Assembly (NCBI GenBank): GCA_015178975.1
Contig: WHVD01000027.1
Coordinates: forward strand, 62,001 to 126,000
Source: Hysterangium stoloniferum
Lineage: Eukaryota > Basidiomycota > Agaricomycetes > Hysterangiales > Hysterangiaceae
Reading direction: 5' to 3'
DNA length: 64,000 bases
The position numbers and the translations under genes are program-made. Shown one piece after another: positions 1-64,000 of the stretch. The stretch's first letter is position 1, and every line of letters begins with the position of its first letter. The notes under the pieces are model-generated. The model had not been told where the DNA came from. It worked only from the letters and a program-made list of their open reading frames with translations, and searched no databases.

Positions 1-965
1 GCCAAAGTCAGAGAGATTCAGGTAGTATTCATAACAGACCAACAGGGAGTCTGCCCGATCAATGCCTTGATCAATTTAGCCAAGGTCATCCCAGCAGGGC
101 CAGACGATCCTTTATTTTGCTGGAGAGATGACAAAGGAGAGGTCGGACCAATAGTTAAAAAGGTGGCACTTTACCGGATTAATTCAATCCTCCAGGCTTG
201 TGGATGGGGAACAACCTTTGGCCACTCTTTCTACATTGGTGGCACCTCCTTCTTAGCACAAGGAGTTGATCCCGAGATAGTACAACTAGCAGGCAGATGG
301 AAATCCTTAGCATACGAAACATACATAAGGGCCTTCGAACAAATCGTGTCACGGCATATATCGAACCTGTCCACCAGAAATGCGGCTGCCTAGGTTGGGT
401 GAGCGGTGTAGTCTCACCACGGTAGTAGGCAGGCCTTTTTCAGGTGAGTGGTGAGTCTTCCCATGCACACACGGAGAGCTAACACTCTTCCTCTACCCAA
501 CCACTCAGCTCTTCACTGTGTAGTCTGTAATAGTCGACGCTGGATAGTGTCGAGTGCCACATGATCCCTGGCATACCGGGAGTAGTTTGGCACTCAACAT
601 CCAGCTCAGCATATGTAGGACTCACATGCCTTTTGTTCTCTTACAACGTTGCTGTCGATCCTCAGTCCTTTCTGTTTTCTTAACACTGACTTCTGATCCT
701 TATCTCTACATATCTACACAATTAATTTTTACCCACCCACCCTAGCTCTATCTTTAGACAGCGACAGTAATCAAGTATCAATATTTCGATGTGATATATT
801 TACCGTAGTTAGCAGATTATACAGTAACAAGAGCTGTTAATGTGTTATGATTACCCACCCTCCCGAGTGGCGAGTCTTCCCACGCACACACAGAGAGCTA
901 ACACTCTTCCTCTACCCAACCACTCAGCTCTTCACTGTGTAGTCCATAATAGTCGACGCTGGATT
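1..965 (+). mobile_element. Ngaro/DIRS-type tyrosine-recombinase retroelement, 3' end (fossil)
   Basis: A reading frame open from base 1 to 393 encodes the C-terminal part of a tyrosine recombinase of the kind common in basidiomycete YR retroelements, with the recognisable stretches GPDDPLFCW, GVDPEIVQLAGRWKS and YIRAFEQI. YR elements integrate with a recombinase instead of a DDE integrase. The frame runs off the left edge, so the reverse transcriptase part would lie outside the window. Downstream lie two direct copies of a roughly 100-bp block, the B1-A2-B2 layout known as split direct repeats in Ngaro elements. The copy appears degraded. A Crypton DNA element carries a similar recombinase and is the alternative, but the end structure favours Ngaro. 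Confidence 0.65.
446..965 (+). repeat. Split direct repeats of the YR element (B1 446-546, B2 865-965)
   Basis: Two roughly 101-bp blocks, starting GAGTGGTGAGTCTTCCC and GAGTGGCGAGTCTTCCC and ending in GTCGACGCTGGAT, are nearly identical and lie 419 bp apart in the same orientation. The intervening A2-like segment (547-864) carries a short inverted pair, GAGTGCCA and TGGCACTC. Position 965 is probably the outer end of the element. Confidence 0.7.
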
Positions 966-1627
966 ACTGTACTCTGTTCTTGGGTCTTACAGATAGCAAC
1001 AACATTGTGGACTCAACTGTGGAAAAAAAGAAACCAATATACAACACTATCCTCTGATGCTAAACATATGGCATTCCATTAAGTAATCACTATCTAGAAA
1101 ACTGTCTGAACAAGTTGTTCTTGCTGCTCACTTGATTTGTAGTTCTATCTTGTTGTGCTCCCTGTTTGTATTGTTGTATTATAGAACAATTACTCCAAAA
1201 TCTATATATGTTAGGATCCAACATCAACCACCATTCTTGGGCCTGAGTTGGATCCTATCCTTCATCCCTCACATACCTGTGTCACTGAATGTGAATACTT
1301 ATTTGTAAACATCATTTTAACTCCTATGTTATCACCTTTTTCAATGTATCAGATGGTGTTTTAATGAAAACCTTGTCAAGCACTTTACTGTCTGCAGCAT
1401 TCAGGTTATAATGGAAAATATCAATTCTAAAATACAGTTTGTAGGTAGACTTGGTGTGAAATGAATTAATCCGAAATATTTCCACATTTTCTATGCAATT
1501 CTCTCCAGTTATTTGTATTCCAATTGGATCTAGATTGACTCCCTTTTGTCCAAATTTGGAAGAGAGGGGGCATGGTTGAACAATATCTTCAACTTCAATA
1601 ATGCCTCCCTTCCAATTACCCTTATCA
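966..1627. other. No gene seen; AT-rich sequence with a hairpin
   Basis: No coding signal is recognised here. A perfect 11-bp inverted repeat, TAGGATCCAAC at 1212-1222 and its complement at 1247-1257, could form a hairpin with a 24-nt loop. It may be the end of an unrecognised element. Confidence 0.4.
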
Positions 1628-2264
1628 TCATAGATTTTTTTTCACACTGAATATATTTGTATCTTGGTCAATAGGATTGAGGTGAAACCATTCAACATAT
1701 GCCAGGTGCTTGGAATGTGGGTTTGATTTGGTCTTATCCAATTGTGCTGGATGGAATATAAGGCATAACTGGCCAACCTGATACCCTTGAAAGTCTTGAA
1801 TTAGTTTAGGTGTCACCTAAAATAATCAGAGTACTGACCTTGGATTCCAATTTGCATAGCAGTTGATTCAGGGTTTGTATCTATAAAAACTACATCAAAT
1901 ACTCTAGGATTGGATTCAGTTGGTAGAACAGCTCAAAGGATTTGTTTTTCAATCTGATCATGAATACATATCATCAAGAATTGGTAGTGTTATTCTGATC
2001 AATGTCCAAATATCCAACCAGTTATAATATTCAGGCAATTGGTCTGTCCTTGTCATGTGCCAACCAGGCCCTGAAACATGGGTGCCTAAATCTAACTTTG
2101 CTTCATACTCTTTTAAAGCAGAAACTAGTGTCTCATAAGAAATCATGAATTTCTCTCCAATATTTCTAATATTTTGTTTGGCATATTTAGGTTTCTTGGC
2201 TAATTTGGCTTCATAGACTGTTATTGGCAGGGGAACTTGATCAAGCAATGCCTACTCATCAGGG
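1628..2264 (-). mobile_element. Plavaka/KDZ-like DNA transposon remnant (C-terminal coding part)
   Basis: On the minus strand two short open frames (2248-1958 and 1816-1628) carry stretches that resemble the C-terminal region of basidiomycete Plavaka (CACTA-like) transposases. In particular, YQVGQLCLIF followed by HLAYVEWF is typical of that family. The frames are separated by stop-containing sequence, and the N-terminal side is cut by the family D LTR inserted at 2265. No transposon end is visible. The family call rests on a remembered motif, so it is tentative. Confidence 0.4.
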
Positions 2265-3394
2265 TGTGAGGAGTATGCTTTTACCATGGTCTCACTGCAG
2301 TAAAATACTTCTTTCATTTCATTTATATTTTACATATTTTATTCATATTTGTTAAGAACTAAAAACTGACTAATGTCAGTGGCCGACGGGGACCGATCAG
2401 AAGGACTTGGCTTCAGCTTATGTGCTGCGCCCTCACAAATATCCGTAGGGTGTCCTTAGATTTCGGACTGGCGTAGACTGATCCTAAAGAGTTCCTTTCA
2501 GGGAGATACCGATCGGGACCGAAGGACAAGTCGAGTGTCGGGCCAGGGGTCGGGGCCGAGAGTGGACGAGCACACGCGAAGGTGGATGGGGGGATTCTTA
2601 GTATGAGACTGTTACAGATGTATGAGGGTATTCTGAGTCGATATTCTGATTGCCTAGTAACTACAACTACAGTGGGTTCATATACAAGTAACAGGTGTCT
2701 AGAAAATACTAATGGGGAGAAGGGCGGAAAATGGCATTAACAATAAGCTTGACTAGGAACGGGAAGTTTATGATTAGTTCGGAGGCCAATGATAACCAAG
2801 AGCGAAATTACGATAAAAGGAAATAGTTCGAGGACTACAAATATAGATAGGCATATGTGAAACATAGAGTGGAACGGATCAACATAATGAAAGGGACGTA
2901 TCAAAGCATAACCAGACAGAAAGGCGTAGTTGGATTTGATTGACCGGAAGGCATACGTCAGTGTCGGGGGACCGACGGCCTCCGAGATATCGTCTTGATT
3001 GAAGAAGGATAACTACGACGATATACCATCGGGTACCGTCGGTGTGTGAAGGGTTGCGACACAGTCGTAACAATATTTTCCTATCCTTTACATTCTTCGA
3101 CTATTACACCATTTTATTAGTTCCAAGCCCTGTGCATACTTGTGGGTGCACTCAGTGCCAAAGAAGGACAGACACACTTTTACCCAAGCACCACCACTCG
3201 TAAGACATAAATTAGGTCTACAGCAAGCAGTGATCAGGGTAACGTATCAGCTACCATATAGGTAGCATTATCTGAGCTATCTAACACTTCTGGCCTTGAA
3301 CTGTATCAGTCAGGGCCTCACTAAAATCATTCTTCCTCTCCTTCTACTCATTTCTTCGTATATAGAACGGTCAGAACTTCCACCACTCTTCACA
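2265..3394 (-). mobile_element. Solo LTR, family D, copy 1, interrupted by a younger solo LTR
   Basis: The element begins TGTGAGGAGTATGC, ends CCACTCTTCACA, and is flanked by exact 5-bp duplications CAGGG (2260-2264 and 3395-3399). Its ends form an imperfect inverted repeat with TG...CA termini. Removing the nested insert at 2350-3072 and its TSD leaves about 402 bp. The reverse complement matches the second copy at 8717-14033. A TATA-like TTCTATATACG lies near its start. No internal region accompanies it, so it is a solo LTR. Confidence 0.85.
2350..3072 (-). mobile_element. Solo LTR, family C (Gypsy-type), nested in family D LTR
   Basis: It starts TGTTAAGAACT and ends GTCGTAACA, with exact 5-bp TSDs ATATT at 2345-2349 and 3073-3077, and is 723 bp long. 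In its own orientation (minus) it starts TGTTACGAC with an immediate palindromic partner GTCGTAAC and ends CTTAACA. It carries the conserved box at 2403-2434. Close relatives are at 24641, 27152 and 27959. It inserted after the family D LTR did. Confidence 0.9.
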
Positions 3395-4031
3395 CAGGGC
3401 TACATGCTTTATCATTTTGAATTGGTTCTTGTATAGAAGGATATCTGAAAACTATTAAGTATACCAAATTCTAATATACTCTAAAGGTCATTTAAACATC
3501 TGGGATGTGATTCAAACATAATTTGGTTTTTAAAACTTTCAAAAAGTTTTAAACTCTCTCGTACATTACAAACTAAAGAATCTTTTCGGACACGAGTAGA
3601 CAATAAAAAAAATTAGTAGTTTGAAACACTAATACTTTTAAAAAATAGATACCTTTAGATAGTCCATTCCATGCATATGTATATCATTGGCACCTCTAAA
3701 TACATATGTATTACTTCAGAATGGATCTGTCAATCTGAACAGATTGCTACTTGATTCAACATACCCAGAATATATAGGGGGTTTTACTTAATAAAGACAG
3801 CTGTGGTATGAAAAATTTCCAATAATATTTTACATATTTTACATGGAAATAACTACATTACAACTTTTAAAAAACAAAGTACTAATAAAAGTATTAGTAG
3901 GCATCTGTAAAAGGAAGGAAATTATATACAATGGGTTCTATTAATTGACTCTGAATTGTTTAGGATGTAATATGGAGAATTGTTTCTTATGGTTGGTGGT
4001 TAACAATATAATAGTCTCAGAGGATATATCA
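3395..4031. other. No gene seen; AT-rich filler between transposon remnants
   Basis: The sequence is AT-rich and CpG-poor with no recognisable coding frame. It lies between the family D LTR and the Helitron-like remnant, and may include degraded downstream Helitron coding sequence. Confidence 0.4.
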
Positions 4032-4496
4032 CTATTTAAAGATGGAGTTTTGTAGAAATATAAATTTTACCAGTAAACATCTGATATTATAATAATTATG
4101 GACAACCTCCCTATTTGAGAGACACTCATCCATCCAGTGTAAAGCTCCACAGTCTGAACACTGTATATCCATATGTCCTAAATTATGTCTTGGAAACCTG
4201 TCCACCACCACAGGTTGCCGTCCAATGGGTAATTGTAGAATGAGAAGTGGAGGTGGAGGCATGGCTGCAGGCTGTGGAATGGCTGGAGGTGGGGGCATGG
4301 CAGGAGGTGGAATGACTGGAGGTGGGAGCATGGCAGGAGGTGGAATCCATTGTAGCTGTGGTTGTGCAGCTGCATTTGCTGCTGGCTGTGGAATAGCTGG
4401 TGGTGGTGGCATGGCATGGCAGGAGGTGGAACCCATTGTAGCCATGGTTGTACAGCTGCATTTGCTGCTGGCTGACCATGCTGAATAGGTGGTCCT

Positions 4497-4790
4497 GGTT
4501 GCAGAGATGGATAGTGGTGGTGCTGTGGTGGTGCCAATTGCAATATAGGTACCTGTGGGGCCACATGCCTAGGTGGATGGTGGTGCTGTGGTGGTGCCAA
4601 TTGCAAATTAGACACTTGTAGGGCTGCATGCCTAGGTGGATGGTGGTGCTGTGGTGGTTCCCATTGTAAATTAGGCACCTGTGGAGCTACATGGCTAGGT
4701 GGATGGTGGTGCTGTGGTACCCATTGTAAATTAGGCACTTGTGGAGCTACATGGCTAGGTGGATGGTGGTGCTGTGGTGGTGCCAATTGT
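4497..4790. repeat. Tandem repeat of about 60-66 bp, roughly five copies
   Basis: Units contain GGTGGATGGTGGTGCTGTGG followed by a CCAATTG or CCATTGT spacer. On the minus strand each unit encodes a block with PPQHHHPP followed by a NLQ-like segment. The repeat keeps an open frame, which suggests it expanded while the frame was still coding. Confidence 0.85.
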
Positions 4791-4869
4791 AAAATGGATG
4801 CCTCTGGTTGCACAGCTATATTTACATTTGTATGTGCCTGTGGTTGTTGAAGTATATTTGCATTTACAT

Positions 4870-5240
4870 GTGTATGCCAAGAAGGTTGCAAGGCTGCTTG
4901 TAGAGCTTCAGCCTGAGAACGCATGGCAGCCACTGCAGCAGAGCCAAGTGGGGGTAGCACAGCTTGATTTGCAGGTGCATGTGGATTCTGTGGAGGAGGC
5001 TGCAATGGTGGCAGAGGTGCATACTGAGGTGCAGGAGGCAATAGTTGTTGAGTTATATTTGTATTTACACATTTACAGCAAGAAGGTTGCAAGGCTCCTT
5101 GTAGAGCTTCAGCCTGAGCACACATGGCAGCCACTGCAACAGAGCCAAGTGGGGTGGCATAGCTTGATTTGCAGGTACATGTGGATTCTGTGGAGGAGGC
5201 TGCAATGGTGGTGGAGGTGCATACTGGGATGCAGGAGGAT
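4870..5240. repeat. Two-copy direct duplication, unit about 200 bp
   Basis: The segment from AAGAAGGTTGCAAGGCTGC (about 4880) is repeated almost exactly from AAGAAGGTTGCAAGGCTCC (about 5081), including AGAGCTTCAGCCTGA and TGGATTCTGTGGAGGAGGC. It duplicates part of the same Pro-rich coding stretch. Confidence 0.85.
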
Positions 5241-5619
5241 GTCTACCATGGTGGTGGGGCATTACTGCAGGATGCCCAGGAACCAAAAATGGATCATCAT
5301 GAGATGGGCCTGCAACTGCTGGAGGATGTAGGAATGGTTGGGGAGGTGGTGGGAAATCATGTAACTGATTCTGCATATCAGAATGTTCACGGTGGATAGT
5401 TGGAGAGGTCATTTGCAAACACTGCCTACGTTCTTCATCTTGCTCCTGCTGATGATGACACTCAGGTGTTTGAGGAGGGTCCATAATAGATGGTTCAGCT
5501 AATTTGGGAGAGTAGACAGCTGGGGCAGAGGGAATGTGAAAAGCAAATGAGTCTATAAAAAAGAAGGTCCCAAAAGGCATTAACAATTGACAGCAGCATA
5601 AGCCAATGGCACAACCCAC

Positions 5620-7567
5620 TTATGAGTAATAGAACAATCTCAAGATGTGTGTAGCCAAATTAGGAGGCCAAGACAAATACAGGAAATGCACTGGATATGA
5701 ATTATTTGATTGTTAAAAAACTAAAATATAAATATAAAAACTGGAATTCACCTTTAATACTGTATTGTCCTGACTATTAGAAAGCAGTGACAAATAATAG
5801 GAGGAGTAGAAGAATGAGGAAACAGGAAGAGCAGATGAATCCAGAGAAAAGTCCAGTCAAATATTGGAGAGAATGAGTCCTAAAATAGGCCAAAAATGCT
5901 AAAATAAATATTAAACAATTTTAAGCTAAGGAATAGCACCCAAAATAACATACCAGGAGATTTCTCAAAGGGGGAAAGAATAGGTGAGAGGAGAAAAAGG
6001 TGGCAGAAAGGGCCCAACTATTATGAAATTTATTTTAATTTATTAAATAAACCAAACAATTAATTAAAGGCCAGGACTCACCTTGTGCCTTAAAAAGCAC
6101 TCAAGAGCAGAGGAGGAATGTAGAAATTGAGCAGGGAGAGATAGAGGTAAAGGGATTGAAGCAAAATACACTAAAATGGTCCAAAAAAGCATAGAAAAAG
6201 ATATTAAATATTGGATAGCAATGTAAACAGATCACAAACACACCTGAAGACAGTGTATATCCTTCAGAGAGTCTATTTCCAAATTTAGAGTGAGAGAAAA
6301 GTGTGGAAAGAGACCAATTCCAGCTGCATACATATTATTTCATCATTAAAAAAGCTAAATTACAAAATATGATACAGGACTCAACTGCCTTTAATGAGGA
6401 CCTAATGAGGACCTAATACCTTACAGAATTAGTTCAAGAGGGGTCGCAAAGAATACAGGTAGCAGAGGGCCAGGCGGAGGGAGAGGGATGGGAGATAGGA
6501 GTGGCAGCCTTGAGGCTTACAGCAGACTTCCGTTGTTCCTCAGCACTTACTGGAATTGCTCCCACACTCAAAAAAATGCCCCCACGCACCTTAAATGACT
6601 TGCACGCTTTCAGAAAAACTCCTGTGGTGTCGAAAATGCTCCCACGATTGCAAAATTGCATCTGCACTGGCACAGAAATGCCTCCATGCTGACACATAAC
6701 TTGTTTTGCCTCTGTGCTTATGTCATGGTGTTGCCAAATTATTTGGGTTATGACTTAATCTTTGGGTTATAATGTATTCTCTTGTATACAAGCAAACTTT
6801 CAAATATATTTCATATAATTTAAATTTAGTTGGTTTAGGGAGCTAACCAGAACTATCTGGGGTACCAATCCCCATTGTGCAATTTATTCCAAAAGAATAA
6901 TCTACAAATGATTGTTTGACTAAGTTTTGTCAGATATAGGATTAATATTAATATTTTTGCATTCTTCAGAGTGATACCTAATCAACTGAATTTGATTAAA
7001 TATTAATTCTACAGCAAATGATATGAATGTATATACTTTAGTGGACAAATAACTTTTAAAGTTTTGGGTTATCCTCCTATCCATACTCCTCAAAAGAACA
7101 CCATCATTACCTCCATCAAAATGGTATTCAACCCCCATATGCTCCAGACAATCCTGTCTTTATTCATCTATATGATAACTCCCATGAACTCTTCCACCAT
7201 CAATTTGATCGAGTACTCCAGTGAGAGTGTTCCCCACCATCACAGGGATTCTTTTACGAGGCAGCATTCACTCTAGTAGGAGATCATAAAGGACCCTCAT
7301 TGAGGATATTCCCAGTTCCAGAAGGGAGTCAAATAGAGCCTCATCAAGGTCATTGTCGATTCATGTTCCTTGCATGGTTGTGGAGCCTACTCATCACCTG
7401 GCTTTAATGTGGTGATTGATTGCATGCCCCCCTTTATGCTGCAAGATTAGGAACAGAACACATCCAATCTCAGTTCATCGATTGGTAGTATTGTCAAGAT
7501 TTCAAATTCAAGCATAGCATTTGAGGGTAACACATTGTCATGAGATTCTTGGGTGTTTTTGACTCAT
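5620..7567. other. Unrecognised AT-rich sequence with a coding-like stretch
   Basis: About 5620-6430 is AT- and purine-rich with no gene seen. Between 6540 and 6700 a loose motif AAAATGCCCCCACG/AAAATGCTCCCACG recurs. From about 7060 to 7540 the plus strand shows protein-like stretches such as DNPVFIHLYDNSHELFHHQFDR and LRIFPVPEG in changing frames. They look like an old transposon gene whose family I cannot name. Confidence 0.3.
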
Positions 7568-8449
7568 TGTTACGACCGGACAATCCCGCCAGACTCCGGG
7601 CACTAACCTGTACGCCCCCATGCGCTACAAGCACCAATCATCTGTCTATAGGATTTCCCGCCCAGACTCCGTTATGTCAAGACTCGTTACGTTTGACCTC
7701 ATTACGACACATATCAGTCACCGGACTTCCCCCGGACTCCGTCTCTGTCTATGTCCATCTTCGTCCCACGCATCAGTCACCGGTCCCCACTTAGAATCCC
7801 GTTACCGCTCTAATCGAGCCCCGTTCCCATTTTAGTCAAATGACCTGTCACGATTTAGGACTCCGCTCCTGCTCCGTTTCCCGTTATGGGTTATGCTTTG
7901 TCACGATTCGGACTCCGCTCCGTTCCGTTCCGTTTCTAACACCAATTTGGTGTTTACTATTCCCGTTTCATGTTTTGTTAGTTTCGTTTCGCCATTACTG
8001 GATTTGGTATGTCATTCACTCCATGGTCTATATAAACTGGCAGATGTTGTACATACAATCCAGTCAGAAAATTAGCTTAGATTCCCCCCAGTAATCTAAT
8101 AATATTTTCCGCTCTAAAACCTTACTCAATTCACATCGCTCGCACTAGTCGGAGCCCACGGGCTCCGGCGCATCTATCTCTCTCAACCAACTCGACTCAC
8201 GACTCACGACCCACGACCCTCGACTTACGACCTACGACCCACGACCCTCGACTTATGACCTATGACCCACGACCCTCGACTTACGACCTACGACCCACAA
8301 ACCCCGCCTGGACTCCCCGGGATCCCCGTCCGTCCATTTGAAATTGGACAACACGATCTAGCGAGGGTGCAGCCTATAAGCTGAAGCCAAGTCCTACCGG
8401 ATATCCTGCGGGTTTCTCCGGAAACCCGGCCTGTGTGTGTATCCTAACA
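7568..8449 (+). mobile_element. Solo LTR, family A (Gypsy-type)
   Basis: The element is 882 bp, starts TGTTACGACCGG and ends ATCCTAACA, with exact 5-bp TSDs CTCAT at 7563-7567 and 8450-8454. Promoter-like TCTATATAAACTGG lies near 8028-8041. A tandem repeat follows, then the conserved box at 8363-8394, then the end. The second copy at 29429-31715 aligns along its length, and 18293-19243 is a diverged relative. CpG is well preserved, which points to a fairly young insertion. Confidence 0.9.
8196..8303. repeat. Tandem repeat of about 32 bp inside LTR A
   Basis: About three units built from CGACCCACGACCCTCGACTT plus ACGACCTA lie between the promoter-like sequence and the conserved box. The copy at 29429-31715 lacks most of this array. 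Confidence 0.75.
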
Positions 8450-8503
8450 CTCATTATCATCGATCTTTCATCAGCCATCACTTCTATCACTCCATCTCTC
8501 CTA

Positions 8504-8716
8504 CAGTGAGGGACAAAACCATTCCAATGATTTTTTATATGTCAAAGAATGTTGAATAACCCAATGAGTACTTGACCAATTAATCTGAATTTTTTAATTT
8601 AGGTAGTCATATATGTTGGCTATATACTTTAAGAATCTTATGACATAAGCATTATTTGTCATCAAACTATAAATCAAATACTAATGCAATCTCATTGGAA
8701 CAGTTTTGTCCCTGGT
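8504..8716. mobile_element. MITE-like element with Tc1/mariner-type ends, split by the family D LTR
   Basis: The left end CAGTGAGGGACAAAAC, continuing to TTCCAATGA, is mirrored by TCATTGGAACAGTTTTGTCCC at the right end. The last bases and the flanking TA continue at 14034-14039, beyond the family D LTR inserted here with TSD CTGGT. TA dinucleotides (8502-8503 and 14038-14039) flank the element, as expected for Tc1/mariner. About 213 bp with no coding capacity is MITE-sized. The ends resemble those at 27926 and 32860. Confidence 0.75.
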
Positions 8717-8937
8717 TGTGAAGAGTGGTATAAGTTCTGACCGTTCTATATATGAAGAAATGAGTAGAATGGGAAGATGGATGATTCGAGAAGGATGATT
8801 CGAGTGGAGGCCTCGACTGTTACAGTTCGAGGCCAGAAGTGTTAGATAGTTCAGATATTGCTACCTATGTAGTAGCTGACACATTACCCTGATCACTGCT
8901 CGTAGTAGACCTAGTTTATGTCTTACGAGTGGTGGTT

Positions 8938-9280
8938 TGTAACAAATACGCTCAGTTGACACGAAGTAGTGACTCGACTATATTTACTACCTGTAACAAA
9001 TACACTATGTTACATTAGGTAAGAAAAATGTGAAACGACAATAAGTAGTGATAACATACCTCAGTCGACACGAAGTAGTGACTCGACTGAGGTATGAGTC
9101 TTGAGTGTCTGGGATTAAATAGTACGTGATAATATTGCGTAGAAACGATGGTAGTAAGACCGTATATTGGGCAGGAACGATGCAGCTTTGTGTATCCGTG
9201 TACGGTGTGGTATAACTGGGTACGGTGTGGCGTAGCCATCTGGGCTTGGTAATGCGGAGTGCGTGAGCCTAAATTCAACA
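8938..9280 (-). repeat. 3' LTR of the Copia element
   Basis: The LTR is 343 bp and on the plus strand runs from TGTAACAAATACGCTC to AAATTCAACA. The adjacent purine-rich tract, read on the minus strand as CCAGGGAGGG at the LTR border, fits a polypurine tract. Confidence 0.9.
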
Positions 9281-12200
9281 CCCTCCCTGGCTCGACGCAC
9301 TCTCACAGAGTCACAACGCTATGCATTGTTTGTGAAAAATAGTTTTAGCCAACAGTTTTGTGAACATGTCGGCTAGATTATCAGTGGATGCAATTCAGCG
9401 TACTTCAATGTCCCCCTCCTCGACCCGCTCCCGTATGTAGTGATATCATATATCAATGTGTTTAACACGTGCATTATTCTTAGTGTTCTTGGTTAGAAGG
9501 ACCGCTCCCGAGTTATCGTTGTACAATATAGCTGGCTTCGCCTGCGGGAATCCGACTTCATCCATCGCTGCGTACATCCACAAGAGCTGTTTCATACCTC
9601 ATGTGAGTGCCATGTATTCTGATTCTGTTGTGGATAACGCTACTGTCAGCTGGTATTTTGCTCCCCAAGTGGTTGGTCCACCCACCTGAATAAAAACATA
9701 CCCGGAACAGGATCGACGTGTGTCGGTGTCGCCTGCATAGTCAGCGTCAACGTACCCAACTGGCGTGATATCCTTATGCGAACCCCCATAGGTAATGCTG
9801 TAGTGGAGTGTCCCCTTAATGTAACGTAGAACGTGCATCAAAGCATTCCAGTGAGCTCTTCCTGGGTTTGAGGTGAACCTACTGAGTGTGGAGACCGCGT
9901 ATGAGAGATCCAGGCGTGTCGCAATCTGTGTGTACATAATAGACCCCAACAACTCACGGTATGGCTTATCCGCAATGAAGATGTGGTCCTCCACTGTCTG
10001 AGGCACCTGCTCCTTGTTCAGTGTGATGCCTGGTGGTAGTGGTGTGGTGTGGGGGTTTGATTCTGTCATGCCAAAACATTCGAGAATACGTTCAAGGTAT
10101 GCATGTTGTGATATTCTAATCGTTCCTTGCTCCCTATCTCTGTCAATTCGTATTCCTAGGACTAAGTTGGCGTCCCCAAGATCCTTTGTCTCGTAAGTCC
10201 ATCCTAGCTCTTCCTTGGCCCATTTTTCTTCTTCTACAGATGATGAAATTCCGGTTGTGTCATCAGTGTAAGTACTCGTTATAGTTGTGTTGCCATTCGC
10301 GTGTTGGGATCGTACGGAAGGATCAGCCTTTGACCGGTAATATCCTAGTTCACCCATTTCTCTGTCCAGTGTCCCCCACCAGTTGTTAGCACCATCCATT
10401 GTGCCGTATAACGTCCTTTCTAGTCGTCCTACCTTTCCGGCCTCCTTTGCTCTATCAGGTAATTCTATGTATGTTATGGCTTGTGGGACGGAATTGAGGT
10501 ATGCTGTAACATAATCAACTTGCTATGCCTCTATGTTAGTGGTAGTAGTAATAGCTAGGTTCATCCGTAGTGACTCATAGCGTATAACTGAAGCGTATGT
10601 TTTGAAGAAGTCGACGCCGGGAATTTGTGTGAAGCCTTTCACTACGAGTCGTGCCTTGCGTGAAGTGAGTTCACCATTGCCATTGTATTTGTTTGCGAAG
10701 GTCCAGCGAGTCTTTACCAGTCTGGCATCTGTAGGGCAATCCATTACCATCCAGACCCCATGTTTCCTCTTTACAGCAAGTTCCTTGTTGATTGGGCCCT
10801 CCCATATATCGGGACGTGTCATCGCCTCGCTGTATGTATTGGGGAGCCACATGTTCGTCGGATCTGGCATTGTTTTCGCATCAGTGTGAAAAGCACTATG
10901 CGTTCTGTCATCTTCCCACGCTTCCCCTGCCGCCTGTGCATTTTGGATTTCGTTCTCTGAATTAATAGAGTCTTTGAGTGCCTGTGTTGGTACAGGGACA
11001 CGCAGTGAGCGACGTGGTGCAGGTTCAGTGATGGTTGGTTCTGAAGCAGGCTGGAGCGAGATGTTGTTTGGAAGGGTATGGTCGTGCGTGGGTGCTAACC
11101 CCCTGTAAATCTTGTCTGGATTCTTGCTAACTGGTGTGTCAAGGATCACATGGTCAGTATGGTGCATTTCCCCCTCACCCAAAGACTCAGTCAGTGTCTT
11201 ATAACTATGTAGAGGTCGCAGGTGAGAAATATCGGGCTTTTTGCCATACCACAGTTCGAATGGTGTCGCATCTGGGTTTCTAGTGGTGGGAATAAAATCC
11301 ATCACGTATGCAACCGCCACTGCAATTTCACACCACAATGTTGGGGGTAAGTTGTTTTCGTATAGACAGATGCAGACACATTTGATAATGGTGCGATGAC
11401 ACCGCTCGACAACACCATTGGATGACGATGAATATGCAGTTGTGCTTTCATGTACTATACCCTGTTCACTGAGGTATGCGGTCCATGAAGAGTTGACGAA
11501 TTCTGTGCCTCCATCTGTGCATATAGTGCACACCTTCATTCCTGTCTGTCGTTTGGTGAGTGCTGTATAGTGTTTCAGTGCCGACAAGGTTGTCTCAGCC
11601 TCTTTATTCAACATGAAGAATACCTCCTGGTGGCCACTATACCCGTCAACACATGGCATCATATAACTCCTACCACTGATGGACTGTACTCATGACGGCC
11701 CCCACAAATCAACATAGGTGCATTCTCCAGTTGTTGTCTCACATTCGTCATTAATATAGAATGGACGGCGTGTGTGCTTCCCCATTATACAGCTTTCACA
11801 TGTCCCTGGCTGGTGTCAGGGTGGTAACCTGCATTCCACAAACGACATTACACTTAGACATTTGTTGGACAGTGTCGTACCGGATGTGGCCAAGATGTCG
11901 GTGCCATGTATCTATGTCAGTTGGTCGATCATGGGACTTGGCAGCGAGTGCATTTGTGTATGCATTGATTACAGTTGTTGGATCTACGGTTGGATCCGGT
12001 TGTGAGTGGACGCTGTCCGGGAGAGGACCGGTTGGTGGGAAGAGGTCAATCTTGTACATTGTTCCTTCTCCCCTTCCATACATGTATGGGCAGCCATCAG
12101 GGTTGGTGAATGTGACTCCTCCTCCCCCAAAAGTCGCATAACAGCCGCTGCTGTCAAGCTTCCCAATCGAAATGAGATTATGAGACAGTGTTGGACAATA

Positions 12201-13442
12201 AAGTGCATCTCGGAAAGCAAGGTTGATAACTCGTCCACCATACATGCAACGCTTGTTGACTGTCCCCTTCCCATAAATTGAGAAGGTGCTACCACTGTTG
12301 GCCATGGATCCATCCTTTCCTTCACAAGGTGTGTAAGTCTGAAAATCATTTATGTTGGTAAAGAAGTGATCGCTTGCCGCAGAGTCGGCATAGGTGACAA
12401 TGGCTGATGCCGGTGAGTCTGCCTGTGTCATCATGGCGCAAAGTTCCCCAGACCCAGGTGTGAAGGGGCTTGAGGGGACTATCGCCATATTTGCTGTTGA
12501 TTTTGGAGGTACGTCAGTCGGCGATTTTTGCTGCTGGGTGCCTTGGTTCCCACTAGTCGCAGTCCCCTTTTTCCTCCACCAATCTGGAAACTGACCTTCC
12601 ATTCCCCCCCCAACCTTGAAGCACTTCTCGATCGTGTGTCCTATGCATTTGCAGTTGGGGTTGGAGCAGACATAGGTCTGAGGGGTCTGTTTCCTGTGTC
12701 GTGCGAGAGTTGTGTCATATAGGGTGAGATTCACGATTACTTCTTTTGAAGTTTTTAGTGAGAAGAGGGTACCGATTACTAAGTCCCACTCCTTAGGCAT
12801 TGATGCAATCACAATTGTGCAGAAAATACAGTCATCCATTTGTCCCCCTTGAGCATTGACCTTTGCCCATCCCTCACGCAACCGTGAAAAATGGGATATA
12901 ATGTCTGTGCCATCAATATGCTTAATAGCACGAAGATTGTTGTTGGCATTGAGCAGGCCTATGTCGGAAGATGTGCTGTGGACCTCCTTTAGAGCAGACC
13001 ATGCTTTGCCTGCAGTATCTGTGGATTGGATCCCATGCCCGACTGGGTTTTTTACGTTCAGGTCAATCATTGATTTTGCATATGCATTGCGCTGTTCCCA
13101 TTCCTCAGGTGAGGGGTTTCTTGATCCCCAGTAACTCGTTGGTGTGGGTATGGAATTAGGTGTGAGTGGAGAAGGCTTCTGAATGGTCCCATCCAGATAC
13201 CCTTGGACGCCTCGTGCACCTGCAGTTGACCAAATAGTATTATGCCATGTAAGCCAGTTGTGTCCTTCAAAACAGTCCTCAGATTGCAGCATGAATAGGG
13301 CTGGCTGGTTAGACATGTTTGATGGGGGTTTGGTCAGTTGGGGTCGGTCAGTTGGGATCAGTCAGTTGGGGTCAGGTTTGATTATTCGGGGTCAGGTTTG
13401 AAGTCAGTTCAGCCAATCAGTGGTAGTGTTTTTAACAGCTTT

Positions 13443-13459
13443 GGACGGGGCCCATAACC
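13443..13459 (-). other. Primer-binding site matching the initiator tRNA-Met anticodon arm
   Basis: Directly inside the 5' LTR the minus strand reads GGTTATGGGCCCCGTCC. The GGTTATGGGCCC part is complementary to the anticodon arm of eukaryotic initiator tRNA-Met (GGGCCCATAACC). Copia elements are known to prime from a half-tRNA at this site rather than from the tRNA 3' end. Confidence 0.75.
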
Positions 13460-13832
13460 TGTAACAAATACACTCAGTCGACACAAAGTAGTGACTCGAC
13501 TATATTTACTACCTGTAACAAATACGCTATGTTACATTAGGTAAGAAAAATGTGAAACGACAATAAGTAGTGATAACATACCTCGGTCGACACGAAGTAG
13601 TGATAACATACCTCAGTCGACACGAAGTAGTGACTCGACTGAGGTATGAGTCTTGAGTGTCTGGGATTAAATAGTACGTGATTATATTGCATAGAAACAA
13701 TGGTAGTAAGACCGTATATTGGGCAGGAACGATGTGGCTTCGTGTATCCGTGTACGGTGTGGTATAACCGGGTACGGTGTGGCGTAGCCGTCTGGGCTTG
13801 GTAATGCGGAGTGCGTGAGCCTAAATTCAACA
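13460..13832 (-). repeat. 5' LTR of the Copia element
   Basis: The LTR is 373 bp, matching the copy at 8938-9280 apart from scattered transitions and one additional copy of a roughly 30-bp internal unit (GTCGACACGAAGTAGTGA...). Confidence 0.9.
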
Positions 13833-14068
13833 TGGTTCTTGGGTAAAAGTGTGTCTGAGTTTCATTAGGTGCCAAGTGCACCCACAAGTATACACAATGC
13901 TTCGAACTAATGAAATATGCAATATTCGAAGAATATAAAAGATAGAAAAATATGAATAAAATGTGTAAAATATAAATGAAATAAAAGGAGTGTTTTACCA
14001 CAATGAAACTGTGGTAAAAGCATACTCCTCACACTGGTATATGTATAATCCAATACAAATCATATAAT

Positions 14069-14677
14069 CTAGTACTTGGTGTAACCCCCCTTGGCATCCG
14101 AAATAGCTGCAATCCTTCTAGACATACTCTCTATCAAATTCTGACAAATAGAAGCAGGAATCCTATCCCATTCTGTCTGGACCCTTTCCCATAACTCCTG
14201 AATACTCATAGGCTCCACTTCATACTCTAGTAGCCTCTTCTTGAGGTAATGCCAAAGGTGTTCAATTGGATTAAGATCAGCAGATTGAGGGGGCCATATC
14301 ATGACATCAAAATCACTGCCATTAAGCCAATTGGTGGCCTTCTTGCTCTTGTGTTTGGGATCATTGTCTTGCTAAAAGACAATATCCCCAGTCTTCTTCT
14401 TGTAATGCTTGAGAGATTCTTGAAATTCATCCTCCAAAATGCTAACATAAAGTTCAGCATCCATCCTCCCATCAATCTTGGTGGCATATCCTGGTCCTTC
14501 CCAGAACATACAACCCCACAACATCAGATTCCCCCCTCCAAACCTGACTGTGCCCTCAACTGACTTATCACTGAGCCCCTCTCCTGTTTCTTTCCACACC
14601 CACTTCCTCCTGTGACACATGTGGGAAAATTTTGTAATCAGCACATGCGCACAAAAATTATCAACTTTGTGATACAC
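14069..14677 (-). pseudogene. Tc1/mariner transposase, C-terminal half
   Basis: Two minus-strand frames cover the second half of a Tc1-type DDE transposase. Frame 14677-14372 contains KWVWKETGEG, SVEGTVRFGGGNLMLWGC and KIDGRMDAELY. Frame 14302-14069 contains SADLNPIEHLWHYLK and ends GGYTKY, the usual C-terminus of this group. A transposase of this type cuts and pastes at TA sites. The N-terminal helix-turn-helix and the first catalytic Asp are missing, and about 70 bp between the two frames (around the second Asp) is out of frame. No inverted ends were found around it. It lies just beyond the TA at the end of the MITE-like element. Confidence 0.85.
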
Positions 14678-15781
14678 GAGAACATTACATCAGCATATAT
14701 GCTACAATGAAAAGTAGTAGAAACTCCTGGAATATTCCAGCAGATTCCAGGTAAAATAGCTAAAAATAGGTAAAACAAGTAGCTAGAACATTCTCCCATG
14801 TCTCAGATTTTACTGTATATAAGGAGCTCTACTCCACCACTGAAATATATCTCAATTTAACCATCTTAACCAGCCACATCAGTGTGCCACTGCAGCAGCA
14901 GTTATATTCCACCCCTAGTTGGGCTGTTGGACAAATACATACATACACTTAGTCACCTCTAGTTGAGCTGCTGACCTAAGCTAACCCAGGATCCCTTGTC
15001 ACCTCTAGTTATGTTGAGATTAGGAATACATATATTCTAATTTCTACCTGGTTTTTGGCATAAATAAATACTGAGAATATTCTTGCAAGATCCTTAAGAC
15101 TACATTAAGATCCTGATAAGTTAGTATCACAGTAGACCCTGTAGGTTAGTGTAAATAAAGCATATATTAGTCAAATAGTATTTATTTCTATATCTAATCT
15201 TTTGACCTGTTTATAAATATTTTTACTGCTTGATAAATAGTATAAAATATATATAAACTAGCTAAAATCGAAGTCGAATCTAGTTTCAGAATCAGTGAAT
15301 TGTTATTCATATTTTAGTAGTTGTTTTCATAGAAAAAGAACAGCTTGCAAAAGCAGCTCTCAAAACCTTCTTTGCAAAGTAGGGTGCATATATTCAAGTA
15401 AACTCTTGACTTCAGGGGTTCTAAGTCTATTCAGGCTGCCACTGATTAATATCAAATACTTAAATTATTTTACCTTGCAGTGAATTGAGTATTTGCACAT
15501 TTTGATAGAGCACTGGACTCCTTTTTCAGAAGATAGTATTAAAATAAGGCTAATACATCACAGAAGCTTAAGTCTTACTCAAAGTCTTACTCCTATGGCC
15601 AGTAAGGAATACTGTAGTGTCTCTTATTGTTGAAGTTCTATGTTCTGGTTCTACAACATTGGGCTTACATCAGCCTTTTGTATCCATATCCGATTACATA
15701 ATACAAGGTCCAATCTCTAGCCTCTTGCTCCAAGTGTGTTTGGTTATAGACTGGTTTCAAGAATGACTGTGTTAGTGACTG
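14678..15781. other. No gene seen; possible degraded LTR promoter
   Basis: The sequence is AT-rich and CpG-poor. A promoter-like stretch ACTGTATATAAGGAGC near 14810 followed by C-rich sequence, and repeated CACCTCTAGTT words near 14950-15010, suggest an old LTR, but no ends or TSDs could be fixed. Confidence 0.3.
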
Positions 15782-16615
15782 TCATAAAGACTTGACTGCT
15801 GCACACAGGTCATTAGGTATATTCCTAGTGACAAACTTACAGTGGGTCCTGGTGGAGTCCGATAAGTGATGCATGAGACACAGAGGGTCAGGCATAGATG
15901 GGCTTGATGCTGGGTCCTGGCAGGTTTTCTGGTTTAGCTGTAACTTGGTATAGTGAGTTGGGTGCATGTAGGATGGGGTCCAGAGCCCAGTGGGTTTTTT
16001 GGCCCTAACAGATGGCAGCCAAAAATCTTGAGGGTGAATATATTGAGTCCTTCCAAAGCCTTTGGAATGTCATTTTCTGCATCCATAACAACTTTTAGCA
16101 CAGGATCCCGGTCAGCCACAATGTAATGATCTTTCAGAACACCATGAAGTTGATGTTCAGCATCTGGCAGTGAGATCTCATTGGATGTCACAAATACATG
16201 CACCACCATCCAGGCCTTCATGTCCATCATTGGTGAAAGATGAGAGGTTGTTGCAATGCTGTGAATGGAACTATGAGTGTGGATTTTGCTTTCAAGGCTA
16301 GATTTTTGTGAAATTCCAGCAGTTAACAATTGTTGTCACCCTCACATCATTCCATGCCTCTATTACCAACATCATAGTCTCAAGTAAATCAATTCTGTAG
16401 ATCTCCCTTGCTCCTACTTCATCAAGTTTGATTGCCCAGAGACAGAAAGCTTTATAGTAGAGTGCCTTCATGGTATGAATGATGCCTGCATCATCTGTGT
16501 GAGGTGAGATTGGGCTCAAAGTATTTGAGATTGAAGTTTTGAGGCTTGTAGTTGATATGATGTCCCAAAAAATTGTCCAGGAGCAGGCAAATATGTCTAT
16601 TCTGATGATACTCAT
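15782..16615 (-). pseudogene. pogo/Tigger-type DDE transposase, C-terminal remnant
   Basis: On the minus strand frame 16615-16298 carries DAGIIHTMKALYYKAF, then REIYRIDLLETMMLV and TTIVNCWNFTKI. This is the characteristic region after the last catalytic residue of fungal pogo-like (CENP-B-related) transposases. Frame 16329-15934 overlaps it and continues with the loosely conserved tail, so one frame change separates them. The catalytic core and DNA-binding domain are missing. The upstream side ends about 20 bp before the Tc1-like element at 16638, so that insertion or an older deletion may have removed them. Confidence 0.6.
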
Positions 16616-16637
16616 ACTCTGTTAATATTCCAATATA

Positions 16638-18024
16638 TAGCTAAACATGTGTAGAATCAGTTCTAAAATATTATTATGTAATATCCATTTTTGGGTATGC
16701 TAAAAATAGTTTATTCAGGCCTGCTCATTGAAAAGGTTGTGATGCTGATGATTATGATGCAATATATGCTATATTAACTGGCCAAATCACATGATTTTGT
16801 TGATTGTATTCAACATGGTCATGTAACTTGTTGATTTATAGCCAATTCTGACATTCCTAGGTCTTTTCATTACCAGCAATCCATCATGCACTCCATCACA
16901 CCTGATCAGCAGCAATACATTATCTCCCAGCTTGAAGATGGCCATTCCACTCCATACATTGCCTCAATAACTGGTATTAGCATTAGTACTATCTCCAGAC
17001 TAAATACCTTCCTACCCTCCCAAAATCAACTGGAGGTCATCCCAAAAAGCTTTCTGCTACCAACATCCATTTTGCAGTCCACCTGATCAGCTCTGGAAAG
17101 GCTGAAACTGCAGTTGACATAGCCCAAATACTTCAGACCATCACCAACAACCCTATATCAGCTCAGACAGTTCAGAGGAGCTTGAAGAAGGCAGGGATGA
17201 GAGCAGTTGTGAAGAAGAAGAATCCACTTTTGTCCAAGAGACACATGAAGGAGAGGCTTGACTTTGCTTTGGCCCACCAGTACTGGACTTTAGATGACTG
17301 GAGGAGGGTTATATGGTCTGATGAGACTAAAATAAATCATCTTGGCTCAGATGGGAGGAAGTGGGCATGGAAAAAGACTGGGGATGAATGAGAGGCTTGT
17401 TCAAGGAACAGTGAAGTTTGGTGGAGGGTCTGTCATGGTTTGGGGGTGCTCCATGTGGGTGTGAGATATGCCACTAGGATTGAGGGTAGAATGGATGGGG
17501 AGCTTTATAGGAGCATCTTGGATGAAGACCTCCAAAACAGCATCAGGTATTACCAGTTGGACCCTGCTAAAATCATCTTTCAGCAGGACAATGATCCAAA
17601 GCACACCTGCAAAAAGGCAAAGGAATGGTTTGAAAAGCATGGAATGACTGTCTACCATGGCCTGCCAAGTCCCCAGACCTCAATCCAATTGAGCATCTAT
17701 GGGATTACTTGAAGAGAAAGCTGGGACAGTATGCCATTGCACCAAGTGGGATTCTAGAGTTGTGGGAGAGGATAGAGAAGGAGTGGGAAGATATACCAGC
17801 TTCTGAGTGTCACAAGTTAATTGAAAGCATGCCAAGAAGGATTGAGGCAGTAATAAAGGCCAAAGGAGGGTATACCAAGTATTAAAATGTAGCATATATT
17901 GCATCATAATCATCAGCAACAAAACCTTTTCAATGAGCAGGCCTGACTAAACTATTTGTAACATGCCTAAAAATGGATATTATGTAATAGTCTTCTAGGC
18001 CATGTTTCTACACATGTTTAGCTA
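16638..18024 (+). mobile_element. Tc1-like DNA transposon, nearly full length, with 135-bp inverted ends
   Basis: Left (16638-16772) and right (17890-18024) ends are inverted copies of each other, about 90% identical. They include TAGCTAAACATGTGTAGAA at the outside and GATGATTATGATGCAATATA inside. TA dinucleotides flank both (16636-16637 and 18025-18026), the target preference of Tc1/mariner. The total is about 1.39 kb with one transposase gene in the plus direction. CpG is nearly absent, suggesting age or heavy methylation-driven decay. Confidence 0.88.
16886..17885 (+). pseudogene. Tc1-type transposase of the 16638-18024 element
   Basis: The gene starts MHSITPDQQQYIISQLEDG, the first helix-turn-helix, with ISISTISRL as recognition helix, and ends GGYTKY with the stop at 17883-17885. 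DDE residues are visible: WSDETKIN (first Asp), FQQDNDPKHTCKKA (second Asp) and PDLNPIEHLW (Glu), giving the DD34E arrangement of Tc1 elements. The reading frame is interrupted: after about 17086, by a stop near 17389, by a frame change near 17460 in the segment after VMVWGC, and by a one-base change near 17655 just before the last catalytic Glu. It could not make an active protein as it stands. Confidence 0.88.
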
Positions 18025-18292
18025 TATGCTGTGTTTTTTTGAGATTCTTGGCTATTTTCTCTCCCCTGGTAGCAACCTGCCAATATGCAAATGCCAAACA
18101 TTGAAAAGGTTTTGTGTGTCAAGACCCATTCCTGGGAACTCCACGGAGTATCCATGGGATATTATATTAGGTTCTGAACCATCTTCCAGACCAGTATAAA
18201 GATCTGGAATCCACCAGAACCTGACCCTCATCTCTCAAGTCTCCTTTGACTCACATCCCATTCTGTCAGTCTGCCCCCAACTAGACACCTTC

Positions 18293-19243
18293 TGTTATGA
18301 CCCAGAAAACCTGCTGGACTCCGGACTCCACCCTATATACACCTGACACTCTGTATCTCACAGACCAGTCACCGGACTCCAACCAGACTTCCAGAACCCC
18401 TCTAACAGAGCATAGAACCCTGCTCCCATTATGGTCCCATGACCTGTCATGATTGTCTGTGTCTCATGCACCAGTCCTTGGACTCTGCCAGACCTGCAAA
18501 TCAACCTGTTTATACCTGACTCTCTGTGCTGTCACCGGACTCTGACCAGACTCCCAGAACCCCTCTAACAGAGCATAGAACCCTGCTCCCATTATGGTCT
18601 AATGACCTGTCATGTTTTGGACCCCACTCCCATTCTGTTCCATCCCTAATACCTAGTTTGGTATTTACTTGTTTCGTTTTATGTTTAATAGTTCTGCCCC
18701 TCATTAATACCAGATTTGGTATTATTACATTTCACAGTCTATATAAGTCTCCTATATTCATGTACTTAGAATCCAGTTTGAATCTCGAACAAGTTACACC
18801 CTTGAACTAGTTACACCCTTAAACAAGTTACACCCTTGAACTAGTTACACCCTTGAACTACTTACACCCTTGAACTAGTTACACCCTGAATATGTCCTGA
18901 TCCAGTCTCTAGTCCTCTTGCTGCATGCTCAATTCCCGGAACTCCCACAGGAACTCTGGAATCTACATCTTCCTGTATGCATTCTGTCAGCTCAAAATTT
19001 GGACACCCGAATGAGTGTATGAGGGTGCAGCACATAAGCTGAAGCCAAGTCCATCTCAGTGCCAGTTACCTTCTGGTAATTATTCTGATACACTGCCTTG
19101 TACTACTAATCCCTGATAACTCCCTGGACTTATTACCCGGGGACTCTGTGGGACATTTTCCTGGACTAAGTGTGTTTGGAATAATTACCAGAAACACTCG
19201 GTGGGACTTCCTCAGAACTTATCCCTTGTGTTCAGAACTTAAC
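18293..19243 (+). mobile_element. Diverged LTR, family A-like
   Basis: It starts TGTTATGACCC and ends CAGAACTTAACA. A promoter-like CAGTCTATATAAGTC lies near 18738 and the conserved box at 19021-19052. No matching TSD was found (CCTTC on the left, TTGTG on the right), so an end may have been lost or it may belong to a rearranged element. Two internal segments (about 18364-18459 and 18529-18619) are direct copies of the same sequence, so part of the LTR is duplicated. Confidence 0.65.
18790..18890. repeat. Tandem repeat of about 17 bp inside the family A-like LTR
   Basis: About six units of GTTACACCCTTGAACTA lie between the promoter-like sequence and the conserved box. This is the same relative place where other LTRs here carry different arrays. 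Confidence 0.85.
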
Positions 19244-19267
19244 ATTGTGAGTCACTGTATGTATAAC

Positions 19268-20389
19268 TGTTATTTGTCACCTCACTTAGTATACTATAGT
19301 TACATTGTAGTTCTAGTTTGATCCCTACCCCTTCCTGCACTTCCTTTGACCCATCACTACTTCTCACCTCATTGATTGGACCCCCACTCATCTGCTATAC
19401 CTTTGTATAAAGTTCCTACCATGTATGCTACTGCTCCTCAGTTCTAATATTGACTTAGATTACCCTCACTTAGTCTTCAGTCCATTTCCTCCCTCCCTAA
19501 TACCCTCTAAGGTGTCATTGGCAAGCCATGACCCTCTACATTATGACTCTTAGCATATAGGCCCACCAGTTGAGTAAGCTAAGTGTTGTCTTTAGTTATT
19601 ATTGTACTATCCACTATGTTTGAAATACTGGAGCACCTTAACAGTTTGTACAAGGATGCAACATATAATTTGAAGTCAAGCTCCACCCATTTTATAGAGT
19701 TAGACCTCCTGACTAGTATGATCTTGTTAAGTGCCATGTCAGGAACTTATTCTGGAACTATCGGAAAGTGACCAGGAACTCGGAAACTTCCAAATGGGTC
19801 AGGATGTCATCTTCAGCTTATGTGCTGTGCCTCCATGCAAATGCTCAAAGTCCTTAATTTCAGAGATGGGAATGTTAAGCCAGAGGATATGGATATTCAG
19901 AGTTCCAAAGAGTTCCAAATATTGAGTGTACAGAGAGAAGGAAGGAATAAGAAACTAAGTCAATATCAGATCTAATGTAAAGTAAAAATTCATGGAAACT
20001 AATATAAGTTTTCTTGTTATTGTACTACAAACTAAGATCACAATAAGACAGAATCAGAAGTATTCCAAAATGGGAATACAGTAAGATGGACTAAGGAAAG
20101 TATTCCAAAATGGGAATGCAATAAGTAAATGAGTGAATACTTGTCAGTTGACAAGTTACCAAATGTGGAACAAAGGTGAGATCTGGAAGTACAGGAACTA
20201 TGAATGTTCTGTAGTTGGAAGTTGGAATCAGATATTGAGGCAGGAAGTCAGATCAGAGACTTGGGGTGGAGGTCGGATGTTTCAGATGATATCAGATATT
20301 GAAGTATCCAGGAATGGGTTGTAACAGATCTCTATCATTGGCCCCCCAACATAGAGCTTCCTTTCAACCCCTTTGCTTAGATCTTAACA
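19268..20389 (+). mobile_element. LTR, family B, interrupted by a younger solo LTR
   Basis: It starts TGTTATTTGTCACCTCA and ends GCTTAGATCTTAACA, matching 25768-26507 over its length and 63500-63735 in part. The conserved box is at 19652-19684 in a decayed form. An insertion at 19725-20326 with TSD GATCT splits it. Its own flanking bases (ATAAC and GTATA) do not match, so it may be one LTR of a rearranged element rather than a clean solo LTR. Confidence 0.75.
19725..20326 (-). mobile_element. Solo LTR, family C-like, nested in LTR B
   Basis: It starts TGTTAAGTGCC and ends GGTTGTAACA, is 602 bp long, and has exact TSDs GATCT at 19720-19724 and 20327-20331. The conserved box, on the minus strand, is at 19808-19833. 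It is shorter and CpG-poorer than other C copies, so it is probably an older subfamily. Confidence 0.88.
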
Positions 20390-20470
20390 GTATATTAGAA
20401 CTCAAGCTTGTAAACTGTTATCCTTTAATCGTGGCCTTCCTGTTAGATTACAGGATAGGGTGAAATATAT

Positions 20471-20550
20471 TGACCTGAGCTGGAATTGAACCAGTGACCA
20501 CTATGTCTGGATTACATGTCTAGTGCTCTTAACCCCTGAGCTATCAGGCC
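20471..20550 (-). ncRNA. tRNA-Thr(UGU)-derived sequence (SINE head or tRNA pseudogene)
   Basis: The minus strand folds as a tRNA. The acceptor arm GGCCTGA pairs with TCAGGTC, with one G-U pair and a discriminator A. The D arm is GCTC-AGGGGTTAA-GAGC and the anticodon arm CTAGA-CATGTAA-TCCAG reads anticodon TGT. TAGCTCAGGGG is a good A box and GGTTCAATTCC a perfect B box, so RNA polymerase III could start here. Against a working tRNA: the variable loop has about 11 nt instead of 5, position 33 is A instead of T, and one anticodon-stem pair is broken. It lies in transposon sequence between an LTR end and a Gypsy internal region, so a tRNA-derived SINE is likely. Confidence 0.6.
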
Positions 20551-20639
20551 ATTAAGAGTAGTCCTATTAAGAACCAGTCACTTCTGATATGGTTAGTCAT
20601 CAGTAAGATATTAATTTATCCAAGGTCAGCCATTGCTCA

Positions 20640-23600
20640 TTCAACACTTCCAGCTCAATGTGTCCACTCTTTCAAACCCCAATTCACTCTTTGTCCCCTT
20701 GACCTAGTACTCACCCCTTCAAAGTTTAGAGCCTTGGTGGACTCTAGCTCTACCCACTGTTTCATAGACACTTATTTCCTCGAGGAAGTCCAGAATGGCA
20801 CATGGAACACTGTTGATTGACTGGGTATTGGGTAATCTTACATACTTTCTGGGCACCTGATGGTCAAATTCTGGCTTCTTCAGTCTCAGCCAGGGCAGTG
20901 GCAGCTCCACTGGCCAATCCCTCCATGACAGACCCATCCATCTCTTTAGTTAATACTGACACATTTTTATGTGCCAGTAAGATGGATGGATCCCAAATGT
21001 TTTCATTAAATGTTTCTCAGCTTGGTGCCTCCACACACACAACTACCCTTTCAAAGGCTGCTGTTGACCTTGACAGTGTCTTGGAGAAGTATCATGACTT
21101 TGTGGACATCTTCAGCAAATGGCATGCTGAGACTTTAGCCCTCCACAGAACCTATGATCTCAAAATTGATCTTGAGGATGGTGTGGACCCTCCTCTTGTA
21201 CACATATACTCCCAGCACTGGTTTCCCTTAGAGAATTTATAGACAAACACCTTTGTATTGGCTTTATACAGCCCTCCATGTCATCCTACAGCACCCTGAT
21301 TCTTTTCATCAGAAAGATGGCTCATTGCACCTTTGCATAGATTTTAGAGGACTCAACAAAGTCACAAAAAAAGATAGGTACCCTCTTCCACTCATCACAG
21401 ACCTTTTAGATTCCCCTTAGAGAACCTGCATTTATACCAAGATTTATTTGTGACATACCTATCATTTGGTGCAGATTGGTGCAGGTGATGAATGAAAAAC
21501 AGCATTCCAAACATGCTATGGTTCTTTTGAATGGCTGGTTATGCTGTTTGGACTCACCAATGCTCCGGCAGCTTTCCACCACTTTATGAACAATATCCTC
21601 AGTGATCTACTTGATGTTTGTGTTATCATATACCTCAATGACATTCTCATTTATTTGGAAGACCCAATGCTACATAATGAGCATGTTCATGAAGTGTTTT
21701 GAAGACTCTGAAAGCCGGGCTTTTTGTTCAAGGTGATAAATGCTCTTTTGATGTTGATTGTATCAAATATCTAGGTTACATAATGGGACCCAATGGACTA
21801 ACAATAGATGAAGACAAAATCTGGACTATCTGCAAATGGCCAGAACCCTGCAAAGTGAAAGACATTCAGTCTTTCCTTGGATTCGCCAACTTCTACTACC
21901 ATTACATTTACAACTATTCAGACATCATGGTTCCCCTCACCCACCTTACTTGTAAGGAGGCCCCATGGAATTTCACATCCCAATGCAGGACAGCATTTCA
22001 ACAACTCAAAGACATTTTCATATTGGCACTCATATACAGTAGTACTTACACACTGGCAACCAGACTGCCAAATAATTGTTGAAACCAATGCATCTGATTA
22101 TACCCTAGCTGCAATTCTTTCCATTATTACACTTGATGGAGAAATTCATCCAGTTGCCTTGCTTTCCAGAACATTTACCTCTACAGAACTCAATTATGAT
22201 AAAGAACTCCTTGCCATTTTTGAGGTGTTCAAGGCCTGGCATCATTACCTCAATGGTTCAGGAACCCTGATTGATGTTGTCACTGACCACAAGAATTTAG
22301 AATACTTTGCCACCACTAAGCTTCTGACCTGCTGGCAAGCCCAATGGTCAGAATACCTCTCCCATTTCAACCTTGTAATTTGTTTTTTGACCTAGCTGCC
22401 TGGGCAGCAAACTGGATGCCATGACTAGATGATGGGACATCTACCTTAAAGAGGGGACCAACAACTATGCAACAGTTAACCTGCATAATCTGAAGCCTAT
22501 CTTCATCTCTACTCAAATCATGGCATCCCTTCATGCCACTTCTCTAGTCTTACCTGTATTTCATGGCATCACCATTATGGATGTTACCAAACTCCACATG
22601 GACATCCTTTCAGACCTCCAAAACAACCCAATTACTAGTACCTATCTCAACAATCCAAATGACCTGTCAGCCCCCCAATGGACTCAAGACTCAAGTGGTT
22701 TTATCCACCTTGATGGCAGAATCTACATCCCCAACTGTGGAACACTTCATTTGCCTGTCTTTCAGCATGCCATGACCACCCAATATCCGCCATTATGGAT
22801 CTAACAAAACCCTCCATTGTGAATACACCTGGCTAGCCCTCCACACACTTTTAAAATGCTATTGCAAGTCTTGCACCACCTGTATGTGATCCAAAGCCCA
22901 GAGACACAAACCATATGGTCTACTAAAGCAACTCCTGATCCCCATGGAACTCAATTTCCATGAACTTCATTGAGCTCCTTCCCACCTCACAATCCTTCAC
23001 CTCCATCCTAGTTGTTGTTGTCAGATTCACCAAACAGAGTATTTTTATACCTACACATGATACAATTACCTCCCAAGAACTTGCAAAACTGTTTGTCATC
23101 CATGTTTTCTCAAAACATGGCATCCCGACACACATTACATCAGATCAGGGTTCTGAATTCATCTCCCACTTCTTCAGGTCACTTGGTACTGCCCTCAATA
23201 TAAAACTACACTTCACTTTGAGACACCATTGAGAAAGCAACAGACAGACTGAGTGAGCCAATCAAACATTGGAACAATATCTTTGTATCTATGTATTGCA
23301 ATTGCCAACAGGACAATTGGTCAGACCTCCTACCTCTCACTGAATTTGCCTATAATAACACCCCAAATGCTACTACCAGTGTTTCCCCTTTCTTCATGAA
23401 CAAAGGATTGTAATCCAAACATTTTGGTCTACCCAGAATGAGATTTGGCCTCTGCTCACACCCAGGAATTTGTCACTAATCTAGACAAACTTCATCATAC
23501 CCTTCAGCAGTCCATACTCAACACTCAAGCATATACCCAGAAATGGTGGACTGCTGATGTCTACTGGCACCCGACTTCAAAATCAGTGACCAAGTGTTTG

Positions 23601-24127
23601 TCAAAGCTGAGTTCTTTCAGACCACCTTGCCACACCAAAAAACTTGCTGAAAATTATCCCAGCCCATATGAGATTATTGTACAAGCTGGCATACGTTCAT
23701 TTACCCTTCAGCTCCTTGATACCATGCATACAGCATACCTGGTTTTCCATACTTCAGTCCTGGAACTGGCCACACTGAATACCATCCCTGAATGCATCCA
23801 ACCTCCCCTCCACCTATCTTCATCAATGGAGAATCCAGATTTGAGATTGAAGCCATTCTAGACTCAAAAATTGATCACAGAAGACATGATTGCAAACTAC
23901 TCTACCTAGTCCAGTGGTCTGGTTATGAAGGGATAGATGAAGAAACATCTTGGATCCTAGCTACCAAACTTGGAAATGCACCCAAAGTTGTTTTAGATTT
24001 TCACACTGTGAATCCCAGCAAGCCAGGACCCCTTTCTACTCTCTAACCAGCCCTGTCTCTTAGTATTCATACAAACCTTCTATGTCATTCTAGGAAGGTC
24101 TCATAGGGTCTCAACTTAATGGGGGAA
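20640..24127 (+). mobile_element. Ty3/Gypsy chromovirus internal region (fossil, heavily broken)
   Basis: The plus strand shows the pol order of a chromodomain Gypsy element. A pre-RT linker lies at about 20.9-21.2 kb and reverse transcriptase at about 21.3-22.0 kb (with KYLGYIMG and IQSFLGFANFYY). RNase H is at about 22.1-22.4 kb (ETNASDYTLAA), the integrase zinc region and core at about 22.7-23.3 kb (HGIPTHITSDQGSEF), and a C-terminal chromodomain at about 23.8-24.0 kb (YLVQWSGYEG). Chromodomains in this group steer integration to heterochromatin. The coding region carries many breaks. Gag, protease and the 5' LTR were not found. A purine-rich tract AATGGGGGAA precedes the 3' LTR. CpG is almost absent, so the copy is old. 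Confidence 0.9.
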
Positions 24128-24608
24128 TGTCACAACTGTCACAGTCACAACATTGTCACAAAACATTCAGGTAATCTTTGACAATCTTTCAACTCATCTT
24201 TGACCAAAACTTTGACTCAACTTTCTATTCAACATCTTTGATACCCTCAAAAAATATTTGATAAACATTTGACCTATTTCATTTTGATGCCATATCTGAT
24301 TTCATTCTTAGGTCATAGTATAATCATAGTTTAATGAAGAAAGGCATAAAAGGGCAATGAAAAGAGCAAGGAGAGTCAGTCAGAATATCTCTCCATTGTA
24401 CATTAGTTATCTGTATTATTAATCTAGTCTCAATCTTCTCTTTTGTAATTGTTGTAACCTTTCAACTCATTCATCTGTGAGCTTTCACAAGTGGTATTAG
24501 CCTCTCACTTCATCAACAGGGCAAATTATATACTTTGTTGAATGAGGCTTCTGCACTCAATTTGTAGAATAATATGTGACTTAATTGAGAGAAATACATT
24601 TCATGTCA
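24128..24608 (+). mobile_element. 3' LTR of the Gypsy fossil (family E)
   Basis: It starts TGTCACAACTGTCACAG, directly after a polypurine-like tract, and ends TTTCATGTCA, giving about 481 bp. A promoter-like GGCATAAAAGGGCAATG lies in the middle. The stretch around 63150-63450 is related to its second half. Confidence 0.75.
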
Positions 24609-24640
24609 GGGAATACTGTGAAGACACCAGTCATTCAGCC

Positions 24641-25593
24641 TGTTACGACTGTGTCGTAACCCATGTCACAACCCAATGGTCTCCAAGAATACTACAGTCT
24701 ATCGATGTTCCAAGTTATTGATCAAGTCATCATTTCGGCAACCTTCGGAATACCGACACTGACGTATACCTTCACGGTGATCAAACCTTGTTTATGCCCC
24801 TGTCAAAATATACTCGTACCATCTGGTTATGCTTTGATACGTCCCCTTTCATTATGATGATCCATTTTACTCTATGTTTCACATATGCCCATATATACTT
24901 GTAGCCTGTGGACTATTCCCTTTTCTTGTAATCCCGCTCTCGGCTAAATCTCGGCTTCCGATCTTATCGTAACTTTCCGGTTTCTAGTCAAGTCTATTCG
25001 TCAAATAGTGTTTCCGCTCTTTCCTTAGTTAGTAGTTTCTAGACGCCAATAACTCATATATAAACCCACTGTAAATGTAGTTATTGGACAATCAGAATAT
25101 CAACTTAGATCAACTTAGATCAACTTAGATACCCCTCTACTTTTCGACTCCATTATCTATTCACGACCACCACATTCCAACTCCATCCGATTTACGATTC
25201 AACCTACATTTACGACTTCAACCTCTAATCTCCGACTCTCTCAGTCTCCGACTCTCTCAGTCTCCGACTCTCTCAGTCTCCGACTCTCTCAGTCTCTGAC
25301 TCTCTCAGTCTCCAACTCTCTCAGTCTCCAACTCTCTGTCTCCAACTCTCTGTCTCTGACTCTCAGTCCCCAACTCTCTCAGTCTCCGACCCCTCAGCCC
25401 AACCCTTGACTTATCCTTCAGTTTCCGATCGGTAGTTTACTGAGAGGTTTACTTGACAGGACTAGTTTTCGCCCACCCGAAATTTAAGGACACCTGACGG
25501 TAACTTGTGAGGGCGCAGCACATAAGCTGAAGCCAAGTCCTTCCGTTCGGTCCCTGTCGGCCAGCCGACATCCGTCAGTTTCTGCTCTTAACA
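24641..25593 (+). mobile_element. Solo LTR, family C
   Basis: It starts TGTTACGACTGTGTCGTAAC, a terminal palindrome, and ends CTGCTCTTAACA, with exact TSDs CAGCC at 24636-24640 and 25594-25598. At 953 bp it is longer than its relatives because of the array at 25228-25390. A promoter-like CATATATAAACCCAC lies near 25050 and the conserved box at 25509-25540. It landed just behind the family E LTR. Confidence 0.92.
25228..25390. repeat. Tandem repeat of about 14 bp inside LTR C
   Basis: About eleven units of TCCGACTCTCTCAG, with small variants such as TCCAACTCTC, form a C/T-rich array between the promoter and the conserved box. Other C copies lack the expansion. Confidence 0.9.
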
Positions 25594-25767
25594 CAGCCCC
25601 CACAAGCTCATTCTACCCCTCATCACTCTATGGCATCTCACTATCAGTACCCCCAACCATAGTGTCACCACCTATGGTGCCCTGACACTTGTATCAATAT
25701 AGGTTTCCCCTTTCAACATCTTGTTCTATCTCCATTCCAACGCTCTCCCACCCATCCTACATATAAA

Positions 25768-26507
25768 TGTTATTTGCCACCTCATACTCACTTGGTATAC
25801 TATAGTTACATTGTACTTAGTTCTAGTTTGATCTCTACCCCTTCCTGCACTTTCTTTGACCCATTACTACTTCTCACCTCATTGATTGGACCCCTTGTTG
25901 ACTTTTCTGGGATTTGGGTTAGCAAGGGATTACGAGCATTAGGGCTTGGGTCACTGTGGTTGGGAATTCACTGCGTATTTTGGGTTATATAAGGTCTATT
26001 TGTATTTGTTTAGTCCTTATCCATTTACAATGATACTGCCACCTCACTTAGACAAATGGAAAGTTATACAGTCTAGGAACAGCACCACGAAAAACTTAAC
26101 ACCCTGCTCATCCAGTATAGCTTTGTATAAAGTTCCTACCATGTATGCTACTGCTCCTCAGTTCTAATATTGACTTAGAGTACTTCCACTTAGTCTTCAG
26201 TCCATTTACTCCCTCCCTAATACCCTCTAAGGTGTCGTCAGCAAGCCATGACCTCTATATTACAACTTTTAGCATATCAGCCCCTGTTGAGTAAGCTAAG
26301 TGTTGTCTTTAGTTATTATTGTACTATGTATCTGCTCTGTTTGAAATACTGGAGCACCTTAACAGTTTGTATGAGGGCACAACATATACATAAGTTGAAG
26401 CCAAGCTCCACCTGTTTTATAGAGTTGGACCTCCCAAGTAGTACAATCTCTATTGTTGGCCTCCCAACATAGAGCCTCCTTTCAACCCCTTTGCTTAGAT
26501 CTTAACA
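25768..26507 (+). mobile_element. LTR, family B, with a 206-bp insertion
   Basis: It starts TGTTATTTGCCACCTCA and ends GCTTAGATCTTAACA. It matches the copy at 19268-20389 except for the stretch at 25896-26101, which is absent there. The conserved box (26373-26409) has the CAAC...GTTG form. Flanks ATAAA and GTCTT do not match. Confidence 0.75.
25896..26101. mobile_element. 206-bp insertion with TG...CA ends in LTR B
   Basis: Comparison with the uninterrupted LTR B at 19268 delimits an insert that starts TGTTGACTTTTCTGGG and ends AAAACTTAACA. CCCT stands on both sides, which would be a 4-bp duplication. It has a promoter-like GGGTTATATAAGG. A very small solo LTR is the simplest reading. Confidence 0.55.
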
Positions 26508-26910
26508 GTCTTGCTCTTCCATCACTTTTCATAATTCCATTTTCAGAACTCCACCATGTTTCTCCATTCTAGTTTAGTATAAAGTCTCTACTTGTATTCT
26601 ACTATTCGCTAGTTTGAATATTGACTTAGGTACTTCCTGTTCTGTTTTAATGTCTCATACTCTAATCATCATCAACCTTAGACTCTGGTCCTCCAGTTAT
26701 CAGCCAAGTGTTGATTACTCTGTATGATTGTACTTCTCATTTGTTTTTGAAACACTGAAGCACCCAGACACTTCATGTGAGGGTGTAACACATACATATA
26801 TTGAAGCCAAGCTCCACTTACTTTGTAGAATGAGACCCCCAGTTAAGTATATATATATACACACAGGCCTCCAGTCTTCCACCTTCCCCCTTATTCCTGA
26901 CACCTTAACA
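26508..26910 (+). mobile_element. Truncated LTR, family B-like
   Basis: GTATAAAGTCTCTACTTG, a TTGAATATTGACTTAGG stretch and a conserved box at 26779-26815 follow the LTR B order, and the segment ends ACACCTTAACA. Its 5' end is missing or too diverged to see. It directly follows another LTR B. Confidence 0.55.
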
Positions 26911-27151
26911 TGATGCCCCATTCAAATCACTTTTAGATATTTCTCACAGCTGGACAACTGGGTGTGTATGTGATAATTATCTCACATAGTGGATTTATGT
27001 GGTAATACCTCCCAGAATGTGGATGTGGTATGGCTGTCAATCATACCTTCATTGTAGGCACTTGCAATACATTTGGGAAGTTTTTATTGCATACATATGT
27101 GCAGGTCACAAAGTGTTCCCATATGCTAACTCCCAACACCATGAAGTGAGG
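26911..27151. other. Unrecognised spacer between LTR remnants
   Basis: No gene, repeat end or motif is recognised here. It ends with the TSD TGAGG of the next solo LTR. Confidence 0.4.
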
Positions 27152-27870
27152 TGTTAAGAACTGGAAACTGACTAATGTTGGTGGACCGACAGGGACCGAT
27201 CAGAAGGACTTGGCTTCAGCTTATGTGCTGTGCCCTCGCAGTTGTCCGTCAGGCATCCTTAAATTTCGGGCGGGCGAAGACTTGTCCCAACGAGTACCTC
27301 TCGGTGAAACTACCGATCAGAACCGAGGGATGAGTCGAGTGTTGGGCCAAGGGGTCAGGCACCAAAGGGGGGCGAGCGCACGCGAAGGCGGAAGACGGAA
27401 TTCTTAGTATGAGACTTCTGGAGGCGTAAGAGGGTATTCTGAGTCGATATTCTGATTGCCTAGTAACTACAACTACAGCGGGTTCATATACAAGTAACAG
27501 GCATCTAGAAAATACTAACGGGGAGAAGGGTGGAAAATGGTATTAACAATAAGCTTGACTAGGAACAGGAAGTTTATGATTAGTTTGGAGGCCGATGATA
27601 ACCGAGAGCGGAATTACGGTAAAAGAAAATAGTTCGAGGACTACAAATATAGATAGACATATGTGAAACATAGGATAGAGCGGATCATCATAATAAAGGG
27701 GACGTATCAGAGTTTAACCAGATAGTTCGAGTATGTTTTGACGTGGGCATAAATGGGGTTTGATCACCACGAAAGCATACGTCAGCTTCAGGAGGCCGAT
27801 GGTTTCCGATGTGGTAACTTGAAATTGTCGATAGGTGGGGGACCAATAGGGTTGTGACACGGTCGTAACA
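27152..27870 (-). mobile_element. Solo LTR, family C
   Basis: It starts TGTTAAGAACTGG and ends ACGGTCGTAACA, 719 bp, with exact TSDs TGAGG at 27147-27151 and 27871-27875. The conserved box, on the minus strand, is at 27206-27238. Its right-hand half is closely similar to the copy at 27959. Confidence 0.92.
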
Positions 27871-27958
27871 TGAGGTGCCTTTTCATTCATCTTTGGCCTG
27901 TCATATACTGTATGTTCATCACATACAGTGACTCAAAAACCCTTCCAATGTTTGGTAC

Positions 27959-28694
27959 TGTTAAGAACTGAAAACTAACTAAAGCCGGTTGGCTGACAGG
28001 GACCGATCGGAAGGACTTGGCTTCAGCTTATGTGCTGTGCCCCCGCAAATATCCGTTGAGTGTCCTTAAATTTCGGATGGGTGAAGACTAATCCTAACGA
28101 GTTCCTTTCTAATACCGATCAGGACCAAAGGTTAAGTTGAGTGTCAGGCCATGGGGTCAGGGACCGAGAGTGAGCGAGCACACACGAAGGTGGAAGACGG
28201 AATTCTTAGTATGAGACTTCTGGAGGCGTAAGAGGGTATTCTGAGTCGATATTCTGATTGCCTAGTAACTACAGCTACAGCGGGTTCATATACAAGTAAC
28301 AGGCATCTAGAAAATACTAACTGGGAGAAGAGCGGAACACGGTATTGACAAATAAACTTGACTAGGACCGGGAGGTTACTATTAGTTTGGAGGCCGTGAA
28401 ATAATCAAGAGCGGAATTACGAAGAAAGGAAATAGTTAGAGGGTTACAAATATATATAGACATATGTGAAATATAGGATAGAGCAGATCATCATAATAAA
28501 AGGGATGTATCAGAGTTTAACCAGATAGTTCAAGTATATTTTGACGTGGGCGTAAATGGAGTTTGATCACCGCGAAAGTGTACATCAGCATCAGGGGCCG
28601 ATGGTTTCCAATGTGATGACTTGAATGGTAACTTGAATCGTCAATAGGTGGTGATAACCTCGGGAACCGATAGGGCTGCGACACAGTCGTAACA
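27959..28694 (-). mobile_element. Solo LTR, family C, nested in a Tc1-like element
   Basis: It starts TGTTAAGAACTG and ends CAGTCGTAACA, 736 bp, with near-exact TSDs GGTAC (27954-27958) and GGTAG (28695-28699). The conserved box is at 28013-28045. One TSD base has changed since insertion. Confidence 0.88.
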
Positions 28695-28739
28695 GGTAGG
28701 GTTTTTTGGCTGACAACTCTGACCCACAAAACTACTTAT

Positions 28740-29217
28740 GTATATTCAGTACTTAGTATGGCCATCCTTTGCCTTCAACACACCTGCAACCCTCCTAGGC
28801 ATACTCTCAATCAAATTCTGACACACCTCTGCATCAATCTTGTTCTACTCCTCCTCTACCCTCTCCCACAACTCCAGTATTCCTTAGCCTCCTCATTTTA
28901 TGATCCCACAAGTGTTCAATGGGGTTGAGGTATGGAGACTGTGTTGGCCATGGGATAACATTAAAATCATTATCTTGAAACCAAGTCTCAGCCTTCTTGC
29001 AGGTGTGTTCAGGGTCATGATCTTGCTAAAAGATGACATCATCCACATATTTTCCATAATAGCGGAGGCTGGCTTGAAGGTTCTCCTCTATAATCTTGAG
29101 ATAAAGGTCCCCATCCATCCTCTCATCTATCTTAAAAGAATACCCAGGTCCTTCCCACAGCATGTAGCCCCATAACATCACAAATCTTTCTCCAAACCTC
29201 ACAAAAATCCCTTCCAA
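28740..29217 (-). pseudogene. Tc1/mariner transposase, C-terminal third
   Basis: The minus strand encodes FVMLWGYMLWEGPGYSF, KIDERMDGDLYLKII and, in another frame, the second catalytic region and PYLNPIEHLWDH. The order matches the transposases at 14069-14677 and 16886-17885. Everything before the second catalytic Asp is missing, because the coding sequence stops at the junction with the MITE-like copy near 29217. At least one frame change lies near 29030. Confidence 0.75.
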
Positions 29218-29408
29218 TGAGTCTTCTATATATAAATATTTTTAGTATTTCCATATTTGGATCTTATGTAATGGCATGGTATTCCCATAATATAGATATG
29301 ATAGAGCATATTCACAAATATCTTTGATATTTTTGCATTTTTATTCTCCAAGTTATCAGGCATGTAAATCTGAAGTACCAAACATTGGAAGGGTTATTGA
29401 GGCACTCC
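29205..29408. repeat. MITE-like copy, sister of 32860-33075
   Basis: From CCTTCCAATGAGTCT to the inverted CATTGGAAGG this matches 32880-33075 closely, including TATATAAATATTT and AGTATTTCCATATTTGG. It forms the right part of the chimeric Tc1-like element. Confidence 0.75.
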
Positions 29409-30081
29409 CAACCATATTGAGACTATTTGTTATGACTGGAAATCCTGCCGGACTCCAGGCACTAACTTATATGCACCCACACCCTACAGCACCAATTATC
29501 AGTTTACTGGAATACCCACTGGACTCCGTACATCAGACCTGTCCACACTCAACCCTTGTTACTTCATGTATCAGTCACCAGAATACCCACCAGACTCCGT
29601 CCCTGTCCCAGAATCTGAGATTTCATTAAACACTATTGTAAATCTTGCATCACTTGTTTACACTCCAAATCACAGTATCTCTGACCCTGTCCCACACATC
29701 AGTCACTGGACCCCGCTCATAAAACCCATCAGCTCTTTAACTGAGCCCTGTTCCCGTTATGGTCAAATGACCTGTCACGATTCGGACTCCACTCCGTTCT
29801 GTTCCTAACACCAAGTTTGGTATTTATTTATCTCGTTTTATGTTTGCTAGTTTAGTTTTAATTATTACTGGATTTGGTATGTTATTCATTCCACAGTCTA
29901 TATAGTCTGGCAGATGTTGTTGTTAGATTTAGTGACTCAGCACAGTAGTTACAAGTTGTGTACCATTGTGGGTCCATAGTGTGTGCTGGTGAAATTTGCA
30001 TTCACTTGTTCGTGTCTGTGTCTGTGTCTGAGCTCTCACACTTCTTGTGTTTCACATCCACCTCCCTTCTTCATTCTAACA

Positions 30082-30097
30082 GGTTATGGGCCCCAGC
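30082..30097 (+). other. Primer-binding site of the gag-only Copia element
   Basis: GGTTATGGGCCCCAGC follows the 5' LTR directly and is complementary to the anticodon arm of initiator tRNA-Met. This is the same half-tRNA type of site as in the Copia element at 8938-13832. Confidence 0.78.
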
Positions 30098-30191
30098 TCT
30101 TACTAATAACACCAAATTTATTACCAAACTTCTTCTTGTTAGCCCTATCACTTCACCACCACCTGTAGCATCACTCTACCAGCATCATATC

Positions 30192-31162
30192 ATGTCTTTG
30201 CCCAACTTCCTCACTCCTATCATAGCCAAAGTTCCTCTCCCTACAGAAGACAATTATTCCAAATGGAGAGATGCAATGTCTATGGTCTTTTTAGGTGCTG
30301 GTGCTTTTTGGATTACAGATGATGATAATACTGTGGCTCCCACATCCCCTACTGCTTCTGTGCAAACAAGCAAATGGCAGCCATCATCTGGTCTACTATT
30401 AGTGATGAGTTGCAGTATTTGGTTATTGGGAAGACTTCAGGTTTAGCTGCTTGGAAAGCAGTGAGGGAATGCTTCCAGAGGTCTACAATGGCTCATCGTT
30501 TCAAATGTCGTGAGGATTTCTATCATATCGAGTATGATCCTTCTAAATCCATCGACATTTACATCCATGCTATCAAAAGTGCTCGACAGAACCTCATATC
30601 TTTAGATTGTGTTATCAATGATTGTCAAACATTGGATGTCCTCCTCATGAACCTTCACCCTTCCTACCACACCATTCGTACTTCCATTCTCACTGCCAAA
30701 TCTGAACCCTCTCTTTCTGATACCAAAGGGATTCTCATTGGTTCAGCTTCCTCTGCCATTGCCATCAAATCTGAGCCGATCGATGTTGCATATGCAGCTG
30801 GTCTAAAGCACGGGAATGTTCAAAAACAACCTGGTCAGTTTTCTAGGTCAGACACTACTCCACCATCTATTTTAGAAGATGACAAAGGTTTTCATTGGTG
30901 TGGTCCTACCAATGAAGGTCACTGTCACCATTGTGGTCACCCAGGTCATATTGCTGTATTTTGTATCTACAACATGCCCCGAGAAGTCAGGGAATGGGTC
31001 ATAAGTGGTCCTCCAAAGCTACCATATTTTGCCTCCTCCTCTACCAACACTGCTCATCAAACAGAACAAGTTTTATCTTCCACCATTGTTAATAAATATT
31101 CATACAGGTCTTCACCACCCTCATCTCCTTCTAGTCCCCTCAGATTTATTCTTAGGATTTGA
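30192..31162 (+). pseudogene. Copia gag-like gene (UBN2 domain plus CCHC knuckle)
   Basis: The product begins MSLPNFLTPIIAK with the NYSKWRDAM motif of Copia gag proteins. It continues with a UBN2-type helical region (LAAWKAVRECFQ, IDIYIHAIK, LLMNLHPSY) and ends with one zinc knuckle CHHCGHPGHIAVFC. Gag would form the particle and bind the element RNA. The frame appears broken about once. No pol follows, and the 3' LTR begins about 50 bp downstream after the purine-rich CAGGTGGGAG. Confidence 0.85.
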
Positions 31163-31715
31163 GTATTTTGTCTGGTGGGAGTTATTACTTAGATATGTGT
31201 CTCATCAGGTGGGAGTGTTAGATTTAGTGACTTGGCACAGTAGTTACAAGTTGTGTACCATTGTGGGTCCATAGTGTGCGCTGGTGAATTTGCATTCACT
31301 CGTTCATGTCTGTGTCTGTGTCTGAGCTCTCACACTTCTTGTGTTTCACATCCACCTCCCTTCTTCATTCTAACAGTTGTACATACAATCCAGTCAGAAA
31401 ATCAGCTTAGATTCTCCCCAGTAATCTTAGTATATTTTCTGCTCTAAATTCCTCTTTGAATCACACCGCTCTTACTAGTTAGAGCCCATGGGCTCTGATG
31501 CATCTATCACTCGACCTCCGACTTATCTATCTCAATTCCCCAACCTCTCGACCCACAAACCCCACCTGGACTCCCTGGGATTCCCATCCACCTGTTTGAA
31601 ATTGGACAAGATGATCTCATGAGGGTGCAGCCTATAAACTGAAGCCAAGTCCTACTGGCTTTCCCCCAGGTTTCTCCAGAAACCCTCCAATAAGCTCCGT
31701 GTATGCAACTTAACA

Positions 31716-32090
31716 CTATTACACACAGTTTGGGTACAGATGGACTGGTTGGTGACATTCTTAACAGCTTTGGCCACATCAAAAGCAGTGTCAGCCTTCC
31801 CAGAGCTGATAAGATACTGTGCATAGTGAATATTGGTAGGGGAAAGCTTGGAGGGGTGACTATCAATGGACTTAGAGAGATGACAATGATGCTTGGAGTG
31901 AGGTCTAGAAATGTCCCAATTCCATGGCCAGTAGGAGCTGCAATGTGGCTAGCTGTATGGCCAGCATCAAGCAGTGAGAGAATATGATTCTGGCTGGCAA
32001 GAGACAAGGTACACATTTTGGGAATTGGGACATTGCTAGTTGCTAAAGGTCATGTATTTATACTCCAGCACAATGTGGTCATGTGACATT
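31716..32090 (-). pseudogene. Tc1-type transposase, N-terminal piece
   Basis: The minus strand starts MCTLSLASQNHILSLLDAG, then HTASHIA, matching the helix-turn-helix start of the transposase at 16886. It continues, after a frame change, as DVAKAVKNVTNQSICTQTV. Before the LTR A insertion this sequence ran directly into 29409-29428. The rest of the gene is missing. The upstream AATCACATGATTTTGTTGAT-like sequence is shared with the element at 16638. Confidence 0.65.
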
Positions 32091-32859
32091 ATATGAGATC
32101 ACATGATTTTGTTGATAGGACCCAGTTGGAGGTGATCTTTGTCTCTGTCCGTGTTTGGTGAGCAGACCCCCGGCTGCAGGCTCCATTGCACAAAGCATGC
32201 TGATGGGGACATGAGCGAGCCCACAAGAAGAATGGAGTGGAGGCACAGAGGGCTGGGAGTGAACATATCACGAATGTCACCAAAGAAGAATGTTGTTGGA
32301 GTATCCTGCCAGGATGAAAGACGGGAAGTCTGAGAAGCTGTGTCTTCAAAGAGCCACTGGATTATCTAGGAATGTAGGCAGCAATGAGCCAGCAAGGGTG
32401 GCATGGTGTAGAATAGTCATTATGGTTCAGTCAGAGGAACATGGCAGTAATGGGACAAGGAAGTCCAAGTGTAGTAGTGTATTGTGGGATAAGCCATTGT
32501 GGTTCAAAGATCCAGGGTGTTTGACAGAAAGGCAGGATGGACTTCAAGAAGGGATGAAGGATATCTGTACCACCCATTTTCCAAACCCCCTGTTGGGAAG
32601 GACGAACAGACCACGCTAATGGTGTTCGGGTGGAGATTCCAAAAAGAAAAAGAAGAAAAGAAAAGTACTCAAGGCAAGGCTAAGCAATACCTTGAGGGCT
32701 GGCCACTCAGATGATGGTGGCAAGAGACAAAGGCGACAGGAAAGGGTTCCAGTGTAGCAGAGCTTAAACACTCCCATTGCAAAGACCGTGATCTAATTTA
32801 TTAGACCGTCCCAACAATCAACAAGGTCACATGACTATAAGCATTTATAGTCATCAAGG
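32091..32859. other. Unrecognised sequence, no supported gene
   Basis: Open frames such as 32290-32619 exist, but they show no known motif and purine-rich bias explains them. The stretch lies between a transposase piece and a MITE-like element, so it is probably transposon-derived. Confidence 0.35.
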
Positions 32860-33075
32860 CAGCCAGCCAAAAAACCCCTTCCAATGAGTCTCCTGTATAT
32901 AAATATTTGTAGTATTTCCATATTTGGAGCTTATGCAATGAAATTGTATTTCCACAATCTATATATAATAGAGCATGCTCAAAAATAGTTTTGATATTTC
33001 TGCATTTTTATCCTCTGAATTATCAAGGATATACATCTGAAGTACCAAACATTGGAAGAGTTTTTTGAGTCACTG
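32860..33075. mobile_element. MITE-like element with Tc1/mariner-type ends
   Basis: The left end CAGCCAGCCAAAAAACCCC plus TTCCAATGAG and the right end, inverted, CAGTGACTCAAAAAACTC plus TTCCAATG make imperfect inverted repeats over about 216 bp. A TA follows at 33076-33077. There is no coding capacity. The end sequence matches the Tc1-like element at 27926, whose transposase type could have moved it. Confidence 0.75.
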
Positions 33076-34018
33076 TAACTTATAATATTGGGCTGACAGA
33101 TACTACAGATCATAGGCAGTGTGGCTCATATGTGCAGCATCTTCACAGACCTGACCATTATGGTGACTCTAATTTATTATTCAAGAACCTGAAAGGTTGT
33201 TGTATCAGCCTCACTTGGTGGGTAGCACACAGGATAAGGTTATCTTCATCGCAGATGGGTAGAACATAAAATATACAGTATGCGCTAGATGCTCCGTGTG
33301 AGTGAGAATAGCCACTTACAGATAATCATCAGGGACTTCTTCCAGGGCAATGTGTATATCTTCGGTGGAACAAGGAGACGACCAAAAAGGTTTTGGGCAC
33401 AAAGGAAAGGAGAATGATGGCGGAGATAGAAATCAGATGATCTTGATAGGGACAATGGGACGAACGGAGGGACGATCAGGGAGACAATAAGCGAGCGATC
33501 AGTGTCGATGTGGTGCATATCTGTAATACTACCGGGATTACAGAACCACGGGCAGTGAAGATGCCGTAAAGTTCACTGCATATACGTGATTCAACTCTTC
33601 AAGCCCACACATAGCCTTCTCGCAAATATTATAACGTGAAATACCTACTCGTACCGATAAGAAGTAAATATTTCGGATAAAATAAGCAACAATTAAATTT
33701 ATTTCAATTTCTATAGATGATAATGTAGGGTACAACTACAGGCAACAGGTACATTAACTGGGAAAACATGACACAATGAAGAACAAACTTTCTACGAAAT
33801 TGTAGCCGGAAGAAAGCGTATACAGTGGAACGAATGACGGAGTATTGAATAATGATGATACTGACACGACTAGACAGACGGGATGTTGTTTTTGTGGGAA
33901 ATAGATAACAGAGAATGAGAGCAAGCAGACACAAAGCAGAAAAACACACCAGATGCTAATGCGTGGTACAATACACGCAGTCAATACATCCGCTACACAC
34001 AGACTGTTGAAACACATT
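33076..34018. other. Transition from transposon zone to host genes; kinase 3' flank
   Basis: CpG content rises sharply within this stretch, marking the border of the transposon-rich part at about 33.1-33.3 kb. No gene is recognised. The last few hundred bases probably hold the 3' UTR of the kinase gene. Confidence 0.5.
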
Positions 34019-36122
34019 TTACACCATCTCCTCTCTGGCCACTTTCGGAATCTCGTCTCCAGTTAAACGCCCCAGTTCCTCAATGGGGGAAGCGGGCGCT
34101 CCGTCTCCCCTCATCCATTCTTCATCCCAGATATCTGCCACCCTGGATCGCTTGGCCGGATCTCTCACCAATAGCCTTCCAGCGACCTTTTTCAGACCAT
34201 CGCTCGCGAGATGAGTCTCAGAACCTGGAGGCCAGACATACTCTCCACGTGCAATGCGCATTAGATATCCACGTCTTGTATCCTTTTGCCCCAAGATGTG
34301 CTGATCGAAAGGCAAAGTGCCCGTTGCCAAAGCGTATAGTACAACCCCACACGCCCAAGAATCCGTCTGTCGGCCATCGTACGCGCGTCCTAATATGATC
34401 TCAGGGGCAGCATAAAACTCGGAACCACAACGGGTCGTGAGAAGGGGTGCGGCTGGATCGATGAAACGTGCCAGGCCAAAATCTGTCAATTTTATCAGTG
34501 GTTCGGACACCGGAGGTACGGCGAGCGCTGGCGCGGGAAGCAGGAACGGATTGGTCGTGAAGAGAATGTCTAGGATAAAAGTCAGATATCGACTTTGAAC
34601 GAAAAACATGGTGTGCGTACTCTCAAGCTTTACATCACGATGTACGAGTCCAACGCTATGCATCCAGCCGACCGCATGACACAATTCACCGAATATTCGC
34701 CTCGTGAGAGGTTCGGTCATACGTGCATGATTGTCCCCTTGTCCGATAAGTTCGAAGAGCTCCCCACCTTGGAGTGCTTCCAGTACCAGACAGTGATGAG
34801 TCGGTGTGCTGAAGTGGTGGAGATATGATACGATGGAGGGATGCGAAATATGCTACGCGACGGTTGTAAGAAACGTTGGATGTAAAGAAACAAGCCTTAC
34901 GTACGCGTAAAACTTCGACCTCTCGGACAAAGCTGATGCGCGTCCGGTTATCCGTGTCACAAAGTGCACACTCCATCATCTTCACCGCAACTAGATTGGT
35001 CAGCTCACCCACTTTCCCCTTGCCCTTGACAGCCTCCTTTGCAGTGAAATACACGCTTTGACCCCTCACGAGAGTGATTCCCGACAGTGAAGTCGTCGCT
35101 GGGGGCGGACGAAGTCCGTGTGAGGTCCTATCGCCGCGTTTACTCTTCTGAGCGGTGCTGTCACGCAGGGATTTGCTGCCCTGCTTGCCCCCGCCGTTTT
35201 CAACTATGTGATCGATATCTTTGGCAAGCCAAACGCTACTAAAAGCGCCCTGTCCGAGGAGACGGACGAGTTGCACAGGACCAACGATACTGCCCTCTGA
35301 TGATTCTTTTTGGGTACATGCATCGAAGTCGACATGTTCTGGAAGCTTGGCGGTCGGAGTTGGGGAGTCGGGGGGCGTCGGCGAAGAGGTGAGAAGGGGA
35401 GTCACAGGAGATGAGGCAACAGGCGATGGCACAATGGAGGGTAGTTCGTCCAAGATGACAAAATCATGAAGTAAGGGAGTCAAATTACTGGTATTTTTGA
35501 CTGGCCGACCCGTGATCACCCCGGTCGACGGATGGACGACGAAATCGTGCATGGGAGAAGACGATCTCGACGGGTGCGTTGGCTCAGTATTCTGACTAGA
35601 GTTTTGAATGGTTGCCGTTGAAGGGAAATTTTTCTCCAGAGGCGGCAACCTGATGGAACTTCCGGGATGAGTGGATCCTTCGCTAGGCGGAGGCATAGGC
35701 GTCGGGGATTTGCGTCCAAAGAAAAACTCCTCATTAGATTTTTGCGCAGGTTGGGTTGGGGAGGGCTCCCGCGAAGGCAACTTCTCTTCGTAACGTCGGA
35801 AAGGATTTGCGAAAAATGCGTCGGTTATCGGACTATCCGAAGGAGGCTGATCTGGGAACGTCTGTCGCCGAATGGAAGGTGCTGGGCTTAGAAGTTGGCG
35901 ATCAAAAGGATTGGAAAAAAAATCACTGGTCTTCTTGCCAATTTGACGAGGCTGAATCTCATGACGGGGCGGGATCAGAGGTGACGAGCTTCGAGAATGG
36001 GGTGGGGAAAGCAGTGCTGGCCCGGCCTCGGCAGGATCATTGCTATAAAAATCCCTATTGTCGAAGTTGGTTATGAGGAGGTTGTCAAAGTTCCTGGGAT
36101 AAGATGGGATGTCCTCGGTCAT
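34019..36122 (-). CDS. Ser/Thr protein kinase with long disordered N-terminus
   Basis: Three exons (36122-34905, 34852-34621, 34569-34019) give 666 residues; introns are 52 and 51 bp with GTACGT/GTACGC donors. Residues 1-280 are Ser/Pro-rich and probably disordered, with SPP and SP sites. The kinase domain follows: glycine loop LLGQGAFSSVW (288-298), VAVK with catalytic Lys381, catalytic loop HRDVKLEN with Asp479, TDFGLA (512-517) and AAPE (537-540). The TTRCGSEFYAAPE activation segment and YDGRQTDSWACGVVLYAL resemble CAMK-like fungal kinases. An unusual insertion of about 80 residues, rich in Lys/Ser, separates the glycine loop from Lys381; a missed intron there is possible but the frame is open and basic rather than AT-rich. 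The substrate is unknown. No specific ortholog is claimed. Confidence 0.9.
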
Positions 36123-36522
36123 CGTTTAAGACGACGTGAGAGGAATCGACGATGGTTGAATGTACACAGATACGAATTGTTTATAGTTCTGATAAGTTAT
36201 GGTGATGGCAAGAGGTAAAGGAGGATTGCGGTTTAGCTTGTTACTATAATGATCGACTTTGGCTCAGGAGGAGCCGCATGGGTATAAGGAGTCAGTTAAT
36301 GTTAGGAGGAGGTTACAACTTTTGGCTTAGATAATGCTCGCACGAAAGTTTCATCCGACTCGGGTGTATTTATCCAGCGTCCTAATTACAGTCATACTCA
36401 TATCACCAGACCCTCACTTCCATCCCCTGCGCACCAGAGACGGGTGTTATAATAGCCTAAGGATATCCGAGTCACCACAGAGACCACCACCAGATATACC
36501 CCTTGTCGAAGAATTCCCATCC
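36123..36522. promoter_or_regulatory. Intergenic region upstream of the kinase gene
   Basis: Four hundred bases separate the kinase start from the stop of the bestrophin-like gene. Both genes run on the minus strand, so this holds the kinase promoter and the 3' flank of the other. No clear TATA box or operator is recognised. Confidence 0.4.
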
Positions 36523-38372
36523 TTACTCCGCCCACGCGTCATCTTCTTCCACTCCCTGAGGCAGACGCGCAATTACATATCTGGCAGGCACTTATCATCA
36601 ACAGTTCTTGGGCCACGAACGTTGCATCTCACTCACTCCACCTCGTTCTTCAGCTCTGCGCAGTACTTATCTACAATGCAACGTTTTTAGACGGCAGCTG
36701 GGATAGTTGCGGGAAGAACCGCGACAGGCGTACCTAGCGGCAAATCACATTGATCATGACCTGTATTCATCGGCACATTTCAGTAAGACCCCACTGCAGA
36801 CGTGTCTACGCACCGAACGGCATCTCAATCTCATCGGCAATGCCCTCTATCCCCATTAGCGTTATCGCCACCACTGTAACGATGGGTATCATCTTCCATC
36901 TATGTATCTTGAGTCAAATTATGAATCCTTGATGGCACCGCAAGCTCACCCGAGTTCCTTGACCAGTGTCGACGGCAAGGCGCACAGATATAGCGTGACA
37001 CACTGCTTCAAGTGGACACCTTGGCACTCTTGAGTGGCCGCACCATATTACACCTGAAAACAGCCTTACCGTAAAATGATGGTATCGGCGTATTCGCAAT
37101 CCTTTCCATGGCAGTCAGCTGATCAGAAAGTGACCCACATAATTGCATCATGGCGCTCGTGCCTCCGCCTCAGTTAGCCACAGGAGCGCTCCGACGTGGT
37201 CAACACTTACCCGCAGGTCCAATCACTTCCAAATACCCCAACCTTTTGAATCTATGTAACATCCTCGTGACTTCATGAGCAATAACCATGGGCAATGGCA
37301 AGGATAGCTTGTCTGCATAGGGATGGCACTCCACCGTCTGGTGAGAGTCCGTCAGGAGGGGAGAGTACTCGGTGGGTGTGATTGATCCACCCTGCACAAG
37401 CAACCCCCCCGCCCCTCCGATGGATGATGAAGAGGAATATCCACCATTTCTGCTGATAGTATCGTATCCTGGATTATAGCTTGAGAAACCGGGTGGCAAT
37501 ACACCTCTGTAATCATCCCACTCTGTGCCCTCCTCACCGCGGAGATGGTGCTTTACTGCAAACGCATAAGAAAGGAGCAACCTCAATGCTTGCACTTTTT
37601 GTGCTTTAAGAGCTGACGCTGTGAGCGTGGACGTGGGAGAAATATTGACATTAACCCAAATGAGCCGGGAGAGGTTTCGAATCTGGTAAAGCATTTATCG
37701 AATGTCTGTGAGAAAATGCTGGGAACTAACAGTGGACATCATGGACCCGAAATCCTTTCGCCCTTCATAATACCGGTCGTATGAGGTTCTATCAGTGCAT
37801 AGTCATTCGTCCGGCTGCGAATAGGACTGGCAGGCAAAAATGGCTCACGTGTTCCTAAAAACTAGTATAAGACCAACCTAACGGCACCACATGAAATCTC
37901 AGAAATTCCAACAAAAAATGTTAAGGCTCACCACGACAGCAAGTAGCGGCGTCACTGAATTCGATAAAGTCACATCATATCCTTGGTCGTATACCGTGGC
38001 GATCAGCGTCGCGAAGAGCGTAACAGTAAGCACGGGCCCGATGATGCGGGTGAGGATCTAACACCAGTGTGAGTTCGGCGACACATGACGAGGAATTTAG
38101 CGACGCACGCTGCCTCGAATCCGCATCACGTCGGGAAGCCATGAATACTGTGAAATTTTACCAGTGAGTCCGCGTACTGGCACGGTTGACTGTGTAATAC
38201 CTTGCGAAGACTCTTCTGCGACACCGCGAAAGGCTTCTAAAAATTCGAATGCTCTGTTAAAGTGTGTCAGAAGTCGGTGAAAAGGACAGCTCGTGCCTTT
38301 ATCGTTTTGCCCAACGAAGAAACCGTCGAAAGTGCCGAGGACATGTGGCGTATTTTGTGCAAAAAAAGACAA
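36523..38372 (-). CDS. Bestrophin-like anion channel (UPF0187 family)
   Basis: Eleven exons can be traced: 38372-38109, 38057-37932, 37877-37849, 37788-37731, 37682-37211, 37162-37070, 37019-36950, 36899-36814, 36760-36734, 36670-36637 and 36580-36523. The exons sum to 1317 nt, 438 residues. Family landmarks are KISQYSWLPDVMRIRGS near the start and a membrane segment GPVLTVTLFATLIATVYDQG. The signature LILVFRNTTSYDRYYEGRKD, RNLSRLIWVNV, SYAFAVKHHLRGEEG and GIEGIADEIEMPFG follow. Bestrophins form pentameric Cl- channels; fungal members sit in plasma or internal membranes. The second acceptor choice around 37162 is ambiguous by six bases. The first-exon start is the weakest part of the model, because residues before about 75 have no clear counterpart. 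Confidence 0.88.
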
Positions 38373-38898
38373 TATTGGTAAATTTTCCGGGACGCTAGAT
38401 TTTTTTAAAAATAAACGAGTTGTCGTGGGCTCGTATTTAGATGTGAAGCATTCAGGAAAAGGTGAGGGTTACGACCTATTTGTGAAAATCAAGTGACAAC
38501 GCTGTTCATCACGCTGATGTCACTAAAAAAAATGTCTCCACCCACCCCACTACAGCCGAACTCTAATCTGGTAAGCAACGCAGAATAAGTACTATCGTGG
38601 ACCCACGCATTGAACAGACTGGCTTCTCGCTAGCCCACTGCTCCCTTCGCAGCGACACGCTAAAACACGGTGTCATTTTGCCATTTCGGGTTGAACGATG
38701 CCACAAGCCATTTTTTCGCCTCGCCACAAACTGCCTTTTGTGCCTTCAAGGCATTCAGAAAATGTTATTGTAGCGTATTACATGTCATGTGTCAAGTTGG
38801 GAGTGGATTGCGCAAAGATCGAACTTGATATGAACGAAGGTGAGTCTGTCCGATGTCTGGGTCCACGATAGTGTTTATACTGACGCCTGAGTCCTTAT
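38373..38898. other. Intergenic region, no gene seen
   Basis: This stretch holds the upstream region of the bestrophin-like gene and the 3' flank of the glyoxalase-fold gene. It has an AT-rich tract near 38398 and no recognisable coding exon. Confidence 0.4.
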
Positions 38899-39818
38899 TC
38901 AAGATATAGGCACCCAAACGATGTTGCCAAATTTACTATCTGCCTTCCCTTCCCTTCCATCCTCTACCCAAAATCCCACCTCCTGTATACCCGCGGTTTG
39001 CGCTCCTTCTTCCAGAGTCAGAATGAGCTGCGTCTGCAGCCCTTGACGAGAATTAGGCGTATCGAGCGGCCATACTGCCCTTCTAGAAGCCTCAGCACCA
39101 CCTGACGAACGGACATTCAGCACAGTCGTGAACTGCCTCAACAACGTCTCGAATTGCTCCACGCTGGCCGCCTGTACTTTCACATACGAAACACCGCGCG
39201 CACCCGATGCGTGGTTCTCCGGTGCTGGGACCTGTCGCACGCTGCTGTTAGATCCCCACTGCGCGCGCGGACCCACGGCCGCTGGCTGGACGCACCCTCC
39301 ACTCCCTCGGCGTCACGTCCCCACAGAAGAACGGCAAACTGCCCACCCCATGGCGGGACGGGTCCGGCTGCGTGACGCGCCACTGCAGCACCCTGCCCGC
39401 GGGCGTTTCGCGCCCGCCGTCGACGCCGGGCAGGTACCGCGTCCCGCTCCCGTCCGCCGCCGCCCGCCCATTGACGGTCCGTGCAACATCGTGCTCCAGG
39501 CCCAGATTGGCAAAGTCGATCCATCCGCCCGGCGTCGCAGCGCCCCAGCGGTGGGAGCGCGGCGGCGGCGACGACGTGAACGCGATCAGCTCGAGGTAGA
39601 CTCCATCGGGGAGTACAACGAGGGCATTGTAGGTCATTCCGCCGGCATGAGTTCCTCCAGGAATGACACTTGGCAGTTACGTTACCCACTGCAACCCCCT
39701 TTGTGATATACTAAGATGTAACCCACCTGAATCCTAACCTCTGAAACTCAGCAGAAGCTTCTTCCACCGTACCCGGTGGCGTTAGATGTACGATGTGATC
39801 TAGTACATGAGTTGACAT
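38899..39818 (-). CDS. Glyoxalase-like (VOC-fold) domain protein
   Basis: Three exons (39818-39727, 39668-39296, 39231-38899) join in frame to 265 residues; introns are 58 and 64 bp. The start MSTHVLDHIVHLTPPG followed by EEASAEFQRLGF, GGTHAGGMTYNALVVLPDG and YLELIAF is typical of the Glyoxalase_3-type family. Later LPFFCGDVTPREWRVP and SGARGVSYVKV match the second repeat of the fold. Members bind a metal through His and Glu residues; His8 and the Glu in YLELIAF are the likely ligands here. The substrate is unknown. The exon is GC-rich, and several long open frames in other phases over it are shadows. Confidence 0.88.
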
Positions 39819-40721
39819 GGCGGATACCCAGAACAGTTAGCCAAAGATTCCTTTTAATACCCACGGAATTCATAATGACGTCGAATCTCGCAATTTCATT
39901 GGCTAAGGCATACGTTAACACGTGATGTAACGCGTCGTGTCGATTAAACTGAATGTTGGCTCCCACAATAACAATCTCTGTAACTCTTGAACGTGTTATA
40001 TAAATTTCAGTCAAGAAATCACGTCTAGATTATAACCAAACGCCAAATGGCGATCTATGTATATCGATGACGGGATATAGCTCGATGGTGAGAGTATGCG
40101 ATGCGAGATGTAGCTATATGAGCAATGCAAAGACCGTGCAAGCTTCGTGAGACATGTGCAGGGCCACAGTCCGGACATGAGGCAAGCAATATGATAGAGA
40201 GACGCATGGTACAGTTCATAAGAGAATCCAGGAAAGGATGTGGATGAGAGTCCGTGTATAATTCCAAGCGAGGGCCGGAAGTTGCGAAATACGAATAAAA
40301 GTGTCCAAGAGAGGCGCAAATAACAAAGATGGGGGAAGTCGAATAAGACTAACAAGTAGTCTTGGAGACAGAAAGTATCAAACAGGAAAAGAGAGATGGG
40401 AACAAATGGTGAGCCAATGTATATCAACATTTGTACTCAATATGTATCGTTTTGCTTTTTGATTTTTCTTGAGGAGACGTAACGAGCGTGGGTAGAATTT
40501 GAGTCGAGCGGCGACGAAATTCCGTAAAGAGCGTCAGAGATAAAGAATGGCGTTGGGTCGATAATGTCATAGGTTTCATAGATGTCTATGCAATAACGTA
40601 AGGTGTCTTGGAGGTTCTTGAAGCTGCATGGTTCTTAAGGCTGTGTGTATGTTTATGAGGGGATGGTCATATGATGGATTAATGTTTCGATCCTATCACG
40701 CTGAAAAAAAAGAGAGGTTGC
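39819..40721. other. Intergenic region, no gene seen
   Basis: About 900 bp between the glyoxalase-fold gene start and the CDC25 stop, both on the minus strand. Open frames on either strand lack known motifs. It presumably contains the promoter of the former and the 3' UTR of the latter. Confidence 0.4.
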
Positions 40722-42968
40722 TCATTGTCGGGGTAAGGCGGTGGAACCAAACGAGGTGGCCGTATCGAGACCGCCATGGGCAGACCCAAGACCTGACCAG
40801 CGATTTATGGCTTTCGAGAGAGGATGACACGGACTATCGTGGAGATCGAGGCTTTCACCATCCTCGACGCCGCTAGAGGACGCATCTTCTTCAAGTGTGC
40901 ACAAGCCCTTCGCAGTGAGGGTCCTACGTCCACGGGCAACGGTGGCAGCCGCGAACATCGAACCACTTCCACTAGGCCCACCGCTCGGGGCGGTTTTCCT
41001 ATGCTCACGGTGGGCGGCGGGGGCGGCGGGGGCGGCCGTAGGCTGTAACGAAGGGAAGCTCGAAATGCCAGTCGATGTCTGTCCGTACGTGTATGACTGA
41101 GTTCGGAGCCACTTTCCACGACGGAAGTTGTCCATGTCGGCATCGCGGGTATGAATATAGGCTGGGTCATCCATCTGAATATATCCTCGCGGTTCGCAGT
41201 GATTCTACGCATTACAGTGAGAAATAGCTTCGTATTGAGGTAAATATTCTCACAGAATACTGCTTGTAGAATTGCGAGTAGCCGCCTTCAAGAATGTACA
41301 TCTCAGGATAGCATACCTTGGGATATACGCGACCATTGATGGCCCGATCTTTCGACCGAACATGTTTTGCGCTAACGGCGATTTTTTTAATCAAAATAGG
41401 GATCCAATCATAACCGTAGACACTCACAAGGTCGGGGCTCTCTTCGCGCTGAATTCACAATGGAACACTAGGACAGTCCTGGCATCAGGATCGCCACTTT
41501 CGCAAGGAACAGGTTTGTCGGCACCGAGGAAGTAATCTTCAACAGCTGTCGTAGTGTTGAGATTGACTGCACCGGGTATATGGCCTCCAGCATACTCATA
41601 ATCAAATCGGCAATCGACAACTGTGAAATTGGATACTCGCGACGAGTATGCGCCGTCTAGAAGTGCCTTGAGCTAGACATAGGAATCAGCCACAGCAGGT
41701 AATGTCCATAGGTCGAAAATAATCTTACAGTGTCACAAGTGATTCTGACAAGGCCGTCATCGCTCACGCGGTGACATGGTAGAATCTTCTTCTCGACCTC
41801 TGTAACACCAAAACCAGCAAGTCTCTTCGGACTGCAACCCTTGTTTTCTATGAATTGCCCGCGATCCCGCTTGCCCAACGATCCTGCACTGTGGAGAGGT
41901 CGCAAATCCTCGCTGCCATCACACCGCCTGATAACCCGGGCTTGATGACGCTTGGCGTAAGCCGCGGCAGGAGAGCTGCTCTGCATGTCTGAGAAGTCGT
42001 CAGAGCTAGGCTCAACAGTTTTGCCGGGAGGTACCATGGCAGAAAAGGCACGGCGGGGAGGAGGCAGGGGCGCTGAAAGTGGCGGGGGGTCGATGCCTCC
42101 TGAAAGGAAGGGATACGCTGACAGCGGTTGTCCTAAAGCGCTGGGATTGATCAAGGCAGAAAAAGTGGGACGACGACCAGGGGAACGTTTCGTGGAGGGC
42201 GCATTATACTCCAATGCTGGCTTCTTGAACAAAGAAGACCCAGCGCCAATTGTAGCAGCGCGAACAAATTTATTGTGGGAGGGCGATGACGGCGGATCAG
42301 ATGACGACGTAGACTGGTTCACCTCAGGTGGTGGGGACACAGATCTCCGTTTCTTGAGTGCTGGAGATGGGCAATTTCCAGGCGAAGACTCCCCGAAGAA
42401 TAAATTCGAATAGTTGTCATTTGCAACAGCAGAGGCTGGCGCAGGAGATGGCTGGCGTGGGGATGGTTCATCTACGTCCATTGCGTCACTGAGGGCCGTT
42501 ACTGTAAGAGTTTCGGGCTGCAGAGACTCTAAGTTCTTAAATCATGAAGTAGCAGGATAGGTTGCCTACGACGTTAAAGGCTTCCATCTCTTCATTGGGA
42601 GATTTTGCACTCATCATCCATTGCATCGGTAGGGCGGCTCTTTGCCGGGCCTTATTTTTGGACTTCGTGTCGGTGTACCCGATACTGCCTTGGGGGGATT
42701 GGTCGCTGTTTATCAAGTCTCGGCCAAAGAGTCGAGGTGGGGCAAGGTGCCCGGAGTGTTCTTGCGATTGTTGCGCTGGCGCTGGAGAAATGTCCATGGC
42801 CATTGGGGATAGAGCAGGGGAACCTACAGGTGAGTTAAGGGACATGGTTGATGCGAAGGAGAGCTCAAGATCTGATGAAAGGAAGTCGTCGAGGTCGTTT
42901 TGAAGTCGACTTGTCTTGTTTTTCGCTGGAGCACGAGGCGGGGTTGGTACTGAACAGAAGAATGGCAT
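40722..42968 (-). CDS. cdc25: M-phase inducer phosphatase CDC25
   Basis: Five exons (42968-42570, 42517-41729, 41672-41428, 41371-41254, 41204-40722) sum to 2034 nt, 677 residues. The first 390 or so residues are Ser/Pro-rich with many SP/TP sites and are probably the phosphorylated regulatory arm. The rhodanese-type catalytic domain follows: LPCHRVSDDGLVRIT, then VVDCRFDYEYAGGHIPGA, the active-site loop HCEFSAKR (CX5R), VYPKVCYPEMYILEGGY and CEPRGYIQMDDP. CDC25 removes inhibitory phosphates from Thr14/Tyr15 of CDK1 and so triggers mitosis. The C-terminal 130 residues are Ala/Ser/Pro-rich. Start MPFF at 42968 is chosen because family-like sequence begins there; an in-frame ATG at 43088 would add 40 residues. 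Confidence 0.93.
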
Positions 42969-45179
42969 TGTCTTGGTTGCAAGATGTGCAGTGGTAAACG
43001 TGGTTGTCGTGGTGAAGACTTGGAATCTTTGAAAGAAAAAGGAACGCGCATCAGCACAACAAGTTTGTCCCGGACGCGCCGCAATCACGGGACATGGAAC
43101 GAAGATATTTTAAGAGAACAAAAGGGCGGGGATTGAACTGACCTGTCTCAGAAAATTGGAAACGTGGAGTAAAGCGAAGAATCAATATGTGATTGGACGA
43201 TCTAGACAAAGACAAGAAAATACGTCAGCGCCGACAACCCTTTAAGGAGAACAAAAGAAAGGTTAAAAACGATATGAACCGTGAGCGATGAGGGAGTGTG
43301 GGCGGAGGAGGCCGCGCCTGACTGCGTTGGATTGGACGGAAAAATGGAAGGACGAGAGTTAAAATAAGAGGACAGCCCAAAGACAGCTTGAGGACTCGGA
43401 AGAAGAACTCAACGGTTCAAATCTAAGAGCTCACCGCGGGAATGTTTGGCAAAGTAGGCGTCCAAGTTGATGTCCCCACGCCCTTTCTGGTCGCTTCTGC
43501 AAATTTGAAATATTATTTTCTAGCTGAAAACGCAAGAAGTTCAATGAATAGACAGATATCTTCGCGCTCGTCCTGACGAGTTATTATATGTTGTTTACTG
43601 TCAGTCAGGTCGCTGAAGGAAAGTAGAACTGCCTGTGAAGGACAGAATGATGTCCTTTGTTTGGTCTGTCAATAGCCGAAGCAGGGACGTGAACGAGTCA
43701 CGTGACAATCGTGGGAATAATATTTGGCCAAACATGTCGAACTGTCAACCAATGTCATCACTTGCTTGCACCAATATTACCAGGTTCAGGAAGAACGTCC
43801 ACATGGAGAAACCTGTAATTTCCCCTGATAATTTTTGATTATCTTACTTTTTTATAGGACAATAAATTTAAAACTAGGGTTATACAGGCACCTCAAGTGC
43901 GGGGAACCAATATCACAAGTCCAAGAAGCCTTTCAGAATATTGACGTGAAAAAACTTTTCCGACAATCTCTCATCATCCTACTTCTTCCAGGGCAATAAA
44001 TGGAAAACTGGACTGCTCTAACTGCTCATGGGATCTCGGCTTTTTTTTCACTGTCAAATTCCTGCAGCTCGTCGTTTTACTATTGAACTATTTGCTGCAG
44101 TCACTCAGGCACTATGCGAATCTTGGTAAAAAGGACTGGATCTTCGCCCGTACAGAGATTCAGCGTTCAGCATTTTAATGGCAAACTGGGAAAAAGGAAT
44201 GACATGGGTCGCTCTTCGTAAATATCGCGTAGACGTGACAGCATATCCTGTCGAAGACTCTGGGACAGTGTTACAATAGTCTATCGTATCCTGCGTTACA
44301 GTGTAAAATAACATGTCGGACGATTGAATAATGGACTCACTGACGGCCATACAGTGAAAAAGTGTCGGTCATTGCACTTCACGCAGGTAGTTAATATTGA
44401 CACGTTCAGGGCTAGCCTCGTCCAGAGAAATGCACCCTGCTCGCTTGATGGCACTGAGATCGCCTTTTCTGCCCGACTCTCAATCCGTTTCCGACATAAA
44501 AGCACTCGGGCGCAGTAGGGGAATCATTTTTCAGCAGTCTCACAGCATGCTTCAGCTCGGCGAAAAAAGATGAAGCTTTGGTCTGCATTGCTCACATTGG
44601 TAGTGACACCGCTGCTGCTCAGTCGCCGCTCTGGATCAATGTGTAGGCAAATTCCATTCTTTCTTTTGGCTCGGTTAAATTGCCGCTATGATGCGTGGCA
44701 CAAGTTTAGGATAGAGAGGTGAATACTAATCGGGAGAGATGGAGTTCTTTAGTCTTTGACGCAAGTTTAAAGGTGCAACCACATGTTAGCGGCTCCGTCT
44801 GCACGTACTACAATGCATACTAGAAGTTTTTGCTCAGCTCGCCTAATTGCAGAATAACTTCGGGCCACCTCCGTTGAAGTCGTGTAGCTGAAGAGTAGAT
44901 GTATACACTAGCTTTATGATTCAAAAAAATGCATATAAAAGTGGAACGGCAACATGCTATTGGTATCATCATTGGCTTGATAGTTGACCCCATTATCAAT
45001 AGATCAACTTGCGTTCACAGTCGAAGAGTCACACAGATAGATCAAGGAAATACAATATATTATTGGCCACGAGTGTTCGTAATGTATCTAAGTGTTACAG
45101 CCTGTCTGCCAAAACAAACAAATACATAGCCAGGACAGGATAACACGAAACGATTGAGAGGAAATAACCCTGAGGTTAT
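42969..45179. other. 2.2-kb region without a recognised gene; one possible mini-exon
   Basis: No open frame here carries a known motif. At 43436-43501 (minus) a 66-bp stretch flanked by a TTTGCAG acceptor and a GTGAGC donor encodes SDQKGRGDINLDAYFAKHSR, which reads like real protein, but neighbouring exons could not be found. The rest probably includes the CDC25 promoter (42969-43200) and the histone H3 3' flank. Confidence 0.4.
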
Positions 45180-46032
<853 letters not shown>

Positions 46033-46518
46033 CAATGTTGAAAAAGTCCAAAAAGTTCTGATAAGTTGGGTGGCACAAGTTCGGGGAGATGATGGTGGTT
46101 TGAGACAGAGAGTTACCGCCACTACTATCAACCGTCAAGCATGTATTTTCCCTTCAAATCGTCCCCCCATCTTTGGTGGTCTGTGCGCTCTGACATTGTG
46201 GGTCATTGTGGACCATCTACCAGACATCATCTTGTTTAGAGAGTATTTGCAACTAATAATATTATTATTCCGTTTTCGTTCAATCAAGTTGCACTTTCAG
46301 CCAGACATTGGGCATCGATTTTTTTCCCGAGAGTTATTTCAGCTAGTAAAATGTAGTACTGACCGGATGAATCTTAGAAATTTGAAGTGTTCGTCGAGTC
46401 CAAAAACCACATCAAATTTTCACAACCGAATGTTTGTGAGAACATATATAGCAAGTACTCAAATAGATCCTCTGTGAGATATCTGAGATATGAGCAGCTG
46501 TGAGTCGACCCTTTGATG
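46033..46518. promoter_or_regulatory. Histone H3 upstream region
   Basis: The 486 bp between the H3 start and the MSH3 stop hold the H3 promoter and the MSH3 3' flank. No histone-type divergent partner lies here. T-rich stretches are present but no defined operator is recognised. Confidence 0.4.
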
Positions 46519-49500
46519 TCATAGTTTCATCATTCGGATATTCGTCTTGATTTCCGCCAACGCCTCCTTCACTGGGCCATCCTTAATGAAACAAGTTTGT
46601 AGCAATCGTAAAATATTTTTCGATCTATATTGCGTTAGTGTTAAAGTCAAAGTGCCACACCATGAATAATAGACATACTTCGCTAATTCCGCCCTCTCCT
46701 CCATGAGCGACCGCATAGTCAATGCCTTCGAGCTCGCTTCATTGAGTATGTGTTCCGGCAATCCAGCTAGTCGTGCACACTCGATGCCAAAAGAGCCCTT
46801 GCTAATTCCCTCTGTGAGCTTGTACATGAAACGAATCTCCCGCCGTCCATCTATCCGAGTATCCTCGACGAAGCTCATATGTCGGTTACCAATTTCATTG
46901 GGATAACGTGCTTCCAGTTCTCGGGCGAGGGTAGGATAGTGCGTGATAAATAATGTTTGACATCGAACATCCTTGCAAAGATGCTCGAGGACTGCTCCCG
47001 CGATGGCCATCTATCATACTCTGGATGAGACAGAGGAAACCAGCTAGGGGGTGTTAAATGTGAGAGACTCACACCGTCAAACGTGGAAGTCCCCACGCCC
47101 AATTCATCCAATATCACCAGAGATTTTTCAGTCGCAGACTTGATTATGTCCCTTGTCTCAGCAATTTCTACCATAAAGGTAGATCTTCCAGCTGCCAGGT
47201 CATCCGATGCCTGATTCTAGATTAGCCGCTATCTTTTGCGATGTACATGATCATGCTTACCCCCATCCGTGTCAGAATCGCGTCATGTAAACTAAGAGAC
47301 ATGCTTTCCGCTGGAACATAGGACCCTACTTGTGCCATAAGAACTAGTAGAGCTACGAGTTTTACAACTGATGTCTTTCCCCCCATCTATTCTTCCTTTT
47401 TGGTAAATTCCTGTCGCCAAAGAAGGCTACACTCACATTTGGTCCTGATATCACAAGATTGCGAGGGGAATTACCGCCGATGTGTATACTATTTGGCACG
47501 AAGGGTTCAGAACGAACTTGTTCAATAATCGGATGGCGACCGTCCACGATAGTTACGGATAGCTCGTCGACAAAAACAGGTTTACAGAAGTCGCCCTCTA
47601 GACTCATTGTGGCAAGACTCATCAAGCAGTCAGCTGTTGCTAATTTGTTAATGGTGTCTCGAAAAAGAGCATAATATTGCTGTGCAATGTCGGAAAGGAA
47701 CGTGTTATATGCTTTATTAGCTTCTGCCACATGTCTCTCTTTGTGTTGCTCTCTCTCCTGGATAAGGGCAATGATTTCTGGAGAATGGAAGCGCATGTAG
47801 TTCTTTGTGCTAAACATAACCAGGTCAAGAGTAGTTTAAACATTTGGGGTAAAAACAGTACCTCCCGATGCGTACCCATGACGCTGGGGCTAATTTAGCA
47901 CGATCCTTGGGTAGTTCAATCACAAACTAAGAGACGAAATGTCAATTATTTAGACAACGGCGTGACAATAAAGGAACTCACCTCATCACTGAGAACTGTT
48001 ATGTATTCTAATATTGGCATCTTGACCAGTTTTCGGACTAAAAGAGTAATCCATAAACAGCCAACTTCACAAAAATTAATAAATTCAGCTACTCTTCTTG
48101 AGTTCATCTGCCAATTCACTCTCAACATGCAGTATCGCGAAAAGCGCATTTTCAACCGCAGGAAATTTCTCGCTGTCCGCCCACAAGTTTGTCTTGTTAT
48201 TTTGTCGAGCCTCCACTAAATTGATCGAACTCAAAATTTTGCTCGTAGGCGCCTTCAGAGCAGGCATGCTGGATATGATATCTGTCCACAACGAGGTGGA
48301 ACATCCCACATCAGCTGGGTTATCGAATGGCTGGAACGTTGCTCCCATGCCATTCAGAGCCGTTGCAAATGCCGCCAACTCTTTTGGTGCGATCTTTCTC
48401 ATTGCCACAGTTATAAGCTATATAAGTTGATCAACGTAGACGCCACATACCCTTCCATATTGAATGCTTGAAAGCCCTCTTGCAAGATCAGGTAATCCTT
48501 TCAAGCGGTTACGTAGAAGAGCGAGCTTAGGTGATTCGCCTAGCCGCGCCTCCTCCACAGCATCTACACGTTGCTGTAATAATCTGGACTTTATTCAGAA
48601 CCAATCCCAAAATCATAGAAGCTGAAAAAACATACACCTTGTTGACCAATGGGCGAGCAATCCAAGATCTCAGTTGTCGTTTGCCAAAAGACGTAGTAGT
48701 GCGGTTTAATATTGAGAATAAGCTTCCTTTCTCTGTAAAATCGGTCTGATTTTTGTAAATTTCACTGTTAAAAATATCAGTTAACGGAGTGTTCTCGACG
48801 TGTGCCGCTCACAGATTCCTGATCGTGCTCGCATCAAGCAACATGTGGGCCTGGGAAGAAAACTTATGAAAGAAACTGGGCTGGAGTAGTGTATTTGATA
48901 ATCCAAAATCTGCTAGATGTTTATATGTCAACGCCAACGCAACGACCACCAACTCAGGCAGTTCCATTAGAGCAGGGGGTACCTGGACTGTTGTTATGTT
49001 AACTGGGCCCAGTTTATTTGTTAATAATTTACCTGACTGGTTCTCATAATGTCCGGATAAATATTGGAATGCCTCTGAGTAATCAAAACAGTGTTTAGTC
49101 CGCTCAGTTCTAATTTTTCCTGAATGTCTATTTCAGGAGTCAGAAAAGTGTCGACAGAGCCAGAGATTACTCGCCCGTGGGTCGTAAAATGGCTGAGCAT
49201 CTTCTCTGTTGGGCCACTTAGCTTCGGTGGCAGAAGTAACTCACTCGGTTGAATATGCGCAAGTCGAGTCTGGGACTCATGAGAAGTTTTACAAGACCTG
49301 ACCAGTGCGAATTACCTCAACTTCGGTTCTTAACACAGTATCTAATATAGTATGAAAGTGTCAGACGGATGTTTTGATCTTTATCGCAATGAGGCTACCT
49401 TGAAACTGGTCATATACTACATCTCCAGCAGACGGAGTAATGCTGACGACCCCGACAAGAATTTTATCATCGCCATGCCGTGTTGTTTCCTCAAAGATGG

Positions 49501-50825
49501 CCATAAGGGAAGGAGTAGTATCTTCAAGACCATCCATATTGGAGTCAAGGTCATCAATGAATCTGCCAATAAGCGGAACCCATTGATTCAATGCATGAGG
49601 AATGCGATCATCATAACTTACGTAGACGGTGTGTACAGCTGTGTAAGTTGCCTCTCGAAAAGCGTATTTCGATTGTCACCAGCCTTCTTAAGTGCAGCTG
49701 TCTCTACCTGAGTTATAACTCCCACCTAGAAAACGACCACGATTATATAAAAAAGGACAAAGGGGGAAAACCATTCTACCTTGTAACCAGCCGCCACGAG
49801 CCTGGAGAGAAAATCAAATTGAATAATGCCAGACAATAATTGTACTGGTTGGAGCGAACTTTTTTACGTTAACCTTTAAATTGTGGGCCGGACAGCTAGT
49901 ACGCAGAAAATTCCGATCCAACCCATAATAAAATCCTAACACCTGGCCCGCAATCTAAATTATATTATTATTATAATCCAGGGAAAAGAGAGTGCGGAAT
50001 ACCTTTGCGTCGTTTCCATAAAAACTTACAGGGGGTTTTCTCTGTTAATAGATAAGCATGCAAATTATACAAAAGGCTAACCAAAATTTATATCCGACTT
50101 CAACTAGAAGCACTATATCTGGGTATTTGTTTTTGAATTGAATTACCTAATGATCAGAGTTCGATTTCGCTTTAAAAAAGATGCATACATGCCGTGAGTT
50201 TTGGCAAAAAGCTGTGACTTACTGCTTCCTCAAGGGGAGTACAAGGAATGCCTTCCGGACCAAGTGGGGGTCCAGCTTTGCGAGCATTACTCCGCCTAGT
50301 AGCTTTACCAAGTGCCCTCGAGTCCTCTGCAGCGAATTTTTGAAGCTTGTGAGCGCTTGATTCGGGTACTGATGAGAGGTAGTCTGAGCAGCCTTCAGAC
50401 CGGGTAACTGCAGTCACCGCTGCGTCCCGGCGATGTAATTTCTCTCTAAAAGATACCGCTCTCACTTCCTGCACGGGGTTTCCAGAACTTTTATCATTAT
50501 ATTGGGAATTGATGTCTGGTGCAGTGCTACTTCCGCCTTCGTCTCGCGATGGATGCGAGAATCTCCACCTCGAGGCTGATGACCTTTGCAGCTTGTCCAC
50601 ATCTTTAAATTCAGGAACTCCCGAGGGGCCTCCAGATATTCCAGATGAATCATCAAAAAATGACGATGTCACCTTTGCATCTCTGGACTTCTTTGTAGGA
50701 GGCTCTAAGTCTTCGTTCAAAGCGTCTTCAGTAAGATCAATTGTAGAGCTCCTCCTTTTTTTCGCAAAAAATGACGATATAGTTTGCTGACCACGTGACG
50801 ATGGAGGGTTGCCTTTAGATGCCAT
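46519..50825 (-). CDS. MSH3: DNA mismatch repair protein MSH3
   Basis: A gene with many introns, ending at 46519 and starting [20 protein letters not shown]; residues 13-20 form a PCNA-binding PIP box. The mismatch-binding domain follows ([53 protein letters not shown]), then the connector ([21 protein letters not shown]), lever/clamp parts and the ATPase. Walker A is ISGPN-MGGKTS, split by an intron near 47430, then GSYVPAESM, the [16 protein letters not shown] signature and Walker [17 protein letters not shown]. The C-terminus ([30 protein letters not shown]) is typical. MSH3 pairs with MSH2 to recognise insertion/deletion loops. MSH3 rather than MSH6 is indicated by the ITPSAGDVV and CTPLEEA stretches. 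The usual DELGRGTSTHDG is [12 protein letters not shown] here. Not every intron was mapped. Confidence 0.93.
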
Positions 50826-50926
50826 TCGTTGACTTCAACGACGGATACGGCCAAGTTATAAAGGAAGCGTGACAACGGGTGACTACTGACGTCACGATTA
50901 ATGACGCGAGTCTGTAACGCGTTTTT
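50826..50926. promoter_or_regulatory. Shared 101-bp divergent promoter gap of MSH3 and ATP12
   Basis: Only 101 bp separate the two start codons. The gap contains TGACGTCACGATTAATGACG, with a perfect CRE/ATF-type palindrome TGACGTCA, and an ACGCGT MluI-type box (the cell-cycle MBF site) just before the ATP12 start. Both are candidate regulatory sites; the assignment is by sequence match only. Confidence 0.55.
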
Positions 50927-52108
50927 ATGTCAACACATTTACTGTTCAGGTCGTTAAGCCTCAGGAACTTTACGAGAGCACAGCAGAGGCCATGGGCGAG
51001 ACATTATCACCAATCATGCGCCACCAGATCTCAAGTTTCTGCGGACATGCCGCCAGTAACTGCAACAAACAGTAAGTAGCCGTCAATCAAATTGCTTTAC
51101 TATCCAATGACCTTGATTAGGAGCTCAAGTTACCGCGAGGCGTTTCTGGAAAACGGTTGGGATTGAGGAACGTCCTGGTATACTGCCACATACATGCTGT
51201 AGTGTCTCTTTTTTACTTTGGCTTATAAAAGATTCTTTTTTGGTAACATTGGATAAACGACCACTGAAAACCCCTGAAGGAGCGGTGCTAGCTATTCCCA
51301 GGTCGAAGAGATTACTGGCTACATTAATTGCTCATGAGTGGGAAAATCAGGAGACTCTAATAAAGCCTTATGCTCTCCCAATGGTGTGCAATTTACTAGT
51401 TCTCCTTACATTACTGTTTATGAACGTTCTAATTACATTAGACTTCGCTTGCCTCAAGAGCAATTGACTCTTTCCAAAAGCAGTCCACTCGAGTTGCAAC
51501 AAGAGAAGCACTATTGGATTACTTTGATACCGATACGATTTGGTACGTTCGACGTCAATAACCTTGAATCACCTAGCCATTTCGGCCAGTTTCTTTACAG
51601 ATCATCCGCCTACACTGGTAAGTCTCCAACAAAGGCACTGGTTGCCGTTGCTCTTGTGGGCTGAGGAAGAATTCAAAATCGAAATACGCCGTTTTGACTC
51701 CCTGATGGTTACACCTCAATCCACTGAGGCCAAAGAAGCCATTAGAAATGCGTTAGATGGTATGGATGCGTGGAAGCTAGCTGGTACGTCTTACCAAAAT
51801 ATAAGATACTAATCTTTTTGACCGCAGTGATGCATGTAGCTATGGAACGTGCTGCGTATGCGGCAAAGTCTATCATAATTGCACTGGCTTTGATCCGAGG
51901 AAAAGTATCCGTCGAGGAGGCCGCTCAAGCTGCACATGTAGAAGTAACTAGTCAGATTCAAAAATGGGGGGAAGTAGAGGATAGTACGTTGTTTCTGCCA
52001 TTTATCCGTCTCGTGCATGACTAACGCTTCCTATCAGCCCACGACGTTGACTTCCATGAAATCCGAAGGCAACTTGGTAGTGCTGCTTGCTTACTTGTTG
52101 ATTTATAG
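50927..52108 (+). CDS. ATP12: ATP12, F1-ATPase assembly chaperone
   Basis: Seven exons (50927-51071, 51130-51177, 51232-51383, 51442-51542, 51590-51783, 51828-51983, 52038-52108) sum to 867 nt, 288 residues. The first 40 residues, MSTHLLFRSLSLRNFTRA and on, are basic and hydroxylated with no acid, a mitochondrial presequence. Family marks are RRFWKTVGIEE, LVTLDKRPLKTPEG, LIAHEWENQETLIKPYALPM, TSLASRAID, HWLPLLLWAEEEF, ALALIRGKVSVEEAAQAAHV and VEDTHDVDFHEIRRQLG. ATP12 binds the F1 alpha subunit in the matrix and prevents its aggregation during ATP synthase assembly. A start at the downstream ATG 50992 would be out of frame with the domain, so 50927 is preferred. It diverges from MSH3. Confidence 0.95.
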
Positions 52109-52258
52109 TCGTGTCAATATTATGCACTTATAGTTGTATACAATGATGTCTTTAAGAAATTTAAGAGTGAAACGGGGTGAGGGGCGCCTATTTCGCCTAC
52201 GTTTACTGTCACCTTGTTACGAAGGTGTGGAATCCCTATCGTAGTTCTAGGTTAAAGC

Positions 52259-54186
52259 ATGTCTCAAGCAGGGCTCAACTCCCTCGCGACAATCATAAAG
52301 AGGTTCTGAACTCATTCTACAGTTTCTTGTCACCTCTAACATGCGCTTCTTTTTTTCCCGCAAGTGCAGGCTTGAAGCAGCAACCTCTAGGCTCGAAGAT
52401 TTGGCAACAGCCACATCTGTTGTTCCTTCTCAAGTTTCAGGGTCATCTCCAGCTCCTCCCCCTCCCCCACCACCGCCACCGCCACCGCCCGCACCTGAGG
52501 TCATCGAAATACCTACGACGCCCGTGGTGGTTGAGGCTTTTGATGATGCCGTCATTGACACTAATCTCAAGCCGTTCGTGGAATTCACCAAATCATTCTG
52601 TGGACCTCCAGTAGTGGAGCAGGTGTGTTGTCTTTATAGGTTATTTATACGTCTCACTGAATCCGCATAGGTCGCTGTCCTCAAGAAACAGTTTGATTAT
52701 ATACGCACGACCCTTTTAATGGCTTCAGCGTGTCAGAAGCCAGGGAAAGAGGGTTTGGAAGAGATGATTGCTCCTTTGTTACTCCTGAGTGAAGAAGTAC
52801 TCCGTTACAAGCGTGCCCAGCGTACAGATTGGGATAACCACCTATCGATGATTGGCGAAAGCAATCAAGCATTTGGATGGATCACCTATGTGAGTTCAAT
52901 TATTCGATTTACGAAGATTACTGATTTATTCTTAGGAGCCGAAACCGGGAGCATTCATTAAAGAGATGATCGACTCAGCCCAATACTATGGAAATCGGGT
53001 GACTAAGGACTTCAAAGACAAGTAAGACGGCACTAGCATCTTTGGAAAACTACTTATTTTATGAAAAGAGATGTGAAGCATATTGACTGGGTCAAGAAAT
53101 ATATCGCGCTTTTAGACGCCATGCGCAAATATGTCATCACATATCATACCGCGGGTCTGGTGTGGAACTCAAAGGTCATATACCATGTCATCTCATGATG
53201 ATAATCTGGGCATTTATATATTACTGAATATAGGGCATTACCTTAGCCGAGTACAAAAGTAAAGGTTCAATTACCAGCGGCGCGCCTCCACCACCTCCAC
53301 CGCCCCCACTGCTTGCAGCTGCATCCTTTGCCTCCAGTAACGCTGGCGGTGTTGCTGCAGTATTTGCTGAACTTAATCGTGGAGAAGAGGTCACAAAGGG
53401 ATTGCGGAAAGTTGATAAGTCGGAAATGACACATAAGAACCCAGCGTTGAGAGCCAGTAGTGTGGTGCCTGCATCGACTGGAACGGGTGGGTCTTGTAAA
53501 TTTATTGTATTCCCCACGTTTATATTCCTTCCTTAGCACCAAAGAAACCTGCTAAACCAAGCAAGCCACCTAGCTTGGCCGGCAAGAAGCCAGCCAAGTT
53601 TGCTCTGGAAGGAAGAAAATGGATAATTGTGCGCTTCCATATGTTGATATATCTGATACCGTTCGTTACTAATTGACATCTTTTACAGGAATATCAGGAG
53701 AATGACCGGACTTTAGAAGTGAATGATGCCGAACTTGGCCATACGGTTAGTTTGTATGGATGCAAGAATGTCACACTTCAAGTAAAGGGAAAAGTCAATG
53801 CTGTCACCTTGGGTAGATTTTTTTGCTTCATCAGTCTAGTTGACTTTTCGTTAATTTTGATGACAGCGAATTGCACAAAAACCTCAGTATTGGTCGATTC
53901 CGTGATTTCTAGCGTATCGGTGACGAATTGCCCCTCATTCCAACTTCAGATCACGGGCAGCGCTCCTACCGTCCAGCTGGATTCAACCGACTCTGGGCAA
54001 ATATATTTATCTCGCGACTGCCTAGGCGTGGAAATAACTACCGCACAGTGCAGTGGCATCAATGTGAATGTTCCCACAGAAGGGGCCGAGGAGGGCATTT
54101 TCGATGAGAAGCCTATCCCTGAGATGCTGAAGACGGTGATTAAGAACGGGAAGCTAGAAACGACTATCGTAGAACACGCTGGTTAA
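52259..54186 (+). CDS. cap1: Adenylyl cyclase-associated protein (CAP/SRV2)
   Basis: Nine exons (52259-52302, 52370-52622, 52671-52889, 52936-53021, 53069-53174, 53234-53486, 53537-53628, 53689-53812, 53867-54186) sum to 1497 nt, 498 residues. The N-terminus MSQAGLNSLATIIKRLEAAT with TSRLEDLA is the oligomerising coiled coil that also binds adenylyl cyclase. A first polyproline run follows, then the helical folded domain (AVLKKQFDYIR to HTAGLVWNSKG), a second polyproline run after GSITSGA, a WH2-like segment (ELNRGEEVTKGLRKVDKSEMTHKNP), and the beta-helical C-terminal CARP domain (KWIIEYQEND, VSLYGCKNVTLQVKGK, QIYLSRDCLGVEI). CAP recycles cofilin-bound ADP-actin and links Ras/cAMP signalling to actin. 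It starts 150 bp after the ATP12 stop. Confidence 0.95.
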
Positions 54187-54513
54187 GGCTTTACCAAAAT
54201 GTTATGTAATGGGATTTTTTTATTTCCCATCCAAATTTTATTGCATTATTTGAGATATTAAGCCTACAAATGATAAGTGTGAATTGTATAAAGTGTCGGA
54301 CAGTCGATGGTTACCTGGTTTCGGGGATTACAGCACGGAGATTACAGCAGTTTGTTGACTGAATCCTTTCTGCAATGCTGGCCAATTTTCCGGGACTGAA
54401 TTAAGCGGTATTCAATCCGGCACAGCAGTGGCATGAATTAGCGCTACGCGGTAGTTAGTGTATGACCTGCTTGGAGCCGCCCTATCCGCAAGCTATAGCT
54501 ACTTTCAATTGCA
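54187..54513. other. Intergenic region between CAP and the PhoD-like gene
   Basis: This 327-bp stretch holds the CAP 3' flank and the promoter of the next gene, both on the plus strand. No additional gene is seen. Confidence 0.4.
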
Positions 54514-57500
54514 ATGGATAACCCTGGATGGAGAGCAGCCCGAAAAGCAGCCCGCGTATGTTGTATTTAAGCCTCTTGATTGGTTTTCAATAAAAGAGAA
54601 CATTGGTATTCAATAATCAATAGGAGGATGAGCAGTATTGGTACCCACAGCGTGAAACCACGGGTCGCTTCAGTGGTGTTGAGCATGCAGAACCACTAAA
54701 TGAGGTATGAGATTATATCTTTACAATTATGGCACTACTGAATATGCTTGCAGTCGTTCATAGGCGGGTTCAGACCCCTCGGTGCGGCTGCATCACGTAT
54801 ACACCCCCAACAACATTCCATTGACTCGAATAGCGTTTCACCACCCTCTTCTGAGAGTGCAGTTTCGGCTGCTCCTTTATCGGCAGTTGAGCGATCACGG
54901 ATCCAACAAAGTCATGCGCCCCCTCGTATGAACCCACACTTACAAGTCATGTGTGGTCCGTTATTACGGTACGACACTGTTAACGCGCAAGGATATTATA
55001 GGGGCGCTTGTCTGCTTGTCAGTACGTGAAGAATAATATATTAAGTCTGGAAACATATAACTGTCACGATACAGCTGCTGATGCTGGCTCGATTTATGAC
55101 CCACATCCCAATCTCTCCTTGGAATGGGACCCCGATCGTCCTCAGCCTGTACGACGAATGAATACGAATCGAAGTCGCTTGATTTCACTCAGACGCATTG
55201 GTCCTAAAACAACAGAATTATCTGACGGTCTTCCGTCGGTGATTTCAGGACCATTGGGATATGGTACCGTCTCAGATGACGGATATGTTTCCTCAGGTCC
55301 CCGCGCCCAAAAGACTGTCGTTCCGGGACAGGAAATATGGGTTTATCATCAAGCATCCACGTATATGCTTATCCACTTCAATAATATTTCTTCAGTACAC
55401 TCATTCTTTCACTTAGTACTTGCACTTTCTGGCGGTTCTTGTTCGAGATTCCGTTGACCGAGACGGAGATGAGCGTTCGATACCGTATTAACCAGGGCGC
55501 CGAATTGGAATTTTGGGTGCCCGGACGGAGCCAAAATTTACGGTGGGCAGCCCATTCCGTTGAGTCTGATGCCTTCAAATGCTTTCATTCCATCTCTTAC
55601 CGCACTGTTCATGCAAAAAATAGTGCAACGGATTTAGTGTAAGTCAGATAACGAGTTAATCACTTGGTCTTTAATTCAACGCAATAACATAGGCCGGAAT
55701 CAACCCGGATGATTTTCGAGGTCCGGGATTCTCCAGTGGGACAGACCCCGTTTGGACAGATCTTTTGAACAAACACGTGGAGCGCCCTTTTCATGTCCTG
55801 GTTGGTGGTGGTGATCAGATATACTGTGACGCGTATGATTGGATCCTTGTGTGATATTTGCTTCTTGTTGACACGCTATTCATTCCTGAAGACTTACCCG
55901 GGAGCCAGAACTCCAAGAATGGGTACATAACAAAAGCCCGGCTTCAAAAAAGGCGTATCCTATGACTGAGGTGTGTTGTCGTGTTGTACATATGTATCTC
56001 GGAATATTTATTTTTAAGGAGCTTCTATCTGCTATTGACAGGTATGTCCGCATATTAAAACATATCAAAAAATTCGCACAGTTGCATGTTAGATTTTATT
56101 TCAATCATTATTGTGTAGTATTTCGTTCTGGGGCATTTGCCCAGGCCAATTGTTCGATGTAAGCATTTTAAATTATTATCTAATATATTTTAACTGAGGC
56201 AATGGCGTAGACCCATGGCCAACATGTGAGTGTGATATTCGTTCTTTGTGTATTCTATATCCAAACCGTCGTTGAATTTAGGCTTGACGATCATGATCTG
56301 TGAGTGCAGCGCCCAAATCTGCCCCAAGAAAGATATACTAACACCGTTTTTTCTTAAAGTATTGACGGTTTCGGAAGCTGTGCGACAAACTCATCATATG
56401 TTCACTGGGAAGTGTACTTATTAATTGATATTAGATCCCGATGATCTCCAAAGCTCACCTGTATTCAAAACGTAAGTCTGTTCAAACCGACCCACCGGCG
56501 ATGATTTTTATCCCAGTTGCATGAATTAGTATCGGCTCTCGTGGTTATTTCTTCTATTTGCTATTCCAATGTTTTGTTGAACCGTCTCTCGACGGAAAGG
56601 AGCACAAACCTTATGTGCACACCTTTCACAGCACTATCATTGGTGGTGACGGCCCATGGGTTCCCTACCGGTCTCATAACATATTAACATATATGGGTCC
56701 AAACGTTTGGATGCTTATGCTCGATTGCAGGTATTGCGCATTACAATCGGCTCCATATAACGAATTCACAACCTTTGCAGAGCAGAAAGGAAGAAGGATC
56801 AAGTCTGCAGTACCCTCCAATATCAGCATGTGTTAGATGGCTTGTATCGACTCCCGGCCAGCGTTGAGCATCTAATTGTTCAAACTGGTATACCAATCGC
56901 ATATCCCCGGATGAATTTCTTGGAGTGTGTTCGCTTGATTTGATGACGAGAACTACTAATGACTGGGAGCAGAACCGCTCTGGAGTCAAAACTCAACCCC
57001 CTGGTAGCCCTTGGAAGGGCTGGTACACTAGGACTTTCCTCAATGGTTAATAAATTCAATGCTGACGCTGAACTTCTGGATGACTTGGTGAGCGTTGTCC
57101 GGTATATACCAAATTCGGATTGTTGAAATGTGCTAGAATGACCACTGGACTGCGAAAGGACACAAGGTAATAGATATAACATCCTCAATTGTTTTTCTTA
57201 CCCCTTTCTAGAAAGAGCGTAATTGGTTCATCGAAAGAATGCAAGACTTTGCGCAGGTCAGGAAAATCCGCGTCAGCTTCCTTTCAGGGGATGTGCACTG
57301 TGCGGCCGTTGGGGTACTTAAAACACTCACGAAGAGCAAGGAGCCGGACGTTACTCCCGCGTTAGACCATCGCTACATGCTTAACATCGTGAGCAGTGCA
57401 ATTGTTAACACGCCGTAAGTTGATAATCTTGTATTCGCATGATCTGCGCTGACTATCATCTCCAATTAGTCCACCAGCAGGAGTTTTATCCATGGTATCT

Positions 57501-57869
57501 ACATTAGCTGACAAACGTCATAGAACCATGCACTATGCAAATACTGATGAAACTATGGTTAGCCTTCCTTCCAGTTTCAGACACGAACATGATTAGATAA
57601 CCTGTCTGCCAGGTGCCACTCTTCGAGAGGGATCCAAATGGGACTGGCTCGAAATCGAAATACATCATGGGGCGTCGAAACTGGTGCCAAGTGGAGTGGA
57701 ATGGGACTACCGGTGAACTAGAATTCAAGATCCAGGTTGAGCGAGAAAAGGGTATTGGGGAAACGTCCGGGTGGGTCTCTCTGTCCAGATGTTGTAGCTT
57801 TCAGGGCTTTTGCTCAAGGGCCGTTCTAGGTATCTAATCTCCGCACCGCCCCCAAGATGGAGAAGATAG
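54514..57869 (+). CDS. PhoD-like metallophosphatase
   Basis: The gene starts MDNPGWRAARKAAR (54514), spliced to EDEQYWYPQRET after a 5' intron, and ends ISAPPPRWRR with the stop at 57867-57869. Landmarks along the protein are MCGPLLRYDTVN, AGSIYDPHP, LEFWVPGRSQN, GINPDDFRGPGF, the metal-binding LVGGGDQIYCD, REPELQEWV, MLDDHDLIDGFGS, FLSGDVHCAAVGVLK and IMGRRNWCQVEW. Asp and His residues in GGDQIYCD, DDHD and GDVHC fit the PhoD-type di-metal site. The family is widespread in fungi; the substrate is not established, with phosphodiesters likely. The gene has well over ten introns and includes micro-exons of 15 nt (56212-56226) and 18 nt (56282-56299). It is convergent with ASH2 downstream, 193 bp between stops. 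Confidence 0.92.
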
Positions 57870-58062
57870 CAATCCCGCCATAGCAGCGCAACCCAACTAT
57901 ACCAACAGATATGCAGTTAAATATATCCTTGTTACTCCATGAATAGTGTATGAACAGGGAGTAATAATTTATCCTCCCTCTTTCTTGAATACTAGCGTCT
58001 GATCACATGCTATAATGTATCGCCTTGATTTGTATACCCATAATGAATGAATGAATAGTGGT

Positions 58063-60198
58063 CTACTTGCTACGATTATGACTTTGTCCATCGTGTCGAA
58101 GACTGCCGGAATGCCCGAGATGATCCCCCCACTCTCGTTCCGCCGGTAGTAGCTGTTCAATCTGTTGATCTAAACCATCGGAATCTGGTTCCTGTTCTCG
58201 CTCATACTCTGACTGCTCTTCCGACCGCCAGTCATCTTGCTGTGGTCTGCCAAAAACATCGCTCGACTGTGGCGATGATGCAATATGCGGACCGATAGAA
58301 CTGTCGCGCTCATAATACTCATTTTTCATAGTGTATAGGCTAGGTGTCGGTGTGCGGGTAGATCCATTAGTTACTGCTGCGACAAGGGTCTCGTCGATAT
58401 CCATTTCGACAACAGCGGAGTGCGCAACGGATACAGCTACAGATGGGGCAGGTGAAGACGGCGCTGCTGACGATGTCCCAGGACCATCCATGAAGATAAA
58501 TCTGCTAGCCTCACCAAGAGGCGCCAAATCTGACATTGGTATACGGAGGCCACCTGTGATAGCAGCAGCTACCGCAGCTGCTCTCTTCTCCTCAGCCTTC
58601 CGTCTCCTCCGCACCGCCTCCGCTTTCCGCCTCCGCTCCTTCTGCGCGCGTTTTTTCTCCTCTTGCGCGTTGATGACATCCTGATCTTGCGGCGACGCCA
58701 GCTCCGGTGCCTGTGCCAGTACTTCCGGTCCTTTCTTTGCTGCCTCCTTCGCTAACTTCGCAGCCTCTTTTAATGCCTCTTTTGCTGCCTTCCCTGCGTC
58801 TTCTTTCGCTTTCTCCGCTTCTTCCTTTTCGTCAAGGTCCCACTCTTGCTTCATAAATTCGGGGTATCGTTCAGACATGGGCCTCCATGTACGTGACGAA
58901 GGTATCGACGGCGCGGTAGTGAATAACGAATCAACATCGGCAGGCGGCGGAAACTCGAAGTCAGGACCAGGGTTCATATATATCTGGGCACCACCAAAGA
59001 GAGAAAAGAAGGGATAGTACCCTAATGAACCGTCATCGAACGGGTTTCCCTTGTGCTCCGTAGAGTCATCTTTATTTTTCCGAACCTTTTCCTTAGTTTT
59101 TCGTGTGGGTCGGAGCTGTAGATAGTCGTAAATATCCTGGAATGCGATTCCCTGACATTCGCCATTGATGAAGAAAACAATCTTGGATCCCGGAAGGATG
59201 GGAAGTTGGCGTTGTGGAGCTTCCTTTTTCACGACGGGATTCACCCTTGGTCGATCATTCGGTAGGTTCTTCACGGTAGCTGATTTCTTTGTCTGGTGAG
59301 GTGTCTCGGTTTTAACAGCTTTGGTGGGTTGATTCATAAGCGCAATCATCTCCCTAGACTGAACATAATCGACATATTCAAAATACTCTTGGCCTTTAAG
59401 TTCGATGGCTATACGACTACGATGAATGTGGGCTGTGTCATCGTGGTCTTTAGAATTTGGTCGCCGCCGAGCAGGAAGTGAGATATATAAACCAACGACA
59501 TCGCCAGTCCCAAATGGTCGGCCGTAGGGTTTTGGCCTAGAAAGAGTAATCTTGTCGCCAGTTTTATCCCGCAGACCGTAGCTGTACCCGTCCAGTCCAA
59601 CCGGACCATTTAACGGTGCTTCCCTCCTGCCCCATCCTAATCTGACATGAGCACCATCCTGTCTACTTACCCCATTCAGGACCTTCTCCCTGCCTCCCTT
59701 GCCAATCCTGACTTCCATATACCAGTTCCCCTCCTGGACGCCAACATTGGCGCGCGCACTGCTGAAGCCTTTGTCCCCAGTTAGGGCCAAGCCGTCCTTA
59801 GTCACTTTAATAGATGGACTTCTATCCTCCCAGCTCACCCTCGTTGATTTCGGGAGCGTCTCTATCGTCCTGTATGCAACTGCTGCGCCGGGGTTCGCTA
59901 CACCCGCGGGAACATACTTCCAAGCGACTCTATCAAGCTGGCGATTTATAGCAGAAACTTCGATGGCATGAAAAGGAGAGCCTTCTATAGTTGGACCGAA
60001 TATTGGATGACGCGACACTGTGAGGCGTGGTCTGTTGATGGCAGAGACAGAGGTGGGGAGTTGTTTAGTTTGCTGAGTGTCATTCTGAGAAATCTCGCCA
60101 TCGTCATCTAGAGCAGCGTGTTTTCTCTTTCGAGCAGCTGGTGGGGTATTAATAGCAGGAGTGCTCTCAGGTGTCCCTGATGCCCCACGTACGAGCAT
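58063..60198 (-). CDS. ASH2: ASH2/BRE2-like subunit of the COMPASS (SET1) complex
   Basis: A single exon of 711 codons including the stop (2136 nt). The start MLVRGASGTPESTPA leads to a KRKH basic patch. The SPRY domain spans about residues 125-400, with large inserts: WEDRSPSIKVTKDGLALTG, GNWYMEVRIGKGG, HVRLGWGRREAPLNGPVG, YSYGLRDKTGDK, FGTGDVVGLYISLP, then IVFFINGECQGIAFQDIYD and GYYPFFSLFGGAQ. The rest is an Ala/Lys/Glu-rich helical stretch (about 460-590) and an acidic tail. ASH2/Bre2 helps SET1 methylate histone H3 Lys4, the substrate encoded 14 kb away. Fungal Bre2-type proteins often lack the winged-helix/PHD of animal ASH2L, as here. It is intronless, unlike the other genes in the island. 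Confidence 0.93.
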   Translation of the reverse strand: MLVRGASGTPESTPAINTPPAARKRKHAALDDDGEISQNDTQQTKQLPTSVSAINRPRLTVSRHPIFGPTIEGSPFHAIEVSAINRQLDRVAWKYVPAGVANPGAAVAYRTIETLPKSTRVSWEDRSPSIKVTKDGLALTGDKGFSSARANVGVQEGNWYMEVRIGKGGREKVLNGVSRQDGAHVRLGWGRREAPLNGPVGLDGYSYGLRDKTGDKITLSRPKPYGRPFGTGDVVGLYISLPARRRPNSKDHDDTAHIHRSRIAIELKGQEYFEYVDYVQSREMIALMNQPTKAVKTETPHQTKKSATVKNLPNDRPRVNPVVKKEAPQRQLPILPGSKIVFFINGECQGIAFQDIYDYLQLRPTRKTKEKVRKNKDDSTEHKGNPFDDGSLGYYPFFSLFGGAQIYMNPGPDFEFPPPADVDSLFTTAPSIPSSRTWRPMSERYPEFMKQEWDLDEKEEAEKAKEDAGKAAKEALKEAAKLAKEAAKKGPEVLAQAPELASPQDQDVINAQEEKKRAQKERRRKAEAVRRRRKAEEKRAAAVAAAITGGLRIPMSDLAPLGEASRFIFMDGPGTSSAAPSSPAPSVAVSVAHSAVVEMDIDETLVAAVTNGSTRTPTPSLYTMKNEYYERDSSIGPHIASSPQSSDVFGRPQQDDWRSEEQSEYEREQEPDSDGLDQQIEQLLPAEREWGDHLGHSGSLRHDGQSHNRSK

Positions 60199-60870
60199 GA
60201 CGGTAGAGACTAAGGTCTAAGAGTTTGCTTCAAGTTGTGGTTTTGACTAATGACGCGTTTGGTCACTGTCACAAATTACCTTATTTAGGTCAAGCCCAAA
60301 AAGGTATAAATTAGAACTCGCTATGTACAAATGGACCATGTCATATGGGCTAATGTTGTCCGAAAAAAATGAAAATGAAAAAAAGAACCTCATGTTACGA
60401 TAAGTACCGACATAGGTTTAAGTTTTGGCTGTAATCTCTTGTATTCCCACTCACTCGGAACGATGAGCCTTCTATCCGAACAAAGTGTGAACGTTGACGT
60501 TTAATTAACGCCCTCTTAGTTATCCCGTGACAGCGTGGTTCTCCCAGCGGTAGATCCTTCTCAAAATAATCTCTTCCAATGAAATCAATTTTTTTTGACA
60601 CCATGAATCTATCATCCAGTGACAATCTATCAAGCAAGTAATCTATGCGATAATGTGATACCAAATAAGGAGAGGTCAAGGAAGCTGAACATATGCCTCG
60701 GCTTGGCCGCCCGAGTATTAAGTGCTGCCAGCCCATCGTTGGTACTAGAACTATTCTCAAGATTCTGCATACACTGTCAGCTTAGCTGGTGGCACCATAG
60801 ACTACGATAGAGCCTGGATTCTATCACCAATACTTGACGTGGCCTTGTTATCAATCCCCGAATCAAGTTC
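60199..60870. promoter_or_regulatory. Divergent intergenic region between ASH2 and the 7TM gene
   Basis: The 672 bp between two divergent genes must hold both promoters. The minus-strand open frame 60760-60395 has no recognisable motif and is not annotated. No defined site is claimed. Confidence 0.4.
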
Positions 60871-62323
60871 TTGCATCGTGTATACATGCATACGAATGAA
60901 GTGGAGGCATCTGGCGGAAATACAACTTTGATCGTGTTTCTCGCCCTGCAAATAATAGGTGGACAAGTTGGCGTACCCTTTATTCTCTTCACGATTTTCC
61001 TATCCCCCGAAACTGTCCGCCGGCACGTTTGTTTCGTTAATTTCTGTATCTCCTGGTTGATATATTCCGTATCATACGTTCTCCTGTGAGGCCGAGTCTT
61101 TCCGTCTCGTCATATAGCTGGCGTCACTTACCCTTACCGCTAGTCTCTATGGAGGACAAATCGAGACACCCGTTCCCTCGCACTCGTTATGTCTGGCACA
61201 GACGGCTCTAACGTATGGTGCGGGTCCCATGGCGAGCATTGCATCCTTCATTTTTGTATTGCAGGTGAATTTTCGAACCAGTGTCTAATAATGGGTAAAG
61301 CTAATCCTTCTATAGATCTACGTCGCCCTCAACGCAGCCCTTTCAGAGCAGAGTGTACCCAAGCCTCCACGACATCCAAAATTCACCATCGCGGCGGCAA
61401 GTACATCACTGTATTAATGTATTGGAACGTTATGTTCTGACTGCATGGGTTCTACATAGATGCTTGCAGCCCCTTACATTGTATTCTTTGTCATTATTAT
61501 TGCTGTGCTCGTGGTTCGTACCATCCCAGATAAAGTATGCCTAAGACTTACCGTCTCCTAGTATGGTCATACGCATCCCACTGAAATTGTACGGGTTCAT
61601 TTTTATTGCCACATTTCTACTCGGGCCTTGTGAGTGATTTACAGCTGCAATACAATTTTACGATTTGAATAATAACCCAAACACTCAGCGCAGCCGTTCC
61701 ACCGGCCGTGTCTGCCATTTTTGCTGTGCTTGCTGTCATCGTCGAGAGTGAGGAGCGCATTCTTCAAATAATCAGCTCTCCCTGACAGATTCGGTAGTTG
61801 TAATTGCTCGCAGAGTCTACCTCACCTGGCACGCCTTCCGACAACTCGACGCGTCTAACAGTGGGATAAATCTTTCGCTCTTGATCCGGGCTGCACTTTT
61901 CAGCGTTTGCTGTATTTTGGGCATTATGTGAGTTGGAGTGTCCCAGCTCCGGAGATGCCTTATATTGTATTCTGTCCAGGTTATGTGGCGCATTGCTCGC
62001 AAATACAAGTAATCCAGCCCCAGGAATTGTCATCGCTTTCCGTGAGTTCCAGCAACTCTCATCCACATTTCAACGACATATTTACGTTAAAATCTTCCAG
62101 TACCCATGGCCGTATTCCTTATGTTCGGAACTCAACCGGTAAGTTGGTTGAAATGTGCCTCTCCCGTTGATCCTAATTGAATTCACAGGATATGCTCCGC
62201 GCCTGGGGATTGTGGAGAGATGAAGACCAGACGAGAACTCAGCTCAGTTCACAACAACTGAGTGAGCCCTCACGACATCATCAGTCAATCCCCCTCCATG
62301 TCAAGGCTGCAGCAGCCAGTTGA
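60871..62323 (+). CDS. Seven-helix receptor-like membrane protein (fungal GPCR-like)
   Basis: Ten exons (60871-61085, 61144-61264, 61316-61400, 61470-61534, 61562-61629, 61689-61748, 61790-61927, 61980-62041, 62101-62138, 62189-62323) sum to 987 nt, 328 residues. Hydrophobic segments recur about seven times, for example TLIVFLALQIIGGQVGVPF, VNFCISWLIYSVSYVLLLYG, GAGPMASIASFIFVLQIYV, YIVFFVIIIAVLVV, AVPPAVSAIFAVLAVIVE and PMAVFLMFGTQ, with a GQIETPVPSHSLCLAQ loop. This layout matches a large basidiomycete family of orphan GPCR-like proteins; ligand and G-protein coupling are unknown. Exon 1 may start at 60871 or at the in-frame ATG 60886. The intron at 61535-61561 would be only 27 bp. Confidence 0.82.
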
Positions 62324-63036
62324 ACACATCTTCTAATTCCGAAAGATTTTATCAGCTACTTTTATGACAAAATTATTGTGGCGTCCCGACGGGATAGCGG
62401 CGAATTGAAATATGAACGATCCTAACAGCACCGAAAATAGCTAACGAATATGTAATGACGTGTATACATATGTTCTGTTGTAACTGCCTTCCATAGAGGG
62501 AACACTACATGTTACATCGGCACTATCTATGTACCCCGTATAGCCATCTTCAAATGGTGTATTTCAGACCGTCACCTCTTGTTTCAGTTAGAAAAGATAT
62601 TTTGGTGTCTAAAAACAACCGGGCAGTATTCGAGGGAGTTGTTAGTAGTAAGTATCGATATACTTCGACGGCGCGCGTGAGATTATGCAGGAAATAACCA
62701 CACATTTTCAACAAACGGAACATGTACATTAATTTGTATACAGTGGATTTTCGAGGGGAGAGAAACTAAATTTTCATATAATCTCTTCTGTACCATTTAA
62801 AGTGCTTAAATGTACTAAAGATGTAAAGAAAGGAGGAAGCATCAAGTATACCATGTGCTAACATAACAGTATGACCGCAAGGAGCACAACAAAACCGCAT
62901 GCGTCCCTTACAGCTGTTTCGGGTACATAGTTTGAAAATAAAGAAATTCCGCTTTGGATCTCAAAAGTAATTGCCATGTAACTCCATAACAGGAGGGAAA
63001 TAAGATATGAAACTTTGATTTAATATATTTATACAG
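62324..63036. other. Intergenic region, no gene seen
   Basis: No coding motif is recognised. CpG-containing host-like sequence continues to about 62.7 kb and then becomes AT-rich toward the next transposon remnants. Confidence 0.4.
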
Positions 63037-63100
63037 TGACCTGCAAAACCGTTGCAATGTTTTGCAACTTTTCAGACACTGGCAAATAGAACTAGCAGAA
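63037..63100. repeat. Tc1/mariner-type terminal sequence (single end)
   Basis: TACAGTGACCTGCAAAACCG, followed by TTGCAATG, closely follows the terminal pattern of the MITE-like elements here (CAGTGA...CAAAAC...TTCCAATG). It is followed by a small inverted pair GTTGCAA/TTGCAAC. No partner end was found. Confidence 0.5.
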
Positions 63101-63149
63101 AAATAGGCAAAATTAAGATAAATTAGTGTGTGATAGAGTACTATATGGA

Positions 63150-63450
63150 TGATTCATTCTGATATCATATTATCATCATAGATAAGTGATATATAGTATA
63201 AAAGGGCAATGATAGGAGTGAGGGAAGTCAGTGTATTATAATCTGTATTCTTAATATTGTATTATTATTTCGACTTCTATTCATAATATCTTCAACTTAA
63301 TTTCTGGTGTGCTTCTGTGTCCTATCTTTGCCTCACACTTTATCAACAGGATGAATTAATACCTCATTGAACAAGGCATCTGTACTCAATATTGTTGAAT
63401 ATTCTTTGATTGTTTATTCAATTTTATTGAGTAAAATTCAATTCCTGTCA
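63150..63450 (+). mobile_element. LTR fragment, family E-like
   Basis: TATAAAAGGGCAATGATAGG, CACTTTATCAACAGG and the ending AATTCCTGTCA follow the order of the LTR at 24128-24608, second half. The 5' part is missing. Confidence 0.55.
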
Positions 63451-63499
63451 GACCCTCTATCTCTCAACTCTTAGTAATTCCACCCTCTGGTTGATTAAC

Positions 63500-63735
63500 C
63501 TCAGTGTTGACTCTTGCTCATATTGTACTATCTGCTCTGTTTGAAATACTGGAGCACCCTGACAGTTTGTGTGAGGGTGCAACACATAAGTTGAAGCCAA
63601 GCTCCACTACAGTTATAGAGTCAGACCTCCCAACTAGTATGATCTCTATTGTCAGCCCCCCAATTAACTCATTTCCTATCATTGGCCCTCTGACTAGAGC
63701 ATTCCCCCTCTTCCCAGCTTAGATCTTAATAAAGT
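63500..63735 (+). mobile_element. LTR fragment, family B (3' part)
   Basis: CTGCTCTGTTTGAAATACTG, the conserved box at 63572-63604 in its CAAC...GTTG form, and CAGCTTAGATCTTAA near the end match LTR B copies at 19268 and 25768. The 5' part is missing. Confidence 0.65.
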
Positions 63736-64000
63736 CAATCAACCAGGGAGTCCTCACTATCTATACTAGATTAGTTAAATCAGTTGCTAGAATTGATAGA
63801 GATGGGCAAGTATTATAGTTGATTGAGAGTAGGATGTTGACTACTATGTTGAAGTATTAGAACTAGAGGTCTCCAGCCTTTTCAAAGATGATGCTATAAC
63901 TTTGGCACCTTTTTGCACAGTTTTCTTCAGGGCTACTGCCTTGCACAAGAGGACTGATAACTTACTGGAAGATGTGTCAGTGGACTTTGCCATGATGCAA
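63736..64000. other. Possible internal region of a retroelement, running off the edge
   Basis: The sequence directly follows an LTR B end, so it may be the start of an internal region. No primer site or coding motif could be identified in the 265 bp available. Confidence 0.3.

What the first reader, a model, noticed from the sequence alone, without database searches (positions are those of the whole stretch)
2403..63604. One short box shared by three unrelated LTR families, with a covarying hairpin
Seen directly: a box of about 30 nt, GAGGG(T/C)GCA(G/A)C followed by the core CATAAGCTGAAGCCAAG, occurs at 2403, 8363, 19021, 19652, 19808, 25509, 26373, 26779, 27206, 28013, 31621 and 63572. Always it lies inside an LTR and mostly 50-140 bp before its 3' end. 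Families A, B and C otherwise share little beyond their ends. Families A and C can pair CAGC with GCTG around a 6-nt loop (ACATAA or CTATAA). In family B both sides changed together to CAAC and GTTG, so one pair went from G-C to A-T. Inference: selection on an RNA structure in the R/U5 part, perhaps for 3'-end formation, packaging or priming. A recombined shared module is the alternative.
Basis: partly seen in the sequence, partly recalled or inferred. Interest (0 to 1): 0.72.

Follow-up and report, generated by a model that had tools for sequence, protein, structure and literature searches.

The report
Conserved RNA clamp in self-priming retrotransposons
A short box repeated thousands of times in this fungus-like genome looks like part of a folded RNA beside the spot where certain jumping genes start copying themselves, apparently using their own RNA end instead of a tRNA.

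Summary
The box is real and very common: 6,405 copies against 2 for the reversed pattern. It is the core of a 49-61-nt module in LTRs of several Ty3/gypsy families that look self-primed: the PBS complements 11 nt of the presumed RNA 5' end, as in Tf1/sushi elements (at least 10 of 11 in 35 of 50 junctions). Of 937 LTR-PBS junctions found with one pattern, 771 have exact GAAGCCAAG 45-75 nt before TAACA at the LTR end. LTRs of different families are alike almost only around the module.

An outer stem encloses the box (AAGGAC/GTCCTT, TGGAGC/GCTCCA, ATGGAC/GTCCAT). The variable segment before AGGG is complementary to sequence just after the PBS (own -11.6 kcal/mol; 0 of 5,000 permutations as low). 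I read this as a variant of the Tf1 'pretzel' priming structure.

Against: no stem pair is significant in my R-scape-like test; family specificity is clear for B and C only; the other PBS-flanking duplex is unsupported. Conservation is shown; function is inferred.

The parts
2350..3072 (-). Family A LTR; module (outer arm to outer arm) 2401-2457; self-primer-like AATCAGAATAT
8346..8394 (+). Family C module: outer stem GGAC 8346-8349 / GTCC 8391-8394; inner stem CAGC 8370-8373 / GCTG 8380-8383
19000..19053 (+). Family D module: TGGAC 19000-19004 / GTCCA 19049-19053; LTR end at 19244
19440..19450 (+). Family B self-primer AGTTCTAATAT (presumed RNA 5' end)
   Evidence: exact reverse complement of the PBS at 20392-20402
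19629..19685 (+). Family B module, decayed copy in a 5' LTR; its variable arm is complementary to about 20406-20423 (-15.3 kcal/mol)
19808..19838 (-). Truncated box (stops after GCTGAAG)
20392..20402 (+). Family B PBS ATATTAGAACT, 2 nt after the LTR end (20389)
20406..20423 (+). Post-PBS arm complementary to the variable arm of the family B module (ends approximate)
24641..25593 (+). Family A LTR
25486..25542 (+). Family A module: AAGGAC 25486-25491 / GTCCTT 25537-25542; CAGC 25516-25519 / GCTG 25526-25529
26350..26410 (+). Family B module: TGGAGC 26350-26355 / GCTCCA 26405-26410; CAAC 26380-26383 / GTTG 26394-26397 (10-nt loop)
26756..26816 (+). Family B-type module, second decayed copy
27204..27260 (-). 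Family A module
28011..28067 (-). Family A module
31604..31652 (+). Family C module: GGAC 31604-31607 / GTCC 31649-31652
63550..63606 (+). Family B module: TGGAGC 63550-63555 / GCTCCA 63601-63606

Best explanation
The box is the core of a conserved leader-RNA module of self-primed Ty3/gypsy (Tf1/sushi-like) retrotransposons. Shown by sequence: an 11-nt PBS that complements the presumed RNA 5' end; between them a module with an outer stem (P1), an inner hairpin (P3, CARC/GYTG, extendable by GGY/GCC) and near-invariant AGGG and AAGCCAA; and a variable arm inside P1 that is complementary to sequence just after the PBS. Inferred: in the RNA this long-range duplex and P1 form a pseudoknotted clamp that holds the PBS region next to the annealed 5' end, so that RT/RNase H can cut the primer free after nt 11 and start minus-strand DNA, as described for Tf1. 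The near-invariant bases would be contacts for RT, integrase or Gag.
For: 937 LTR-PBS junctions (control 1), 771 with exact GAAGCCAAG at 45-75 nt (control 0). Of 50 fetched junctions, 35 have a match of at least 10 of 11 to their own PBS; own mean 10.0 against 8.4 for PBSs of the other loci; the forms differ between families and change together. In the window's own B element the match is 11 of 11. Integrase piece has Pfam SH3_Tf2-1, E 1.2e-19. P1: 24 of 24 A copies pair at all six positions; matching arms occur 2,507 times (A) and 234 times (B), mixed arms 2 and 0 times; the family assignment of majority arms is the best of 24. Long-range duplex: own -12.8, between-family -8.9, shuffled -7.2 kcal/mol (43 of 50 loci); on 62 of 70 loci own -11.6, permutation mean -9.4, 0 of 5,000 as low. 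Three A sub-lineages with different arms are each complementary (L040 -11.2, L049 -17.2, L093 -16.3). Between-family LTR similarity is almost confined to the module region.
Against: My R-scape-like test finds no significant pair; the best stem pairs have E about 15 and rank 16 and 17 of 1,035. The locus permutation does not correct for relatedness; at family level the true assignment ranks 2 of 120. Specificity is clear for B and C; A and E arms pair about as well with other families' flanks (A with C -12.3 against own -12.7, E with A -12.9; A2 no better with its own flank than with A1's or C's). The variable arm's best partner within 1 kb starts at the PBS flank in only 11 of 43 loci; in the median locus 11 of 250 windows are better. 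Some A copies do not pair (L053, L067, L091, L092). 15 of 50 junctions lack a good self-primer match. C/E copies have a T.T mismatch in P1 (41 of 42), and copies were picked with a 5'-arm landmark, which favours pairing. The second PBS-flanking duplex is not supported (own -3.0, shuffled -3.8). Local folds are not unusually stable and recovered the outer stem in one of four (the A piece was cut inside the 3' arm). No clear junction was seen for family D.
Confidence: 0.66

Rival explanations
1. The module is a packaging or dimerisation signal bound by Gag; the PBS-proximal pairing is incidental or part of one shared leader fold.
For: Leader position and the near-invariant bases would fit a protein- or RNA-binding site. 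Ty1, Ty3 and HIV-1 have such signals in the structured 5' end (PMC11381356, passages seen).
Against: The complementarity found is with the PBS-adjacent segment. The inner loop is no long palindrome (ACATAA none; CTATAA holds only TATA).
Confidence: 0.2
2. The module is conserved only because the copies are recent relatives; there is no selection on an RNA structure.
For: Few independent lineages; covariation not significant; local folding energies ordinary; the A and E arms are not family-specific.
Against: The rest of the LTR is nearly unalignable between families and the protein stretches after the PBS are on average 34-66% identical, yet the core stays nearly identical. Arms of P1 and of the B and C long-range duplex differ together.
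Confidence: 0.08
3. A recombined DNA module (for example a transcription-factor or 3'-end-formation element) spread between unrelated LTRs.
For: Box similarity stops at the outer stem. Two places have an A-type 5' arm with a B-type 3' arm.
Against: Families A, C, E and B share related protein stretches, LTR ends and PBS layout, so descent suffices; a DNA site does not need two complementary arms plus a partner outside the LTR.
Confidence: 0.06

Closest known systems
Tf1/sushi self-primed LTR retrotransposons and their 'pretzel' leader RNA (passages only: PMC10085805; PMC7175516; PMC4600332)
   Same: Ty3/gypsy pol with Tf2-like integrase SH3 domain; 11-nt RNA 5' end complementary to a PBS just after the 5' LTR; [quoted passage not shown]
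   Different: Here the LTR arm is embedded in a near-invariant module shared by families with little other LTR similarity; the other PBS-flanking duplex was not supported. The passages I saw describe the structures and mention no shared sequence box.
Retroviral and Tf1 U5-IR stem-loop (Lin and Levin 1998; only the title seen, in reference lists; paper not held)
   Different: Not compared; the text was not available.
Conserved LTR structure models incl. Sushi (PMC3601003, passages)
   Same: LTR motifs conserved within clades; the passages note that several chromoviruses prime from a 5' hairpin.
   Different: The passages seen describe AATAAA and TATA-like motifs, not a U5 RNA module of this kind.
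Retrozymes (hammerhead ribozymes in LTRs; PMC4918200, search listing and start of abstract only)
   Same: A conserved small RNA motif inside LTRs.
   Different: No Rfam match, hammerhead included; elements here code for Gag and Pol.
Ty3 leader RNA (PMC11381356, passages)
   Same: Gypsy element with a structured 5' end.
   Different: Ty3 uses a tRNA primer; here the primer appears to be the element's own RNA end.

Membership tests
Tf1/sushi group | Ty3/gypsy order protease, RT, RNase H, integrase | tested here: met
   L039 ORF pieces: RVP_2, RVT_1, RT_RNaseH, rve; one family A copy; the window piece 21859-22392 between B-type LTR parts matches RT_RNaseH
Tf1/sushi group | Tf2-like integrase C-terminal SH3 domain | tested here: met
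   PF24626 SH3_Tf2-1, E 1.2e-19, one family A copy
Tf1/sushi group | Chromodomain at the integrase end | tested here: inconclusive
   Piece after an in-frame stop in L039: PF00385 E 7.2e-4, 19.9 bits, below the 25.1 cut-off
Tf1/sushi group | PBS complementary to the first 11 nt of the RNA | tested here: met
   35 of 50 junctions at least 10/11; 11/11 in the window B element. The RNA 5' end itself is inferred, not mapped
[quoted passage not shown]
   Complementarity after the PBS; computational only, clear for B and C, less so for A and E. Which Tf1 duplex it matches could not be checked
Tf1 'pretzel' leader | A second such duplex on the other side of the PBS | tested here: not met
   Only the 20 nt after the self-primer against the LTR end tried: own -3.0, shuffled -3.8 kcal/mol, 35 loci
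Tf1/sushi group | Primer made by RNase H cleavage after nt 11 | not testable with these tools
   Needs biochemistry
Known RNA families and ribozymes (Rfam 15) | Match to a family model | tested here: not met
   Window 25430-25600 (family A module): 0 matches at E up to 10; whole window at gathering score: only a tRNA. Other families' modules at the lax threshold not tried
tRNA-primed elements | PBS complementary to a tRNA 3' end | not tested
   No tRNA set was compared

The most novel reading that the evidence does not exclude
A previously undescribed RNA domain class: a compact pseudoknotted three-helix leader module (P1, P3 and a long-range duplex to the PBS flank, with near-invariant AGGG and AAGCCAA) that is itself recognised by RT or integrase to place the primer cut, with a far more conserved sequence than the pretzel described for Tf1. 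In its boldest form the core would take part in the cleavage itself.
Probability: 0.3. Interest if true: 0.75.

Novelty: new variant of a known kind. Interest (0 to 1): 0.56.

Why it matters
Self-priming has been implicated in elements from fungi to vertebrates (PMC4600332, passage), but the leader structure it needs was worked out in Tf1 (PMC10085805, passage). Here one genome offers several diverged lineages and hundreds of junctions with a leader module, a self-primer and a PBS flank, so the structure can be tested by comparison. The module is also a sequence tag for self-primed elements and for thousands of LTR copies. My paper searches (listings, with passages from a few papers) showed no description of such a box; that covers only the open-licence library.

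Tried and rejected
Known RNA family or ribozyme: Rfam at E up to 10 gave nothing for the family A module region; no novel-ribozyme test was possible. The box letters were searched in papers (nine papers hold one of the 12-mers, none a 17-mer; titles and abstract starts unrelated). A local hairpin made by the variable segment looked possible in single copies but differed between copies; the long-range partner explains it better (judged by eye). Covariation by a home-made R-scape-like null: not significant. Second PBS-flanking duplex: not supported. A guess that B used PBS forms like those of A and C failed (0, 0 and 1 places); reading the window gave the B junction, then (35 places, 20 fetched). 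Outside this genome: IMG/VR 0 hits (which may leave out near records); no fungal collection was available, so host range is unknown. Rows dropped: and one search used 43 of 50 junctions (L051, L055, L057, L074, L079, L080, L083 had no usable box); one search used 62 of 70 (these and L095); of 264 box-like places one search kept 145 unique copies with a 5'-arm landmark, one search kept 94 of them (5 in no family), 70 unique. The 30 junctions fetched (of 937) are the first ones on contig C1, not a random sample; the 20 were chosen by hand from the 100 places listed for differing 3' flanks.
Full report
What is there. The window lies in a 111-Mb assembly of 554 contigs. Its ORFs and gypsy and Copia elements look to me like those of a basidiomycete fungus; that is my reading, no call named the organism. 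Genome-wide the 17-nt core has 3,025 exact copies (control 0) and the wider form 6,405 (control 2).

The module. Lining up the copies in 38 fetched loci and the window shows a unit longer than the box: GAAAT, a 5' arm, usually 14-18 variable nt, AGGGYRCARC, a 6-nt (sometimes 10-nt) loop, GYTGAAGCCAA, and a 3' arm. Family similarity stops at the 3' arm. The arms are complementary: AAGGAC/GTCCTT (A), TGGAGC/GCTCCA (B), ATGGAC/GTCCAT (D), GGAC/GTCC plus one more pair across a T.T mismatch (C/E). In 94 clean copies, chosen with a 5'-arm landmark, all six pairs hold in 24 of 24 A copies; the first four hold in at least 41 of 42 C/E copies and at least 18 of 19 B copies; B's outer two hold in 12 and 13 of 19; D has only 4 copies. 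Genome-wide, matching arms occur 2,507 times (A) and 234 times (B), mixed arms 2 and 0 times. The family assignment of majority arms scores best of 24. The inner stem has one clear change, to CAAC/GTTG in B. Minimum-energy folds of four copies recover the inner stem, with GGY/GCC in C and B and the outer stem in B only, and are not exceptionally stable (the A piece ended inside the 3' arm).

The elements. L039 holds a family A element with LTRs 96.3% identical, a gag ORF, and pol pieces matching RVP_2, RVT_1, RNase H, rve and SH3_Tf2-1; a chromodomain piece is below Pfam's cut-off. After the LTR and a 2-nt spacer comes a PBS that is the reverse complement of 11 nt in the same LTR, often just after a TATA-like sequence. 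In 50 junction loci, 35 have at least 10 of 11 matches and 15 do not; the mean is 10.0 for the own PBS and 8.4 for other loci's PBSs; the A, C, E and B forms differ and PBS and self-primer change together. In the window, AGTTCTAATAT at 19440-19450 matches the PBS at 20392-20402 exactly. [quoted passage not shown]

Link between box and priming. With one junction pattern (A, C and E forms) there are 937 places (control 1), of which 771 have exact GAAGCCAAG 45-75 nt before TAACA. Of the first 30 fetched, 29 have it with up to 2 mismatches. A Copia element in the window has no box in its LTR-like repeats. The variable arm is complementary to the sequence after the PBS: for example AACAGTTT with AAACTGTT in B, GATCT.GCGAG with CTCGCAGAT in C, GACGG..TTGCGAG with CTCGCAA..CCGTC and ACGTGAA..TGTGAG with CTCGCA.TTCACGT in two A sub-lineages. 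Own pairs are stronger than between-family and shuffled pairs; 0 of 5,000 locus permutations reach the observed mean. At family level the true assignment ranks 2 of 120, 0.03 kcal/mol behind the first, which by the printed matrix is the swap of the two A sub-lineages. The specificity comes from B and C; A and E arms fit several flanks, and single A copies (L053, L067, L091, L092) do not pair well.

How it most likely works. The RNA begins with the self-primer. The module, 125-562 nt further on in the 35 good loci and mostly 220-370, keeps its outer and inner stems and uses the variable arm to hold the segment just after the PBS, so that self-primer, PBS and module are brought together. Published passages describe the Tf1 'pretzel' as self-primer:PBS plus two duplexes between PBS-adjacent and LTR sequences (PMC10085805). 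One such duplex is supported here, the other is not. Shown: sequences, positions, complementarity. Inferred: that the RNA folds so, that it is needed for the primer cut, that the near-invariant bases bind a protein.

Limits. Copies are decayed, with CpG depletion (observed/expected 0.56 in loci against 0.95 in window 34,001-62,000), which weakens pairing counts. Lineages are few, and my phylogeny-aware test gave no significant pair. Family D has no clear junction. R and U5 could not be told apart. No other species could be searched apart from IMG/VR (0). Junction loci are not a random sample.

Verdict.

Noticed in passing
L039:6307-7228 (minus strand): Reverse-strand ORFs between pol and the 3' LTR of the family A element; one has a cysteine-rich pattern resembling a fungal Zn2Cys6 cluster (recalled), with no Pfam match at E 0.01. 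An antisense extra gene inside a retrotransposon would be worth a look.
   Followed up: partly
window 8938-13832 (minus strand): Copia element with LTR-like repeats 8938-9280 and 13460-13832 and RVT_2/rve ORF pieces; no box in these repeats.
   Followed up: partly
window 25200-25400; L049; L018; L010: Short tandem repeats (about 15-24 bp units) expanded inside or beside LTRs near the module.
   Followed up: no
loci L001-L039: CpG depletion (0.56) compared with the gene part of the window (0.95), as if repeats were methylated.
   Followed up: no
G000:C97:89693-89753 and C153:92033-92088: Two modules with an A-type 5' arm and a B-type 3' arm, which do not pair fully; possibly another family or recombinants.
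   Followed up: no
window 24126-24640: An LTR-like start (TGTCACAACTGTCAC...) with TATA-like sequence and GTCAGAATAT, possibly a further self-primed family interrupted by the A LTR.
   Followed up: no
window 20470-20551 (minus strand): tRNA-Thr (TGT) about 80 bp after the family B LTR-internal junction.
   Followed up: no
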